Source: a virus | Virus record (IMG/VR): IMGVR_UViG_3300037558_000832 | Coordinates: 1-47,156 of that record | Strand: one strand, 5' to 3' | DNA length: 47,156 nucleotides | Shown here: in pieces, positions 1 through 47,156 of the stretch | Layout: each line of letters starts with the position of its first letter | How positions within the stretch are numbered: position 1 is the stretch's first letter | The notes under the pieces: model-generated | Database searches by the model: none | Told to the model about the DNA's origin: nothing | Seen by the model: the letters and a program-made list of their open reading frames with translations, nothing else | Made by a program: the position numbers and the translations under genes

Positions 1-238
1 GGGGAGGTTGCCAAGCTAACAGCTAGCACAATCAAGGACGGGGCTAAGCATGTTCTTATCTTCAACAAGTTTGTAGAGGAAGCTAACGCATTGAGCGATA
101 ACTTGCAGAAAATGGGTATTATTGCCGAGAGTATATCTGCAGAGACACCCAAGAAAGAACGTAAGCGGATACTAGATAACTTTAGAAGTGGAGAGATACA
201 AGTAGTTACGAATGTAGGAGTGCTGACTACTGGCTTTG
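1..238. repeat. Terminal direct repeat marking circular closure (left copy)
   Basis: These 238 bases recur at the right end of the window (46919-47156) with a single mismatch: A at 111 against C at 47029. Joining the copies makes one uninterrupted helicase reading frame, so this is best read as the overlap of a circular or circularly permuted genome of about 46,918 bp. A true packaged terminal repeat is possible but less likely, because the repeat lies wholly inside a coding sequence. Confidence 0.9.
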
Positions 239-705
239 ACTTCCCAGAACTAGACTGTGTGATACTCGCACGACCAACTCAATCAGTTGCCTTGTACTAC
301 CAAATGGTGGGGCGTGGAGTGCGTATAGCAGATAGCAAAGAGAACTTACACTTGATAGATGTATGCGGAAATGTAAAACGCTTTGGTAAAATAGAGACAT
401 TTGAGCTTGTACCCGTATCAGAGGGGAGCAAGCTATTACGGCTCAAGAGTGATGTTAGCTTCCTTACTGGATACGACTTTGTTGGAAACCAAGACTTAGA
501 AGAGCGAGACTATGCAGGATACAGAGAGGGTAGCGGAAAGAACCCAAACATAATCTTTATAGGAAAGTGGAATAACGGTGGTAGAGGAACTCACATTAGC
601 AAAATAGATACTGGGTACATGAGGTGGGCGATAGAGAACTTTAGCAATGGTACAATCAGAGACAAGTTTGCTAAAGAACTGGAACGAAGAGCAAACACAA
701 CATGA
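1..705 (+). CDS. SF2 DEAD/DEAH-box helicase, C-terminal part (continues from 46223)
   Basis: This is the second half of a 466-residue helicase whose first 232 codons lie at 46223-46918; base 1 is a codon start. The part here holds the RecA2 domain: motif V as TTGFD (residues 308-312 of the joined protein) and motif VI as QMVGRGVR (333-340), with two arginine-finger candidates. The last 120 or so residues are a C-terminal extension with no motif I recognise. The protein probably unwinds DNA or remodels branched DNA during phage replication and recombination, acting with the nearby exonuclease and SSB. The stop overlaps the next start as ATGA (702-705). At residue 269 the left copy reads Lys and the right copy reads Asn, which may be strain variation or a sequencing error. 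Confidence 0.9.
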   Translation, partial: GEVAKLTASTIKDGAKHVLIFNKFVEEANALSDNLQKMGIIAESISAETPKKERKRILDNFRSGEIQVVTNVGVLTTGFDFPELDCVILARPTQSVALYYQMVGRGVRIADSKENLHLIDVCGNVKRFGKIETFELVPVSEGSKLLRLKSDVSFLTGYDFVGNQDLEERDYAGYREGSGKNPNIIFIGKWNNGGRGTHISKIDTGYMRWAIENFSNGTIRDKFAKELERRANTT

Positions 706-1499
706 TAGAAGTTAAGTATAAAAGAGGTAAAAATCCTAACAGCAGAAATGGGTGGAAGAAAGGTGAAAACCATACTGGTATGTTAGGTAAAACCCACTCA
801 AAAGAGACCAGAAATAAAATAAGCGACGCTAATAAAGCAAACCCTACACGCTACTGGTTAGGCAAGAAGAGACCAAACATTGCAAAACAAATGAGTGAGC
901 GTGTTGTATCTGACGAGACCAAGAAAAGAATGAGTGAAAGTCAAAAAGGTAAGAAAATGCCACCTCGTTCTAAAGAACACTTAGCAAGGTTGAGTAAGAA
1001 TAATGCGAGATATTGGCAAGGTAAGAAGCAGTCGGTTACGACAAGAACTAAGAGGAGTAACTCAATGCTTGAAGTGTTAGACGGAGAAATGCCAAAAAAC
1101 ACACGGGAGAGTGGCACTTACGGTAACATCAAGAGGGGTTGGTATGATATTAACGGCAAGGAAATGTTTTTTAGAAGTAAGTGGGAAGCAAACTATGCTT
1201 TATATCTAGATTTTTTAATCAAACAAAATCAAATAAAGGGTTGGGAGTTTGAAAAAGATGTTTTTGTCTTTCATAAAATACAATTTGGTACTCGTAGCTA
1301 TAGACCCGACTTTAAGGTTTTCAATAATGATGACAGTATTGAATATCACGAAGTAAAGGGATACATGGATAGTAAGAGCAAGACAAAACTCAAACGAATG
1401 ACTAAGTATTATCCCGATACAAAAATAGTTCTTATTGAGAGAGATACTTACAGCGATATAAAAAAGAAGCTCGGTAGGGTGTGTGGCTTCTTTGATTAA
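702..1499 (+). CDS. Homing-type endonuclease: NUMOD3 repeats plus PD-(D/E)XK-like nuclease domain
   Basis: This 265-residue protein has two parts. Residues 1-120 are basic and carry NUMOD3-like DNA-binding motifs (GKTHSKETRNKISDANK near 29-45, then KKRMSESQKGKKM), typical of phage homing endonucleases. The C-terminal half has FRSKWEANYALYLDFL, then RPDFKVF and EYHEVKGY, the D...ExK pattern of PD-(D/E)XK nucleases seen in Vsr- and DUF1064-like proteins. It probably nicks or cuts DNA to spread its own gene. It overlaps the helicase stop by 4 bases. The helicase is also flanked upstream by an HNH nuclease. The catalytic assignment rests on motif pattern only. Confidence 0.75.
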   Translation: MIEVKYKRGKNPNSRNGWKKGENHTGMLGKTHSKETRNKISDANKANPTRYWLGKKRPNIAKQMSERVVSDETKKRMSESQKGKKMPPRSKEHLARLSKNNARYWQGKKQSVTTRTKRSNSMLEVLDGEMPKNTRESGTYGNIKRGWYDINGKEMFFRSKWEANYALYLDFLIKQNQIKGWEFEKDVFVFHKIQFGTRSYRPDFKVFNNDDSIEYHEVKGYMDSKSKTKLKRMTKYYPDTKIVLIERDTYSDIKKKLGRVCGFFD

Positions 1500-1502
1500 G
1501 AC

Positions 1503-1546
1503 TTATCCACATAGCGTATTGTGTAGTGTTGGATAATATGTATAAT
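1503..1546 (+). promoter_or_regulatory. Promoter with flanking inverted-repeat operator (copy 1)
   Basis: A -35-like TTGTGT (1519-1524) and TATAAT (1541-1546) are separated by 16 bases. Inverted arms TTATCCA (1503-1509) and TGGATAA (1530-1536) bracket the -35. The same layout with identical spacing occurs at 6687-6730. TTATCCACA here also matches the DnaA-box consensus. It probably drives the recombination operon that begins at 1563. Confidence 0.7.
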
Positions 1547-1562
1547 ATGTATATCAACACTT

Positions 1563-1784
1563 ATGGCAGATTACACAGCAAACATAATAATAGGAGAGCG
1601 AGTAGTGCCCTTTAATTTGAATGGGGCGGTGTCGGTACATCTCGCAAAACATACTCTGATTTATGTTGTGCGGAGAGTTGGATTATTAACTAAGGAAAAA
1701 GTAAAAGCAGAGATTGTTCGTTGGGATTGGGTTGAGGACGGGGACTGCGTTTCCAAAGACCCAGAAGTAATTTTTAGCATTTAA
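1563..1784 (+). CDS. Small hypothetical protein (73 aa)
   Basis: I do not recognise this protein. It has no signal peptide, membrane segment or cysteine motif; it is mixed alpha/beta in composition, with a Trp-rich acidic stretch (RWDWVEDGD) near residues 54-62. The start has the phage-wide ACACTTATGGC context without a Shine-Dalgarno sequence and lies 17 bases after the -10 box of the promoter at 1503-1546. As the first gene of the recombination operon it is probably expressed early. Function unknown. Confidence 0.7.
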   Translation: MADYTANIIIGERVVPFNLNGAVSVHLAKHTLIYVVRRVGLLTKEKVKAEIVRWDWVEDGDCVSKDPEVIFSI

Positions 1785-1806
1785 TAAAACACTTAATAAA
1801 ACACTT

Positions 1807-2337
1807 ATGGCAGAAGAAACAAAAATAATCACGGGAAAAGTTAAGGGTAATGACCGCCACTGGAAGAACTTTTTAGATAAAGACTATCTTGGTTCTCACA
1901 ACCTAGAGAAAAGCGAGGAAATGCTTTTGACTATCTCTAAGTTTGAGGGAGAAGAAGAAGTGCAAAGTGCAGACGGCTCTAAAAAACTAAAGCCAGTATT
2001 GTACTTTGAGGAAGATGTACCGAAAATGATAATGAATATCACGAACGGTAACACTATCGCCACACTATACGGCTCACACCCAGACAGTTGGATAGGGAAG
2101 CAGATACAAGTATTCGCTACACCAGTAAAAGCATTTGGTCAGACACAGGACGCATTGCGTATCCGAGACTTCATGCCGAAAATCACAGTTGATGTTGCTA
2201 CTTACAAAGCAAAACTGGCAAAGGCAACAACACTAGCCGAACTAAAAAACATCTGGGTAGCGTTCCCGACTTCTGTTAGGAACGACAAAGAGGTTGAAGC
2301 AGAAAAAGACATTATCAAGAACAAATTAACGAAATAG
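1807..2337 (+). CDS. Conserved phage protein of the recombination cassette (176 aa)
   Basis: The protein carries a KPVLYFEED segment, then TNGNTIATLYG and SWIGKQIQVFA, a pattern I associate with uncharacterised phage proteins encoded directly before YqaJ-type exonucleases. The order here is the same, with the exonuclease starting two bases after its stop. The C-terminal third is lysine-rich and helical. A single-strand binding or exonuclease-partner role is plausible from position alone; no catalytic motif is visible. The start shares the AAACACTTATGGC context. Confidence 0.75.
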   Translation: MAEETKIITGKVKGNDRHWKNFLDKDYLGSHNLEKSEEMLLTISKFEGEEEVQSADGSKKLKPVLYFEEDVPKMIMNITNGNTIATLYGSHPDSWIGKQIQVFATPVKAFGQTQDALRIRDFMPKITVDVATYKAKLAKATTLAELKNIWVAFPTSVRNDKEVEAEKDIIKNKLTK

Positions 2338-2339
2338 GT

Positions 2340-3038
2340 ATGCAAGTCATTAAAAACATGGAGCAAGGGACGCAGGAGTGGCAAGAAGCCCGACGCTGTA
2401 AGATTACAGGTACTAAGTTGAAGAGTGTCATGGGCACATCTCAAGCTAAGTTTGACATGATTGCTGAACTTATCGCCGAGGAGGGAACAGAACAATCAAA
2501 AGCTTTCAAAGCTACTGCTGAAATGGAGAGAGGGAGTGCGGAAGAAGTGTTTGCAGTAAAGCTATTTGAGAAGCTGACAGGCAAGACCGTGGAACAGGTG
2601 GGACTTTGCATATCTGACGAGTTTGACTTTGTAACACTATCGCCAGACGGTCTTATTCCTAACGAAGAGGGTAAGTACACAGAAGCTATTGAGGTTAAAA
2701 GCCCCAATTCTGCAACAATGATTAAATACAAGCTCGCTAACCTGATTGACCCAAAGGAAACGAACCTAACAGCGTCTAAGAAGCCGTTTCTCGGTATTCC
2801 TGCAGAGTACAAGTGGCAGGTGGTACACAACTTTATTGTGAACCCAGACTTACGCACACTATACTTTCTAGTTTACGACGCACGGTTTATACAAGACAGC
2901 TCAAAGTCTTACATTGTAGAGGTAAAGTGGGAGAACGAAGTATTACAAGAAGCTATTATGGAAGCCAAGAAAGCTCTTACAGAGTTTAGGGAGACTTGGT
3001 TGAGGTGGAAAGATGTAGTAGCACCTGTGTCTTTCTAG
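2340..3038 (+). CDS. YqaJ/lambda-exonuclease family recombination nuclease
   Basis: This 232-residue protein has the family layout: an N-terminal QEWQEARRCKITGTKLK (residues 12-28), ERGSAEEVFAVKLFE (63-77), then the catalytic SPDG with Asp103 and IEVKSP with Glu118 and Lys120, a complete D...ExK active site. Such enzymes degrade one strand of double-stranded DNA 5'-3' to give single-stranded ends for annealing. The length is normal for the family. It sits between a conserved partner gene and the coiled-coil and SSB genes, so it belongs to the phage recombination module. No RecT/Erf-type annealase was recognised. Confidence 0.9.
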   Translation: MQVIKNMEQGTQEWQEARRCKITGTKLKSVMGTSQAKFDMIAELIAEEGTEQSKAFKATAEMERGSAEEVFAVKLFEKLTGKTVEQVGLCISDEFDFVTLSPDGLIPNEEGKYTEAIEVKSPNSATMIKYKLANLIDPKETNLTASKKPFLGIPAEYKWQVVHNFIVNPDLRTLYFLVYDARFIQDSSKSYIVEVKWENEVLQEAIMEAKKALTEFRETWLRWKDVVAPVSF

Positions 3039-3130
3039 GCGAGGAAGTTAGGTATCCACCAAAGCACAATATCTTGGAGGTTTCATAGAGGGTGGAGTAC
3101 GAAAAGAGTATTAGCAATTAAAAAATAACC

Positions 3131-4144
3131 ATGACTGAAAAACAACTAACATTAACAGAGGTACAAGACGGTGTACGCAAACTGACTAAGTTTGAGCAAA
3201 CCAAAGAAGAGCTAGAGACAATGGTAGAGACTTCTAGGTTGCTTAAAGTGGAAGATGTCCGAGATAAGGACAAGGTGGCAATAGTAAAAGCCAAGCGCAT
3301 TGAGTTACGAAAGATTGAGATTGCGATTGAAAAGCGTGGAAAAGAATATCGAGACGTATTTAACGCAGTCAATAAGGAGATTATTGGAAAGGAAAAAGAG
3401 CTGAAAGCTATAACTAGCCCAGAGATTGAACGACTTACTGCAATTGAAGACGAAGCGGAAGCAGTGGCATTGCGAGAAAAGAGGGAAGCAATGTTACCAG
3501 TGCGAAAGGAACGGCTACTCGCACTAGACGCTGACGGCTTCTATGTGAAAGATGATGAGATGTTACTCGACATGGACGCAGACGCTTTTGAGAAGTTTTA
3601 TAACGAGTGTAGTGCTGACAAGAACGAGAAAGTACGCATTGCTCAAGAAGAGAAAGCAGAAGCAGACCGTAAAGCAGAGCAGGAGAGGTTGGACAAAGAA
3701 CGTGCAGAACTTGAAGCCGAAAAAGCCCGTATTGCAAAAGAGGAAGAGGAGAAAGCAGAGAAAGCACGCAAAGAAAAGGAAGCAGAAGACGCTAAGCGTA
3801 AAGCGGAGCAGGATAAATTAGACGAAGAGAAGCGAAAGCTTGAAGCAGACCGTATCAAGTTGGAGCATGAAAAAGAGCTTAAAGAAGCCGAAGAAAAAGC
3901 AAAGGTAGAAGCTGAAAAGAAAGCCGAGGAAGATAAGAAACGTAAAGAAGCGGAAGAGAAAGCCGAGGAAGAGCGTGTAGCAAAAGAAGAAGCAGACCGC
4001 AAAGCTGAAATGGAGAAGCGAGAAGCTTACAAGCAGTTTTTAAAGGAGAACGGTTGGACAGCCGAGACACGAGACCAGTTTGAGACACGAGAAGTTGAGG
4101 GTGGATACGAATTGTGGAAGAAAGTAGGGGTATTTAACAAATAA
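3131..4144 (+). CDS. Coiled-coil, DUF1351-like phage recombination-module protein
   Basis: In this 337-residue protein the N-terminal part (about 1-150) is helical and resembles DUF1351-type phage proteins that accompany recombinases. Residues about 165-300 are an extremely charged Lys/Glu/Ala coiled coil with many KAEE/RKE heptads. The C-terminus ends in a compact segment (WTAETRDQFETREVEGGYELWKK pattern, about 312-333). It may bind nuclease or DNA ends and act as a structural partner. It lies between the exonuclease and SSB genes; the 92 bases before it hold no promoter I can support. The coiled coil also produces long antisense frames that are not genes. Confidence 0.75.
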   Translation: MTEKQLTLTEVQDGVRKLTKFEQTKEELETMVETSRLLKVEDVRDKDKVAIVKAKRIELRKIEIAIEKRGKEYRDVFNAVNKEIIGKEKELKAITSPEIERLTAIEDEAEAVALREKREAMLPVRKERLLALDADGFYVKDDEMLLDMDADAFEKFYNECSADKNEKVRIAQEEKAEADRKAEQERLDKERAELEAEKARIAKEEEEKAEKARKEKEAEDAKRKAEQDKLDEEKRKLEADRIKLEHEKELKEAEEKAKVEAEKKAEEDKKRKEAEEKAEEERVAKEEADRKAEMEKREAYKQFLKENGWTAETRDQFETREVEGGYELWKKVGVFNK

Positions 4145-4154
4145 TTATTAAAGT

Positions 4155-4592
4155 ATGTATCTAAATCAAGCAACAATCATTGGGAACTTAACAAGAGACC
4201 CAGAACTAAAGAAACTGCCTAACGGTACAGATGTAGCAAACTTCTCAATCGCAACGAATGAGAGCTACAAGGATAAAGACGGCAACAAAGTAGAGAGTGT
4301 GCAGTATCACAACTGTGTAGCATTTGGGAAACCTGCAGAACTTATCGCCCTATACATGAAGAAAGGTAGCTCATTGTATGTACAGGGCAAGTTACAGACA
4401 TCTTCTTGGGACGATAAAGACAGCGGAAAGAAGATGTATAAGACCGAGATAGTAGTGCGAGACTTCCAGTTTGGTGCTAAAAAAGACGGAGCTACAACTA
4501 CAGCACCAACGGCAGAAGCAAAAACAACAGCACCCACAGAGGGTGTAGAGTACCCAGAAGAAGACATAGACCCAGACGACATACCATTTTAA
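4155..4592 (+). CDS. ssb: Single-stranded DNA-binding protein
   Basis: This is a 145-residue OB-fold SSB. The start NQATIIGNLTRDPELKKLPNG, the central KVESVQYHNCVAFGKPAEL and YVQGKLQT match bacterial SSB, with aromatic DNA-stacking positions retained. A short low-complexity Thr/Ala linker follows, then the acidic tail DIDPDDIPF, the conserved SSB tip that docks helicases, nucleases and other repair proteins. It coats single-stranded DNA during replication and recombination. It starts 10 bases after the coiled-coil gene without an obvious Shine-Dalgarno motif. Confidence 0.96.
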   Translation: MYLNQATIIGNLTRDPELKKLPNGTDVANFSIATNESYKDKDGNKVESVQYHNCVAFGKPAELIALYMKKGSSLYVQGKLQTSSWDDKDSGKKMYKTEIVVRDFQFGAKKDGATTTAPTAEAKTTAPTEGVEYPEEDIDPDDIPF

Positions 4593-4604
4593 TCATTCTA
4601 ATTT

Positions 4605-4886
4605 ATGAAAAGACCTAACCCAAAAAAAGATAAGGACGCTCGTAGGAAGCGTAATGCGAACTACTGGAATACAGGCGGAAGAAGTACGAAAACGCTTGTT
4701 GTGTGCCCAGACTGTATAAGGGTAATGAAGAAAGACAGGCGAGAACGACAGAAGCAAGCGGAAAAGGCAGACATGCCCGTACCACAGACACTCAATGCGA
4801 GTTTGAAGTGCGAAAGATGTAAAGAAAACGAAAACCATGAACAATTACAAACCAAAACCAAGCCAAAGAACGCTGACGCAAAATAA
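4605..4886 (+). CDS. Small basic protein with two CxxC knuckles
   Basis: This 93-residue Lys/Arg-rich protein has CPDC (residues 34-37) and CERC (69-72), a likely four-cysteine zinc ribbon. The composition suggests nucleic-acid binding; no family recognised. Its last 50 bases overlap the next gene, which starts at 4837 in another frame, so the two are translationally coupled. Confidence 0.7.
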   Translation: MKRPNPKKDKDARRKRNANYWNTGGRSTKTLVVCPDCIRVMKKDRRERQKQAEKADMPVPQTLNASLKCERCKENENHEQLQTKTKPKNADAK

Positions 4887-5439
4887 AGCGTTGCACAAGC
4901 TGTTTCAGTTATGGGCTGACGCTCTTAACGACGCAGGCAAGGATATGTTTACTGTCTTGAAAGACTTTGTAGACATTCCGTGGGCTGACAACACGGTTAA
5001 ACAGTATTTATGGTTGCCACTTCTAAAGAATAATGATGTGGCAGACGCACACGAGAAGCTTACAGAGAAGCTTGAGCCGTATATTGAGGTTGATTTACTA
5101 CCGTCTATTGAGGAAATAATGCAGGTAACACTCAAAAAGGGGCTAAAGATTTACTTTGAGTTGATAGCAAAAGCACTAAATGACGCAGGACACGATATGC
5201 GAGGAGTATTGAAGACGAATACACAAGTTTGGTGGGACAAGGACAGCGTAAAAGAGTTCTTATGGCGACCAATACAGGTGTTGCAGTTGCAAAAGAAGAG
5301 TACAACGCAATTATTAACAAAAGAAATAGACGAAGTTTATGACACAGTGAACCGACATCTTGGGAAACATATAGATACAATCATGTTCCCGTCCATTGAA
5401 GACATCATTAACGAAAGAACTTATGACAAACAAAAATAA
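4837..5439 (+). CDS. NinB-like/recombination-associated protein with internal duplication
   Basis: This 200-residue protein begins with RTLTQNKALH and carries twice the unit (AD/AK)ALNDAGxDM-x-VLK ... VK(Q/E)(Y/F)LW. The copies lie at about residues 27-60 and 113-146, and each unit ends in LPSIEEI or FPSIEDI. The single-unit form is frequent in phages next to SSB and Holliday-junction genes and recalls NinB-type recombination proteins. The assignment is by pattern only. The second copy keeps the fuller C-terminal part (STTQLLTKEIDEVYDTVNRHL); the first looks degraded. The end overlaps the next gene by 17 bases. Confidence 0.65.
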   Translation: MNNYKPKPSQRTLTQNKALHKLFQLWADALNDAGKDMFTVLKDFVDIPWADNTVKQYLWLPLLKNNDVADAHEKLTEKLEPYIEVDLLPSIEEIMQVTLKKGLKIYFELIAKALNDAGHDMRGVLKTNTQVWWDKDSVKEFLWRPIQVLQLQKKSTTQLLTKEIDEVYDTVNRHLGKHIDTIMFPSIEDIINERTYDKQK

Positions 5440-5809
5440 CATTAACGAGGTGGAGGTGTATAAGGCGTACATCAAAGCAAAAGATACTACAGGATACTCT
5501 CTGCGGAGCTTTTGCAAGAGACTTGGTATCTCTACCACAAAGTTATATGCGGTAGTCAAACGTATGGAAGAGGGAGACGAAATACAGCTAGACAGATGTT
5601 TGAATAAGAACAAGTATGATTGTATTTGGACGTATCGTTATGCAAGACGCTTTAATTTGATACTTGAACTTGAAAAAGACAAAGTAGCCAAGCCACTTGG
5701 CAAGCTGATTAGGGAAATGCACAGAGACGGGTTTGGCGTGCGAGATATAGCTAGGCGTGTAGGTAGAGACCCTAGCACAGTGATGTATCACTTGAACATT
5801 AGAAACTAA
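5423..5809 (+). CDS. Helix-turn-helix DNA-binding protein (128 aa)
   Basis: Two HTH-like segments are visible: SLRSFCKRLGISTTKLYAVV (about residues 28-47) and GVRDIARRVGRDPSTVMYHL (about 105-124). The second resembles resolvase- or sigma-type HTH elements. This ATG was chosen over an upstream TTG in the same frame because the TTG would extend the protein further into the preceding gene. It is a candidate early regulator that could bind the TTATCCA/TGGATAA operators, but nothing in the sequence proves this. Confidence 0.75.
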   Translation: MTNKNNINEVEVYKAYIKAKDTTGYSLRSFCKRLGISTTKLYAVVKRMEEGDEIQLDRCLNKNKYDCIWTYRYARRFNLILELEKDKVAKPLGKLIREMHRDGFGVRDIARRVGRDPSTVMYHLNIRN

Positions 5810-5823
5810 GACTTAAAACACTT

Positions 5824-6312
5824 ATGGCAAGGAAAACAAAAATACAATATACCCCAGATGTATGTAACTGCTGTAATCAAACAACTACTTACTTGCTATC
5901 TGTAGATGTTGGAACAGTTGATATTGTAAAGGCGATAGCTCGCTTTATAGATAAAAAAGGAATAAATTGCGTCCACCCACGAAAAGAATTAGAGGGCATC
6001 TCGCTATCTAGTAACCAAGTAGGAAACCTCTCAAGACCATGTTCGCATGGACTTATTGCAAAGGTACGGGGGCAAGCAGGGAACTACCTATTAACTCGCA
6101 AAGGTTCGGCATTTCTTAACGGTGCAGAGATACCAAGACACGCAATAATAAGCAAATCAGAAAAGAGACAAGTAGGTTACTATATGCAAGAAGCAGAAGT
6201 ATGTGTCGTTGGGGACTTTTATAATGGAGAATACTGGGAGGGTATAAACTACGAGATACGAGAGGGGCAGGTGTTTCATAGAATTGAACAACTTAAAGAG
6301 ACTTTGTTTTAG
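5824..6312 (+). CDS. Hypothetical winged-helix-like protein with N-terminal cysteine cluster
   Basis: This 162-residue protein has CNCC near residues 14-17. A middle region rich in helices (VDIVKAIARFIDKKG...) is followed by GLIAKVRGQAGNYLLTRKG, which looks like the wing of a winged-helix domain. It is probably a DNA-binding protein, family unknown. The start uses the AAACACTTATGGC context with no Shine-Dalgarno motif, 14 bases after the HTH gene. Confidence 0.65.
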   Translation: MARKTKIQYTPDVCNCCNQTTTYLLSVDVGTVDIVKAIARFIDKKGINCVHPRKELEGISLSSNQVGNLSRPCSHGLIAKVRGQAGNYLLTRKGSAFLNGAEIPRHAIISKSEKRQVGYYMQEAEVCVVGDFYNGEYWEGINYEIREGQVFHRIEQLKETLF

Positions 6313-6348
6313 TTGTGGACTTCTACAAAACAATACGTCGCTTGCGTG

Positions 6349-6354
6349 TATAAT
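6349..6354 (+). promoter_or_regulatory. Possible -10 box before the overlapping small genes
   Basis: A perfect TATAAT, preceded by TG, lies about 38 bases before the ATG at 6392. No convincing -35 hexamer sits 16-18 bases upstream, so this is a weak call. Confidence 0.35.
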
Positions 6355-6391
6355 TACATTACGCATTAGCGATTACGAGAGGAGCTACCAA

Positions 6392-6565
6392 ATGGGTAAG
6401 CCAACCGAAAGGAGGTGGTCTTTATCTAAGTTCAAGCAACTGAAAGGAGGTGGTAAAAGTCTCAAAACCGTCAATGTGGTTCAACCGCTTAACAGGCGGA
6501 AAGAAAGAGCACTTCTGTTCCCGTGTAGCGAGAAACTCGGTCATAAAGGGCGGTTTCTGGTCTAA
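6392..6565 (+). CDS. Small basic protein (57 aa), overlaps the next ORF in another frame
   Basis: This is the only gene in the area with a textbook ribosome site: GAGAGGAG lies 7 bases before the ATG. The product is very basic (KPTERRWSLSKFKQLKGGGK start). Its last 116 bases overlap the 6450-6644 frame. I cannot tell whether both frames are expressed, whether this is a leader for the second, or whether a +1 frameshift joins them. Confidence 0.4.
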   Translation: MGKPTERRWSLSKFKQLKGGGKSLKTVNVVQPLNRRKERALLFPCSEKLGHKGRFLV

Positions 6566-6644
6566 ACTGGAAAGAGGGCTAGACCTCGTATTAGGCAACC
6601 GACACTGTTGGGAAGAGTACCTAAGCGAGTTCAAAAAGAAATAA
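6450..6644 (+). CDS. Small protein (64 aa, GTG start, or ATG at 6474 giving 56 aa)
   Basis: The frame ends exactly at the terminator hairpin (its TAA is inside the left arm) and has a protein-like composition with Trp, Cys and His (WFNRLTGG, NRHCWEEYL). The GTG directly abuts AAAGGAG, too close for normal initiation; the alternative ATG at 6474 lies 24 bases past it. No family recognised. Confidence 0.5.
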   Translation: MVKVSKPSMWFNRLTGGKKEHFCSRVARNSVIKGGFWSKLERGLDLVLGNRHCWEEYLSEFKKK

Positions 6645-6673
6645 GGGGGAGCGCAAGCACCCCCTTATATTTT
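6641..6673 (+). terminator. Rho-independent terminator ending the recombination operon
   Basis: A 9-bp perfect stem, ATAAGGGGG with CCCCCTTAT, is capped by a GC pair with a GCAA (GNRA) loop and followed by ATTTTTATAT. It lies between the 6450-6644 frame and the promoter at 6687. Confidence 0.9.
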
Positions 6674-6686
6674 TATATCTAAATAG

Positions 6687-6730
6687 TTATCCACAGACTG
6701 TATTGCATAGTGTTGGATAATGAGTATAAT
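6687..6730 (+). promoter_or_regulatory. Promoter with flanking inverted-repeat operator (copy 2)
   Basis: TTGCAT (6703-6708), a 16-base spacer and TATAAT (6725-6730). Arms TTATCCA (6687-6693) and TGGATAA (6714-6720) lie at the same spacing as at 1503-1546. It is followed by a small stem AGTAGG/CCTACT in the leader at 6738-6756. It drives the accessory block. Confidence 0.75.
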
Positions 6731-6782
6731 AATAATTAAGTAGGACAGTCGCCTACTAACATTATCAAGAATAAAAACATTT

Positions 6783-7310
6783 ATGGCAAAAGTTATTAGG
6801 AAAATAGGAATAAAAACTAGCTTGGTATTGCTCGGCTTGTTTACCCTGTTTGCATTAGTTTATTTAGCACGAGTACATATAGACGGCGTTAAGAGTTCTA
6901 TGACACAGCGATACGAAGCTGAAATAAATAAGCTCAACGCTGACGAGGTTGCAAAGATACAAGCAGTTAAGTGGCAAGTTGTAGACGACTTGGCACAGAA
7001 GTGTGAGACAAAGGGTATCCCAGAGGGTCGTAGGAACGGAGTTACCGTTATGGATACTAACGACAGGTATTCACGAGGACAGTGGCAGTTTCAAACTGCG
7101 ACAGTGCAGTATTACTACGAGAAGTTTTACGCAAAGGACATAACCGTTGACGAAGCTATCTTGATTGCACACACAGAGGACAAGGCACGACAGTTGGCAT
7201 ACGACATCATTTGGGAAGAGGTTGGTGGTGTATGGAACTGGAGGAACTGTGCAGACCGTCTCGGACTTGCACAAAAGATTGAGATTATTAGGGAGTTAGA
7301 AGCAAAATAG
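6783..7310 (+). CDS. Membrane-anchored lysozyme/transglycosylase-like protein
   Basis: This 175-residue protein has one N-terminal membrane segment (about residues 12-30, TSLVLLGLFTLFALVYLA) after a basic stretch, then a short coiled region. The globular C-terminal part (about 90-175) contains YSRGQWQFQTATVQYYY and VWNWRNCADRLG, which recall the SxGxxQ...T core of soluble lytic transglycosylase/lysozyme folds. A signal-anchor with a periplasm- or cell-surface-facing muramidase-like domain is inferred. It is first in the accessory operon, away from the lysis genes, so superinfection exclusion or envelope modification is as likely as lysis. The catalytic Glu is not certain. Confidence 0.6.
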   Translation: MAKVIRKIGIKTSLVLLGLFTLFALVYLARVHIDGVKSSMTQRYEAEINKLNADEVAKIQAVKWQVVDDLAQKCETKGIPEGRRNGVTVMDTNDRYSRGQWQFQTATVQYYYEKFYAKDITVDEAILIAHTEDKARQLAYDIIWEEVGGVWNWRNCADRLGLAQKIEIIRELEAK

Positions 7311-7312
7311 GT

Positions 7313-7411
7313 ATGGACGAGACATTTGAAGAAATGGCAATGGACGCAATGTTATCGCTAGGATTACCAGAAGACGAAGCGGAGTTGATGTTAGAAGATT
7401 ATTTAAGTTAA
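7313..7411 (+). CDS. Very small acidic protein (32 aa)
   Basis: An ATG two bases after the preceding stop opens a short strongly acidic frame (MDETFEEMAMDAML start, EDYLS end). Length and charge recall small phage inhibitor proteins, but no function can be assigned. The call rests on tight spacing and absence of any other frame. Confidence 0.5.
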   Translation: MDETFEEMAMDAMLSLGLPEDEAELMLEDYLS

Positions 7412-7420
7412 TTAGTTTTT

Positions 7421-7519
7421 ATGACTACAAAGAAAGCAGAAGTGAAGAAGAAAAACACGCGGAAGAAATCGGTTTACCAATCGCGTATGGAAGTTTCTGC
7501 AAGTAGTTTATTAGAGTAA
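7421..7519 (+). CDS. Very small basic protein (32 aa)
   Basis: This short frame starts MTTKKAEVKKKNTRKK, strongly basic, and fits the gap between its neighbours with only short spacers. It complements the acidic 32-residue protein just upstream in charge. Function unknown. Confidence 0.45.
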   Translation: MTTKKAEVKKKNTRKKSVYQSRMEVSASSLLE

Positions 7520-7530
7520 ATAATATAAGT

Positions 7531-7722
7531 ATGGAGAAAGTATATGTAGCAATAGACGTAGGTTGTCACGAATGTGGTGTAGGTAGTGAAGTTATAGGTT
7601 CGTTCAAAACAAAGGGAGGAGCAGATGACGCTTGTGATAAGAGAGCCGATGAGACTAAGGAATGGAGAGATGGCGGGCAGGCAATCCCTGAAGTGTTCGA
7701 GATTATACTCCCCACCACCTAA
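7531..7722 (+). CDS. Small hypothetical protein (63 aa)
   Basis: It starts MEKVYVAIDVGCHECG, with two cysteines at CHEC and a later Cys, and an Asp/Glu-rich middle. It resembles small soluble phage proteins that bind a metal; no family recognised. A 12-codon frame with the MNTTEQLLE start follows at 7728, which looks like a remnant of the MNTP gene family described at 9147. Confidence 0.6.
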   Translation: MEKVYVAIDVGCHECGVGSEVIGSFKTKGGADDACDKRADETKEWRDGGQAIPEVFEIILPTT

Positions 7723-7772
7723 CACCATGAACACCACAGAGCAATTATTAGAGGTTCTTAATTAGTAGGAGT

Positions 7773-8159
7773 ATGAAATACTATCGACAATATAAATTGA
7801 AAAAAGAACTCCCTGATTATCCTGTTGGGTGGTTGTTCAGTTGGTGTGGTAACCGACAGCAATATATCCCGCATAAAGTAGATTGGCGAACATACGAAAG
7901 TAAGACTAGATTCACAAAAGACGAAATAGAAAGCAAACACGACTGGTTCGAGCCAGTTGGAACGGCAAAAGATTTTTATCCGCAGTTTCCGTCTCAAAGA
8001 AAACTAGACGAGTTTGTGTATCTTGAAGCAGAAACTCGTTTGGTTGATGACGTTGATTTTTGTCGCGCGTTTAACGAATTACAAAAAGACAACGGCTTTG
8101 TAAAACGACGTTACGAGTTTTACAAGACAGAATACGAACAAAAGTTCGGCAAAAACTAA
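7773..8159 (+). CDS. Hypothetical protein (128 aa)
   Basis: This soluble protein is rich in aromatic and charged residues (YYRQYKLKKELPDYPVGWLFSW start). No motif or membrane segment was recognised. It has a short AGGAG just before the ATG. It is part of the accessory operon. Confidence 0.7.
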   Translation: MKYYRQYKLKKELPDYPVGWLFSWCGNRQQYIPHKVDWRTYESKTRFTKDEIESKHDWFEPVGTAKDFYPQFPSQRKLDEFVYLEAETRLVDDVDFCRAFNELQKDNGFVKRRYEFYKTEYEQKFGKN

Positions 8160-8175
8160 CCCCCACACTACGAGT

Positions 8176-8316
8176 ATGACTACACAAGCAACCCACAGCA
8201 CTGACAAATGTTATTTAACCTACAGCGACGAGCTAGAGGGTGGTGGATACTTAACATGCACCTATAACCATAAAGTAGGAGAGGAATGTTTAATGGATAA
8301 AGAAAACGAATTATGA
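8176..8316 (+). CDS. Small hypothetical protein (46 aa)
   Basis: The frame MTTQATHSTDKCYLTYSDE... contains three cysteines and ends in TGA overlapping the next ATG as ATGA (8313-8316), which supports translation. Function unknown. Confidence 0.55.
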   Translation: MTTQATHSTDKCYLTYSDELEGGGYLTCTYNHKVGEECLMDKENEL

Positions 8317-8618
8317 CTATACAAGAACAATGGGAAGAGAGTTTGAACATCGACGTACGTTTCTCGTGGGCTACGGAGGAGCAACGCCGACACATTCTTG
8401 CTGAGATAAAGCACCAGCGTAGAACTAGGCAGCAAGAGACACAGAGGGAGGTACTAGAGGAGATTGAGAAGTTAAAACAAGTGAAGCCGAAAGGGAAATG
8501 CACCAATGCCGAAAATCATCTATTTGGTTCATGCTTTGAATGTAAAAAAATTGACGGCTACAACCAAGCACTCTCCGACCTCAAACAAGCACTTATCACT
8601 AACACTAAAGGAGTATGA
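8313..8618 (+). CDS. Hypothetical protein with coiled coil and paired cysteines (101 aa)
   Basis: The N-terminal two thirds is a charged helix (RRHILAEIKHQRRTRQQETQREVLEEIEKL). A short cysteine segment follows (GKC...GSCFECKK, about residues 71-86), then SDLKQAL. It could be zinc-binding. Coupled to both neighbours by 4-base stop/start overlaps. Confidence 0.65.
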   Translation: MTIQEQWEESLNIDVRFSWATEEQRRHILAEIKHQRRTRQQETQREVLEEIEKLKQVKPKGKCTNAENHLFGSCFECKKIDGYNQALSDLKQALITNTKGV

Positions 8619-8797
8619 AGAAACTTAAATGCTACATAGGACTGCACTCGCCCCAAGAGATTGGCAGAGCTGCATATCCTTACGACACAACGAAGACAGT
8701 GCTCGCGATGGGCTGTCGGTACTGTGGGAAGAAACTTGAACAAGGGTATCTTGTGGACACAGAATTGCTTGAAAAACAATCGCCACTAAACCACTAA
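8615..8797 (+). CDS. Small hypothetical protein with CxxC (60 aa)
   Basis: It contains CRYCGKK near residues 34-40 and one further cysteine near the N-terminus, a partial zinc-knuckle look. AAAGGAG lies 5 bases before the ATG, a fair Shine-Dalgarno site. No family recognised. Confidence 0.6.
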   Translation: MKKLKCYIGLHSPQEIGRAAYPYDTTKTVLAMGCRYCGKKLEQGYLVDTELLEKQSPLNH

Positions 8798-8799
8798 CC

Positions 8800-9144
8800 A
8801 TGAACACACCAACCAAAGAGGAAAGTATAGAGGAGATATACAAAGAGTATATAAAGAAGTGGGACAAAGGAGAGTTTGAGTGGAACCACCACGAAGGAGA
8901 CAAGCTAGGAAGAAAACCTATCTCACCAGAACGTATCTGGCAAACATTCATTGAGCCAACCCTCCAAGACGAACGCCAGAAGCGAGAGGAGGTGGTGGAA
9001 CGCGCAGAAGCTAGAGAAAAGCAATTAAAAACTATGCACACAATGGAGTTAGACACAGTTTCCTGTATGAGTATTGAAGACTTTGTAGTGTGGCGTGACC
9101 ACAGAAAGCAACGACCTACCCAACCTAATAACACTAAAGACTAA
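8800..9144 (+). CDS. Hypothetical protein, MNTP-start family (114 aa)
   Basis: The N-terminus MNTPTKEESIEEIYKEYI resembles those of the genes at 9147 and 44814, suggesting a shared duplicated 5' module. The rest is charged and helical without a recognised motif. The gene starts in CTAACCATGAACAC, the same initiation context as its relatives. Confidence 0.65.
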   Translation: MNTPTKEESIEEIYKEYIKKWDKGEFEWNHHEGDKLGRKPISPERIWQTFIEPTLQDERQKREEVVERAEAREKQLKTMHTMELDTVSCMSIEDFVVWRDHRKQRPTQPNNTKD

Positions 9145-9146
9145 CC

Positions 9147-9569
9147 ATGAACACACCTAAGACAAAAGAAGAAATAGTTGAGGAGTTATATATTAACTAC
9201 CTTGAAGATTTGATAAACGAAGCAGATATGGCGGTGCGCCTACAGGTAAAAGACCAGGAGGCATATTACGAGAAGTTGCGTACAGGGAGCAGGGCTTTAC
9301 TTGAAGCTATCCTACAAGCCCTCACCCTCCACGAACAGGCAGTACAGGAGCGTGTGGTGGAGGAGATGATGCCGTGGCTAGAACACGACAACCAGTGTAT
9401 TTCAACTCAGCACGAAAGAGGAGAACCTACGGCAGACGGTGGCTACCGCACTATGTACGCAGGAGTTTGGTACGACAGAGGAAAAGAGCCAAAGTGTGAC
9501 TGCGGTTTAGACAACGCCATTACTAAGATAAAAGAGGGGGCTGCCACCCCTGACAGTAAAGAAGAATGA
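9147..9569 (+). CDS. Hypothetical protein, paralogue of the gene at 44814 (140 aa)
   Basis: It is a helical N-terminal half followed by a C-terminal module with ALTLHEQAVQERVVE, MPWLEHDNQC and CDCGLDNAITKI. Cysteines and histidines in the second half suggest a small metal site. Both the first 13 codons and this C-terminal module are nearly identical to the gene at 44814, while the middles differ, so the pair arose by duplication and shuffling. Function unknown. Confidence 0.7.
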   Translation: MNTPKTKEEIVEELYINYLEDLINEADMAVRLQVKDQEAYYEKLRTGSRALLEAILQALTLHEQAVQERVVEEMMPWLEHDNQCISTQHERGEPTADGGYRTMYAGVWYDRGKEPKCDCGLDNAITKIKEGAATPDSKEE

Positions 9570-9570
9570 T

Positions 9571-9804
9571 ATGATAGAAACAATTAAAAATTGCCCTGAT
9601 TGTAAAAAAGAAGCAATGGAAGAAATGGAGTGTTGGCATACACAAGAGCATCTTAAAAGTTGTAATAAATGTGAACTTAATCTGTTAGCCAAACGATTAC
9701 TTGTTGCAAGGACAGAAGAACGAAATAACGACTTTAGGCAATATGGGGAATATAGATATGCACCACACACATTGGAGGATATAAAAAAAGAACTACACTC
9801 ATAG
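9571..9804 (+). CDS. Small zinc-ribbon-like protein (77 aa)
   Basis: CPDC (residues 8-11) and CNKC (31-34) with an intervening Cys and two His give a plausible zinc-binding fold. The C-terminal half is charged. It starts one base after the previous stop. No specific family recognised. Confidence 0.6.
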   Translation: MIETIKNCPDCKKEAMEEMECWHTQEHLKSCNKCELNLLAKRLLVARTEERNNDFRQYGEYRYAPHTLEDIKKELHS

Positions 9805-9820
9805 CCCTCACCGACACCAT

Positions 9821-9850
9821 CACCACCCTACAAGCATTAAGAGATGAGAT
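9821..9850 (+). repeat. 30-bp repeat, decayed coiled-coil gene tail (copy 1)
   Basis: This segment matches 10226-10255 with one mismatch. In one frame it encodes TTLQALRDEI followed by a stop, but here it is outside any intact gene, which suggests a leftover 3' end of a lost paralogue. Confidence 0.6.
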
Positions 9851-9862
9851 AAGTAAATTGAT

Positions 9863-10258
9863 ATGAATGAACAACAATTAGAAAAACTAAATATAGCGAT
9901 GAAGCAGAAAAAGAAACTTGAGCGTGTTTTATCCGACCTGAAACATTATAATAATGATTTTCACGAATACGCAGATAATTCCAGTAGAAAGAACGAATGG
10001 TGGGCAAAAGCCAGAAAACTATTCTCATCTTTATACTTTGAGTTTAATGAAGAAGGAGATGTATCTGTTGAACCAAACACTGTATATGGACGTATAATTT
10101 GGTCGCCATCAGAACTTGGGGAAACTGACGAAATGAAACTTGAAATAGCAAAAAGCCGAGCAAGGATATTGGATTTTATGACAGAAGAAACAGAACGACT
10201 ACTCAAGTTAGCAGAAAGCAAACTTCACCACCCTACAAGCATTAAGAGAGGAGATTAA
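9863..10258 (+). CDS. Hypothetical helical protein (131 aa)
   Basis: This is a charged, mostly helical protein (NEQQLEKLNIAMKQKKKLERVL start) with no cysteine motif or membrane segment. Its final codons run, out of frame, through the second copy of the 30-bp repeat, so its C-terminus was probably created by a frameshift or recombination event. Function unknown. Confidence 0.65.
   Translation: MNEQQLEKLNIAMKQKKKLERVLSDLKHYNNDFHEYADNSSRKNEWWAKARKLFSSLYFEFNEEGDVSVEPNTVYGRIIWSPSELGETDEMKLEIAKSRARILDFMTEETERLLKLAESKLHHPTSIKRGD
10226..10255 (+). repeat. 30-bp repeat, decayed coiled-coil gene tail (copy 2)
   Basis: This matches 9821-9850 with one mismatch. Here it is read in a different frame as the last codons of the 9863-10258 gene; the alternative frame gives TTLQALREEIKSLSE then a stop. 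Confidence 0.6.
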
Positions 10259-10276
10259 AAGTTTAAGTGAATAGAT

Positions 10277-10918
10277 ATGCAGGATAAAGATAACAAAAAG
10301 GGTTCTGTAGTGTCTCCTATTCAACGTAGAGACCCACATACAGTTCAAGGGCTGTCTGATAAAGAGTTAGAGCGTCTAGGGTCAATTTTAGGTGCACAGG
10401 GAGTAATTGTGATTGGCTTTAAGACACCAGTAGGGAAAGATAACCCAATGGCGTGTCAGTTTAGTCTATCCGCTATGCAGGTTGAAGAGGAATACATGAC
10501 GGGAGCACTTGGCTTTGTTACGCAAATGCTCAATAAGAATAAACATAAGGTGCAGGTTAAGGAGGTTGATGTGCCCGAAGACCCAATTGGAGACGAGATA
10601 CGAGCAAATATGTTCAAAAATGGGTGCAAAACAGAATACACACGCAAGGACAACATAGTTAAAAGAGGACTAAAGGCAATGAAAGAGATATTAGAGGGTA
10701 AGCACCAGAAAGGAGCTACTGAAATACAATACGAAGAAGAAGCTAGGGTTAAAAAGCTTATTGCTCAAAACACATGCCCGATTTGCAACGTAAAACAGAA
10801 AGGGAATGTAATGCAACACATAAAAGCTAAGGCAATGTGGGAACGACGACGTAACGATAAGGTTCGCCCGTATACAGAGTTATTAAGTAAAAGCATGGAG
10901 CATGGCGAAGCCAAATAG
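10277..10918 (+). CDS. Hypothetical protein with C-terminal C2H2-like finger (213 aa)
   Basis: The middle of the protein is unassigned. Near residues 171-190 it has CPICNVKQKGNVMQHIKAKA, which resembles a classic CxxC...H zinc finger although the spacing to a second His is unclear. A lysine-rich helical stretch precedes it. It is probably nucleic-acid binding. It is the largest gene of the accessory block. Confidence 0.65.
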   Translation: MQDKDNKKGSVVSPIQRRDPHTVQGLSDKELERLGSILGAQGVIVIGFKTPVGKDNPMACQFSLSAMQVEEEYMTGALGFVTQMLNKNKHKVQVKEVDVPEDPIGDEIRANMFKNGCKTEYTRKDNIVKRGLKAMKEILEGKHQKGATEIQYEEEARVKKLIAQNTCPICNVKQKGNVMQHIKAKAMWERRRNDKVRPYTELLSKSMEHGEAK

Positions 10919-10976
10919 AAAAGAAGCCATTAGGTCGAAAGGTACGGATTATAAACTTGAGTTAATAACAAAATAA
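10902..10976 (+). CDS. Possible very small basic protein (24 aa)
   Basis: The frame MAKPNRKEAIRSKGTDYKL overlaps the preceding gene end and fills part of the gap before 11018. It is short enough to occur by chance, so the call is weak. Confidence 0.25.
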   Translation: MAKPNRKEAIRSKGTDYKLELITK

Positions 10977-11017
10977 ATATATGACTTTAAGTAAAAATGC
11001 GGTAAATAAATAAAATT

Positions 11018-11206
11018 ATGAAAACAACTATCACAATAGAGAGAGCAGGACAGCAGGACGCAAAAATAATTGCGTTTATGGAGCACAAAGGCAAGAGTAT
11101 AAAGAAAGTGATTAGTGGTGAATATCTGAAACAGATAACATTATCTGATTTTAGTGAAGATATAGCTAAGGCAAAGCGTGATTTAAGGAATAGTTTTACT
11201 GTATGA
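11018..11206 (+). CDS. Small hypothetical protein (62 aa)
   Basis: This mixed alpha/beta small protein (MKTTITIERAGQQDAKIIAFM start) has no recognised motif. Its stop overlaps the next ATG as ATGA (11203-11206). Confidence 0.6.
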   Translation: MKTTITIERAGQQDAKIIAFMEHKGKSIKKVISGEYLKQITLSDFSEDIAKAKRDLRNSFTV

Positions 11207-11376
11207 AAAAGTATTTAGTACATGGTGGAATGGTTATAAGCCAACATGACGGAGACAAGCACTTTATATCTGCCGACAAAGGCGAGAAAAGAGACATTGG
11301 AGAGATTGTCTATATCAGCAAGGGAGTGCGTACAAAGACTTTTACGGGTTTGTGCATAGTGAGTAGTGTTGTATAA
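11203..11376 (+). CDS. Small hypothetical protein (57 aa)
   Basis: This short frame is coupled by a 4-base overlap to the preceding gene. It is beta-rich with GxxVxxISKGVRTKTF in the second half. Its last bases contain the -10 box of the terminase promoter, so gene end and promoter share sequence. Function unknown. Confidence 0.6.
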   Translation: MKKYLVHGGMVISQHDGDKHFISADKGEKRDIGEIVYISKGVRTKTFTGLCIVSSVV

Positions 11377-11377
11377 T
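11350..11377 (+). promoter_or_regulatory. Promoter for the terminase genes
   Basis: TTGTGC (11350-11355), a 16-base spacer and TATAAT (11372-11377), with the shared AGTGTTG segment just before the -10, relate it to the promoters at 1503 and 6687. The upstream TTATCCA arm and the full TGGATAA arm are missing, so it may escape the control that acts on the other two. Confidence 0.7.
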
Positions 11378-11384
11378 TTTTAAC

Positions 11385-11963
11385 ATGAGCGTAGAGACAC
11401 CCACACTAACAACAGAAGAAACACAAGAGCTTGTTGTAAACGACGACTTTAGCTTTGTTGGGAGGACAGACGGGAAGACCTACACACTACAGGTTAAACA
11501 AAAGGATTTTGCGGATTATTATCTAGAGTTCAAAGGGGACGGAGTAGAAGCTATCATTGAAGCAGGATACGACGTTAATTATAAGAATAAGAAAGGAGAG
11601 GATACGGGAGTGCCTAACAGGAAGCTAGCAAGTGTTATGGCGTATGAAAACCTAAGAAAACCTCACATCATTGCTTATATCAACTCAAAACTGGAGGAGT
11701 ATGGATTTAATGACGACAGCGTGGAGAAACAGCATTTATTCTTACTCAATCAACATGCAGACTTGAAAACCAAGATGAAAGCGGTAGATATATTCTATAA
11801 AGTGCGTGGAAAGTATCCAAAGGAAGCAAAAGGCGACGTAAATATCAACGTATTTTCACTCGCAGAGCTTGCAGACAAGTCCACGAAGCGGAAACAGTTA
11901 GGTGCAGAGGACGTAAAGGTAATAGACGCAGAACCAAGCCACGACACAGTATTGGATACATAA
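11385..11963 (+). CDS. Terminase small subunit
   Basis: This 192-residue protein precedes the large terminase gene. Its centre (NRKLASVMAYENLRKPHIIAY, about residues 78-98, and the following FLLNQHADLKTKMKAVDIFYKVRGKYP) matches the helical pattern of Terminase_2-type small subunits, which recognise phage DNA and regulate the large subunit. The C-terminal tail is charged and probably contacts the large subunit. It is transcribed from the promoter ending 8 bases before its ATG. Confidence 0.8.
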   Translation: MSVETPTLTTEETQELVVNDDFSFVGRTDGKTYTLQVKQKDFADYYLEFKGDGVEAIIEAGYDVNYKNKKGEDTGVPNRKLASVMAYENLRKPHIIAYINSKLEEYGFNDDSVEKQHLFLLNQHADLKTKMKAVDIFYKVRGKYPKEAKGDVNINVFSLAELADKSTKRKQLGAEDVKVIDAEPSHDTVLDT

Positions 11964-11974
11964 TGTATACAAGA

Positions 11975-12027
11975 TGTATCCAGTTTGGAGACACAGGTAA
12001 GGTTAGGTAAGGTTAGGTTAGGTTAGT
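11975..12027 (+). repeat. TTAGG-type direct repeats, copy of a segment of the replisome organizer gene
   Basis: After TGTATCC-type sequence and GACACAGGTAAGG, the run contains repeated GGTTAG units (12001-12026). Nearly the same segment lies inside the replisome organizer gene at 44408-44458. Here it is non-coding between the two terminase genes. Confidence 0.7.
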
Positions 12028-12047
12028 AGTCGGAAATCAAAACAATT

Positions 12048-12200
12048 ATGGTAGATGTAAAATGCAGGGAATGTAACAAAGACTTAGTAAGGAATTGTAA
12101 ATCAACTCCCAAAGGGTTCGCCTGTAGTGATTGTAAGCAAAAAGGCGCAGACCGAAGAAACGAGGAAAACAAGGCAAGAATGAGGAGATTGCGCAGTTAA
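12048..12200 (+). CDS. Small zinc-ribbon protein (50 aa)
   Basis: The frame MVDVKCRECNKDL...FACSDCKQKGADRR carries two CxxC knuckles 16 residues apart, then a basic tail. This is a likely zinc-binding nucleic-acid-interacting protein. It sits between the terminase subunits. Confidence 0.65.
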   Translation: MVDVKCRECNKDLVRNCKSTPKGFACSDCKQKGADRRNEENKARMRRLRS

Positions 12201-12277
12201 GCCATATTTTGTCTTTACACAAGCGATTGTAAGAAGTTTATATGCACAACTAGACCAATGACCCGTGTGTTTTGTTG

Positions 12278-12283
12278 TATAAT
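12278..12283 (+). promoter_or_regulatory. Possible -10 box before the small membrane protein and large terminase
   Basis: A TATAAT preceded by TTTTGTTG lies 8 bases before the ATG at 12291. No good -35 is seen at normal spacing. Confidence 0.4.
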
Positions 12284-12290
12284 TGAGCTA

Positions 12291-12374
12291 ATGAAATATG
12301 TAATAGCACTTATCGTGCAAAGCATAGTAGCGTCAGCCGTTATTACTTTTCTAGCGGTAAGCATAGTTTACTAA
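12291..12374 (+). CDS. Tiny single-span membrane protein (27 aa)
   Basis: Almost the entire product (MKYVIALIVQSIVASAVITF...) is one hydrophobic helix. It is preceded by a -10-like TATAAT and followed 7 bases later by the large terminase. Small membrane peptides of this sort occur in phages, but length and position leave doubt. Confidence 0.45.
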   Translation: MKYVIALIVQSIVASAVITFLAVSIVY

Positions 12375-12380
12375 TTTATT

Positions 12381-14081
12381 ATGGAAGAAACACAAGAGAT
12401 ATTCACACCACAAGAGCTTGCGTCAGAACGCAAGATATTACAGTGGAGAAAGAATGTCTTTTTGTTTTGTGAGGAAATGTTACGAATGTCGCCTGCCGAG
12501 CCAGTAGACGAACTTAGAGGTAAGCCGATACCATTCACTAATGCGTTTGGCGAGAAGAAAGAAGCCCTGCTGTTTGATACAGACGGGCGTTTGGTGTATC
12601 ACGACTTAGCTTTCTACAGCAAAGATATGTTCAAGTGGCAGAGTAAGGCAGAGTTTAAGGAGCACCCGAACATGTTTACATGGCAACAAACAGTGGAGCT
12701 TGAAGCATACGACAGAGGAATTAACACATTTGACCAAGACAGCTACGACCCAAAGAAGCGTCGTATCACTATCCGCAGTGGGCACGGGATTGGTAAGACA
12801 TCATTTGCGAGTGTTATTGCTATTCACTTCTTATTTTGTTTCTACTATGCACAGATTGGAGCAACAGCTAACACAGATACACAGCTTAAAGAGATTTTTC
12901 TCAAAGAGTTTTACTGGTGGAAGAAGCGACTACCCGAAGAGATACAAGACCAACTGGAGGAGCTAGACGATAAGATACGAGTGAAAGGCACTAAAAACTG
13001 GTTCTTGCGTGCCCGTGTTGCAGGTAAAGACAACCCAGAAGCGTTGGCAGGATTGCATGGCGACCATGTTTTGCTATTCCCAGACGAAGCGAGTGGTATT
13101 TGGGACAAGGTGTTTGAGGTTATGCAAGGAGCTTTGACTGGAGAGAACTGGTTAGTGATTATGACAAGCAACCCGACACGAACCGAGGGCTACTTCTACA
13201 ACAGCCATAAGAAAAGCAACAGAAACGAGTGGACACAACTACATTTTGATAGCCGAGACAGCCCGATTGTTAAGGACACGTTTGTGCAGGGTATTATTAA
13301 CGACTATGGCGAGAACAGCGACGAGTTTAAGATACGAGTAGCAGGAGACTTTGCTAACGAGGGCGAAATGGACGACAAAGGTTGGATACCATTGTTTGCG
13401 AACATGAATATCTTGTTTGAAGAAGCAGGTACACAGATAATCCGAGGTGGTGTTATTGGTGTAGACCCTGCAGGACAAGGTAAAGACCGAAGCATTATTG
13501 CTATCCGAGACGAGATTTACTTGAAAGAGGTGCTTAACGAGAGCACGAGTAGTGAACAAGACCTAGCGAGGAAGATTGAAACTGTAACAGAAGCATACGG
13601 GGCAAACCTAAACGACGTTGGTATAGACGCATTTGGTATTGGAGCAAAGGTAATAAACCACATACACACAAAGATAAACGAAATGCCTAACGCTATCCTT
13701 GCAGACAAGCCGAGAGAGGAAGTGAAAGACCAGTTTAACTCCTACAAGTCCGAGCTTGCGTGGAAGTTCAGGAAATGGGTGGCAAGTGGTGGTATTATAG
13801 TTACTAACAACCAGAAAGAATGGCTACGAGAAATGAGCTTGATTAAATACAAGCGAGACTTGCAAGGTAGGATACGGTTAATGAGTAAAGTTGAGTTTAA
13901 GAAAGAGCACGGGTTCAGCCCAGACAGATTTGACGCATGTTGTTACACATTCTTTAGAGATGAGCCGACCAGACCTGTTATAGTTACAAAACAGGAATTG
14001 GAGAATGAGGATTGGGCTAAGTTCCTAGACAGAGTGGAGGGAAAAACAAAACAAAGCATGAAAGATTTATCAAGTATATAG
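12381..14081 (+). CDS. terL: Terminase large subunit
   Basis: This 566-residue packaging motor ATPase and nuclease has Walker A as GHGIGKT (residues 134-140) and Walker B as VLLFPDE (230-236), with the TSNPTR coupling motif following. The C-terminal RNase H-like nuclease has acidic residues at GVDPAGQGKD (Asp362), GIDAFG (Asp416) and DRFDA (Asp515/Asp518). It docks to the portal, translocates DNA and cuts concatemers. The length is typical. It follows the small subunit after two tiny genes and precedes the portal, the usual order. Confidence 0.96.
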   Translation: MEETQEIFTPQELASERKILQWRKNVFLFCEEMLRMSPAEPVDELRGKPIPFTNAFGEKKEALLFDTDGRLVYHDLAFYSKDMFKWQSKAEFKEHPNMFTWQQTVELEAYDRGINTFDQDSYDPKKRRITIRSGHGIGKTSFASVIAIHFLFCFYYAQIGATANTDTQLKEIFLKEFYWWKKRLPEEIQDQLEELDDKIRVKGTKNWFLRARVAGKDNPEALAGLHGDHVLLFPDEASGIWDKVFEVMQGALTGENWLVIMTSNPTRTEGYFYNSHKKSNRNEWTQLHFDSRDSPIVKDTFVQGIINDYGENSDEFKIRVAGDFANEGEMDDKGWIPLFANMNILFEEAGTQIIRGGVIGVDPAGQGKDRSIIAIRDEIYLKEVLNESTSSEQDLARKIETVTEAYGANLNDVGIDAFGIGAKVINHIHTKINEMPNAILADKPREEVKDQFNSYKSELAWKFRKWVASGGIIVTNNQKEWLREMSLIKYKRDLQGRIRLMSKVEFKKEHGFSPDRFDACCYTFFRDEPTRPVIVTKQELENEDWAKFLDRVEGKTKQSMKDLSSI

Positions 14082-14139
14082 TTATGCACAAAAAGATTAG
14101 CAATTCGTTTGACAAACTATATAATTAAAGTGAAATACT

Positions 14140-16122
14140 ATGGCAAAACAAGATACACAAACAACAAAGGAATATCTAACTGATATTTACGGCACGAGTA
14201 AGAAAGGCAAAGAGACTGGCGAGTATGTTATTAGCGAAATACAAGCAATTAACGACGCACTGGAGCTACGAGAAAAAGACAGTGTTATTTTTAATGGCGT
14301 TACTTACTCAAAGGGATACGAATACAATCAGAAGAAAGGGATTAACTACGCACCACCAAAGAGTTCAGACGACAGCGAAGTTTCATTAGGTCTAGTCCAC
14401 GAGAAGATTGTTTCTTTCGTGGCTATTTTCTTGAAGTATGTCTTTAAGAAAGAGATTAAGTGCTACGACAACAACGGGCAGTACATTGACGGACTGGGAG
14501 AGATTTACGAATTGGCTATTGAGTTCTCGCAGAAAATGGAGAAGTTTGTGCAGAAGATTGCACTTATCTATTGGGAAACATACACACAAGGGGACGCTTT
14601 TGTCCTTGAAGACTGGGAAGTGAAGACCACAACCAAGAGCGTTGCACAAAAAGACGGGAAAGAACTCAACCCAGAGAACATGGACTTTACATACGAGTTC
14701 TTAGAGGGGCTTACTTACAAGGAGGGAGAACAAGTACAAACACGACGAGCTGTATCACGACTATTAGACGGGCGTAATGTTATCCTTGAAAACCCAGAAT
14801 TAGACAGTGGTATCCAAGACCAAGAAGCAGTAACCATTGAAGAGTTGCTACCTATGGCAACAGCTAAAAGCATATATGGCTCACTAAAGATGTGGGACAA
14901 AGTACCTAAGACAGCAGAGGACATTAAGAACATGGTGGGCGAGAGCATTACTTTGTTTGATGTGAAGCGAATGAAAGACGTAAACAAGTACATGTTGGTA
15001 CACCGTCGTTGGAATAAGCGAGATAACAAGTTCAACATCTACCTAAACGGAGTGGCAGTGCTACCAATGGACACGCCATTTACTATCTTCTACCCACGAA
15101 ACAACTATCCTATTACACAATTCAGTGCTGAAAGAGTATCGGGAAGCGCATACTCACGAGCTATCCCTGCAAAGACTAAGTTTACATCTGACTATTCAGA
15201 CTTTGTTATTAAGATGTTGGCACGCAAGTTTGAGCAAGATGTAGACCCTGCTTTGCTTGTGAAAGGACGCTACACACTTGTTAAAGACATCTTTGACGCA
15301 GGAAAGCGTACACACGGAGTAACTAAAGATATGTACGAAAAGGCAGACCCAGACGCACAGCCACTACAACCTGCTCACTTCTCGTTCCTAGAGCTACTTA
15401 AAGACATTCAAGAGAGTCAGACAGTAAACCCAACAGTAAGTGGGGAGCTATCAACCAACGCAAGTGCTACCGAGATTGCAACCGTAGACCAGAACCAGAA
15501 AGACAAGCTTGGCTATCTATTGGACGGCTTGGTAAACGGCTTTATGGATATGGCTATGCGACGAGCAGAAACTATTGAGAGCAAGTACACCATTAAGCAA
15601 CGAGAGACAGTTGTGGACGGGCAAAAAGTGGACGTGTACCAAAACTTCACAGTTAATACAGGCGGTATTCAGAATGTAGTTGTGTTTGATAACGAGCTAC
15701 AGAACGACTTGTATGACGTAGACGGTAAGAGAGACGAGCTATTTACACAGGCATTTAACAAACGAGCCGAGGGTAAAGCTAGCGAGTTCTTCTTGGTAAA
15801 CCCAAATGCTTTGCGTGAGGGTTCTTATATACTTGATATAGACATCAAAGTAGAGCGAGTTAAGGACAGTGCGCTACAGTTTGTAACCATGCGAGACGAG
15901 TTTGATTGGCTACTTGCTACATTCCCTAACGTAAACCGTGAAGAAATGCAGAAAGAGTACCAAGAAATATCAGGCAGAAGCGACGATATGTTCTTGCCAC
16001 AGGAGCTTATGGAGCTACAGAACGCAGGTGGAGAAGAAAAAGCAGGCATGAACATGGGGTCATTCGGTAAACCTAGTATTAAAGGGGCGTTAAGAAACGA
16101 AGCACTTGGCTATGAACGATAA
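14140..16122 (+). CDS. Portal protein
   Basis: This 660-residue protein directly follows the large terminase. It is helix-rich with a long charged body and segments such as SAYSRAIPAKTKFTSDYSDF and GELSTNASATEIATVDQNQKD that fit a portal stem/crown. Family identity is inferred from size, position and composition, since portals diverge strongly. It forms the dodecameric ring through which DNA enters. A weak TTAGCA/TATAAT pair (14097-14125) precedes it. Confidence 0.85.
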   Translation: MAKQDTQTTKEYLTDIYGTSKKGKETGEYVISEIQAINDALELREKDSVIFNGVTYSKGYEYNQKKGINYAPPKSSDDSEVSLGLVHEKIVSFVAIFLKYVFKKEIKCYDNNGQYIDGLGEIYELAIEFSQKMEKFVQKIALIYWETYTQGDAFVLEDWEVKTTTKSVAQKDGKELNPENMDFTYEFLEGLTYKEGEQVQTRRAVSRLLDGRNVILENPELDSGIQDQEAVTIEELLPMATAKSIYGSLKMWDKVPKTAEDIKNMVGESITLFDVKRMKDVNKYMLVHRRWNKRDNKFNIYLNGVAVLPMDTPFTIFYPRNNYPITQFSAERVSGSAYSRAIPAKTKFTSDYSDFVIKMLARKFEQDVDPALLVKGRYTLVKDIFDAGKRTHGVTKDMYEKADPDAQPLQPAHFSFLELLKDIQESQTVNPTVSGELSTNASATEIATVDQNQKDKLGYLLDGLVNGFMDMAMRRAETIESKYTIKQRETVVDGQKVDVYQNFTVNTGGIQNVVVFDNELQNDLYDVDGKRDELFTQAFNKRAEGKASEFFLVNPNALREGSYILDIDIKVERVKDSALQFVTMRDEFDWLLATFPNVNREEMQKEYQEISGRSDDMFLPQELMELQNAGGEEKAGMNMGSFGKPSIKGALRNEALGYER

Positions 16123-16441
16123 ACTAATGGAATATCTCAACACTAGGGGCGTTGAGATTACAAAGAGACGCAAACCCATTGAGATTACTGAGGACGAGGG
16201 TATGCTACATGATGTTGCAGGTGTATGGAAAGAGGGCAAGGACGAGATACGATTGGTAGTGCAGGCAAGGTGCGACCAGATACGAGAGAAGCTTATCTTT
16301 AGTTGCCAACCATACGAAGTAGCTATATTACGACAGGCACTTGTGGAATTGGCAGGAATACTACATGACTTTGAAAAGATAAACGCAGAGTTCGGTAAAC
16401 GGGAGAAAGATAAGGACGGCAAGCCCAAAGAGGGCACTTAA
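16112..16441 (+). CDS. Hypothetical head-region protein (109 aa)
   Basis: This helical protein overlaps the portal end by 11 bases. The ATG at 16112 is preferred over an in-frame TTG at 16106. Segments RCDQIREKLIFSC and AILRQALVELAGILHDFEKI suggest a helical bundle. It lies between portal and scaffold candidates, so a head assembly role is plausible. Not recognised. Confidence 0.7.
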   Translation: MNDKLMEYLNTRGVEITKRRKPIEITEDEGMLHDVAGVWKEGKDEIRLVVQARCDQIREKLIFSCQPYEVAILRQALVELAGILHDFEKINAEFGKREKDKDGKPKEGT

Positions 16442-16494
16442 AATTGTATTCTGTTGGGGAACAGGTGCAATTATTAGGTAGTAATTTAGATACT

Positions 16495-17367
16495 ATGACT
16501 GACGAAAATAAAGGAGGTGGCGAGGAACAAGGTGCAGAAGAAAAGAAAGCACCTACAGCCGACCAGTTTGGCGTTACGCTAAACGAGGGAGGGGAAGAAG
16601 TTACTCAAGAAGAGGTTATTAAAAAGGAAGATAAGTCTGAAAAGGAGAAAACAGACGAGGAAAAGGAAGCTGAAAAGATAGCTAACAATCCTACTGTTAA
16701 AGCTCTTGAGGACAAAATCAAGGAGTACGGAGAGAACCTAACGGGGCAACGCACAGCTCACGAAAAAGAAGTTGCTGACTTAAAGAAGCAACTAGCTGAC
16801 GCACTTGCAGGTAAAGGAGGTGGCGAGGGCGATGATAAGGGAGGAGAGAATGTAATGTTCAAAGACATTAAGTTCTCTAAAGACCTCACAGAAGAAGAGC
16901 GAGACGACATGACGGCTACTGAAATAGCTTTGTTTGACCAGAACGCACAACAGCAAGTAGCTATGAATAAGTTATTTGAGACTGTTCAAAGCACAACTAA
17001 GAGTGTTGAGGAGGTTAAAGTAACCGACTTAAACTCTTCTGCCCAAGTAGAAGCTACACGATTGGCTACAGAAGCCATTGCTGTTAATAAAGACTTAGCT
17101 AAAGACGCTACAGAGCTTAAAGACAAGATTATTGTCGAGTTCAATGAGTTCAATAACGAGGGTATTACCCCAGAAAAGCTTGTTGAGCGTATGCAGAAAG
17201 CACTTAATAACGTGCATGGCTACACTCCACCAAAGGAGCAAGAGAAAAAAGGTGGCAACGGAAACAATGCTATCAAGGAGAACAAGGCAGGTGGAGGAGA
17301 TACAAGTGCAATTGACGCAATCGTCGCAGGCATTACAAAGTCAAATGAGGGGACTTACAACCTTTAA
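16495..17367 (+). CDS. Probable scaffolding protein
   Basis: This 290-residue protein has very acidic low-complexity flanks, a central coiled coil (KALEDKIKEYGENLTGQRTA, KEVADLKKQLADAL) and a glycine-rich linker, as in capsid scaffolds. It lies between portal and capsid genes. The ATG at 16495 is preferred to a TTG 51 bases upstream because AT-rich spacer fits better. It would guide capsid shell assembly and leave before packaging. Pattern-based assignment. Confidence 0.65.
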   Translation: MTDENKGGGEEQGAEEKKAPTADQFGVTLNEGGEEVTQEEVIKKEDKSEKEKTDEEKEAEKIANNPTVKALEDKIKEYGENLTGQRTAHEKEVADLKKQLADALAGKGGGEGDDKGGENVMFKDIKFSKDLTEEERDDMTATEIALFDQNAQQQVAMNKLFETVQSTTKSVEEVKVTDLNSSAQVEATRLATEAIAVNKDLAKDATELKDKIIVEFNEFNNEGITPEKLVERMQKALNNVHGYTPPKEQEKKGGNGNNAIKENKAGGGDTSAIDAIVAGITKSNEGTYNL

Positions 17368-17386
17368 TAACTAAAATATATCTAAC

Positions 17387-18013
17387 ATGAATGATGTAAA
17401 TACACGCCCAGAGACACCTACTTTGGACAACACAGAAGAGAAAAGTGAAGTTGCAAGTAACATTGCACAGCGTCTAGGGGACGCAGGAGAAGCTAATACA
17501 GAAGAGAAGTCTGACGCTCCAAAAGCTAAGCAATCAAACATGATTGACTTAAACAACCTATCTATAGAGCAAATACAAGACTTGCAAGAGAAGTTTACTC
17601 AAACACCACGCCGAGTTAAAAAGAAAGAGGAGTATCACACTATTGAGCTACGCCAGATTGACGGCAAGGTTATCGTGGAATGGGGAGAAAGCTACTTTGA
17701 CCTAAAGCATGACCCTGCTCAACGCAGAGACGTAATGAAGACAATGATACCTGTACGTTTCCACGGAAGCGACGACTTTGTAGACATTCTTTGGAGTGAA
17801 CAGTTTATGCTAGCTGACAAGGTTACTTGCCGTGTTCTGAAAATGGACAAAGAAGAGGAAGCAGAAGTTGTTGGTACTACAATCAAGCGTGGTAAAGACG
17901 GGGAAGAGACCTCACAAGAGGTAGAGATGTATGTAAACAAGGTGATTATCACCCTAACAGTACAGCTACCAAACGGGGAGGAGATTACTATGGACGGTAA
18001 ATTCGCTAACTAA
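17387..18013 (+). CDS. Structural-region hypothetical protein (208 aa)
   Basis: The first 60 residues are acidic and disordered, followed by a beta-rich domain (YHTIELRQIDGKVIVEWGE, VDILWSEQFMLADKVTCRV). Position between scaffold and capsid suggests a head accessory protein. No family recognised. Confidence 0.7.
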   Translation: MNDVNTRPETPTLDNTEEKSEVASNIAQRLGDAGEANTEEKSDAPKAKQSNMIDLNNLSIEQIQDLQEKFTQTPRRVKKKEEYHTIELRQIDGKVIVEWGESYFDLKHDPAQRRDVMKTMIPVRFHGSDDFVDILWSEQFMLADKVTCRVLKMDKEEEAEVVGTTIKRGKDGEETSQEVEMYVNKVIITLTVQLPNGEEITMDGKFAN

Positions 18014-18014
18014 C

Positions 18015-18575
18015 ATGACTGATACACCAAAAGAAATGCACAATAATGACCGTAAACTGCTCGCAGAGCACTTTGTAGGTAAGACATTCAACGACAAAAT
18101 AGTCTACGACTTCTGTACACGCAATAAAATAGCCGTTACAGACGCAGGAAGTGTTGAGGACTTTATCTATCAGAACGAGTACGACACCCGTTTGAAGACA
18201 ATAACACCTCTTATTCTTACAGAATTGGCTAAGTTTCAAGTGTCTGGGGAGTATGATACGCCCGAAAGACAAAAGGAAGTGCTTGAAAGTAATGACAGTA
18301 TAGCTGAGAAGATAGCTCGTGTACTTGAAGATAACGGGGTTCTATATCGTGAAATAGAGGTATTACCCACGATTGGAGCTGACTTATCGCAAATACTTAC
18401 GAACGCAGAGGGGCTATCAAGCCGTATGTGTGCTAACGTACTTGCTGAAATGGGGCAAGAGAAGCTAGGCAACCCACTTACAATTAAAGCTCTAGCAGAC
18501 GAACGGGCACAAATAGCTGACCGTAAGTTCAAGGCACAGGAAGCTGAAAAGGGAAGTGAGGAAGAAGCTAAATAG
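18015..18575 (+). CDS. Structural-region hypothetical protein (186 aa)
   Basis: This soluble helical protein (RKLLAEHFVGKTFNDKIVYDF near the start, VLAEMGQEKLGNPLTIKALAD near the end) starts one base after the previous stop. Its C-terminus is a charged helix. It could be a head or assembly chaperone; nothing more can be said from sequence. It is the last gene before the structured RNA. Confidence 0.65.
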   Translation: MTDTPKEMHNNDRKLLAEHFVGKTFNDKIVYDFCTRNKIAVTDAGSVEDFIYQNEYDTRLKTITPLILTELAKFQVSGEYDTPERQKEVLESNDSIAEKIARVLEDNGVLYREIEVLPTIGADLSQILTNAEGLSSRMCANVLAEMGQEKLGNPLTIKALADERAQIADRKFKAQEAEKGSEEEAK

Positions 18576-18606
18576 TTTTCCACAGGTTGTTGTTGTATAC
18601 AAATTG

Positions 18607-18633
18607 TTGACAGGAGAAGAAATAGTGTATAAT
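18607..18633 (+). promoter_or_regulatory. Strong-looking promoter of the structured RNA
   Basis: Consensus TTGACA (18607-18612) and TATAAT (18628-18633) are separated by only 15 bases; an overlapping TTGTTG at 18604 gives 18. TTTTCCACA lies upstream at 18576-18584, echoing the TTATCCACA elements of the other promoters. Predicted transcription start is near 18640. Confidence 0.75.
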
Positions 18634-18637
18634 AACT

Positions 18638-18866
18638 GTATCCATTAGGATTTAACCGATACGCATAGGCGAAACTCCTGTAAATACTATTAGTGCTATC
18701 ATTCACAATCAGCCCGTTGGAACTTTGGGTCGCAAGACTGGGTTAAAAGTTCCACCACTCACAACTCCCAGTTAATAAGGTCTGGGTCAAAAAAACAAGA
18801 GTGGCACTGTATCCTCCGATACTTTGCTCTCTTGAGAAAAGCGTCGGGAATACACCGACGCTTTTT
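18638..18866 (+). ncRNA. Candidate structured non-coding RNA (about 230 nt) before the capsid genes
   Basis: The stretch has its own promoter and terminator and no credible ORF. Visible helices: GTATC/GATAC (18638-18642 with 18658-18662); GGAACTTT/AAAGTTCC (18719-18726 with 18746-18753) enclosing GTC-GCAA-GAC, a GNRA tetraloop; CCACTC/GAGTGG (18755-18760 with 18799-18804) enclosing CCCAG/CTGGG (18767-18771 with 18782-18786); GTATC-CTCC-GATAC (18809-18822); then the terminator stem. Nested, non-overlapping helices across the whole length argue for a folded RNA, not spacer. A packaging RNA, antisense regulator or attenuating leader of the capsid operon are possible. It resembles no RNA family I know. 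Confidence 0.65.
18837..18866 (+). terminator. Rho-independent terminator of the structured RNA
   Basis: The stem is AAAAGCGTCGG with CCGACGCTTTT, perfect over 11 bp with a 7-base loop, followed by T and GCG. It ends 34 bases before the next ATG, so capsid expression needs read-through or another promoter that I cannot identify. Confidence 0.88.
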
Positions 18867-18900
18867 GCGTATTATTAAACCATTTAACTTTACATTAACC

Positions 18901-19704
18901 ATGATAAAGCAAATAAACGGAAACCACATCATCAACGACTTTGACGCACCTGCGTCAACAGCGTTTGATTTCAACGATGTTGTTACACGAGACAGCAACG
19001 GAAGCTTGGCTAAAGCTACGGCTTCTACACCTCGTTCAGAGCTATTGGGTCTCATTCAGCAAACTATTGCTTCTACTGACGACGACTATGCGAGCGTTAA
19101 AACCGTTCCTGTGTTGGAGTTCCACGACGGGGCAGAGTTCCTAGCTGATGTAGACACAGGTACTCTTACAGTCGCTATGCGAGGACTAAGGTACGACCTT
19201 AACGACGAAGACGGCATTGACGTTACCTCACAGGGACAGAAAGCTGTTGAAGTTGTACGTTTCATTTCTACCACTCAAGCACGAGTTAAGTTCGTAACCG
19301 AGGGAGACAGAATGGAGCTAAAGTCTTATCAAGAAACAATTTCAGTTGCAGACTTCACTGACGGTGGAGGTGCTACTGGTACACTTGCTCTTGGTATCAC
19401 TATCCCTGCAGGTGCTGTGTACGCACAGACACTTGTTACTGGAGTTGTAGGTTTCGCAGGAGACACATCAGCTACATTCCAACTTGGAGACGGTACAGAC
19501 GCTGACCGTTATTCAACAGGTACACCTAGCGTATTTGCAACTGCAGTTGCAGGAGCAGACGCAGGAGTTCCAAGTGGAACTAAGTTCCACAGTGCAGCAA
19601 AGACACCTACTGTAACAGTTACAACTGCAACAGACTTTGGTCTTACAGTTACTGACGGTAATGGTGCAATGGTCGTAACCCTATTCTGGTACGAAGCCAA
19701 CTAA
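18901..19704 (+). CDS. Probable capsid decoration/head fibre protein
   Basis: This 267-residue protein has an N-terminal beta-rich domain with few charges. Its C-terminal domain (about 140-267) has ADFTDGGGATGTLALGITIPAGAVY and FAGDTSATFQLGDGTDADR patterns common in phage surface-exposed proteins encoded just before the capsid gene. ATG 18901 is chosen because an upstream in-frame start would lie inside the terminator. It probably binds the outside of the capsid. Confidence 0.65.
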   Translation: MIKQINGNHIINDFDAPASTAFDFNDVVTRDSNGSLAKATASTPRSELLGLIQQTIASTDDDYASVKTVPVLEFHDGAEFLADVDTGTLTVAMRGLRYDLNDEDGIDVTSQGQKAVEVVRFISTTQARVKFVTEGDRMELKSYQETISVADFTDGGGATGTLALGITIPAGAVYAQTLVTGVVGFAGDTSATFQLGDGTDADRYSTGTPSVFATAVAGADAGVPSGTKFHSAAKTPTVTVTTATDFGLTVTDGNGAMVVTLFWYEAN

Positions 19705-19733
19705 TTATTAACTTCTAATTAACTAAGTAAATC

Positions 19734-20738
19734 ATGTTAGTCTCAACATTAGACACCCCAACAGTACAAGACCTTATTCGTAAGTCTTTTGTACAGGGTG
19801 CAAAGAAAGACGCAGGTGCAGTTCGTAAGGTTTTCCACCCAGAAAGCCAAGACTGGAGTACGAAGTACAAGCGTATCCAAGAGTTTGACCGTGAGCGTTT
19901 AGCTGAGCAGAAAGTAGAGGGTCAAGCTTCTGCACAGCGTGGAGTAGCAGAGGGTTACTCTAAGCAACTCACACGAAAAACAATCTCAATTACTCGTAAA
20001 GTATCTGGGGAAGAGTTCTTGGCTCTTAAAGCTCACGACCTTGCAATGAATGTTACAGGCGTTGCCGAAGACATTGTAGACAAGATTGAGCTAGATATGA
20101 GGAACTTTATCGGTATCGGTACTGGTTCTTCATACACAGACAACGGTGGGTTCACTGTTGACACAACCGTTGGGGACGGTCTCTCATTGTTCAATACTAC
20201 CCACACACTCAAGAACAGTGCTACAACTTACTCCAACATTCTTTCAGGTGCTCCTGCTTTCAGCGAGAGTGCTATGGAGAGTGCGGAAGATTACTTCGCT
20301 TACAACATTACAGACAACTACGGTAAGCGACAGACAATCAAGCCAAACACAATCATTACTGCTGATAAAGCAACAATGAAAAACCGTGTTGTTCGTCTTC
20401 TCAAGTCAATTGCTCCAGAGCAAATTGAGGGGTCAACAAACTCAAACAGTGGTGTTAAAAACACTTACGGAGATAAGTACGAACACCTAGTTATCGAGTT
20501 TGACGTTGACGCATTGGATATTACCGACAGTACAAAGTCATTCAACTGGTACTTGGCTTCTCTAGGAGGGCAACCTCGTAAAAGTTTCCAAGCTTACTAT
20601 GTGAAGTGGCTTAGCCCTATGGTAGCTCCTGCGGAGCACGACCAAGATGCGTGGACACTTTCATACACTGCTCGTTCAGCGTATGCGATTGGTGCGGTAT
20701 CTGGTAAAGGTATCTTGCTAGTTCAAGCTACAGCTTAA
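19734..20738 (+). CDS. Major capsid protein
   Basis: This 334-residue protein, in the expected position, has an HK97-fold look: N-terminal helical arm, then TISITRKVSGEEFLALK, LFNTTHTLKNSATTYSNIL, KPNTIITADKATMKNRVVRLL and a C-terminal AHDQDAWTLSYTARSAYAIG-like stretch (APAEHDQDAWTLSYTAR) similar to gpT/E-type capsid proteins. It forms the icosahedral shell. Codon use is typical of a highly expressed gene here, and a long hairpin follows its stop. Confidence 0.88.
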   Translation: MLVSTLDTPTVQDLIRKSFVQGAKKDAGAVRKVFHPESQDWSTKYKRIQEFDRERLAEQKVEGQASAQRGVAEGYSKQLTRKTISITRKVSGEEFLALKAHDLAMNVTGVAEDIVDKIELDMRNFIGIGTGSSYTDNGGFTVDTTVGDGLSLFNTTHTLKNSATTYSNILSGAPAFSESAMESAEDYFAYNITDNYGKRQTIKPNTIITADKATMKNRVVRLLKSIAPEQIEGSTNSNSGVKNTYGDKYEHLVIEFDVDALDITDSTKSFNWYLASLGGQPRKSFQAYYVKWLSPMVAPAEHDQDAWTLSYTARSAYAIGAVSGKGILLVQATA

Positions 20739-20742
20739 CCCC

Positions 20743-20792
20743 TTGGGTGCTGTTCCTGCTCCTCTCTATGAGGGGCAGGGCAGAGTACCCAA
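20743..20792 (+). terminator. Long hairpin after the capsid gene (terminator or RNA processing/stability element)
   Basis: Arms TTGGGT/ACCCAA, CTG/CAG, CCTGC/GCAGG and CCTC/GAGG fold into one interrupted stem with loop TCTAT. There is no T-run after it, so full Rho-independent termination is doubtful; partial termination or 3'-end protection of capsid mRNA is more likely. Confidence 0.6.
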
Positions 20793-20813
20793 TTACCCAA
20801 TTAAATAAAAAAT

Positions 20814-21113
20814 ATGTTAATTACAGCAACAACAACAAGTCAAAGTCTGCAATCTATGTTAGCAAGTGCCGACCTTGAACTTATTAAAACTAAGTCGTCT
20901 CCAAGTGCAGTTACAGACCGATACCTAGTTTTCTTGCAAAACTTAGGAGGAGAAGATGTATACATAGAGCTTTATAAAGACGCTACATCTGCTAATAGTG
21001 CAAAAGTTACGGCGACAACTGGGGAGATTTCACTAGGTTCTATTGACTTAAAAGACATAAATATACTCGCAGGGGCAAATACCTCTGAAATTCGTGTCTT
21101 GGTAACAAAATAG
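20814..21113 (+). CDS. Small virion-region protein (99 aa)
   Basis: This beta-rich protein (SPSAVTDRYLVFLQNLGGEDVYIELYKD) has a Ser/Thr-rich N-terminus. Its position between capsid and fibre genes suggests a head-completion or minor decoration protein. No family recognised. Confidence 0.65.
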   Translation: MLITATTTSQSLQSMLASADLELIKTKSSPSAVTDRYLVFLQNLGGEDVYIELYKDATSANSAKVTATTGEISLGSIDLKDINILAGANTSEIRVLVTK

Positions 21114-21116
21114 CTT

Positions 21117-21980
21117 ATGTCCATATTTTCAAGACTTACAAAAACAAACAACGGAGGTAGTGGGGGTTCTTCACTACAAAATAACTATGTTGCTACAACA
21201 GCACCGTCGGCTACAGACGACACAACAGCAGGATACGAAGTTGGTTCTGTTTGGATTGACGTAACGGGAGATGAAGCATATCGCTGTGTAGACGCAACTG
21301 AAGCTAGCGCAGTCTGGGTTAAGACAACTCTTTCAAGCGACGAGTTTGACACCTTAATGGCTTCTACAATCAACTCGGCAACTGGAAAAACAACCCCAGT
21401 AGACGCAGACCAAATAGGTCTCGTAGATAGTGAGGCTTCAAATGTACTAAAGAAACTCACTTGGGCAAACCTTAAAGCAACTCTGAAAACTTATTTTGAC
21501 ACCTTGTATGCAGGTGTTCTTGGTGCTGACGAGAACTATGTAACGGACGCAGAGAAAGTTGTTATTGGCAACACTTCTGGTACAAATACAGGAGACCAAA
21601 ACCTATCCAGTTACGCTACAAAGACAGGAACAGAAACTCTTACAAATAAGAGGATTAACCCTCGTGTTACAACCGAGGTTTCAAGTGCGACTCCTACAAT
21701 CAACACAGACAATTCGGATATGCACTCAATCACAGCCCTAGCGGTTGCGATTACTTCAATGACGACAAACCTTTCTGGTACACCCGTGAACGGTCAGAAA
21801 TTGATTATAAGGTTCAAAGATAACGCAACAAACAGAGCGATTACTTGGGGTGCTTCATTTGAAGCCAAAGGAGTTGACCTACCAACGACAACAACAGCAA
21901 GTAAGGTTCTAACAGTCGGTTTCTTGTACGACACAGTAACAAGTAAGTGGGGTTGTATAGCCTCTGTAGAAGAAGCATAA
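21117..21980 (+). CDS. Tail fibre-like protein (287 aa)
   Basis: A Gly/Ser-rich N-terminus is followed by segments common in fibres and appendages: GYEVGSVWIDVTGDEAYRC, TPVDADQIGLVDSE, the GTNTGDQNLSSYATKTGTETL repeat-like motif and a C-terminal beta domain. It probably forms a trimeric appendage that contacts the host or supports the next, glycine-rich protein. The exact role is inferred. Confidence 0.65.
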   Translation: MSIFSRLTKTNNGGSGGSSLQNNYVATTAPSATDDTTAGYEVGSVWIDVTGDEAYRCVDATEASAVWVKTTLSSDEFDTLMASTINSATGKTTPVDADQIGLVDSEASNVLKKLTWANLKATLKTYFDTLYAGVLGADENYVTDAEKVVIGNTSGTNTGDQNLSSYATKTGTETLTNKRINPRVTTEVSSATPTINTDNSDMHSITALAVAITSMTTNLSGTPVNGQKLIIRFKDNATNRAITWGASFEAKGVDLPTTTTASKVLTVGFLYDTVTSKWGCIASVEEA

Positions 21981-21993
21981 AAAATAAATCATT

Positions 21994-22845
21994 ATGGCAA
22001 CTGTAGAAGTATTGGCAATAGCAGGAGGAGGTGGCGGAGGAGGAGCAGGTGGTAATGGTAACTCATTTCCTGGTGGTGGGGGTGGTGCTGGTGGAGACCA
22101 GTATAACGCAGCATTTGCTGTAACACCCGGAGAGTATTCAGTTACAGTTGGACAAGGTGGAAATGGTGGAGGCACAGGTTCAAAAGGATCTGACGGTGGA
22201 GATAGTATTTTTAGCACGATAACTGCGGACGGAGGAGGAGGCGGAGGTCAAGGTGGTCCGAACGGAGGTGGTCGAGATGGTGGATGTGGTGGTGGTACTG
22301 GTGGAGATCCAGGAGCAGGAGGAGGTGGAGATCCAGGAACAGGATCTCAAGGTGGCAATGGTGGTGATTCAACTACTGCAAATGGTGCTTCAGGTGGTGG
22401 TGGTATTAACGCAAACGGTGGTAATGCCAATAACAGCAGAGGTACTGCTGGAGGTGGTGGTTCAGCCTACTCTATAAGTGGTTCTTCTGTTACTTATGGA
22501 GGAGGAGGTGGTGGTGGACACAGAAATGATCCTCCTGCTGGCTCAGGTGGCTCAGGTGGAGGAGGAGCTGGAGGTGATGCTGGTAATGGTGGTGCTGGTA
22601 CTGATAATCTAGGAGGAGGTGGAGGAGGAGCTGGAACAAGTGGTTATAGTGGAGGTGATGGAGGTGATGGTGTTGTTATCATTCGTTATGCAACTGATGG
22701 TTCAGATGGTGTTTCATCTAGCTCTACAGGAGGTACAAAAACAACCTCTGGCGGTCAAACAATCCACACATTTAATTCAAGCGGTACATTTACAATGGTT
22801 GAGCCAGCGTCGGGAGGCGGTAATTTTATGGCTTTTCTCTTTTAA
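21994..22845 (+). CDS. Glycine-rich tail/adhesin protein, probably acquired
   Basis: This 283-residue protein starts VEVLAIAGGGGGGG and is about half glycine in GGG/GGA/GGN runs, ending with DGVVIIRYATDG and a Thr/Ser-rich tail. This matches the glycine-rich adhesin domain found at the tips of phage fibres and in bacterial surface proteins, which forms a polyglycine-II sandwich that binds receptors. It carries all five GATC sites of the genome and a CCGG, and encodes Asp mostly as GAT whereas neighbours use GAC, so it is probably a recent arrival or a fast-exchanging receptor-binding gene. Confidence 0.75.
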   Translation: MATVEVLAIAGGGGGGGAGGNGNSFPGGGGGAGGDQYNAAFAVTPGEYSVTVGQGGNGGGTGSKGSDGGDSIFSTITADGGGGGGQGGPNGGGRDGGCGGGTGGDPGAGGGGDPGTGSQGGNGGDSTTANGASGGGGINANGGNANNSRGTAGGGGSAYSISGSSVTYGGGGGGGHRNDPPAGSGGSGGGGAGGDAGNGGAGTDNLGGGGGGAGTSGYSGGDGGDGVVIIRYATDGSDGVSSSSTGGTKTTSGGQTIHTFNSSGTFTMVEPASGGGNFMAFLF

Positions 22846-22858
22846 TCAATAATTTTTT

Positions 22859-23215
22859 ATGACACCAGAACAATTAACACCAGAAATAATAGAGGCAACA
22901 GCAGGACTAGGACAATACGGGGCTATTGGAGTTGTTATACTATCTCTTACGGCTGTTGTTGCGGTTGTCTACGGGACATTCAGGTTTACTTCGTCTCAAT
23001 CAGAGCTAAACCGCAGGGCTATAGCAGAACAGTCTTCACTCAACAGAGAGAACCATACAGAAAATACTAAAGTTATGTCTGGGGCACTACGAGAAGTAAC
23101 AGCAGTAATTGGCAAATTCGCAAGCGATACTAGAGCAGAACACGCAGAGATGAAAGGACACAATCAAACAATACTTCACGAATTGCGAGAAGTAAAAGCA
23201 AAGGTCAAGGGGTAA
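22859..23215 (+). CDS. Small membrane protein, holin-like or envelope protein (118 aa)
   Basis: It has one clear membrane helix (AIGVVILSLTAVVAVVYGTF, about residues 21-40), then a charged helical cytoplasm- or periplasm-facing part. With the next gene it may form a holin/antiholin pair, though both lie far from the endopeptidase at 42664. Confidence 0.6.
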   Translation: MTPEQLTPEIIEATAGLGQYGAIGVVILSLTAVVAVVYGTFRFTSSQSELNRRAIAEQSSLNRENHTENTKVMSGALREVTAVIGKFASDTRAEHAEMKGHNQTILHELREVKAKVKG

Positions 23216-23237
23216 TTATTAAATTAACAAATTAACC

Positions 23238-23444
23238 ATGAAAAACATTTCAACAACATTCATAGCAAACATCGTAGCAGTGCTCGTGTTTGTACTCCCA
23301 GTATTGGGAATAGAGATAGTGGACGAACGCACTCTTGCAGGTGTAGTAGCGTCAGTAGCAGGTGTGGTATCGGTTCTTTATGTCTTCTATGGACGATATA
23401 AAGCAGGTGGTATCAACGCATTTGGTATCCGTCTTAAAAAATAA
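23238..23444 (+). CDS. Probable holin (68 aa, two membrane helices)
   Basis: Two hydrophobic helices (about 8-23 and 32-51) are separated by a short polar turn with a basic C-terminus (GIRLKK), the class II holin layout. It would permeabilise the inner membrane to time lysis. Assigned by topology only. Confidence 0.6.
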   Translation: MKNISTTFIANIVAVLVFVLPVLGIEIVDERTLAGVVASVAGVVSVLYVFYGRYKAGGINAFGIRLKK

Positions 23445-23450
23445 AACAAC

Positions 23451-24569
23451 ATGTTAGTTTCAGCATACAAGAGCAGAATACAATCAAAGTTTGAGGGTGG
23501 TAAGTCGCTCACTGTAGACTGGTACGAGAACGCAAAAGAAGCAGGTGAAGCTCTTAGAGGGCAAATATCTCCTGCTTCTTTGAAGCGTATTGCACCTATT
23601 TACGGTGGTCTCAATGGAGAGACTGGCGTTTATTACTGCCCTGCAGATGTAGATATACCGTCGGCACTGTACAACCCACGAGTTGCACGGGAACGGTGGG
23701 AATATCAACCGCCACAAGCATTTCACTTAAACGAAGAGGACTACAAGTTCACGATTGAAGAGCAAAATGGTGTGAAGTTCTTGCTTGTACGACACGCTCT
23801 AGTATCTGGGACGCTCACAGTGGACAAGTTTGACGTTGTAGGAAGCAAAACAGGTGTAACCCTAGCAACTAACGACTACAACTACCTAACAGGCACAGGG
23901 TCGCTTGAGGGGACATTTACAGACAGTCTCGTAGAAGTTTCAGAAACACTAAGCTCTGTTATAGACATTACAGACTACAAACGAGGTGTAGCCCTTTGTC
24001 CTATCAACTTTGAGGATAAAGAGAAAGTTGCTAGCGTCGAGCTGATACTAAAAACAGACGCAAGTAACTACTACACAATGATTTCAACGTTGGATAGTGT
24101 AGGAGACTACTTTAAGAATGGTTGGAATATGGTGCGGTTTGATATAGCGAAAGCTGTTGAGACTGGAACTGTAACCGACACAAGCATTGCTTCATACACA
24201 CTCAATATCACAATGAACTCTGGCGAGAGCCAAACTGTGATTATAGATAAAATCTCTATTGAAAAGGGAATGATGTACAACTTTGAGTATTACTCTTCCT
24301 ATCTTTTCAAAGACGCTACTACAAATGCGTGGAAAGAAACTGCAACAGTAGACGCAGATGTAATTAACTTGGGAGAGAAAGAAGCAAGTATCATTGTTTA
24401 CGAGGGTTGCCGTCTCATAGGATTTGGAGGAAAAAAGAAAAAGGGAATGGCTAACTTTGACGAAGAGTTAATGAGGAAATACGACGCATATTGGGAAACA
24501 AACCCGTCTTCTGCACTACCAATGCAGTACAGTGGTTCGCCTAATATCGGGAAGACATTAAATATATGA
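23451..24569 (+). CDS. Virion structural protein, probable head-tail or tail component (372 aa)
   Basis: This is a beta-rich protein with a jelly-roll-like central part (about 150-270: KFDVVGSKTGVTLATNDYN, ...VIDKISIEKGMMYNFEYYSSYLF). Its end overlaps the next ATG by 4 bases. No specific family recognised; the position before the nozzle-like protein suggests a tail adaptor. Confidence 0.65.
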   Translation: MLVSAYKSRIQSKFEGGKSLTVDWYENAKEAGEALRGQISPASLKRIAPIYGGLNGETGVYYCPADVDIPSALYNPRVARERWEYQPPQAFHLNEEDYKFTIEEQNGVKFLLVRHALVSGTLTVDKFDVVGSKTGVTLATNDYNYLTGTGSLEGTFTDSLVEVSETLSSVIDITDYKRGVALCPINFEDKEKVASVELILKTDASNYYTMISTLDSVGDYFKNGWNMVRFDIAKAVETGTVTDTSIASYTLNITMNSGESQTVIIDKISIEKGMMYNFEYYSSYLFKDATTNAWKETATVDADVINLGEKEASIIVYEGCRLIGFGGKKKKGMANFDEELMRKYDAYWETNPSSALPMQYSGSPNIGKTLNI

Positions 24570-26365
24570 TAGTAAAAGACTTTACAGGATACATGGAGGG
24601 TCGGGATATAACGAAGATACCCTCAACAAGCTTGGCTTATCCAAGTAAAAACTGCCTTGTACACAAAGGTAAAGTCTTTACTCGTCTTGGTATAGAAAGA
24701 TACGGTGCGGAGGGTACTACAGGGCTACCTGTACACTCTGAAAAGGTATGGAAAGACAGTAAGAGTGGAGAAATGCCACTTAGAATGTCGGGTGCTGTAC
24801 TGCAAGTAGACTTAGAAGCATACAAAACTGGGGCAGGTTGGACAGACTTGCTTACTCTTGCGTCTGCACCAACACGAATGGAGTTTGCTACTTTTACCGA
24901 TATAAATACTACGATAATTAAGAAGCGTATGTTCATGGTTCACGGAGACGGGGACATGATACAGTGGAATGGGGGTGTCGCAGTTGTAGCTAGTATTGCT
25001 ACAAATGTGATTACTATCAGTGGAGACCTTAACCTAAATCAACTCGGTTTTGACGACGGAACTACAACTACGCAAACAGTTTTAATAAACGGGACAGAGT
25101 ACGAATACTCACATGACCCTACAGCAAAGACGCTTACTTTAGACAGTACGCCGTCTCCTGCGCCAGTAGCAGGGGATTTGGTAATTGTTAAGCCATTAAC
25201 TCACACAGCAACCCTTGCAACGATAGACAAAGACCACATATATTCATACAAAAACCATATTGTTATCGGAGACTTAAACGGTAACGACTTGTACTTTTCA
25301 CACTCTACAACCTATTCAATGGCTACGGGACTTGATTATACCGTGCCTGCACCTGCTTCTCGTACTGCTGTATCTCCTATGTACTTCACATTAGACGCAA
25401 ACATCACTGCTATGCGAGAGCGTAAGGGTGTCCTTTGGGTATCGACAGTAGACGACTGGTTCAAAATCACAAAGCTCAACGAGATTAACGGTTACGACGA
25501 ATGGAGTACAGTTGAAAAAGTAGAGAACGCAGAAAGAATGGGAGCGTTGCCATTTGCTGTATCAGGACACAAAGGGGACATGATTTTTATCGCTCAAGAC
25601 AGTACGGTGCAATCTGTAAGCGACTTAGAGTTGTTACAAAGCGACCAAATTAAGCTTATTTCAGACGATATTGAAGACACTCTATTAAGGTACGACTTAA
25701 CAGGTGCTCGTATTTACTATACTGGAAGATATATTTACATAACAGTTCCAATTGAAAGCGTATTGCTCATGCTTGATGTTGTTGAGGAAAACTGGCAACC
25801 ACCACAGATATTGCCAATACAGTGCATGTCTATAATTGGCGGTGTTCGTATCGGACATTCAAATAATACCGACGAGAGCTTTGCTCTATTCTCTGGTAAA
25901 GACGACCTCGGAGCAGACATTGAGACAGTGATTGCTTTTGGGTATCAAGGTTATACAAACGACACTACCGAGCTTGAGTACAAGTGGTATGAGACATTTG
26001 GCGTAAGTGGGCGAATGACTGAAAGTACCGTTTGTACAGTAAAGATTGACTACGAAACTGACGGAGCTAAAAGCTCTACGGAGATTGAAATAGACGGCTC
26101 TAAGATAAAGACATACGACATTTCAGACGACGTAAGTTGGGGTACATATCCGTTTGCTTCCCGTTCATGGGCAGGTGGCGACGGGGTTTCCACAGACTTA
26201 AAACGGTTCTTTGTGTTTGATAAGTACGACGCTATTTCATTCTTTGAGTGGAGACCAGTATTTACCATTACAGGGCAACAGCAGGAGTTCCACTTGTTAG
26301 CGTTCTCGGCAGATGTGGAACTTTCAGAAAACAATCGGGAGAACGACTTATTCATTGAGAAATAG
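24566..26365 (+). CDS. Tail nozzle-like/beta-propeller structural protein (599 aa)
   Basis: It is a long protein of repeated beta strands with motifs such as KNCLVHKGKVFTRLG, KNHIVIGDLNGNDLYFSHS, RERKGVLWVSTVDDWFKI and TGRYIYITVPIESV, the pattern of propeller-type tail nozzle or stopper proteins in short-tailed phages. It would extend the portal/adaptor as the DNA outlet. Identity is inferred. Confidence 0.6.
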   Translation: MIVKDFTGYMEGRDITKIPSTSLAYPSKNCLVHKGKVFTRLGIERYGAEGTTGLPVHSEKVWKDSKSGEMPLRMSGAVLQVDLEAYKTGAGWTDLLTLASAPTRMEFATFTDINTTIIKKRMFMVHGDGDMIQWNGGVAVVASIATNVITISGDLNLNQLGFDDGTTTTQTVLINGTEYEYSHDPTAKTLTLDSTPSPAPVAGDLVIVKPLTHTATLATIDKDHIYSYKNHIVIGDLNGNDLYFSHSTTYSMATGLDYTVPAPASRTAVSPMYFTLDANITAMRERKGVLWVSTVDDWFKITKLNEINGYDEWSTVEKVENAERMGALPFAVSGHKGDMIFIAQDSTVQSVSDLELLQSDQIKLISDDIEDTLLRYDLTGARIYYTGRYIYITVPIESVLLMLDVVEENWQPPQILPIQCMSIIGGVRIGHSNNTDESFALFSGKDDLGADIETVIAFGYQGYTNDTTELEYKWYETFGVSGRMTESTVCTVKIDYETDGAKSSTEIEIDGSKIKTYDISDDVSWGTYPFASRSWAGGDGVSTDLKRFFVFDKYDAISFFEWRPVFTITGQQQEFHLLAFSADVELSENNRENDLFIEK

Positions 26366-26398
26366 GGAAGATTATCAACAAAATGCTAAAATAGAATT

Positions 26399-28360
26399 AT
26401 GACAAACATTATTAAAACTCTAAAAACAACGCTGAAAGGCACTCTAAGTACAACAGGTACTTCTTTCACAGTGCAGAAGTTCGTAGACAGCAAAAGCGTA
26501 GAGATAGTAGACGCAGACTTCAACGGGAACTTTGTTGTAGTGTTGGAGCAAGGAACAAATATAGAAATGATATTGTGTAGTGGTATTACACAAAGCGGTT
26601 CAGACGACACGGCTGTTCTTACTGTTGCTACAAATGGACGACACCTAAACCCTAAAAGCCCGTGGACAGGTGGCTCAACAGGGCTGTTATTTACAGCAGG
26701 AGCTAGTGTTATCGTAACCAACGACCCATATACAATGTCTCGCCTAGCAAATATAGATAAGGCACAAACATTCTCTTTGCTTCAAACATTCACACTCGCA
26801 CCAGTATCTAATGCAGACGCAGTTGCTTCTACGGAACTTGTACGAAAGAGCCAACTGGATAATGCTGTTCTAGGCACACTCTCAAGTGCGCCAGTTGTAG
26901 TACCTGCAACCGCAGGAGAAACAGTGGCAGTAGACCAAGTTGTATACAAAAAATCGGCAGACAGCGAGTGGTACTTAGCCGACGCAGACACAGCAAACAA
27001 CGTAGAAAATGTAATGCTCGGAATTACCCGTGGAGCAGGTACAGACGGAGTGGCAATCACAAACGGTGTGACTATACTTGGCGAACACGTTGCAAGCTCG
27101 GCAATCTTTACAGCAAACACACCTTACTTTGCTTCTAATACAGCAGGTGGTTGGGCTACAAGTGCAGGTACAAAAGAAGTATCACTCGGACACGCTACAA
27201 CAACTACTAAGATTGACTTCAATCCACGCTATGACCAACAAATTACTGAAAATCAACAGGATTTGATAGAACAGCAAGAAGCAGGTACAGACTGGTACGC
27301 AAGTACAAGTGTTGGTACAGACGCATACGCAATAACGATTACACCTGCGATAACAGCATACGCTTCGGGGCAACGCTTCCGTTTCAAAGCAGATGTAGCT
27401 AACACAGGCGGTGCGACACTCGATGTATCTGGACTAGGAGCAAAGACTATTCTAAAACAAAACGATACAGCCCTAGCTACTGGAGACATTGAAGCAGGGC
27501 AAATTGTAGAATGTGTTTACGACGGAACAAGTATGCAAATGGTTAGTCAAACTGCTTCTACTCCGTCCAATCTTGACTATCAAGAGTTTAAAGCAAGTGG
27601 AACTTGGACAAAACCGAGTGGGCTTACTGGAGACGAGCTTGTAGTAATACACATGTGGGGGGCAGGTGGAGCAGGTGGCTCAAGAAGTGCTACAAGTGCT
27701 AGAGGTACTGGTTCTGGAGGTGGAGGTGGCTTCAAAGAGGTGCGAGTGAAAGCTAGCGTACTAGGTGCAACCGAGACAGTCACGATTGGTGCAGGAGGAA
27801 CAGCCCAAGTAGACGACGTAGGATTAGCAGGAGGAAACACGACATTCGGCTCTTGGTTTACAGCTTATGGAGGGGGCGGTGGTTATGGAGGTACTGGAAA
27901 CTGGGGAGCTGACGCTTGGGGTGGCGGAGGTGGTGGACTCTTCGGTGCAGGTGCTACTGGAAGTTTAACAGCTGCATTAGGTGGAACTGGAGGAGCAACA
28001 GCCGACATTATGTTTGGAGGTACAGACGGAACAAACGGAGTTGGAGATAACTTAGCACCTGCATTACATTGGGGGGGTGCAGGAGGAAGTAGAGCTTCTG
28101 GTACTTATGCTTACGACGGAGGTAACGCAGTCTGGGGTGGTGGTTCTGGTGGAGGAGGAGTTTATGGAGCAACAGCAGGACTAGGTGGAGTATCCCTATT
28201 CGGCGGAGACGGAGGAGTTGGAGGTACTTCAAGTACAGACGGTGGAGACGGTGTACAACCTGCAGGCGGAGGTGGTAGTTGCTACCAACAAAATGGGAAC
28301 GGTCAGTGTTCTGGTGGAAACGGAGCTGACGGAGAAGTAAGGGTCTGGGTAATCGCATAA
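26399..28360 (+). CDS. Tail fibre protein with C-terminal glycine-rich tip (653 aa)
   Basis: The N-terminal 1-130 has a fibre-base look (TLKGTLSTTGTSFTVQ, GRHLNPKSPWTGGS). The middle has coiled and beta segments with DAYAITITPAITAYASGQRF, typical of appendage proteins. The last 240 residues are glycine-rich (MWGAGGAGG onward) and share the adhesin pattern of the 21994 gene, though without GATC sites. It is the second candidate receptor-binding protein. A TTATCAACA and TAAAAT just upstream may be a weak promoter. Confidence 0.7.
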   Translation: MTNIIKTLKTTLKGTLSTTGTSFTVQKFVDSKSVEIVDADFNGNFVVVLEQGTNIEMILCSGITQSGSDDTAVLTVATNGRHLNPKSPWTGGSTGLLFTAGASVIVTNDPYTMSRLANIDKAQTFSLLQTFTLAPVSNADAVASTELVRKSQLDNAVLGTLSSAPVVVPATAGETVAVDQVVYKKSADSEWYLADADTANNVENVMLGITRGAGTDGVAITNGVTILGEHVASSAIFTANTPYFASNTAGGWATSAGTKEVSLGHATTTTKIDFNPRYDQQITENQQDLIEQQEAGTDWYASTSVGTDAYAITITPAITAYASGQRFRFKADVANTGGATLDVSGLGAKTILKQNDTALATGDIEAGQIVECVYDGTSMQMVSQTASTPSNLDYQEFKASGTWTKPSGLTGDELVVIHMWGAGGAGGSRSATSARGTGSGGGGGFKEVRVKASVLGATETVTIGAGGTAQVDDVGLAGGNTTFGSWFTAYGGGGGYGGTGNWGADAWGGGGGGLFGAGATGSLTAALGGTGGATADIMFGGTDGTNGVGDNLAPALHWGGAGGSRASGTYAYDGGNAVWGGGSGGGGVYGATAGLGGVSLFGGDGGVGGTSSTDGGDGVQPAGGGGSCYQQNGNGQCSGGNGADGEVRVWVIA

Positions 28361-28364
28361 TAAT

Positions 28365-29768
28365 ATGCCTTTCAAATACACTACAAAAAAAGGAGATACG
28401 CTAAACAAGATAGCTAACCAATTCGGCTTCCGAAACTACAAGGACGCAGGTATTCGTAGTGTAGCGTCGGGTAACTTTGACCAAATAGGTATAGGAGAAC
28501 AAATTGTACTTGAGAATTATGACCCAAATAGAGTACAGACTTCGCCAACAGCAACACCGCCAGTTATATCTTCTAAGGATAATGCACAGGCATTTGCAGA
28601 TAACAAGAACAAACTTGAGACTATTCTTGCAGGACAGAGACCAGACGCAACTACAGGCGAACCTACACCAGAGCCGACACCTACACCAACCCCTACGCCA
28701 GAGGGCGGTACAGGCGCACCTACAAATGAGCAGATTATAAATGACCCTCTATACACAAAGTCTAGGGCTGACGATAGGGCTAAAATTGCTCAAGCAACGG
28801 TTAATAACCAACAAGAAGTAGACGACTACACAGCTTCTATAGGTACACGCTTGCAAGATGTAGACGCTGTAACTCGTTCAGCAATTGAGCGTATCACTCT
28901 TACGGCTAACAAGCGTATTAAGGAGCAAGAGCGTATAAACACTATAAATACAGACCGAGTTCGTGCATACGGAGTTGGTGGCAGTGGGATATACAAGCCA
29001 ATTCAATTCTCTGACGCTATTACAGAGCGAGAGCGTAAGGGTGCAGAGGAAGTCCAAGAGCTAGAGCGACTACGAGATAGTGCTATTGCAGAAGCCGAGA
29101 ACGCAGGGCGACTTGGTAAATCAAACTTACTAGCAGAAAAGTTAGAGGGGCTTAACGATATTGAAGACCGACTGCGTACTAAGCTTTCTGCTATAGACAA
29201 AGAGAGCGACGAGCAATACAACTTACTTGTGAAGTTGCGTAAAGAAAAAGAAGCGGAACGCTTGAAGAAAGTTGAGGAGGTCACAAACCGCCTTAAAGCT
29301 TTCATCTCTCTAAACAAAGACGAGTACGAAAACATGACACCAGAGCAGATTGAGGAGAAAGTAGCAGAGGTTATGCGTGTGAGTAACTTGAGTTATTCAG
29401 AAGCTTACAATGCTATAATGGACGGTATCCAAGTAGATTTGAAAGATGTTAAGACACAAGCAGAAATTGAAAAGATTAAAGCTCAAACAGCAACAGAAGC
29501 GGAGAGAGCAAAGACAGAGAGGTCTAAACAAGCTAAGAACTACAGGACTGACGACAAAAAAGACGAAGATTTTACTAACACCCAGAAACAAAAACTGGAA
29601 CAAGCAGGGTTAGGGGACGCTGAAAGACAGCAGAAACTTGACTTCTTTTACGACGAGTTCTACAACGAAGCAGACTATGTACAGTCAGCCGAAGTAGGTT
29701 CAATAGTTGTTATTGAGGGCAAGCGATACAAGAAAACAGCCGACAACGACTTTGAACTTATAGAGTAG
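28365..29768 (+). CDS. LysM-containing internal/virion protein (467 aa)
   Basis: Residues 4-48 form a LysM domain (YTTKKGDTLNKIANQFG start), which binds peptidoglycan. A Pro/Thr-rich linker (TPEPTPTPTPTP, about 103-114) is followed by a long helical coiled body and a beta-rich end (VGSIVVIEGKRYKKT). Placed before the giant polyvalent protein, it may guide virion proteins through the cell wall during injection. Confidence 0.75.
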   Translation: MPFKYTTKKGDTLNKIANQFGFRNYKDAGIRSVASGNFDQIGIGEQIVLENYDPNRVQTSPTATPPVISSKDNAQAFADNKNKLETILAGQRPDATTGEPTPEPTPTPTPTPEGGTGAPTNEQIINDPLYTKSRADDRAKIAQATVNNQQEVDDYTASIGTRLQDVDAVTRSAIERITLTANKRIKEQERINTINTDRVRAYGVGGSGIYKPIQFSDAITERERKGAEEVQELERLRDSAIAEAENAGRLGKSNLLAEKLEGLNDIEDRLRTKLSAIDKESDEQYNLLVKLRKEKEAERLKKVEEVTNRLKAFISLNKDEYENMTPEQIEEKVAEVMRVSNLSYSEAYNAIMDGIQVDLKDVKTQAEIEKIKAQTATEAERAKTERSKQAKNYRTDDKKDEDFTNTQKQKLEQAGLGDAERQQKLDFFYDEFYNEADYVQSAEVGSIVVIEGKRYKKTADNDFELIE

Positions 29769-29772
29769 AACT

Positions 29773-32700
29773 ATGGCAACATACGAAGACATCATAAAAG
29801 GTAAAACAGGAGCACAGCCACCAAAGAAAGATGTGGCTGTTAAACCTGTAGAAAAACCAGAGCCAACAAAGACAACATTTTCGTATGAAGAGATAAAAGC
29901 TCAAGCTAAGACACCTAAAGCCACACCTATACGGCTAGATACACCCGAAGTTAAAGAACGCAGACAAGAGATTTCTGCGTACAGGGGAAAACGAGCACCC
30001 CAAGACCAGACATACAATAAAGACGGCACGAAGTTTGAAGACAGTCTAGGTAAAAAGGTTGGTAGGTTCTTCCTACCTAAACACCTTGAAGACGACTTAG
30101 GAGTTAGAGGTCTCACAAAAGCAGAAGAGTTGCAACGGGGAGAGAGCCGTTTCCAAAACCGCCTTAGAATGAGCGAGTTTGAAACCAAGCTCAAAGCACA
30201 AATACCAACAGAGCCAACTTTGCCAAGTGATTACAAAGAACCGACTAGCTTTACTGGAAGTTTAGTTGAGGGTGTTAAAAGTGGGTATTACGGGACACTA
30301 AAACCTGCAATCGGTTATTTTGAAGAGAGCATGGGACACCAAATTGGAAGCCGTGAAAGAATACAGCACGGTAAAGAACTTGGAGACCAAATGACGATTG
30401 ACTTTATGAAGAAAGTTGAGCTACAGCGACCAGAAGATATGGAGGACTTCCTCGGTGGTGGATATAAAGATAAGCGATACTACGGAAGAGTTATAGGAGA
30501 GACCATACCATTTATGGCTACCATAATAACCTCGTCTTTGGCAGGTGCTTTCTTTGGTGGAGGTGCAGGTGGTTTCGCAGGTATGTTTGGTTCTGCAAAA
30601 ATTATAGAGCAAGGGAACGCATATAAGTCTATGCTAGATAAAGGACTAGCCCCAGACGAAGCGTCTTTGGGTGCTGATATATACGGTACTGCGTCTGCCT
30701 TGATTGAGGGTGCACTTGGTATCACAAGCAGAACGGTTTCTGGTGCAGTAAATCAAGAGGGGAGAGAGATTATTGCAAGTAGTTTTAATAAATATCTACT
30801 TGAAGCAGTACCACAGACACTAAAAACAAGCGGAAAACAGGTACTAGAAGAGGGTGGAGAAGAAGTCGCACAAGAAATAACACAAAGACTGATAACTGAC
30901 TGGTGGACTAAGGAGGAAGATATTATAACGGCAGACCTCGTTGAGAGTTTTGCAACTGGTGTTATAGGTTCTGCGCCATTTACCGTACTGAATATACCTG
31001 CGTACAAGAAAGACGTATCAGTAGAGGTAGCTACAGAACAGGCAAAGGAGACATTAGACGAAATGGGTATAGACGACGGGGGAGACCCACTGAATACACT
31101 AGCCGAAGTTTCAGAAGAGAAGCCAAACGAAGTTGAAGAGGTGCTAACAGAAATACAAAAAAGAGACATAGAAGCACAACAAACAAACCGAGCTAGAAAC
31201 CTACTTGAACAAGGTGCGTCTCAAACAGAAGCTATATTAGAGTTGTCGTCTCTTGTGGGTATAGAAGACGCTACAAAACTTGTAGAGAGCATTGCGCCAG
31301 AGGTTGAAGCCAAGATTAAGAAAGAGGAAGCTAAAGCCCGTGCCAAGCGAGAGCGTAAAGCCACAGAAGACGCAAAGGCAGAGGTTGACCGAATAGCTAA
31401 AGAAGCAGAAGAAGCAGGGAAGAAAACCGACCTTGAAAAGTCTGTTGAAGTATTGGCAGAAGAAATAAAGGAATTACAACAGGAGGTTAAAGACGCAAAA
31501 CCAAACACTAAAGAGAAAGCTACTCTAAAGAAAGCACTAGAAGAGAAGCGTAAAGCTCTACGGGAGAAGCGTGTTGTTGAGAAAGAAGAGATAACTACAC
31601 CTATTGAAGACCAAGCAAAGAAAGCAAGAGAACTAGCAGAAAAACAACGAGTAACGGCTAAAAAGACTGCAAATGTAGTTGTATATGACACTAGAGGTAA
31701 AGTATCTACTAAAGAAGTTGAAGTAGTAGGTTCTGGTAAATATGGAGGTGTTGATGTAATAGTACATAAGAAAACTGGGGACGGGCAGAAAGGGTTTACT
31801 GTGTCTCATAAAGAAACTGGACTTACACTAGGAATAGAACCAAATGCACGTCTAAAAAAGCCAGAAAGTATATTAAGGGACGTAAAAGACAAACTTAAAA
31901 AGAAGTTGGGAGTTAAGACTGACAAAGAGCTAGCCGAGAAAATGAAAGAAGCTAGCAAAGACAAGAAGCGAGTTAGTGAAGTTGAAGATGTTGACAAAGA
32001 TATTGACAAAAAGGAAATTATCAGTAAAACTAAAAAAGATGAGCAAGATAAAGATACTAGGGATAGAGCTGACGGAGACGGAGTTTCCGAAGCTGACGAA
32101 GTGGGCAAAGAGAAACCCGACAGGGTTGGAAGAGACGATAAGAAGTCTCGCAAAAAAGGAAAAAAGCCCGAACTACGAGACGATAGCGACAAACCTAGAG
32201 AGCGACCTACAGCACGGCTAACCAACGAAGAAATAGCTAAGAAAGTAGAAGCCGTAACTGAAATCAGTAATACGGGGGAAGTTTTGTTAGTGGGCGAGGT
32301 TACAGAAGAGCTTAGAGAGCAAGCCAACCAATACACTACTGGGGGCGAGAGCAAAGAGGGGCGTGGTATTCTTGACGAGTATTACACTAACTCAAAGATA
32401 GTAGACGCTGTTAAGTCTCTACTCAAGTTCCCGACACAGCCAATTAAAGCACTAGAACCTGCAGTTGGAGTTGGTAACTTCTTATATGCACTACCCGAAG
32501 TGGACGGACATACCGTTGTTACACATGAAATCAACGAGACTACAGCCCGTATAGCTAAGATATTCCACCCAGATACTAGCGTAAACACTAACTCATTTGA
32601 GACTACTTTTATAGACGAACGAGGTAATAAGAAAGAGTTTGACAGCGATTATGACGTGGTAATCGGAAACCCACCTTACGGAGAGCACCGAGGTAAGTAT

Positions 32701-35700
32701 CTCGGACTTGGAGAAGAAAAGAATATAACCAAGTATGAAGACTACTTTATAAAGCGTGGTGTTGATGTATTAAAGGAGGGAGGAACACTAGCAATGGTAG
32801 TACCGTCTGGCTTCTTACGTCGAGCTTCTGGTAAAGCAAAGGAAGCAATAGCTAAGAGTGGAGACTTAATAGACGCATATCGTTTCCCTACAGGAGTATT
32901 TGAGGGTACTGATATAGGTACAGATATTGTTGTATTCCGTAAGAACACCACTGACGGTAACACACAAGAAAGGTTGGAGCTTATGTCTAACGACAAGTTC
33001 TTTGAGAAGTACCCAGACAACATACTCGGAAACCAGAAGCAAGTACGAAACCGCTTTGGTAAAATGGAAGACACTGTAACTGGTACGCTAGATGAAGCCA
33101 TTGCAATCTTTGACGCTAACAAAAACTCACACGACGCTGTAGATATTGCAGGAGAGAACGCTACACAGGAGCAGGTAGAAGATGTTAAAAAAGACTTGGA
33201 CGACGGCTCTACTAAGGAGCAAGCTAAAAAGACAGTAACTAAAGCAAAGACAGAGGGTAAGAAGACTATTAAAAAGAAGATAGCTAAGTCTGCTACCAAA
33301 AAGCATACAGAGGTTGTATCGCTCAACGAACACTTTAAGGGAGATTACACTCAAGACGAAATGAACCTGTGGCGTAGAACGCAACCAGACGGGAGCATTG
33401 AAGCTACTAAAAACGAAATAAAAGAGTTTGGAGAGCTACTAAACTATCACGACGGTAAGTGGTATTTGGACTTTAACTATGCACAAGGAGATATTTATAG
33501 AAAAATGCACTTGCTAGAGCACGCTAAGGCGACTAAAGCGATTGACGAAGCCAGATACAAGAAGCAAAAAGCAAAGCTAGAAGCTGTACTACCTAAGCAG
33601 GAAGCACTAGACGATATTTCACTAGCACCTAACTCAAAGTTTGTAGCTGATTTGGAACTAAGTACAGACGGTGCAACTGGAGAAGCAATTACACTCAAGT
33701 CTGCATTTATGAAGTGGATACGAGAGTTGCCACGAGGTTCTTTCGGTAACAGTAGCAGTTGGGAAGTGCAGGGGTATGTACAGAATGAGCAAGTGAGAGG
33801 TGCTGACAAAGACCGTAACGAAGCAATACGTCTACGTCGCAAGACCGTTGCAGAGGACTTGTTCTCTAAGTTTATGAAAGACGGCATAAACGCAGACCAG
33901 AAAGTAGCTATTGCTGACAAGTACAATGAGACGTACAACTTCTACCACACACCAGACTACTCTAAAGTGCCAATGTTCGCTGATACATTTAAGTATCTTG
34001 AGCGAATTACTAAGAAAAAAGTTGATTTTGAGCTACGACCCGTGCAAAAAGAGGGTGTAGGACGCTTGGTAAACAAAGGAGTTGGACTATTAGCCCACGA
34101 TGTAGGATTTGGAAAGACAATATCGGGAGTGCTTGCTACAAACGAAATCATGGCGAGAGGTTGGGCTAAGAAGCCACTTATCGTTGCACCTAACGAGAAC
34201 GTATACCAACAGTGGGTAAACACTATTCAAGATGTAGTGCCAGAAGCCAAATTAAACTTACTGGGAAACTTGGGAGCAGGATTTAAGGGCGACTTATCTT
34301 CGCTAACTATCCCAGAGGGTTCATTTACACTTGTTACTTACGAGGGGTTGAAACGACTGTCATTCAAGGACGAAACATACGCTGATATGGGTAGCAAGTT
34401 CGGTTACCTAACTGACGACTTAACCAAAGCGAAGAGTGCAAGAGATAAAGAAAAAGCAAAGGCAGAGATTGAGGGTACTGCAGGCAAGCTAAAGAAAGGC
34501 ACACGAGGAGATTTATACTTTGAGGATTTGGGCTTTGACTTGCTTACATTTGACGAGGTGCATAATGCAAACCACATTGTCTCTAAGGTTAAGCTACCAA
34601 AGGGGCAAGCTTCCGAGTTTAACCGCTTCTCACTACGACAATCGGACTTAGGGTTAAAGACATGGCTAGCTTCACAATATATTCAAGCAAACAATGGTGG
34701 CAGAAATGTTATCGGACTTTCTGCTACACCATTTACAAACCACCCACTAGAGTATTACTCAATACTATCTCTAGTTGCAGACGACAGCTTGAGTAAAATG
34801 GGCTTCAACAATGTAAACGAGTTCTTTAATACTTTCATGGAAGCAGAGCACGAGTACGAGTTTAAGGCAGACGGTTCGTACCAGAAGAAGACAGACATAC
34901 GTTCGTTCAAGAACTATCGACAGTTCCGCAAATTGCTTGATACATACATAGACTTTAAGGAGGGAGACGCACAAGGTATTAAGCGTCCTAACCGTGTACA
35001 ACGAGAATACAGCATACCTGCTAATGACATGACACTCCAAATGGAGACACAGGCACAAGCTATATTTCAAGAAGATGAGAAAGAAGAGGGCAAGGGCGCA
35101 AAAGTATTGCGTGCTATTAACGAGCTACGCAAGATTGCGTTTAGTCCGTATGCTTCCCAATTCTCCGAAGAACCTACAGACTACAAAGAGTTCGTAGAAA
35201 ACAGCCCAAAGATTAAGGTACTAATGGGTATCTTGAAGCAAAACAAGAAAGACATGAAAGAGGCAGGGCAGATTGTATACTTCGACCAAGTTGGTATCAC
35301 ATACATGCCACTTGTTAAAGAGTATTTGGTAAAAGAGCTAGGTTATAAAGCTACAGAAGTAGAGATTATCTCTGGCGGAGTTTCAAAAACCAAAAGAATT
35401 GCTATACAAGACCGATATAACGACGGAGAAGTAAAGATTGTACTAGGTTCAGAAGCCATAAAGGAGGGAATGAACCTACAGGAGAACACTACGGATATGC
35501 ACATATTGGCACTACCGTGGAACTTTACACAGCTACGACAAGTTATCGGGCGAGGGTGGAGACAAGGAAACCAGTGGGCAAACGTCCGTATCAACAACTA
35601 CTTTATTGAGGATAGTATAGATATATTCCTATCCCAGAAGCTTGAGAACAAACAACGACGATACGAAGCGTCTATTAAGTCTGGCGACCAGACTGTTGAT

Positions 35701-38700
35701 GTTGGAGATGTAAACTTCACAGAGTTGAAGTTTGACCTGATTAAAGACCCAGAGACCCGTGCAAAGCTAGAATTGGAAGCTAACAAGGAGAAGATAAGCC
35801 AAGAGGGTATCCAAGCTAAAGCTGACTTGGCATTTGCTACACGCAAGATTGAGAAGCTACAGACACTAGACGAGAACCTAAAGGACGCTAAGAAACGACT
35901 AGCGGAAGAGAAAAAGAAGTTTGAAGAGGAGAAGAAGACCGACCCCGAAGCGAGCGACTTCTGGGTTACTCGTTACGAAGACGATATTAAACGTGATACT
36001 AAAGCACGAAAAGAAGAATTAGAGCGACTAGAAGCTAAAGGCGAGGACTTGGAAACTCTTATTGCACGCAAGACAAAAATGGAAGCAGAGGTTGAGCGAC
36101 TAGACAAAGAGGAGAAAGAGATAGCAGAAAGCTTTGACGAGCGTGTAGCTACAATCAAAGCAGAGCTACCACCACGAACAACATTCTCTGACGATACAGT
36201 TGCTAAGTTTGTTGAAGAACGTAAAGAGCACAACAAAACTTTCTACGCTAAAGCCGAAGAGGAAACTACAGAAGTTGTAGCTGTAGAGACTGTAGAGAAG
36301 CCGATAAAAAGCACTAGCGGTAAGGTTGTTAAGACTAAGAAAACCACTAAGGCGGTAGCGAAAAAGAAAGCCACACCTAAAAAGAAAGCTACAAAAGACC
36401 AAGTAATGCTGAAAATCTTGACCGATAGCAAGCTAACTGTTACTGAAAAAGTAGACAAGCTACTTGGTAAGAAGCAGGAGGGTAAGAAGTTCAAAGATGT
36501 GGGAGAGCGTGTTGCAGGTTCTAAAAAAGAAAATGCCGTCATTCAAGCGGTTATTCAGCATGGAGATGACGCACTATTGAAGCAACTAGCTGACGAACTA
36601 GGAACAGACCCAATAATTGCACAGTTAGACAAAGCTAAGATATTAGAGGGTGTAGAAGTTCCTACTAGAGAGGTTGAGGAAGCTAAAAAGACACCTGCGT
36701 GGATAGCAGGGTATAAAGTAAAGGTATTCCAGACTATCAGTAAAGTGCCGATAACTGTACTAAAGCGAAGTAAGTACAATAGTTATACTCTAGTTGGAGA
36801 TAACATGATAGACGACTTTATTGCGAAGTATCCAAGTATGCTAAAAGACTTTGTGGAAAAGTTAAACAAAGTAAAAGACGCAAAATCTATCAGAGAGTTT
36901 CAAGGATTGTATAACTGGAACTTAGGGGAAGTTAAAAACACAAAAGACCAGTACATAAACGTGGGCATAGAAGTGCTCGGTAGAACTATTGAAAATGCAA
37001 TTAGAGGTGGCGGTAAGTTCGTTAAAGATACAAAGAACGTAATTACAGAGATTGACCGCTTAGAGCGTGTCTTAGCAGTTCTTGAACAAGGAGTACAGGA
37101 AGAAGAAGACCAAGCGTATGTAGGAGACGGCAAGTGGGAGACTGTAACCAAGTATCTAGGAATGGGTACTTACGGTACACGAACATCACTTTACCCTACG
37201 AAAAAGGAAGCCGAGGATAGTATTGCGAAGTTTAAGAAAGAAGAGCCGAAAGCGTTAGAAGAAACAAAGGCAGAGCTACTTGGCTACGAAACTGATTTTG
37301 ACAAGTTTGTACCACAGAAAGGTTTAAGCATTGCGAAACAAATTGCTGATACGGAACGCCAGATAAAGAGTTATGACGAAAGCATTGAGTTTATCCAAAA
37401 GAAAGCTGACGAGGGCGACACCTACTATACACAAGATAGAGTAGAGGAAGCCAAGAAACAACAACAAGCTCTTAAAGACCACCTAGCACGCCTTACTGGA
37501 CAGACTACTGCAATAGTACACGGTAACTTTGAGACGCTCAGCGAGTATGACGTGAAAGACAGTCGTTTCAAGAAGTCTCAAATTACAATGGATAACCTAA
37601 TGAAAGTGTACGGCTTTAAGTCTGCACAGTTGGGTAATTACATGGACGACGCAAGCTCAAAGGAGCATATCGTACAGACAATGGGTGCAATGGAAGACAT
37701 GAGCACCATTCTTGGAGTGGACTTCTCAAAGATTACGAATGAGCTAGGGTTATCTTATGCAATAGGAGCACGAGGTAGTGGAAACGCAAACGCACACTAC
37801 GAACCTACACACAACATAATCAACCTAACCAAAAAGCGTGGCGACGGTTCATTCGGGCACGAGTTTATGCACTTTTTAGACTGGAAAGTTGGTAAAAAGG
37901 ATACACGAAGAGGTAAGTGGAGTGGTGGTAAAGGATACGGACGCTACAGCTATAGAGGTACTGACTTAATCAGTATGGAACTTACAGGTATGTTCTATCG
38001 TGGAGCAGAAGTACCACATGAAAAGACATTCAAGCCAGACGACGACGTTAATGTTGAAGACCGTAGGTTTGCCGAGGTTGCCGACTGGAGAAACGAAGAG
38101 AAACTATCACTTGAAGACGCTGTATCAAAAGCACAACAGTTACACTCTGGTTATCTACAAGCTGTTGCAGATGTATATCGCAAAGAAGTTGTTGCTCAAA
38201 CAACGGAAAAGAAGAACGACTACTACAAAAAATCATTGGAGTATGGTGGTGGTAAAGATACTTCTTACTGGGTTAAGAGCCACGAACTATGGGCACGAGC
38301 TTTCCAAGCATACCTAGAAGACAAGCTAGAAGAGAAAGGTATCAAGAACAACTACCTAACAAGAACTACAAAAGACATGCCTGTATATCCACAAGGAGAC
38401 GAGCGTGTTGCCTACAACAAGAAGTTTGACGAGTTGTTTACTGCACTTGCAAAGGATTACCCTATAGCAGAGGACGCTAAGTTAAGCGAGCCACGGTTTA
38501 AGACTAAAGATACAGTTGCAATAGCACTAACAGACGGTGGTAAGTACCTAGACGATATAAAAGACCGTCTAAAAATAGACTTTGATGTACATTTTGTTGA
38601 TAACATTTTAGTTGAGCAGATAGACCAGTATGTGTATACACAAGCTTACGGTGTAACCGTAGACAATACGATTGCAATAGCAAAAGATGTAAAAGACACA

Positions 38701-41700
38701 ACCGTTCCACACCACGAAGTAGTCCACCTTACTCTTGCAAATATGGGCAAGATTGACGCTTTCAAAGGACTTACGGCAGACGAAGTGCTACTAGCCAAAG
38801 CAGAGGAGCTTGGTATCGCACTCAACAGCAAGAACCGAAACTTCATAGAAGAGCAAATAGCTGTAGACTTTGAGAACTATGTAGCTAAGAAGAGCAAGCC
38901 AGTAGGTAAAATCAAAGCTTTCTTTGATAGACTTATTGAGCTACTACAGGGATTAGTACGGGTGCTAAAAGCAGACCGAGGTAGTGTAATTCTTGATTAC
39001 TATGACATTCTTCTTACAGGAAAAAGCGTAAACGACGACATGGTGCGGTTTGAAAACGAGGGAGTGGTGGAGAGCTTTATAACTGACGGGAAACTAGACA
39101 TATCCGAGATTAACGACCCGTCTTTCTACGAACACATTACGCTTTCAACAAAAGATATAGACACTACTACTTGGGACTTCCAAAATGCCAAAGAAGATTA
39201 CAGGCGTGGTTTACGCTCTGTTACAAAGGGAGCACCTATAGTGAAGTGGGATAGACGTAAAAATAAATACTACATTAAGGACGGAAACCACAGAGTAGTT
39301 GAGCAAATGGCACGGGGTAAAAAACGATTTGCTGTACGAGCCGAGGGCTTGAAGTTTAAGCTACGAGAAGACCGACATTTTGCCAACTTAAAAGACCAAC
39401 ACAACAAGTTGGTGGATAAAATGCACACTGTTGAAGCAAAACTGGACGCTAACAGGGTTAATCTAGCAAAAGCACTCAAGATACGGGAAAACAAGAACGA
39501 AGCATTAGAAGAGACAATTACCCCTGCAGTAACAGAGCTACGGAAGAACCTAACTAACGAGGGTGTACTTTCAGAGACTGGAGAAAAAGTGGCAGAAGAA
39601 CTGGGATACAACCCAGAAGAGGTTAATGTCGCACTTAACGATTATCTAAAATCAAAGGAGGAGTACAGCCACATATACGGTGCGACTGTAGAGCAGAAGA
39701 ACGAGATAGCGAAACTACGAAAAGAAGACACGGAACTTACTGCAAAGCGAGCCGAGATTGTACGGAAGCTAAAGCAAAAGAAAGCACGCCTTGAGCAATT
39801 TGAGAGAGACGTACAGCGTGGGTTTAAGCAAGGTGTTAAGGCAATGAAAAAAGCGAACGCTATTCGTCGCTTCCAAGTACGCAATCTTGAGACTGCGACA
39901 GGTATCTCTTCTGCACAACGACGCAGACTGATAAAGGGACGCAACTTTGAGACCATGAACGACCAAGATTTCAACAACTTCATGCAGGATATGATACGGA
40001 CAGCACGAGACATGACAGAAAAAGAAGCTCTACAGCAGGACATAATGGCTGAAATACAGTATAAGCAGTTTAGTAAGTACGATAACTTGCGACTGGCTCT
40101 TGGGCTTCCGAGCGTTACAGCAATGAACCAAACGCAACTACGAACATACCGAGACGCACTTGCACAGTATGAGTTTGGAGATACATTTTTGAGTAAACGA
40201 CAAATTGAAACTTCTGAACGCACTACATTCGGAAAGGTTGCTACAGTGCGAGAGTTAACTAAAGCTATCAAAGAGGGTACTGACTTAACCTTTGAGGACT
40301 TGAAGACAGTAGATTTACCTAAGCTTGCAGGGTACGCAAATGGTTTACGTCTCTCACGACACAGTAACTTATTGAAGTATGTCGTTGATAATCTTATAAG
40401 AATTGAGATTGAAACAGAGCAACAGTTCTTACAACACAGAAAAAAGATTGAAACCCTAGCAAAGAAAGCTCGCAAATCACGCAAGAAGAGTATAGGAGAA
40501 AGAGCAAAACAGATTTTTGTACCTACAGATGAGCTTGTTTTTGAGTACATTGAGGTAAAGGACACCAAGAAAGCTAAGTTTTCTAAGGATAAAGGTATGA
40601 CGAAAGAGGAAATAGAGTTTGGTAATGCCATTATTGCTTTTAACCGAGTTGCCTATGACTACATGAAAGAAGTGTATCAGCTAACTTCTAGGTTTGGTCA
40701 GTTCAAAGAGAAAGACTACATGGTGCATATCCGACGCTCATTCCTTGAAGCTGTTAAAGACGACGGAATAAAGGCAGGTGTAAGCGAGATGTTTACGAGC
40801 CAAAAAGAAGCGGAACTCTCAATGAGTATACTAGACGGTAAGACGGGAGACATTGTACCTTACGAGAAGTGGTCTCCATTCCACCAATTACGAGCAGGCA
40901 AGATAAAGCCAACTCAAAATGTAACAAACGCACACCTTGTATATGCTAAAACATTCTTTAAGAAGAGAAGTATAGACAGCTATGTGCCACAACTCTTAAT
41001 GGTTCTAGGGTTACGCAACGATGTTGTAGAAAAGACAAAGGAGGGGCTACCAATTGACGGGGGTGTTGAGAACTTTATTAAAGAGTACATAAACAACGCA
41101 CGAGGTAGGAAAATATCAGAGAAGCTTATACCGAAACAAGGAAGTACCACAGAAGCTACATTTAATATGGCTATTACTGCCACCACACTGCTCGCTCTTG
41201 GTGGGCGTATAGGAATTGGTACAGCGTCTGCAGTTGGAGAGTTCGTAGTTACTACAGCTTCCATGATATTAAGCCCTAAGAAGATTGCACGAGCAGGGCT
41301 ACGCACACTACAGTTTAAGCAAGCTAAGAAAGTACGAGAGGGAGCACGACACTATGTCGGGCTTAACCCACTTGAAGAGCTAATGAGTGTAGAGAAAGGA
41401 CTACCAGACAGAGCACTTGAAAGTGTAATGATATTATTCTCGTTTGGTAGGTACATCTCACATGTATACGCACTACAAGCGAACCTAACACCCGAAGAGT
41501 GGCAAGAAGCTAAAGTATCAACAGAGCGTCTGTTAGACATCTCTAAGGAGCAAAACAAGTTCAAGCGTGGACGCTTCCATGCAGGTTCACTTGTTGGCTC
41601 AACAGTAGTGGGTAGAGCGTTTGGACAGTACCTATCATGGGCATACGATATAGCTACTACAACAGCAAGCAGTTCGGTACGACTGCTAAAGACAGCGAGA

Positions 41701-42516
41701 GAAGAGGGGCTTACAGAAGCTCGCAAGTCTGAATACATGAAAGACTTACTTAACTTTACCGCTACAGCAATCTTAATGGCTGTACTGGCAAGTCTTATCC
41801 CAGTGGACGAAGAAGACGAAGAAAACCGCACAATACTCTTCTACATACGCCGTGAAATGAATACACTCTGGTCTGCGTTCCCTGCTTTAATCCGTTACAG
41901 TCAGTACACAGGAACTATAAAACCAACACTACCTATCATTGAAAAAGGTGTTGAGCTATTTACGCTATCACTACAACTAATCTCTCAAGAAGCTTACAAA
42001 CGAGACGGTAGGGGATACGGAATTGGCGATAAAAAGTTTGTACGCACAGCAAGAAAGCTATTTGTACCAGTTGCCATACAAGAGCTAACAGGAGCTAACG
42101 AGAAACGGGATACTAAGAGACGACTGATAGAGGAAGCAATCGCAGACGATAAACTAGACGCAAGTAAGATTGCCGAGACCGTATTTGAGGGTTGGAACGA
42201 GGGAGACGCAGAGTACCGAATTAAGAAAATTGGCGAAATAACCAAGCTTTACAACCTGCATAAGAAGTACGGATTTGATAATGAGCTAGTAAATATCATT
42301 CTGCATGGCGACGGGGTTTCCACAGTGAACAATGAGGAAAGAGCCGAGCTTATGGTAGAATACGCTAAACAGAACGGTGTGTCAGAAACTCGGCAAGAGA
42401 TACTGGAATTGCGAAAAGACCGCAATTTATGTACTGATACCAAGAAGAGAACGGGTTGTTTCGTTTCAGAGAGACTTTGGAAAGAATACTCTCAACTACT
42501 TCGTAAAACACAATAA
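29773..42516 (+). CDS. Giant polyvalent protein: methyltransferase, SNF2-type helicase, two HExxH motifs and ParB-like motif (4247 aa)
   Basis: Domains in order by residue. A Gly/Ala-rich hydrophobic segment lies at 245-275. Charged coiled coils span about 510-626. An N6-adenine methyltransferase core has LEPAVGVGNF (894-903) and NPPY (966-969). A SNF2/SF2 helicase has GFGKT (1445-1449), DEVH (1594-1597), SATP (1650-1653) and QVIGRGWRQ (1923-1931). A lysine-rich tract lies at about 2192-2210. Metallopeptidase motifs are HEFMH (2696-2700) and HEVVH (2981-2985). KDGNHR (3169-3174) is ParB-like. Hydrophobic segments lie near 3798-3833 and 3995-4011. Fusions like this (phage P1 DarB is the classic) are known to enter the cell with phage DNA and resist restriction. 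Position after the fibres supports a virion role. It fills 27% of the genome. Confidence 0.85.
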   Translation: MATYEDIIKGKTGAQPPKKDVAVKPVEKPEPTKTTFSYEEIKAQAKTPKATPIRLDTPEVKERRQEISAYRGKRAPQDQTYNKDGTKFEDSLGKKVGRFFLPKHLEDDLGVRGLTKAEELQRGESRFQNRLRMSEFETKLKAQIPTEPTLPSDYKEPTSFTGSLVEGVKSGYYGTLKPAIGYFEESMGHQIGSRERIQHGKELGDQMTIDFMKKVELQRPEDMEDFLGGGYKDKRYYGRVIGETIPFMATIITSSLAGAFFGGGAGGFAGMFGSAKIIEQGNAYKSMLDKGLAPDEASLGADIYGTASALIEGALGITSRTVSGAVNQEGREIIASSFNKYLLEAVPQTLKTSGKQVLEEGGEEVAQEITQRLITDWWTKEEDIITADLVESFATGVIGSAPFTVLNIPAYKKDVSVEVATEQAKETLDEMGIDDGGDPLNTLAEVSEEKPNEVEEVLTEIQKRDIEAQQTNRARNLLEQGASQTEAILELSSLVGIEDATKLVESIAPEVEAKIKKEEAKARAKRERKATEDAKAEVDRIAKEAEEAGKKTDLEKSVEVLAEEIKELQQEVKDAKPNTKEKATLKKALEEKRKALREKRVVEKEEITTPIEDQAKKARELAEKQRVTAKKTANVVVYDTRGKVSTKEVEVVGSGKYGGVDVIVHKKTGDGQKGFTVSHKETGLTLGIEPNARLKKPESILRDVKDKLKKKLGVKTDKELAEKMKEASKDKKRVSEVEDVDKDIDKKEIISKTKKDEQDKDTRDRADGDGVSEADEVGKEKPDRVGRDDKKSRKKGKKPELRDDSDKPRERPTARLTNEEIAKKVEAVTEISNTGEVLLVGEVTEELREQANQYTTGGESKEGRGILDEYYTNSKIVDAVKSLLKFPTQPIKALEPAVGVGNFLYALPEVDGHTVVTHEINETTARIAKIFHPDTSVNTNSFETTFIDERGNKKEFDSDYDVVIGNPPYGEHRGKYLGLGEEKNITKYEDYFIKRGVDVLKEGGTLAMVVPSGFLRRASGKAKEAIAKSGDLIDAYRFPTGVFEGTDIGTDIVVFRKNTTDGNTQERLELMSNDKFFEKYPDNILGNQKQVRNRFGKMEDTVTGTLDEAIAIFDANKNSHDAVDIAGENATQEQVEDVKKDLDDGSTKEQAKKTVTKAKTEGKKTIKKKIAKSATKKHTEVVSLNEHFKGDYTQDEMNLWRRTQPDGSIEATKNEIKEFGELLNYHDGKWYLDFNYAQGDIYRKMHLLEHAKATKAIDEARYKKQKAKLEAVLPKQEALDDISLAPNSKFVADLELSTDGATGEAITLKSAFMKWIRELPRGSFGNSSSWEVQGYVQNEQVRGADKDRNEAIRLRRKTVAEDLFSKFMKDGINADQKVAIADKYNETYNFYHTPDYSKVPMFADTFKYLERITKKKVDFELRPVQKEGVGRLVNKGVGLLAHDVGFGKTISGVLATNEIMARGWAKKPLIVAPNENVYQQWVNTIQDVVPEAKLNLLGNLGAGFKGDLSSLTIPEGSFTLVTYEGLKRLSFKDETYADMGSKFGYLTDDLTKAKSARDKEKAKAEIEGTAGKLKKGTRGDLYFEDLGFDLLTFDEVHNANHIVSKVKLPKGQASEFNRFSLRQSDLGLKTWLASQYIQANNGGRNVIGLSATPFTNHPLEYYSILSLVADDSLSKMGFNNVNEFFNTFMEAEHEYEFKADGSYQKKTDIRSFKNYRQFRKLLDTYIDFKEGDAQGIKRPNRVQREYSIPANDMTLQMETQAQAIFQEDEKEEGKGAKVLRAINELRKIAFSPYASQFSEEPTDYKEFVENSPKIKVLMGILKQNKKDMKEAGQIVYFDQVGITYMPLVKEYLVKELGYKATEVEIISGGVSKTKRIAIQDRYNDGEVKIVLGSEAIKEGMNLQENTTDMHILALPWNFTQLRQVIGRGWRQGNQWANVRINNYFIEDSIDIFLSQKLENKQRRYEASIKSGDQTVDVGDVNFTELKFDLIKDPETRAKLELEANKEKISQEGIQAKADLAFATRKIEKLQTLDENLKDAKKRLAEEKKKFEEEKKTDPEASDFWVTRYEDDIKRDTKARKEELERLEAKGEDLETLIARKTKMEAEVERLDKEEKEIAESFDERVATIKAELPPRTTFSDDTVAKFVEERKEHNKTFYAKAEEETTEVVAVETVEKPIKSTSGKVVKTKKTTKAVAKKKATPKKKATKDQVMLKILTDSKLTVTEKVDKLLGKKQEGKKFKDVGERVAGSKKENAVIQAVIQHGDDALLKQLADELGTDPIIAQLDKAKILEGVEVPTREVEEAKKTPAWIAGYKVKVFQTISKVPITVLKRSKYNSYTLVGDNMIDDFIAKYPSMLKDFVEKLNKVKDAKSIREFQGLYNWNLGEVKNTKDQYINVGIEVLGRTIENAIRGGGKFVKDTKNVITEIDRLERVLAVLEQGVQEEEDQAYVGDGKWETVTKYLGMGTYGTRTSLYPTKKEAEDSIAKFKKEEPKALEETKAELLGYETDFDKFVPQKGLSIAKQIADTERQIKSYDESIEFIQKKADEGDTYYTQDRVEEAKKQQQALKDHLARLTGQTTAIVHGNFETLSEYDVKDSRFKKSQITMDNLMKVYGFKSAQLGNYMDDASSKEHIVQTMGAMEDMSTILGVDFSKITNELGLSYAIGARGSGNANAHYEPTHNIINLTKKRGDGSFGHEFMHFLDWKVGKKDTRRGKWSGGKGYGRYSYRGTDLISMELTGMFYRGAEVPHEKTFKPDDDVNVEDRRFAEVADWRNEEKLSLEDAVSKAQQLHSGYLQAVADVYRKEVVAQTTEKKNDYYKKSLEYGGGKDTSYWVKSHELWARAFQAYLEDKLEEKGIKNNYLTRTTKDMPVYPQGDERVAYNKKFDELFTALAKDYPIAEDAKLSEPRFKTKDTVAIALTDGGKYLDDIKDRLKIDFDVHFVDNILVEQIDQYVYTQAYGVTVDNTIAIAKDVKDTTVPHHEVVHLTLANMGKIDAFKGLTADEVLLAKAEELGIALNSKNRNFIEEQIAVDFENYVAKKSKPVGKIKAFFDRLIELLQGLVRVLKADRGSVILDYYDILLTGKSVNDDMVRFENEGVVESFITDGKLDISEINDPSFYEHITLSTKDIDTTTWDFQNAKEDYRRGLRSVTKGAPIVKWDRRKNKYYIKDGNHRVVEQMARGKKRFAVRAEGLKFKLREDRHFANLKDQHNKLVDKMHTVEAKLDANRVNLAKALKIRENKNEALEETITPAVTELRKNLTNEGVLSETGEKVAEELGYNPEEVNVALNDYLKSKEEYSHIYGATVEQKNEIAKLRKEDTELTAKRAEIVRKLKQKKARLEQFERDVQRGFKQGVKAMKKANAIRRFQVRNLETATGISSAQRRRLIKGRNFETMNDQDFNNFMQDMIRTARDMTEKEALQQDIMAEIQYKQFSKYDNLRLALGLPSVTAMNQTQLRTYRDALAQYEFGDTFLSKRQIETSERTTFGKVATVRELTKAIKEGTDLTFEDLKTVDLPKLAGYANGLRLSRHSNLLKYVVDNLIRIEIETEQQFLQHRKKIETLAKKARKSRKKSIGERAKQIFVPTDELVFEYIEVKDTKKAKFSKDKGMTKEEIEFGNAIIAFNRVAYDYMKEVYQLTSRFGQFKEKDYMVHIRRSFLEAVKDDGIKAGVSEMFTSQKEAELSMSILDGKTGDIVPYEKWSPFHQLRAGKIKPTQNVTNAHLVYAKTFFKKRSIDSYVPQLLMVLGLRNDVVEKTKEGLPIDGGVENFIKEYINNARGRKISEKLIPKQGSTTEATFNMAITATTLLALGGRIGIGTASAVGEFVVTTASMILSPKKIARAGLRTLQFKQAKKVREGARHYVGLNPLEELMSVEKGLPDRALESVMILFSFGRYISHVYALQANLTPEEWQEAKVSTERLLDISKEQNKFKRGRFHAGSLVGSTVVGRAFGQYLSWAYDIATTTASSSVRLLKTAREEGLTEARKSEYMKDLLNFTATAILMAVLASLIPVDEEDEENRTILFYIRREMNTLWSAFPALIRYSQYTGTIKPTLPIIEKGVELFTLSLQLISQEAYKRDGRGYGIGDKKFVRTARKLFVPVAIQELTGANEKRDTKRRLIEEAIADDKLDASKIAETVFEGWNEGDAEYRIKKIGEITKLYNLHKKYGFDNELVNIILHGDGVSTVNNEERAELMVEYAKQNGVSETRQEILELRKDRNLCTDTKKRTGCFVSERLWKEYSQLLRKTQ

Positions 42517-42647
42517 TGAAAAGAAAAGAAGAAACAATAGAGGAATACGATAAAAGGATTTGGGGCAACCTCAAGTTCATCGCAGGCGTGCTTCTTTTTA
42601 TCGGCTTCCAAGTATGGTTGGTTAGCTTTTTAGATATAGCCGTTTAA
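42516..42647 (+). CDS. Small single-span membrane protein (43 aa)
   Basis: A charged N-terminus (KRKEETIEEYDKR) precedes one hydrophobic helix (FIAGVLLFIGFQVWLVSFL). The ATG overlaps the stop of the giant gene by one base and it lies 16 bases before the endopeptidase, so it may be a pinholin- or spanin-like lysis partner. Too short for firm assignment. Confidence 0.6.
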   Translation: MKRKEETIEEYDKRIWGNLKFIAGVLLFIGFQVWLVSFLDIAV

Positions 42648-42663
42648 TAATTAACAAAACAAT

Positions 42664-43389
42664 ATGAAAATAGATAGACCACTAAAAACAAATTGGATAA
42701 CACAGAGGTTTGGAGAGAACCTACCTTGTGTTGAAAAGGGTGTAAGACCATTTAAGTTTGTAGGTTGCGGTTCTGAAAACTCTGAGAAGCTATATCCTGC
42801 CCTAAATATGAAAGGACACTCTGGTATAGATATGGCAGGTAAGTTTAGAGAACCTATTTATTTCCCAGTGCGTGACATGGGCGTTGAATGGGAAGCGATT
42901 ACACAGCTAGATAGTGCAGGGGCGGTACAAGTTATAGTTCGCTCAACAACTCCAGTACCTCTAGAAAAAGTACCAGAACACTTCTCTGGTTCACTTAACA
43001 TGATTAACAAGCAATACACCAAACTAGGAAACGCTGTGTATCTACAGTTCTGGTTTGTACACTTAGATAGTTCGGTTGTATTTAACAAGACGAAAGTTAA
43101 GTATGGACAATTACTTGGGTACAACGGTAGCTCAGGACTTTCTAGTGGCAATCATACTCACTTCACAATGAAAGTGTCAGATACAAACTCTTGGTGGTAT
43201 ATTGACGGAGACAACGGCTACAACGGTTCTATTGACATAATGCCCTACTACACAGGACAATATGTTCTTGACGCTATGGTTGTACAGACTACTACTGTTA
43301 AAGGACTACAACTACAGCTTATAGACGCAATGAGACGAGTGATACCTCTAATGCAACAGCTCTTGATACTAAAGAAACAGGGTCAATAA
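42664..43389 (+). CDS. M23-family peptidoglycan endopeptidase (endolysin)
   Basis: This 241-residue protein has the LytM/M23 zinc site complete: GHSGIDMAG with His52 and Asp56, FVHLD with His133, and NHTHF with His164 and His166. These enzymes cut peptide cross-links in peptidoglycan. No signal peptide is seen, so release needs a holin or similar. A C-terminal helical tail (about 215-241) may bind the wall or pack on the catalytic domain. A terminator follows 41 bases later. Confidence 0.92.
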   Translation: MKIDRPLKTNWITQRFGENLPCVEKGVRPFKFVGCGSENSEKLYPALNMKGHSGIDMAGKFREPIYFPVRDMGVEWEAITQLDSAGAVQVIVRSTTPVPLEKVPEHFSGSLNMINKQYTKLGNAVYLQFWFVHLDSSVVFNKTKVKYGQLLGYNGSSGLSSGNHTHFTMKVSDTNSWWYIDGDNGYNGSIDIMPYYTGQYVLDAMVVQTTTVKGLQLQLIDAMRRVIPLMQQLLILKKQGQ

Positions 43390-43430
43390 AGTGTGTTATA
43401 GTTTAGTTACTTGTTCCCCAACGAGTAATT

Positions 43431-43460
43431 GAAAAGCCCCATAATTAAACGGGGCTTTTC
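43431..43460 (+). terminator. Rho-independent terminator after the lysis genes
   Basis: The stem is GAAAAGCCCC with GGGGCTTTTC, perfect over 10 bp with a 10-base AT loop, and could act in both directions. A smaller stem (TTACTTGTT/AACGAGTAA) lies just upstream. Confidence 0.9.
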
Positions 43461-43489
43461 TGTACTCAACAAAACTAAGAGTTGGTCGT

Positions 43490-43517
43490 TTGTATAGTAT
43501 ACTTGGATAATAATATA
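43490..43517 (+). promoter_or_regulatory. Possible promoter before the HNH gene
   Basis: TTGTATAGTATACTTGGATAAT resembles the shared promoter core, with TTGTAT (43490-43495) and an AT-rich -10 candidate near 43511-43517. It has the TGGATAA arm (43504-43510) but not the upstream TTATCCA arm. Confidence 0.45.
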
Positions 43518-43524
43518 TGCAAAT

Positions 43525-43845
43525 ATGAGCTTTGATTTTGATAAAGAAGATTTGGCTAGGTACTTCATAGACAACCACAGATGTTGGTACTGTGGCAAAA
43601 ATACTGTAAGTGCGTTCCACCATATCCACCCTCGCTCTGATACAGCTAGGTGTTCCAGTAGTATGTTTAATGTAGCTCACTTATGTAATTACCCATGCCA
43701 CCTAAATAATCATGGAGTGCTTGTAACAGAAGAATGGCGTAAGAAGTTTCTACAGCGAACTGCTAAATACTTGTTTGCACAAAATATAATCTTGAAAGAT
43801 GTGGATAAAGACTTCCTAACAAATAACGCAAAATACTACGAGTAA
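43525..43845 (+). CDS. HNH endonuclease (106 aa)
   Basis: It has CWYCGK (residues 20-25), FHHIHPRSD with the HH catalytic pair (about 31-39), and CNYPCH (about 54-59), the zinc-stabilised HNH fold. It cuts or nicks DNA. Its position directly before the origin-like region and replisome organizer is unusual for the packaging-linked HNH proteins that lie near terminase, so a free-standing homing or replication-linked role is more likely. A TGTGGATAA (reverse DnaA-box) lies inside its last codons. Confidence 0.85.
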   Translation: MSFDFDKEDLARYFIDNHRCWYCGKNTVSAFHHIHPRSDTARCSSSMFNVAHLCNYPCHLNNHGVLVTEEWRKKFLQRTAKYLFAQNIILKDVDKDFLTNNAKYYE

Positions 43846-43983
43846 TCCACAGTCATAATGGCGAAATACCTAGTATCCATGCTATATTGTAGTTGCCATA
43901 AGTGTTTAGGCGACTGCCTTAACTCTTATAACACAAGACCTCGTGCCACCCACGGGGTTTTGTGTATCCACTTCTTATCCACA
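43800..43983. other. Candidate replication origin region with DnaA-box-like sites
   Basis: TGTGGATAA (43800-43808, minus-strand TTATCCACA), TAATCCACA (43843-43851, one mismatch) and TTATCCACA (43975-43983) cluster upstream of the replisome organizer gene. The intergenic 43846-44058 is AT-rich and holds no gene. This fits a host-DnaA-assisted origin, but TTATCCACA also recurs in promoters elsewhere, so an operator role is the alternative. Confidence 0.45.
43931..43965 (+). terminator. Hairpin in the leader region (terminator-like)
   Basis: ACACAAGACCTCGTG pairs with CACGGGGTTTTGTGT over 15 bp with two or three G:T pairs and a CCACC loop. No long T-run follows, so it may be an attenuator or transcript end for the HNH gene. 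Confidence 0.6.
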
Positions 43984-44005
43984 ATTGCTACATTGTGATA
44001 TTTGC

Positions 44006-44033
44006 TTGTATTGTGTTATGTTGGAGGTATTAT
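44006..44033 (+). promoter_or_regulatory. Promoter of the replisome organizer operon
   Basis: TTGTAT (44006-44011), a 16-base spacer and TATTAT (44028-44033), followed 26 bases later by the ATG. TTATCCACA at 43975 lies upstream as in the two other early promoters. Confidence 0.6.
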
Positions 44034-44058
44034 AAAGGATAGTAATAATTAAACACTT

Positions 44059-44811
44059 ATGGCAAACCGTAGAATGTTCTCGTTGGATATAGTGGACACT
44101 GACGCATTTTTGGATATGCCTACAGGTTCGCAGTTGTTGTATTACCACTTAGTAATGAGGGGAGACGACGACGGATTTGTAGACAACCCGAAAAAGATAA
44201 TGCGAATGGTCGGCTCAAATGAAGACGACATGAAAGTATTAGTAGCAAAAAAGTTTATACTTCCTTTTGAAATTGGTGTGTGTGTTATCAAGCATTGGAA
44301 GATACACAACTATATTCAAAATGACAGGTATAAACCAACTCGCTACTCCAAAGAAATGGCTCAACTTATAGTCAAAGACAATGGTGGATACAAACTGGAT
44401 ACAGACTGTATCCAAAATGGAAACACAGGTAAGGATAGGTTAGGTAAGGTTAGTTTAGATAAGAAGTCGGAGATTAAGAAAGAAAAGCCAAAAGAGAAGA
44501 CGACGGTAGTTAAGTTCACTCCAAAGGATATGGAAATGGCAGAACTACTTGTATCGCTCATAAAGCAAAACAATCCTGCGTGGCAACTACGAGGAAATAT
44601 AGATGTTTGGGCAGAGCACATTGAGAAGCTCCATAGAATTGACAACCGAACCTACGAGCAGATAGAAGTAATGATTAGGTGGACACAACAAGACCCGTTT
44701 TGGTCGCAAAACATTTTATCAACTGCCAAGCTCCGAGAGAAGTTTAACGACTTAATCCCACGACTAAAGAAAGTGAAGACTGGGAGAGCAGGTACTAAAG
44801 TAAACTTTTAA
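44059..44811 (+). CDS. Phage replisome organizer / replication initiator
   Basis: This 250-residue protein has the N-terminal winged-helix domain seen in replisome organizers of many Firmicutes phages: RRMFSLDIVDTDAFLDMP, YHLVMRGDDDGFVDNPKKIMR and VCVIKHWKIHNYIQ. A linker with NGNTGKDRLGKVSL follows, encoded by the TTAGG-type repeat, then a C-terminal helical domain (about 150-250) that would load helicase. It probably binds the phage origin and recruits the host replisome; the phage encodes no polymerase or primase that I can see. Confidence 0.88.
   Translation: MANRRMFSLDIVDTDAFLDMPTGSQLLYYHLVMRGDDDGFVDNPKKIMRMVGSNEDDMKVLVAKKFILPFEIGVCVIKHWKIHNYIQNDRYKPTRYSKEMAQLIVKDNGGYKLDTDCIQNGNTGKDRLGKVSLDKKSEIKKEKPKEKTTVVKFTPKDMEMAELLVSLIKQNNPAWQLRGNIDVWAEHIEKLHRIDNRTYEQIEVMIRWTQQDPFWSQNILSTAKLREKFNDLIPRLKKVKTGRAGTKVNF
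44408..44458 (+). repeat. TTAGG-type repeat inside the replisome organizer gene
   Basis: TGTATCC, ACACAGGTAAGG, TAGGTTAGG and AAGGTTAG units recur here, with a close non-coding relative at 11975-12027. Iterated sites inside an initiator gene can form an origin, as in lambda O, but this is inference. Confidence 0.55.
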
Positions 44812-44813
44812 CC

Positions 44814-45350
44814 ATGAACACACCTAAGACAAAAGAAGAAATAGTTGATTTTCGACACAAAACAATACCACTTAGAGATGGAAAGTTCGTGTTGGCTTGG
44901 GACAAGCGGTGTAACGACTGCCATGTACCAAACGCCCACAAACCAACGAAGGAGTACTGCTTTGCAGAAGTGCCGAACATTACTTACGATAATGAAAATG
45001 CAATTAACATATTAGTAAGCGACATATCATCACATCTTCACGATAGAAATCATTGGTATCTATCTGATGCTGAAAATGACACAGGAAGAAAGTGGCTTGG
45101 TGGATTACTAGAAAAAGCCCTCACCCTCCACGAACAAGCAGTAAAGGAGCGTGTGGTGGAGATGTTGATGCCGTGGCTAGAACACGACAACCAGTGTATC
45201 TTGTGCCAGTTTGAAAAAGGAGAACCAACTGAAAACGGCGGGTACCGACAGAAGTTTGCAGGCAAGTGGTACGAGTCAAAGCCAGTTGATAGAACACCTG
45301 AGTGCAACTGCGAGCTAAACAACGCCATTACTAAGATACAAGAAGCATAG
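44814..45350 (+). CDS. Hypothetical protein, paralogue of the gene at 9147 (178 aa)
   Basis: The first 40 bases from the TAACC before the ATG are identical to those at 9142-9181, and the C-terminal module (ALTLHEQAVKERVVE, MPWLEHDNQC, CNCELNNAITKI) is nearly the same, while the middle is distinct and has CNDCHVPNAHKPTKEYC. That segment adds a possible zinc site. Function unknown. Confidence 0.7.
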   Translation: MNTPKTKEEIVDFRHKTIPLRDGKFVLAWDKRCNDCHVPNAHKPTKEYCFAEVPNITYDNENAINILVSDISSHLHDRNHWYLSDAENDTGRKWLGGLLEKALTLHEQAVKERVVEMLMPWLEHDNQCILCQFEKGEPTENGGYRQKFAGKWYESKPVDRTPECNCELNNAITKIQEA

Positions 45351-45351
45351 T

Positions 45352-45774
45352 ATGAAATACTTCAAAGTAAAAATTGGATACGGTGCTGACGACTATATAA
45401 GCATTACAACTCCACAGAACTTGGAGAAAGCTTTATACCTATTTGCTTCTAAAGAAGACGGGTTTTTGGACGGAAAACCAGTACGGGGTGTAGATATAAT
45501 CACTATCACAGAGGATTGGAATAAAGCTCTTGGAGTAGCAGACAGCTACAAACTAAACGGAGAAGACCAGATGTTGCTATCTTCACGGGGTATTAAGAAA
45601 CAATATGCAGGAATAATAGAGAAGTACTCTATGCGTGTAGAATATCTACTCAAAAATGGGAAGAAGAACCTTATCGGGCAGAAAGTAGATATACCAGAGT
45701 TGGACGCACCAAAGGCAAAGGAAATTAGCGAGAAATCAAAGAAATTATCAGAGGGCATGAAAATGCCAGAATAG
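45352..45774 (+). CDS. Hypothetical protein (140 aa)
   Basis: This alpha/beta soluble protein (KYFKVKIGYGADDYISITTP start) has a charged helical C-terminus (KAKEISEKSKKLSEGM). It lies one base after the preceding stop. No family recognised. Confidence 0.7.
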   Translation: MKYFKVKIGYGADDYISITTPQNLEKALYLFASKEDGFLDGKPVRGVDIITITEDWNKALGVADSYKLNGEDQMLLSSRGIKKQYAGIIEKYSMRVEYLLKNGKKNLIGQKVDIPELDAPKAKEISEKSKKLSEGMKMPE

Positions 45775-45777
45775 CTT

Positions 45778-46233
45778 ATGAATGGATACGGAAACAAAAA
45801 CAGTAACTACCGACACGGACATAACTCTAAAACTGCAATTAGTCCGACGTATTTTAGTTGGTCTGCAATGAAGAGTAGATGTGTTAGTAACCACGAGAGT
45901 CAAATAAGATATAAAAACATATCAGTATGCAAGCGTTGGGAGAAGTTTGAGAACTTCTTAGAGGATATGGGAGAGCGTCCAAAAGGTTTGACTTTGGATA
46001 GAATAGATAACAATAAGGGTTATTCAAAAGAAAACTGTAGGTGGGCGACACTGGCAGAACAACAAAGAAACAGAACCGACAGTACTATTTTGGAGTATAA
46101 AGGGAAAAGAAAACATATTATTGAGTGGGCAAAAGAGTTGGGTACTACTACTATTGTTTTGAGAGCTAGATTACGACGTGGTTGGACAGTTGAAAGAACT
46201 ATAAATACTAAAGTGAGAAAATATGGGATATAA
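45778..46233 (+). CDS. HNH homing-type endonuclease (151 aa)
   Basis: The segment GLTLDRIDNNKGYSKENCRWAT with AEQQRNRTD is the classic HNH/NUMOD pattern of phage homing endonucleases, preceded by SWSAMKSRC and an aromatic DNA-contact region. The C-terminal part (KHIIEWAKELGTTTIVLRARL) is an HTH-like DNA-binding segment. It overlaps the helicase start by 11 bases, so the helicase gene is flanked by nuclease genes on both sides. Confidence 0.88.
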   Translation: MNGYGNKNSNYRHGHNSKTAISPTYFSWSAMKSRCVSNHESQIRYKNISVCKRWEKFENFLEDMGERPKGLTLDRIDNNKGYSKENCRWATLAEQQRNRTDSTILEYKGKRKHIIEWAKELGTTTIVLRARLRRGWTVERTINTKVRKYGI

Positions 46234-47156
46234 ATTAAGACCTTATCAAAAAGCTTCGGTAGAAGCAGGACTAAGAACATTACGCATGTTTAAGCGTGAG
46301 GTGCTTGTAGAACCTACTGGCTCTGGTAAAAGCTTAATTATTGCGTCTATAGCAAAAGAACTTGAGGGAGACACTATAGTTTTTCAACCAAACAAAGAGA
46401 TACTAGAGCAGAACCTACAGAAAATGCACGACTTCGGATTTACTGATGTCGGTGTCTTTTCGGCTTCAATGGGTCAGAAGACAGTCGGTAAAGTTACTTT
46501 CGCAACAATCGGAACAATCTACAACCAAAAAGACATGTGGCATTTGTTTGATAACGTGATTATTGACGAGTGCCACTTAGTAAACGCTAAGGGTGGAATG
46601 TACGACGAGTTTATTAAAGCTCATGGTGGGGCAGTTCTAGGGCTTACAGCGACACCTTACCGCTTGCACTCTTACAACGACTACAAAACAGACGAGCGAG
46701 CAGTTGTAGCTAAAATGCTTAACAGGACACGCCCTAAGATTTTTGACGGCATTGCACACATTACGCAGGTTAGTGAGATGTATGACTTGGGCTTCCTAGC
46801 TCCTGTACGCTACTCTGTAGCTAGCGGATACGACCACTCGCAGTTGACCCTAAACAGTACGGGTATGGACTTCACAGACGCTTCTTTGAGAGCATACAAC
46901 GAAGAGAATGATGTTGTCGGGGAGGTTGCCAAGCTAACAGCTAGCACAATCAAGGACGGGGCTAAGCATGTTCTTATCTTCAACAAGTTTGTAGAGGAAG
47001 CTAACGCATTGAGCGATAACTTGCAGAACATGGGTATTATTGCCGAGAGTATATCTGCAGAGACACCCAAGAAAGAACGTAAGCGGATACTAGATAACTT
47101 TAGAAGTGGAGAGATACAAGTAGTTACGAATGTAGGAGTGCTGACTACTGGCTTTG
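46223..47156 (+). CDS. SF2 DEAD/DEAH-box helicase, N-terminal part (continues at base 1)
   Basis: From ATG 46223 the frame is open to the window end and joins base 1 in phase, giving 466 residues. RecA1 motifs are complete: LRPYQKAS (Q-motif-like, 5-12), PTGSGKS Walker A (31-37), IIDECH Walker B (113-118) and LTATPYR motif III (141-147). The fold is like phage SF2 helicases of the UvsW/YprA type. The ATP-driven enzyme probably remodels replication or recombination intermediates. It overlaps the upstream HNH gene. Confidence 0.92.
   Translation, partial: MGYKLRPYQKASVEAGLRTLRMFKREVLVEPTGSGKSLIIASIAKELEGDTIVFQPNKEILEQNLQKMHDFGFTDVGVFSASMGQKTVGKVTFATIGTIYNQKDMWHLFDNVIIDECHLVNAKGGMYDEFIKAHGGAVLGLTATPYRLHSYNDYKTDERAVVAKMLNRTRPKIFDGIAHITQVSEMYDLGFLAPVRYSVASGYDHSQLTLNSTGMDFTDASLRAYNEENDVVGEVAKLTASTIKDGAKHVLIFNKFVEEANALSDNLQNMGIIAESISAETPKKERKRILDNFRSGEIQVVTNVGVLTTGF
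46919..47156. repeat. Terminal direct repeat marking circular closure (right copy)
   Basis: The same 238 bases as 1-238 with C at 47029 in place of A at 111. Confidence 0.9.

Follow-up and report, generated by a model that had tools for sequence, protein, structure and literature searches.

The window, by which we mean the whole stretch of 47,156 bases that was analyzed, carries 238 bases repeated at both ends with one mismatch, and the record is therefore probably an essentially complete tailed-phage genome (positions 1-47156). It lacks GATC, GGCC, and CCGG outside a single gene and is low in CGCG, TCGA, GCGC, ACGT, and AATT. Nearly all genes lie on one strand. The terminase large subunit (12381-14081, plus strand; phrog_2, 9.7e-38) served as the query for finding relatives. 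Also identified were a terminase small subunit, a YqaJ-type recombinase, a DnaD-like helicase loader, an M23 peptidase, and HNH genes. PHROG matches to HNH and restriction-endonuclease-like families occur at 43525-43845 and 45778-46233. A DNA search of an annotated phage collection returned no close phage.

A plus-strand gene at 29773-42516 encodes a 4247-aa protein that combines an Eco57I-type methylase (1.4e-13) and a helicase (ResIII, 2.6e-10; Helicase_C, 5.8e-10) in one very large polypeptide, together with an LPD1 domain (1.6e-19). It matches phrog_10089, "DarB-like antirestriction" (5e-57). In this match and in its methylase, helicase, and LPD1 domains it resembles DarB-like polyvalent antirestriction proteins, and it may represent a putative second antirestriction feature, one that appears to coexist with site elimination and not to replace it.

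A variable stretch (20814-23444, plus strand), the only part of a syntenic structural block that is not conserved, separates conserved head genes from conserved tail genes. Apart from the glycine-rich gene that it contains, this stretch has almost no homology to relatives in blastp comparisons of window proteins with five of them. For the protein encoded at 19734-20738, a pattern search of viral contigs found none, and blastp gave homologues at 61-69% in relatives. The glycine-rich gene (21994-22845, plus strand) encodes a 283-aa protein that is 40% glycine and is assigned to PF21722 and phrog_2295. The protein also weakly matches a tail-fibre-assembly profile (phrog_863, 3.6e-4), and this match and the location of the gene make a host-recognition function plausible. 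The record was assembled from a metagenome, and glycine-rich genes are where chimeras would likely arise.

A preliminary description of this DNA, made by eye, reported GATC at five positions only. An exact count over the 47,156 bases returned the same five sites (22187, 22306, 22330, 22343, and 22528) as the complete list, all of them inside the open reading frame at 21994-22845; for five points placed at random in 47 kb, the probability of all falling inside a span of 341 bases is 1.4e-8. The approximately 170 sites given there as the chance expectation agree with a figure from base composition (164), which is too high because the coding strand is purine-rich; a fair expectation is about 80. 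Specifically, a second-order Markov model predicts 78.2 sites (observed/expected 0.064, z = -10.1), below the ratio of 0.1 that had been proposed as support for avoidance, and 200 within-gene shuffles of synonymous codons predict 85.2, the lowest shuffle having 68. By the same shuffles, 79.6 sites are expected outside the glycine-rich gene, where there are none, and 5.57 are expected inside it, where there are five, so that the gene itself displays no avoidance. Selection against GATC acts at the level of silent change. In plus-strand genes other than the glycine-rich gene, none of 848 codon pairs that could synonymously spell GATC does so (versus 5 of 19 in that gene), and aspartate codons before C are GAC in 91 cases and GAT in none, although GAT makes up a third of aspartate codons in other contexts.

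The avoidance of GATC was thus confirmed, but the view that it concerned one tetranucleotide was not, as other words are equally absent. We scored a word as eliminated at observed/expected below 0.1 with more than 15 sites expected, using Markov and codon-based nulls (the published survey cited below used the Burge compositional bias). Under both nulls GATC (5/78 by Markov), CCGG (1/47), and GGCC (0/42) are eliminated. Outside the glycine-rich gene, the synonymous shuffle predicts 38.1 GGCC and 34.6 CCGG and neither occurs; the sole CCGG of the genome, at 22127, lies in that gene. By the Markov model CGCG (6/54), TCGA (17/96), and GCGC (16/68) are strongly depleted, and ACGT stands at 65/183. 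Relative to the codon shuffle, CGCG, TCGA, and GCGC reach 7-24% of the expected counts, ACGT 42%, and AATT 45%, whereas AGCT, GTAC, TGCA, TTAA, CTAG, and TATA come close to expectation or exceed it. Neighboring words of like composition are not avoided (observed/expected: GATA 307/201, TATC 219/118, CCGT 82/48, GGCG 92/65), and GATG and CATC show a mild deficit (0.68 and 0.62). Six-base palindromes that lack the avoided cores are approximately halved (186 versus 388 expected by synonymous shuffle), and six-base specificities may be a cause. The purging extends to the terminase large subunit gene (no sites of six avoided words versus 19.5 expected) and to the gene for the 4247-aa protein (6 versus 135.5). 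Codon bias and purine skew are ruled out as causes of the word loss by the synonymous shuffle. At least three words (GATC, GGCC, and CCGG) are therefore wholly gone outside one gene, which implies several restriction specificities.

The glycine-rich gene departs from the rest of the genome in codon usage as well as in site frequency, favoring T-ending codons where the genome takes C. Its GAT:GAC ratio is 12:3 versus 261:633 genome-wide (p = 8e-5), its AAT:AAC ratio is 11:6 versus 189:449 (p = 0.005), and the T-ending share of its NNY codons is 0.75, compared with 0.21-0.62 in other genes tested. Unusual codon choice in a protein of such low complexity could arise otherwise than by import, a caveat weakened by the four relatives whose copies lack the codon shift. 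These four homologues, at 41-48% identity, occupy a comparable place with similar neighbors where examined; the locus is therefore old, yet its alleles differ. The relatives' copies show no significant departure from their own genomes in GAT:GAC or AAT:AAC and have lost most sites of the words that those genomes avoid (e.g., CCGG in the relative G002, 0 versus 5.0 expected). Given a normal site frequency, a foreign composition, and a variable locus, we consider it quite likely that the gene is a recently imported tail-region allele in which purging is incomplete. A search for a high-identity donor found none, the best database stretch having 69% identity over 59 residues and others less. The phage tolerates five GATC sites, which suggests either that GATC restriction is now uncommon among its hosts or that the phage is protected in another way, for instance by the DarB-like protein.

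Terminase searches by tblastn identified 17 related viral contigs with identities of 54-61% (six at 55-62% in an alignment), all of which were analyzed; about twelve are whole or near whole and the rest are short. Per-gene figures for these contigs are approximate, their genes having been called by a simple longest-ORF rule. The set of avoided words differs between relatives. The 49-kb contig G006 has lost TCGA (0/169 observed/expected) and GGCC (0/47) and retains few CATG (9/108), and the 37-kb G005 has CATG 0/65, GGCC 0/24, GCGC 1/48, CCGG 1/22, and TCGA 3/80. In the 29-kb G002 only CCGG is lost (0/66), with GATC at 105/100. Both CATG (0/32) and TCGA (0/40) are missing from G003; G016 and its near kin have GTAC 0/39, TCGA 2/92, and ACGT 3/55; and six words (ACGT, CATG, CCGG, GATC, GGCC, and TCGA) are at zero in the 15-kb G017. 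No word falls below 0.1 in G015 (49 kb) or G008 (38 kb). Partial depletion of GATC was seen in many members of the clade. Habitual codon choice, or a mechanism common to all, would not switch words from one relative to the next, whereas hosts differing in their Type II enzymes would. Lineage-specific turnover of palindromes is what Type II restriction should leave behind, and it argues against codon bias or a cause confined to GATC, such as mismatch repair.

We propose that the lineage has lived long among hosts with several orthodox Type II systems whose targets are 4-base palindromes, with GATC, GGCC, and CCGG as a minimum and probably also CGCG, TCGA, and GCGC. Phages in which synonymous changes had removed sites would have survived infection, leaving in the end a genome without them. 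Later, the glycine-rich tail-region gene may have been replaced or acquired by recombination from a source without the same pressure; it would retain a normal site frequency because purging lags behind, and probably also because restriction of GATC and CCGG is rare or absent in present hosts. Taken as a whole, this account of long multi-enzyme restriction followed by recent import is one that we regard as probable; that restriction was the agent of site loss is, by itself, very likely. The preliminary description had also invoked restriction, and the codon-preserving nulls and the relatives strongly back it as the best explanation, but with several specificities and not the single word then envisaged. 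Cleavage of the methyl-dependent DpnI type fits the data as well as the Sau3AI/MboI type.

Agents other than host restriction fare poorly against these observations. GATC could be avoided because of nicking by MutH in methyl-directed mismatch repair or because of Dam-linked regulation; phiX174 lacks GATC and its link to mismatch repair has been studied (PMC5014478), T7 is depleted (5/121), and the partial depletion in many members of the clade would accord with this. MutH cannot, however, explain the equal absence of GGCC and CCGG, nor the abundance of GATC in G002 beside its complete loss of CCGG, nor the loss of CATG, GTAC, or TCGA in other relatives. As a sole cause, which would leave GATC alone affected, such a mechanism is largely refuted and we judge it very improbable, though mismatch repair could add to the GATC depletion. 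Still further from probability is that nucleases of the phage attack host DNA at these words and that the phage has purged them from itself: HNH and restriction-endonuclease-like matches do occur near the end of the window, but the number of depleted words, six at minimum, exceeds that of the nucleases present, and relatives have lost unrelated sets of words. HNH/NUMOD homing nucleases, moreover, usually have long recognition sites.

Granting restriction as the agent, the exception of the glycine-rich gene could be read in other ways. It might be old and exempt from purging, for example under another codon constraint, as the homologues in four relatives and the location of the only CCGG of G005 in its glycine-rich gene could suggest. 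All five GATC, however, encode Gly-Ser or Asp-Pro and have synonymous alternatives, and the relatives' copies are largely purged without the codon shift, so we consider exemption unlikely. An assembly chimera, in which sequence of another phage was joined at a low-complexity gene, would account for the confinement of all sites to one repetitive glycine-rich coding sequence of a metagenomic contig. Against this, the open reading frame is intact, relatives that come from different samples have glycine-rich genes at the corresponding place with matching neighbors, and in G006 the pattern recurs in a gene with no such richness in glycine; a chimera seems to us distinctly unlikely. Recent import of the gene remains the reading that we prefer.

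Site elimination itself is already known, as in phage K, SPO1, and T7. Yardstick phages run through the same script as the window gave no GATC in 50 kb of phage K (0/78), in agreement with the published account (PMC6532042), and no elimination in lambda or phiV10. Phage phiAGO1.3 has two GATC and no GGNCC (PMC6346686). Phage K and phiAGO1.3, both cases of GATC and Sau3A, differ from the window in belonging to another phage group with presumably another host. Bacillus phage SPO1 resembles the window in its loss of words (GGCC 0/49 and CGCG 0/21 in 50 kb), unlike it in that GATC is just mildly reduced (120/174). In a survey of such cases, eliminated sites belonged almost all to orthodox Type II systems and were more frequent in non-temperate phages (Rusinov et al. 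2018, PMC6286503). Like the cases surveyed there, the window is a tailed double-stranded DNA phage with 4-base palindromes below 0.1 observed/expected; it differs in that three words are gone outside one gene, others are strongly depleted, and residual sites occupy one gene, and in having no pairing of site and enzyme. Less usual here are the joint loss of several words, a set of lost words that changes among relatives of one clade, and the one gene that, left unpurged, gives itself away as a recent import. Elimination is usually given as a genome-wide average, and in this genome it is complete enough for one gene to stand out. Absent words may thus trace recent gene exchange in uncultivated phages, with no need for a donor sequence. 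We found no earlier account of clustered residual sites as import markers in the largely open-access literature searched.

Nine genome loci carry homologues of the glycine-rich gene, and five of these are titled Patescibacteria, Paceibacterota, or Nomurabacteria, which may bear on the nature of the host. These matches are partial, and on this link a host among the Patescibacteria (CPR) is moderately favored. Searched by tblastn with low-complexity masking, the metagenome-assembled contigs bearing the homologues have almost nothing in common with proteins of the window and its relatives, and are therefore not close phages. A terminase search of species genomes gave no match. A similar search in a sample of 380 genomes from the phylum suspected as host (that of one homologue locus, read as Patescibacteria) gave distant matches in two genomes only, hence no prophage-based host. 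In the same 380 genomes, endonuclease families over the cut-off comprise DpnII (GATC) in 10 cases, HpaII (CCGG) in 5, HaeIII (GGCC) in 4, and TaqI (TCGA) in 1; methyltransferase-like open reading frames, recognized by sequence motif and not by profile search, adjoin the endonuclease at both loci read. In CPR bacteria CRISPR is mostly absent and restriction enzymes are abundant (PMC4742961). If the host is a CPR lineage, the phage would be evidence that restriction, not CRISPR, drives the arms race there. The differing word sets of relatives may also serve as a read-out of the restriction repertoire of uncultured hosts, checkable by single-cell or methylome data.

Unpurged islands occur elsewhere. 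All nine CATG of G006 fall within 1.8 kb (44528-46307; range p = 2.6e-11), where one gene has 6 versus 5.8 expected. This segment follows the giant protein gene, the place of the M23 peptidase in the window; no Pfam matches were found for its genes, and a lysis role is a guess. A second island of the window (7458-9001, plus strand) holds all six CGCG of the genome (p = 2e-7 for their clustering) and 4 of the 17 TCGA. Islands that retain different words hint at a layered history, the numbers being small. We tentatively suggest, as a possibility that we would not yet favor, that the clade, probably infecting Patescibacteria with varied Type II restriction and mostly no CRISPR, turns over its word set while unpurged segments record the order of restriction pressures and imports. 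One island of the window is unpurged for GATC and CCGG. The other is unpurged for CGCG and lacks GATC, GGCC, and CCGG, words for which the expected counts there are low. In G005 the gene adjoining the glycine-rich gene holds the single GCGC and one of the three TCGA.

Depletion in the window's coding sequence extends to six-base palindromes that contain none of the avoided 4-base cores: taken together, 186 were observed against 388 expected from the synonymous shuffle, or approximately half. Examples include AAATTT (0 observed, 24 expected) and AATATT (0 observed, 15 expected). In the related viral contig G017 (L039, 15 kb), six 4-base palindromes (ACGT, CATG, CCGG, GATC, GGCC, and TCGA) each have a count of exactly zero.

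All six CGCG sites of the window genome lie within 1.5 kb (7458-9001), a segment of small, unknown ORFs that contains no GATC, GGCC, or CCGG. Like the Gly-rich gene, this segment is probably imported. All nine CATG sites of the 49-kb relative G006 similarly fall within 1.8 kb (L013, 44528-46307), following the giant protein gene, and CATG is absent from the rest of that contig.

The window's own giant protein, a DarB-like polyvalent protein of 4247 aa with methylase, helicase, and LPD1 (29773-42516, plus strand), has similarly giant homologues in the relatives; this single gene occupies 27% of the genome. Relatives G008 and G016 encode stand-alone DNA methyltransferases (C5, N6/N4, and MT-A70 types; L032:4377-5504, L037:1073-2038, and L036:18421-18876); the window has no such stand-alone enzyme. 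G008 has no eliminated word (4-base palindrome with observed/expected <0.1).

The virus record shows no exact end repeat, despite a 238-base terminal repeat with one mismatch (1-238 and 46919-47156). The genome is probably essentially complete.
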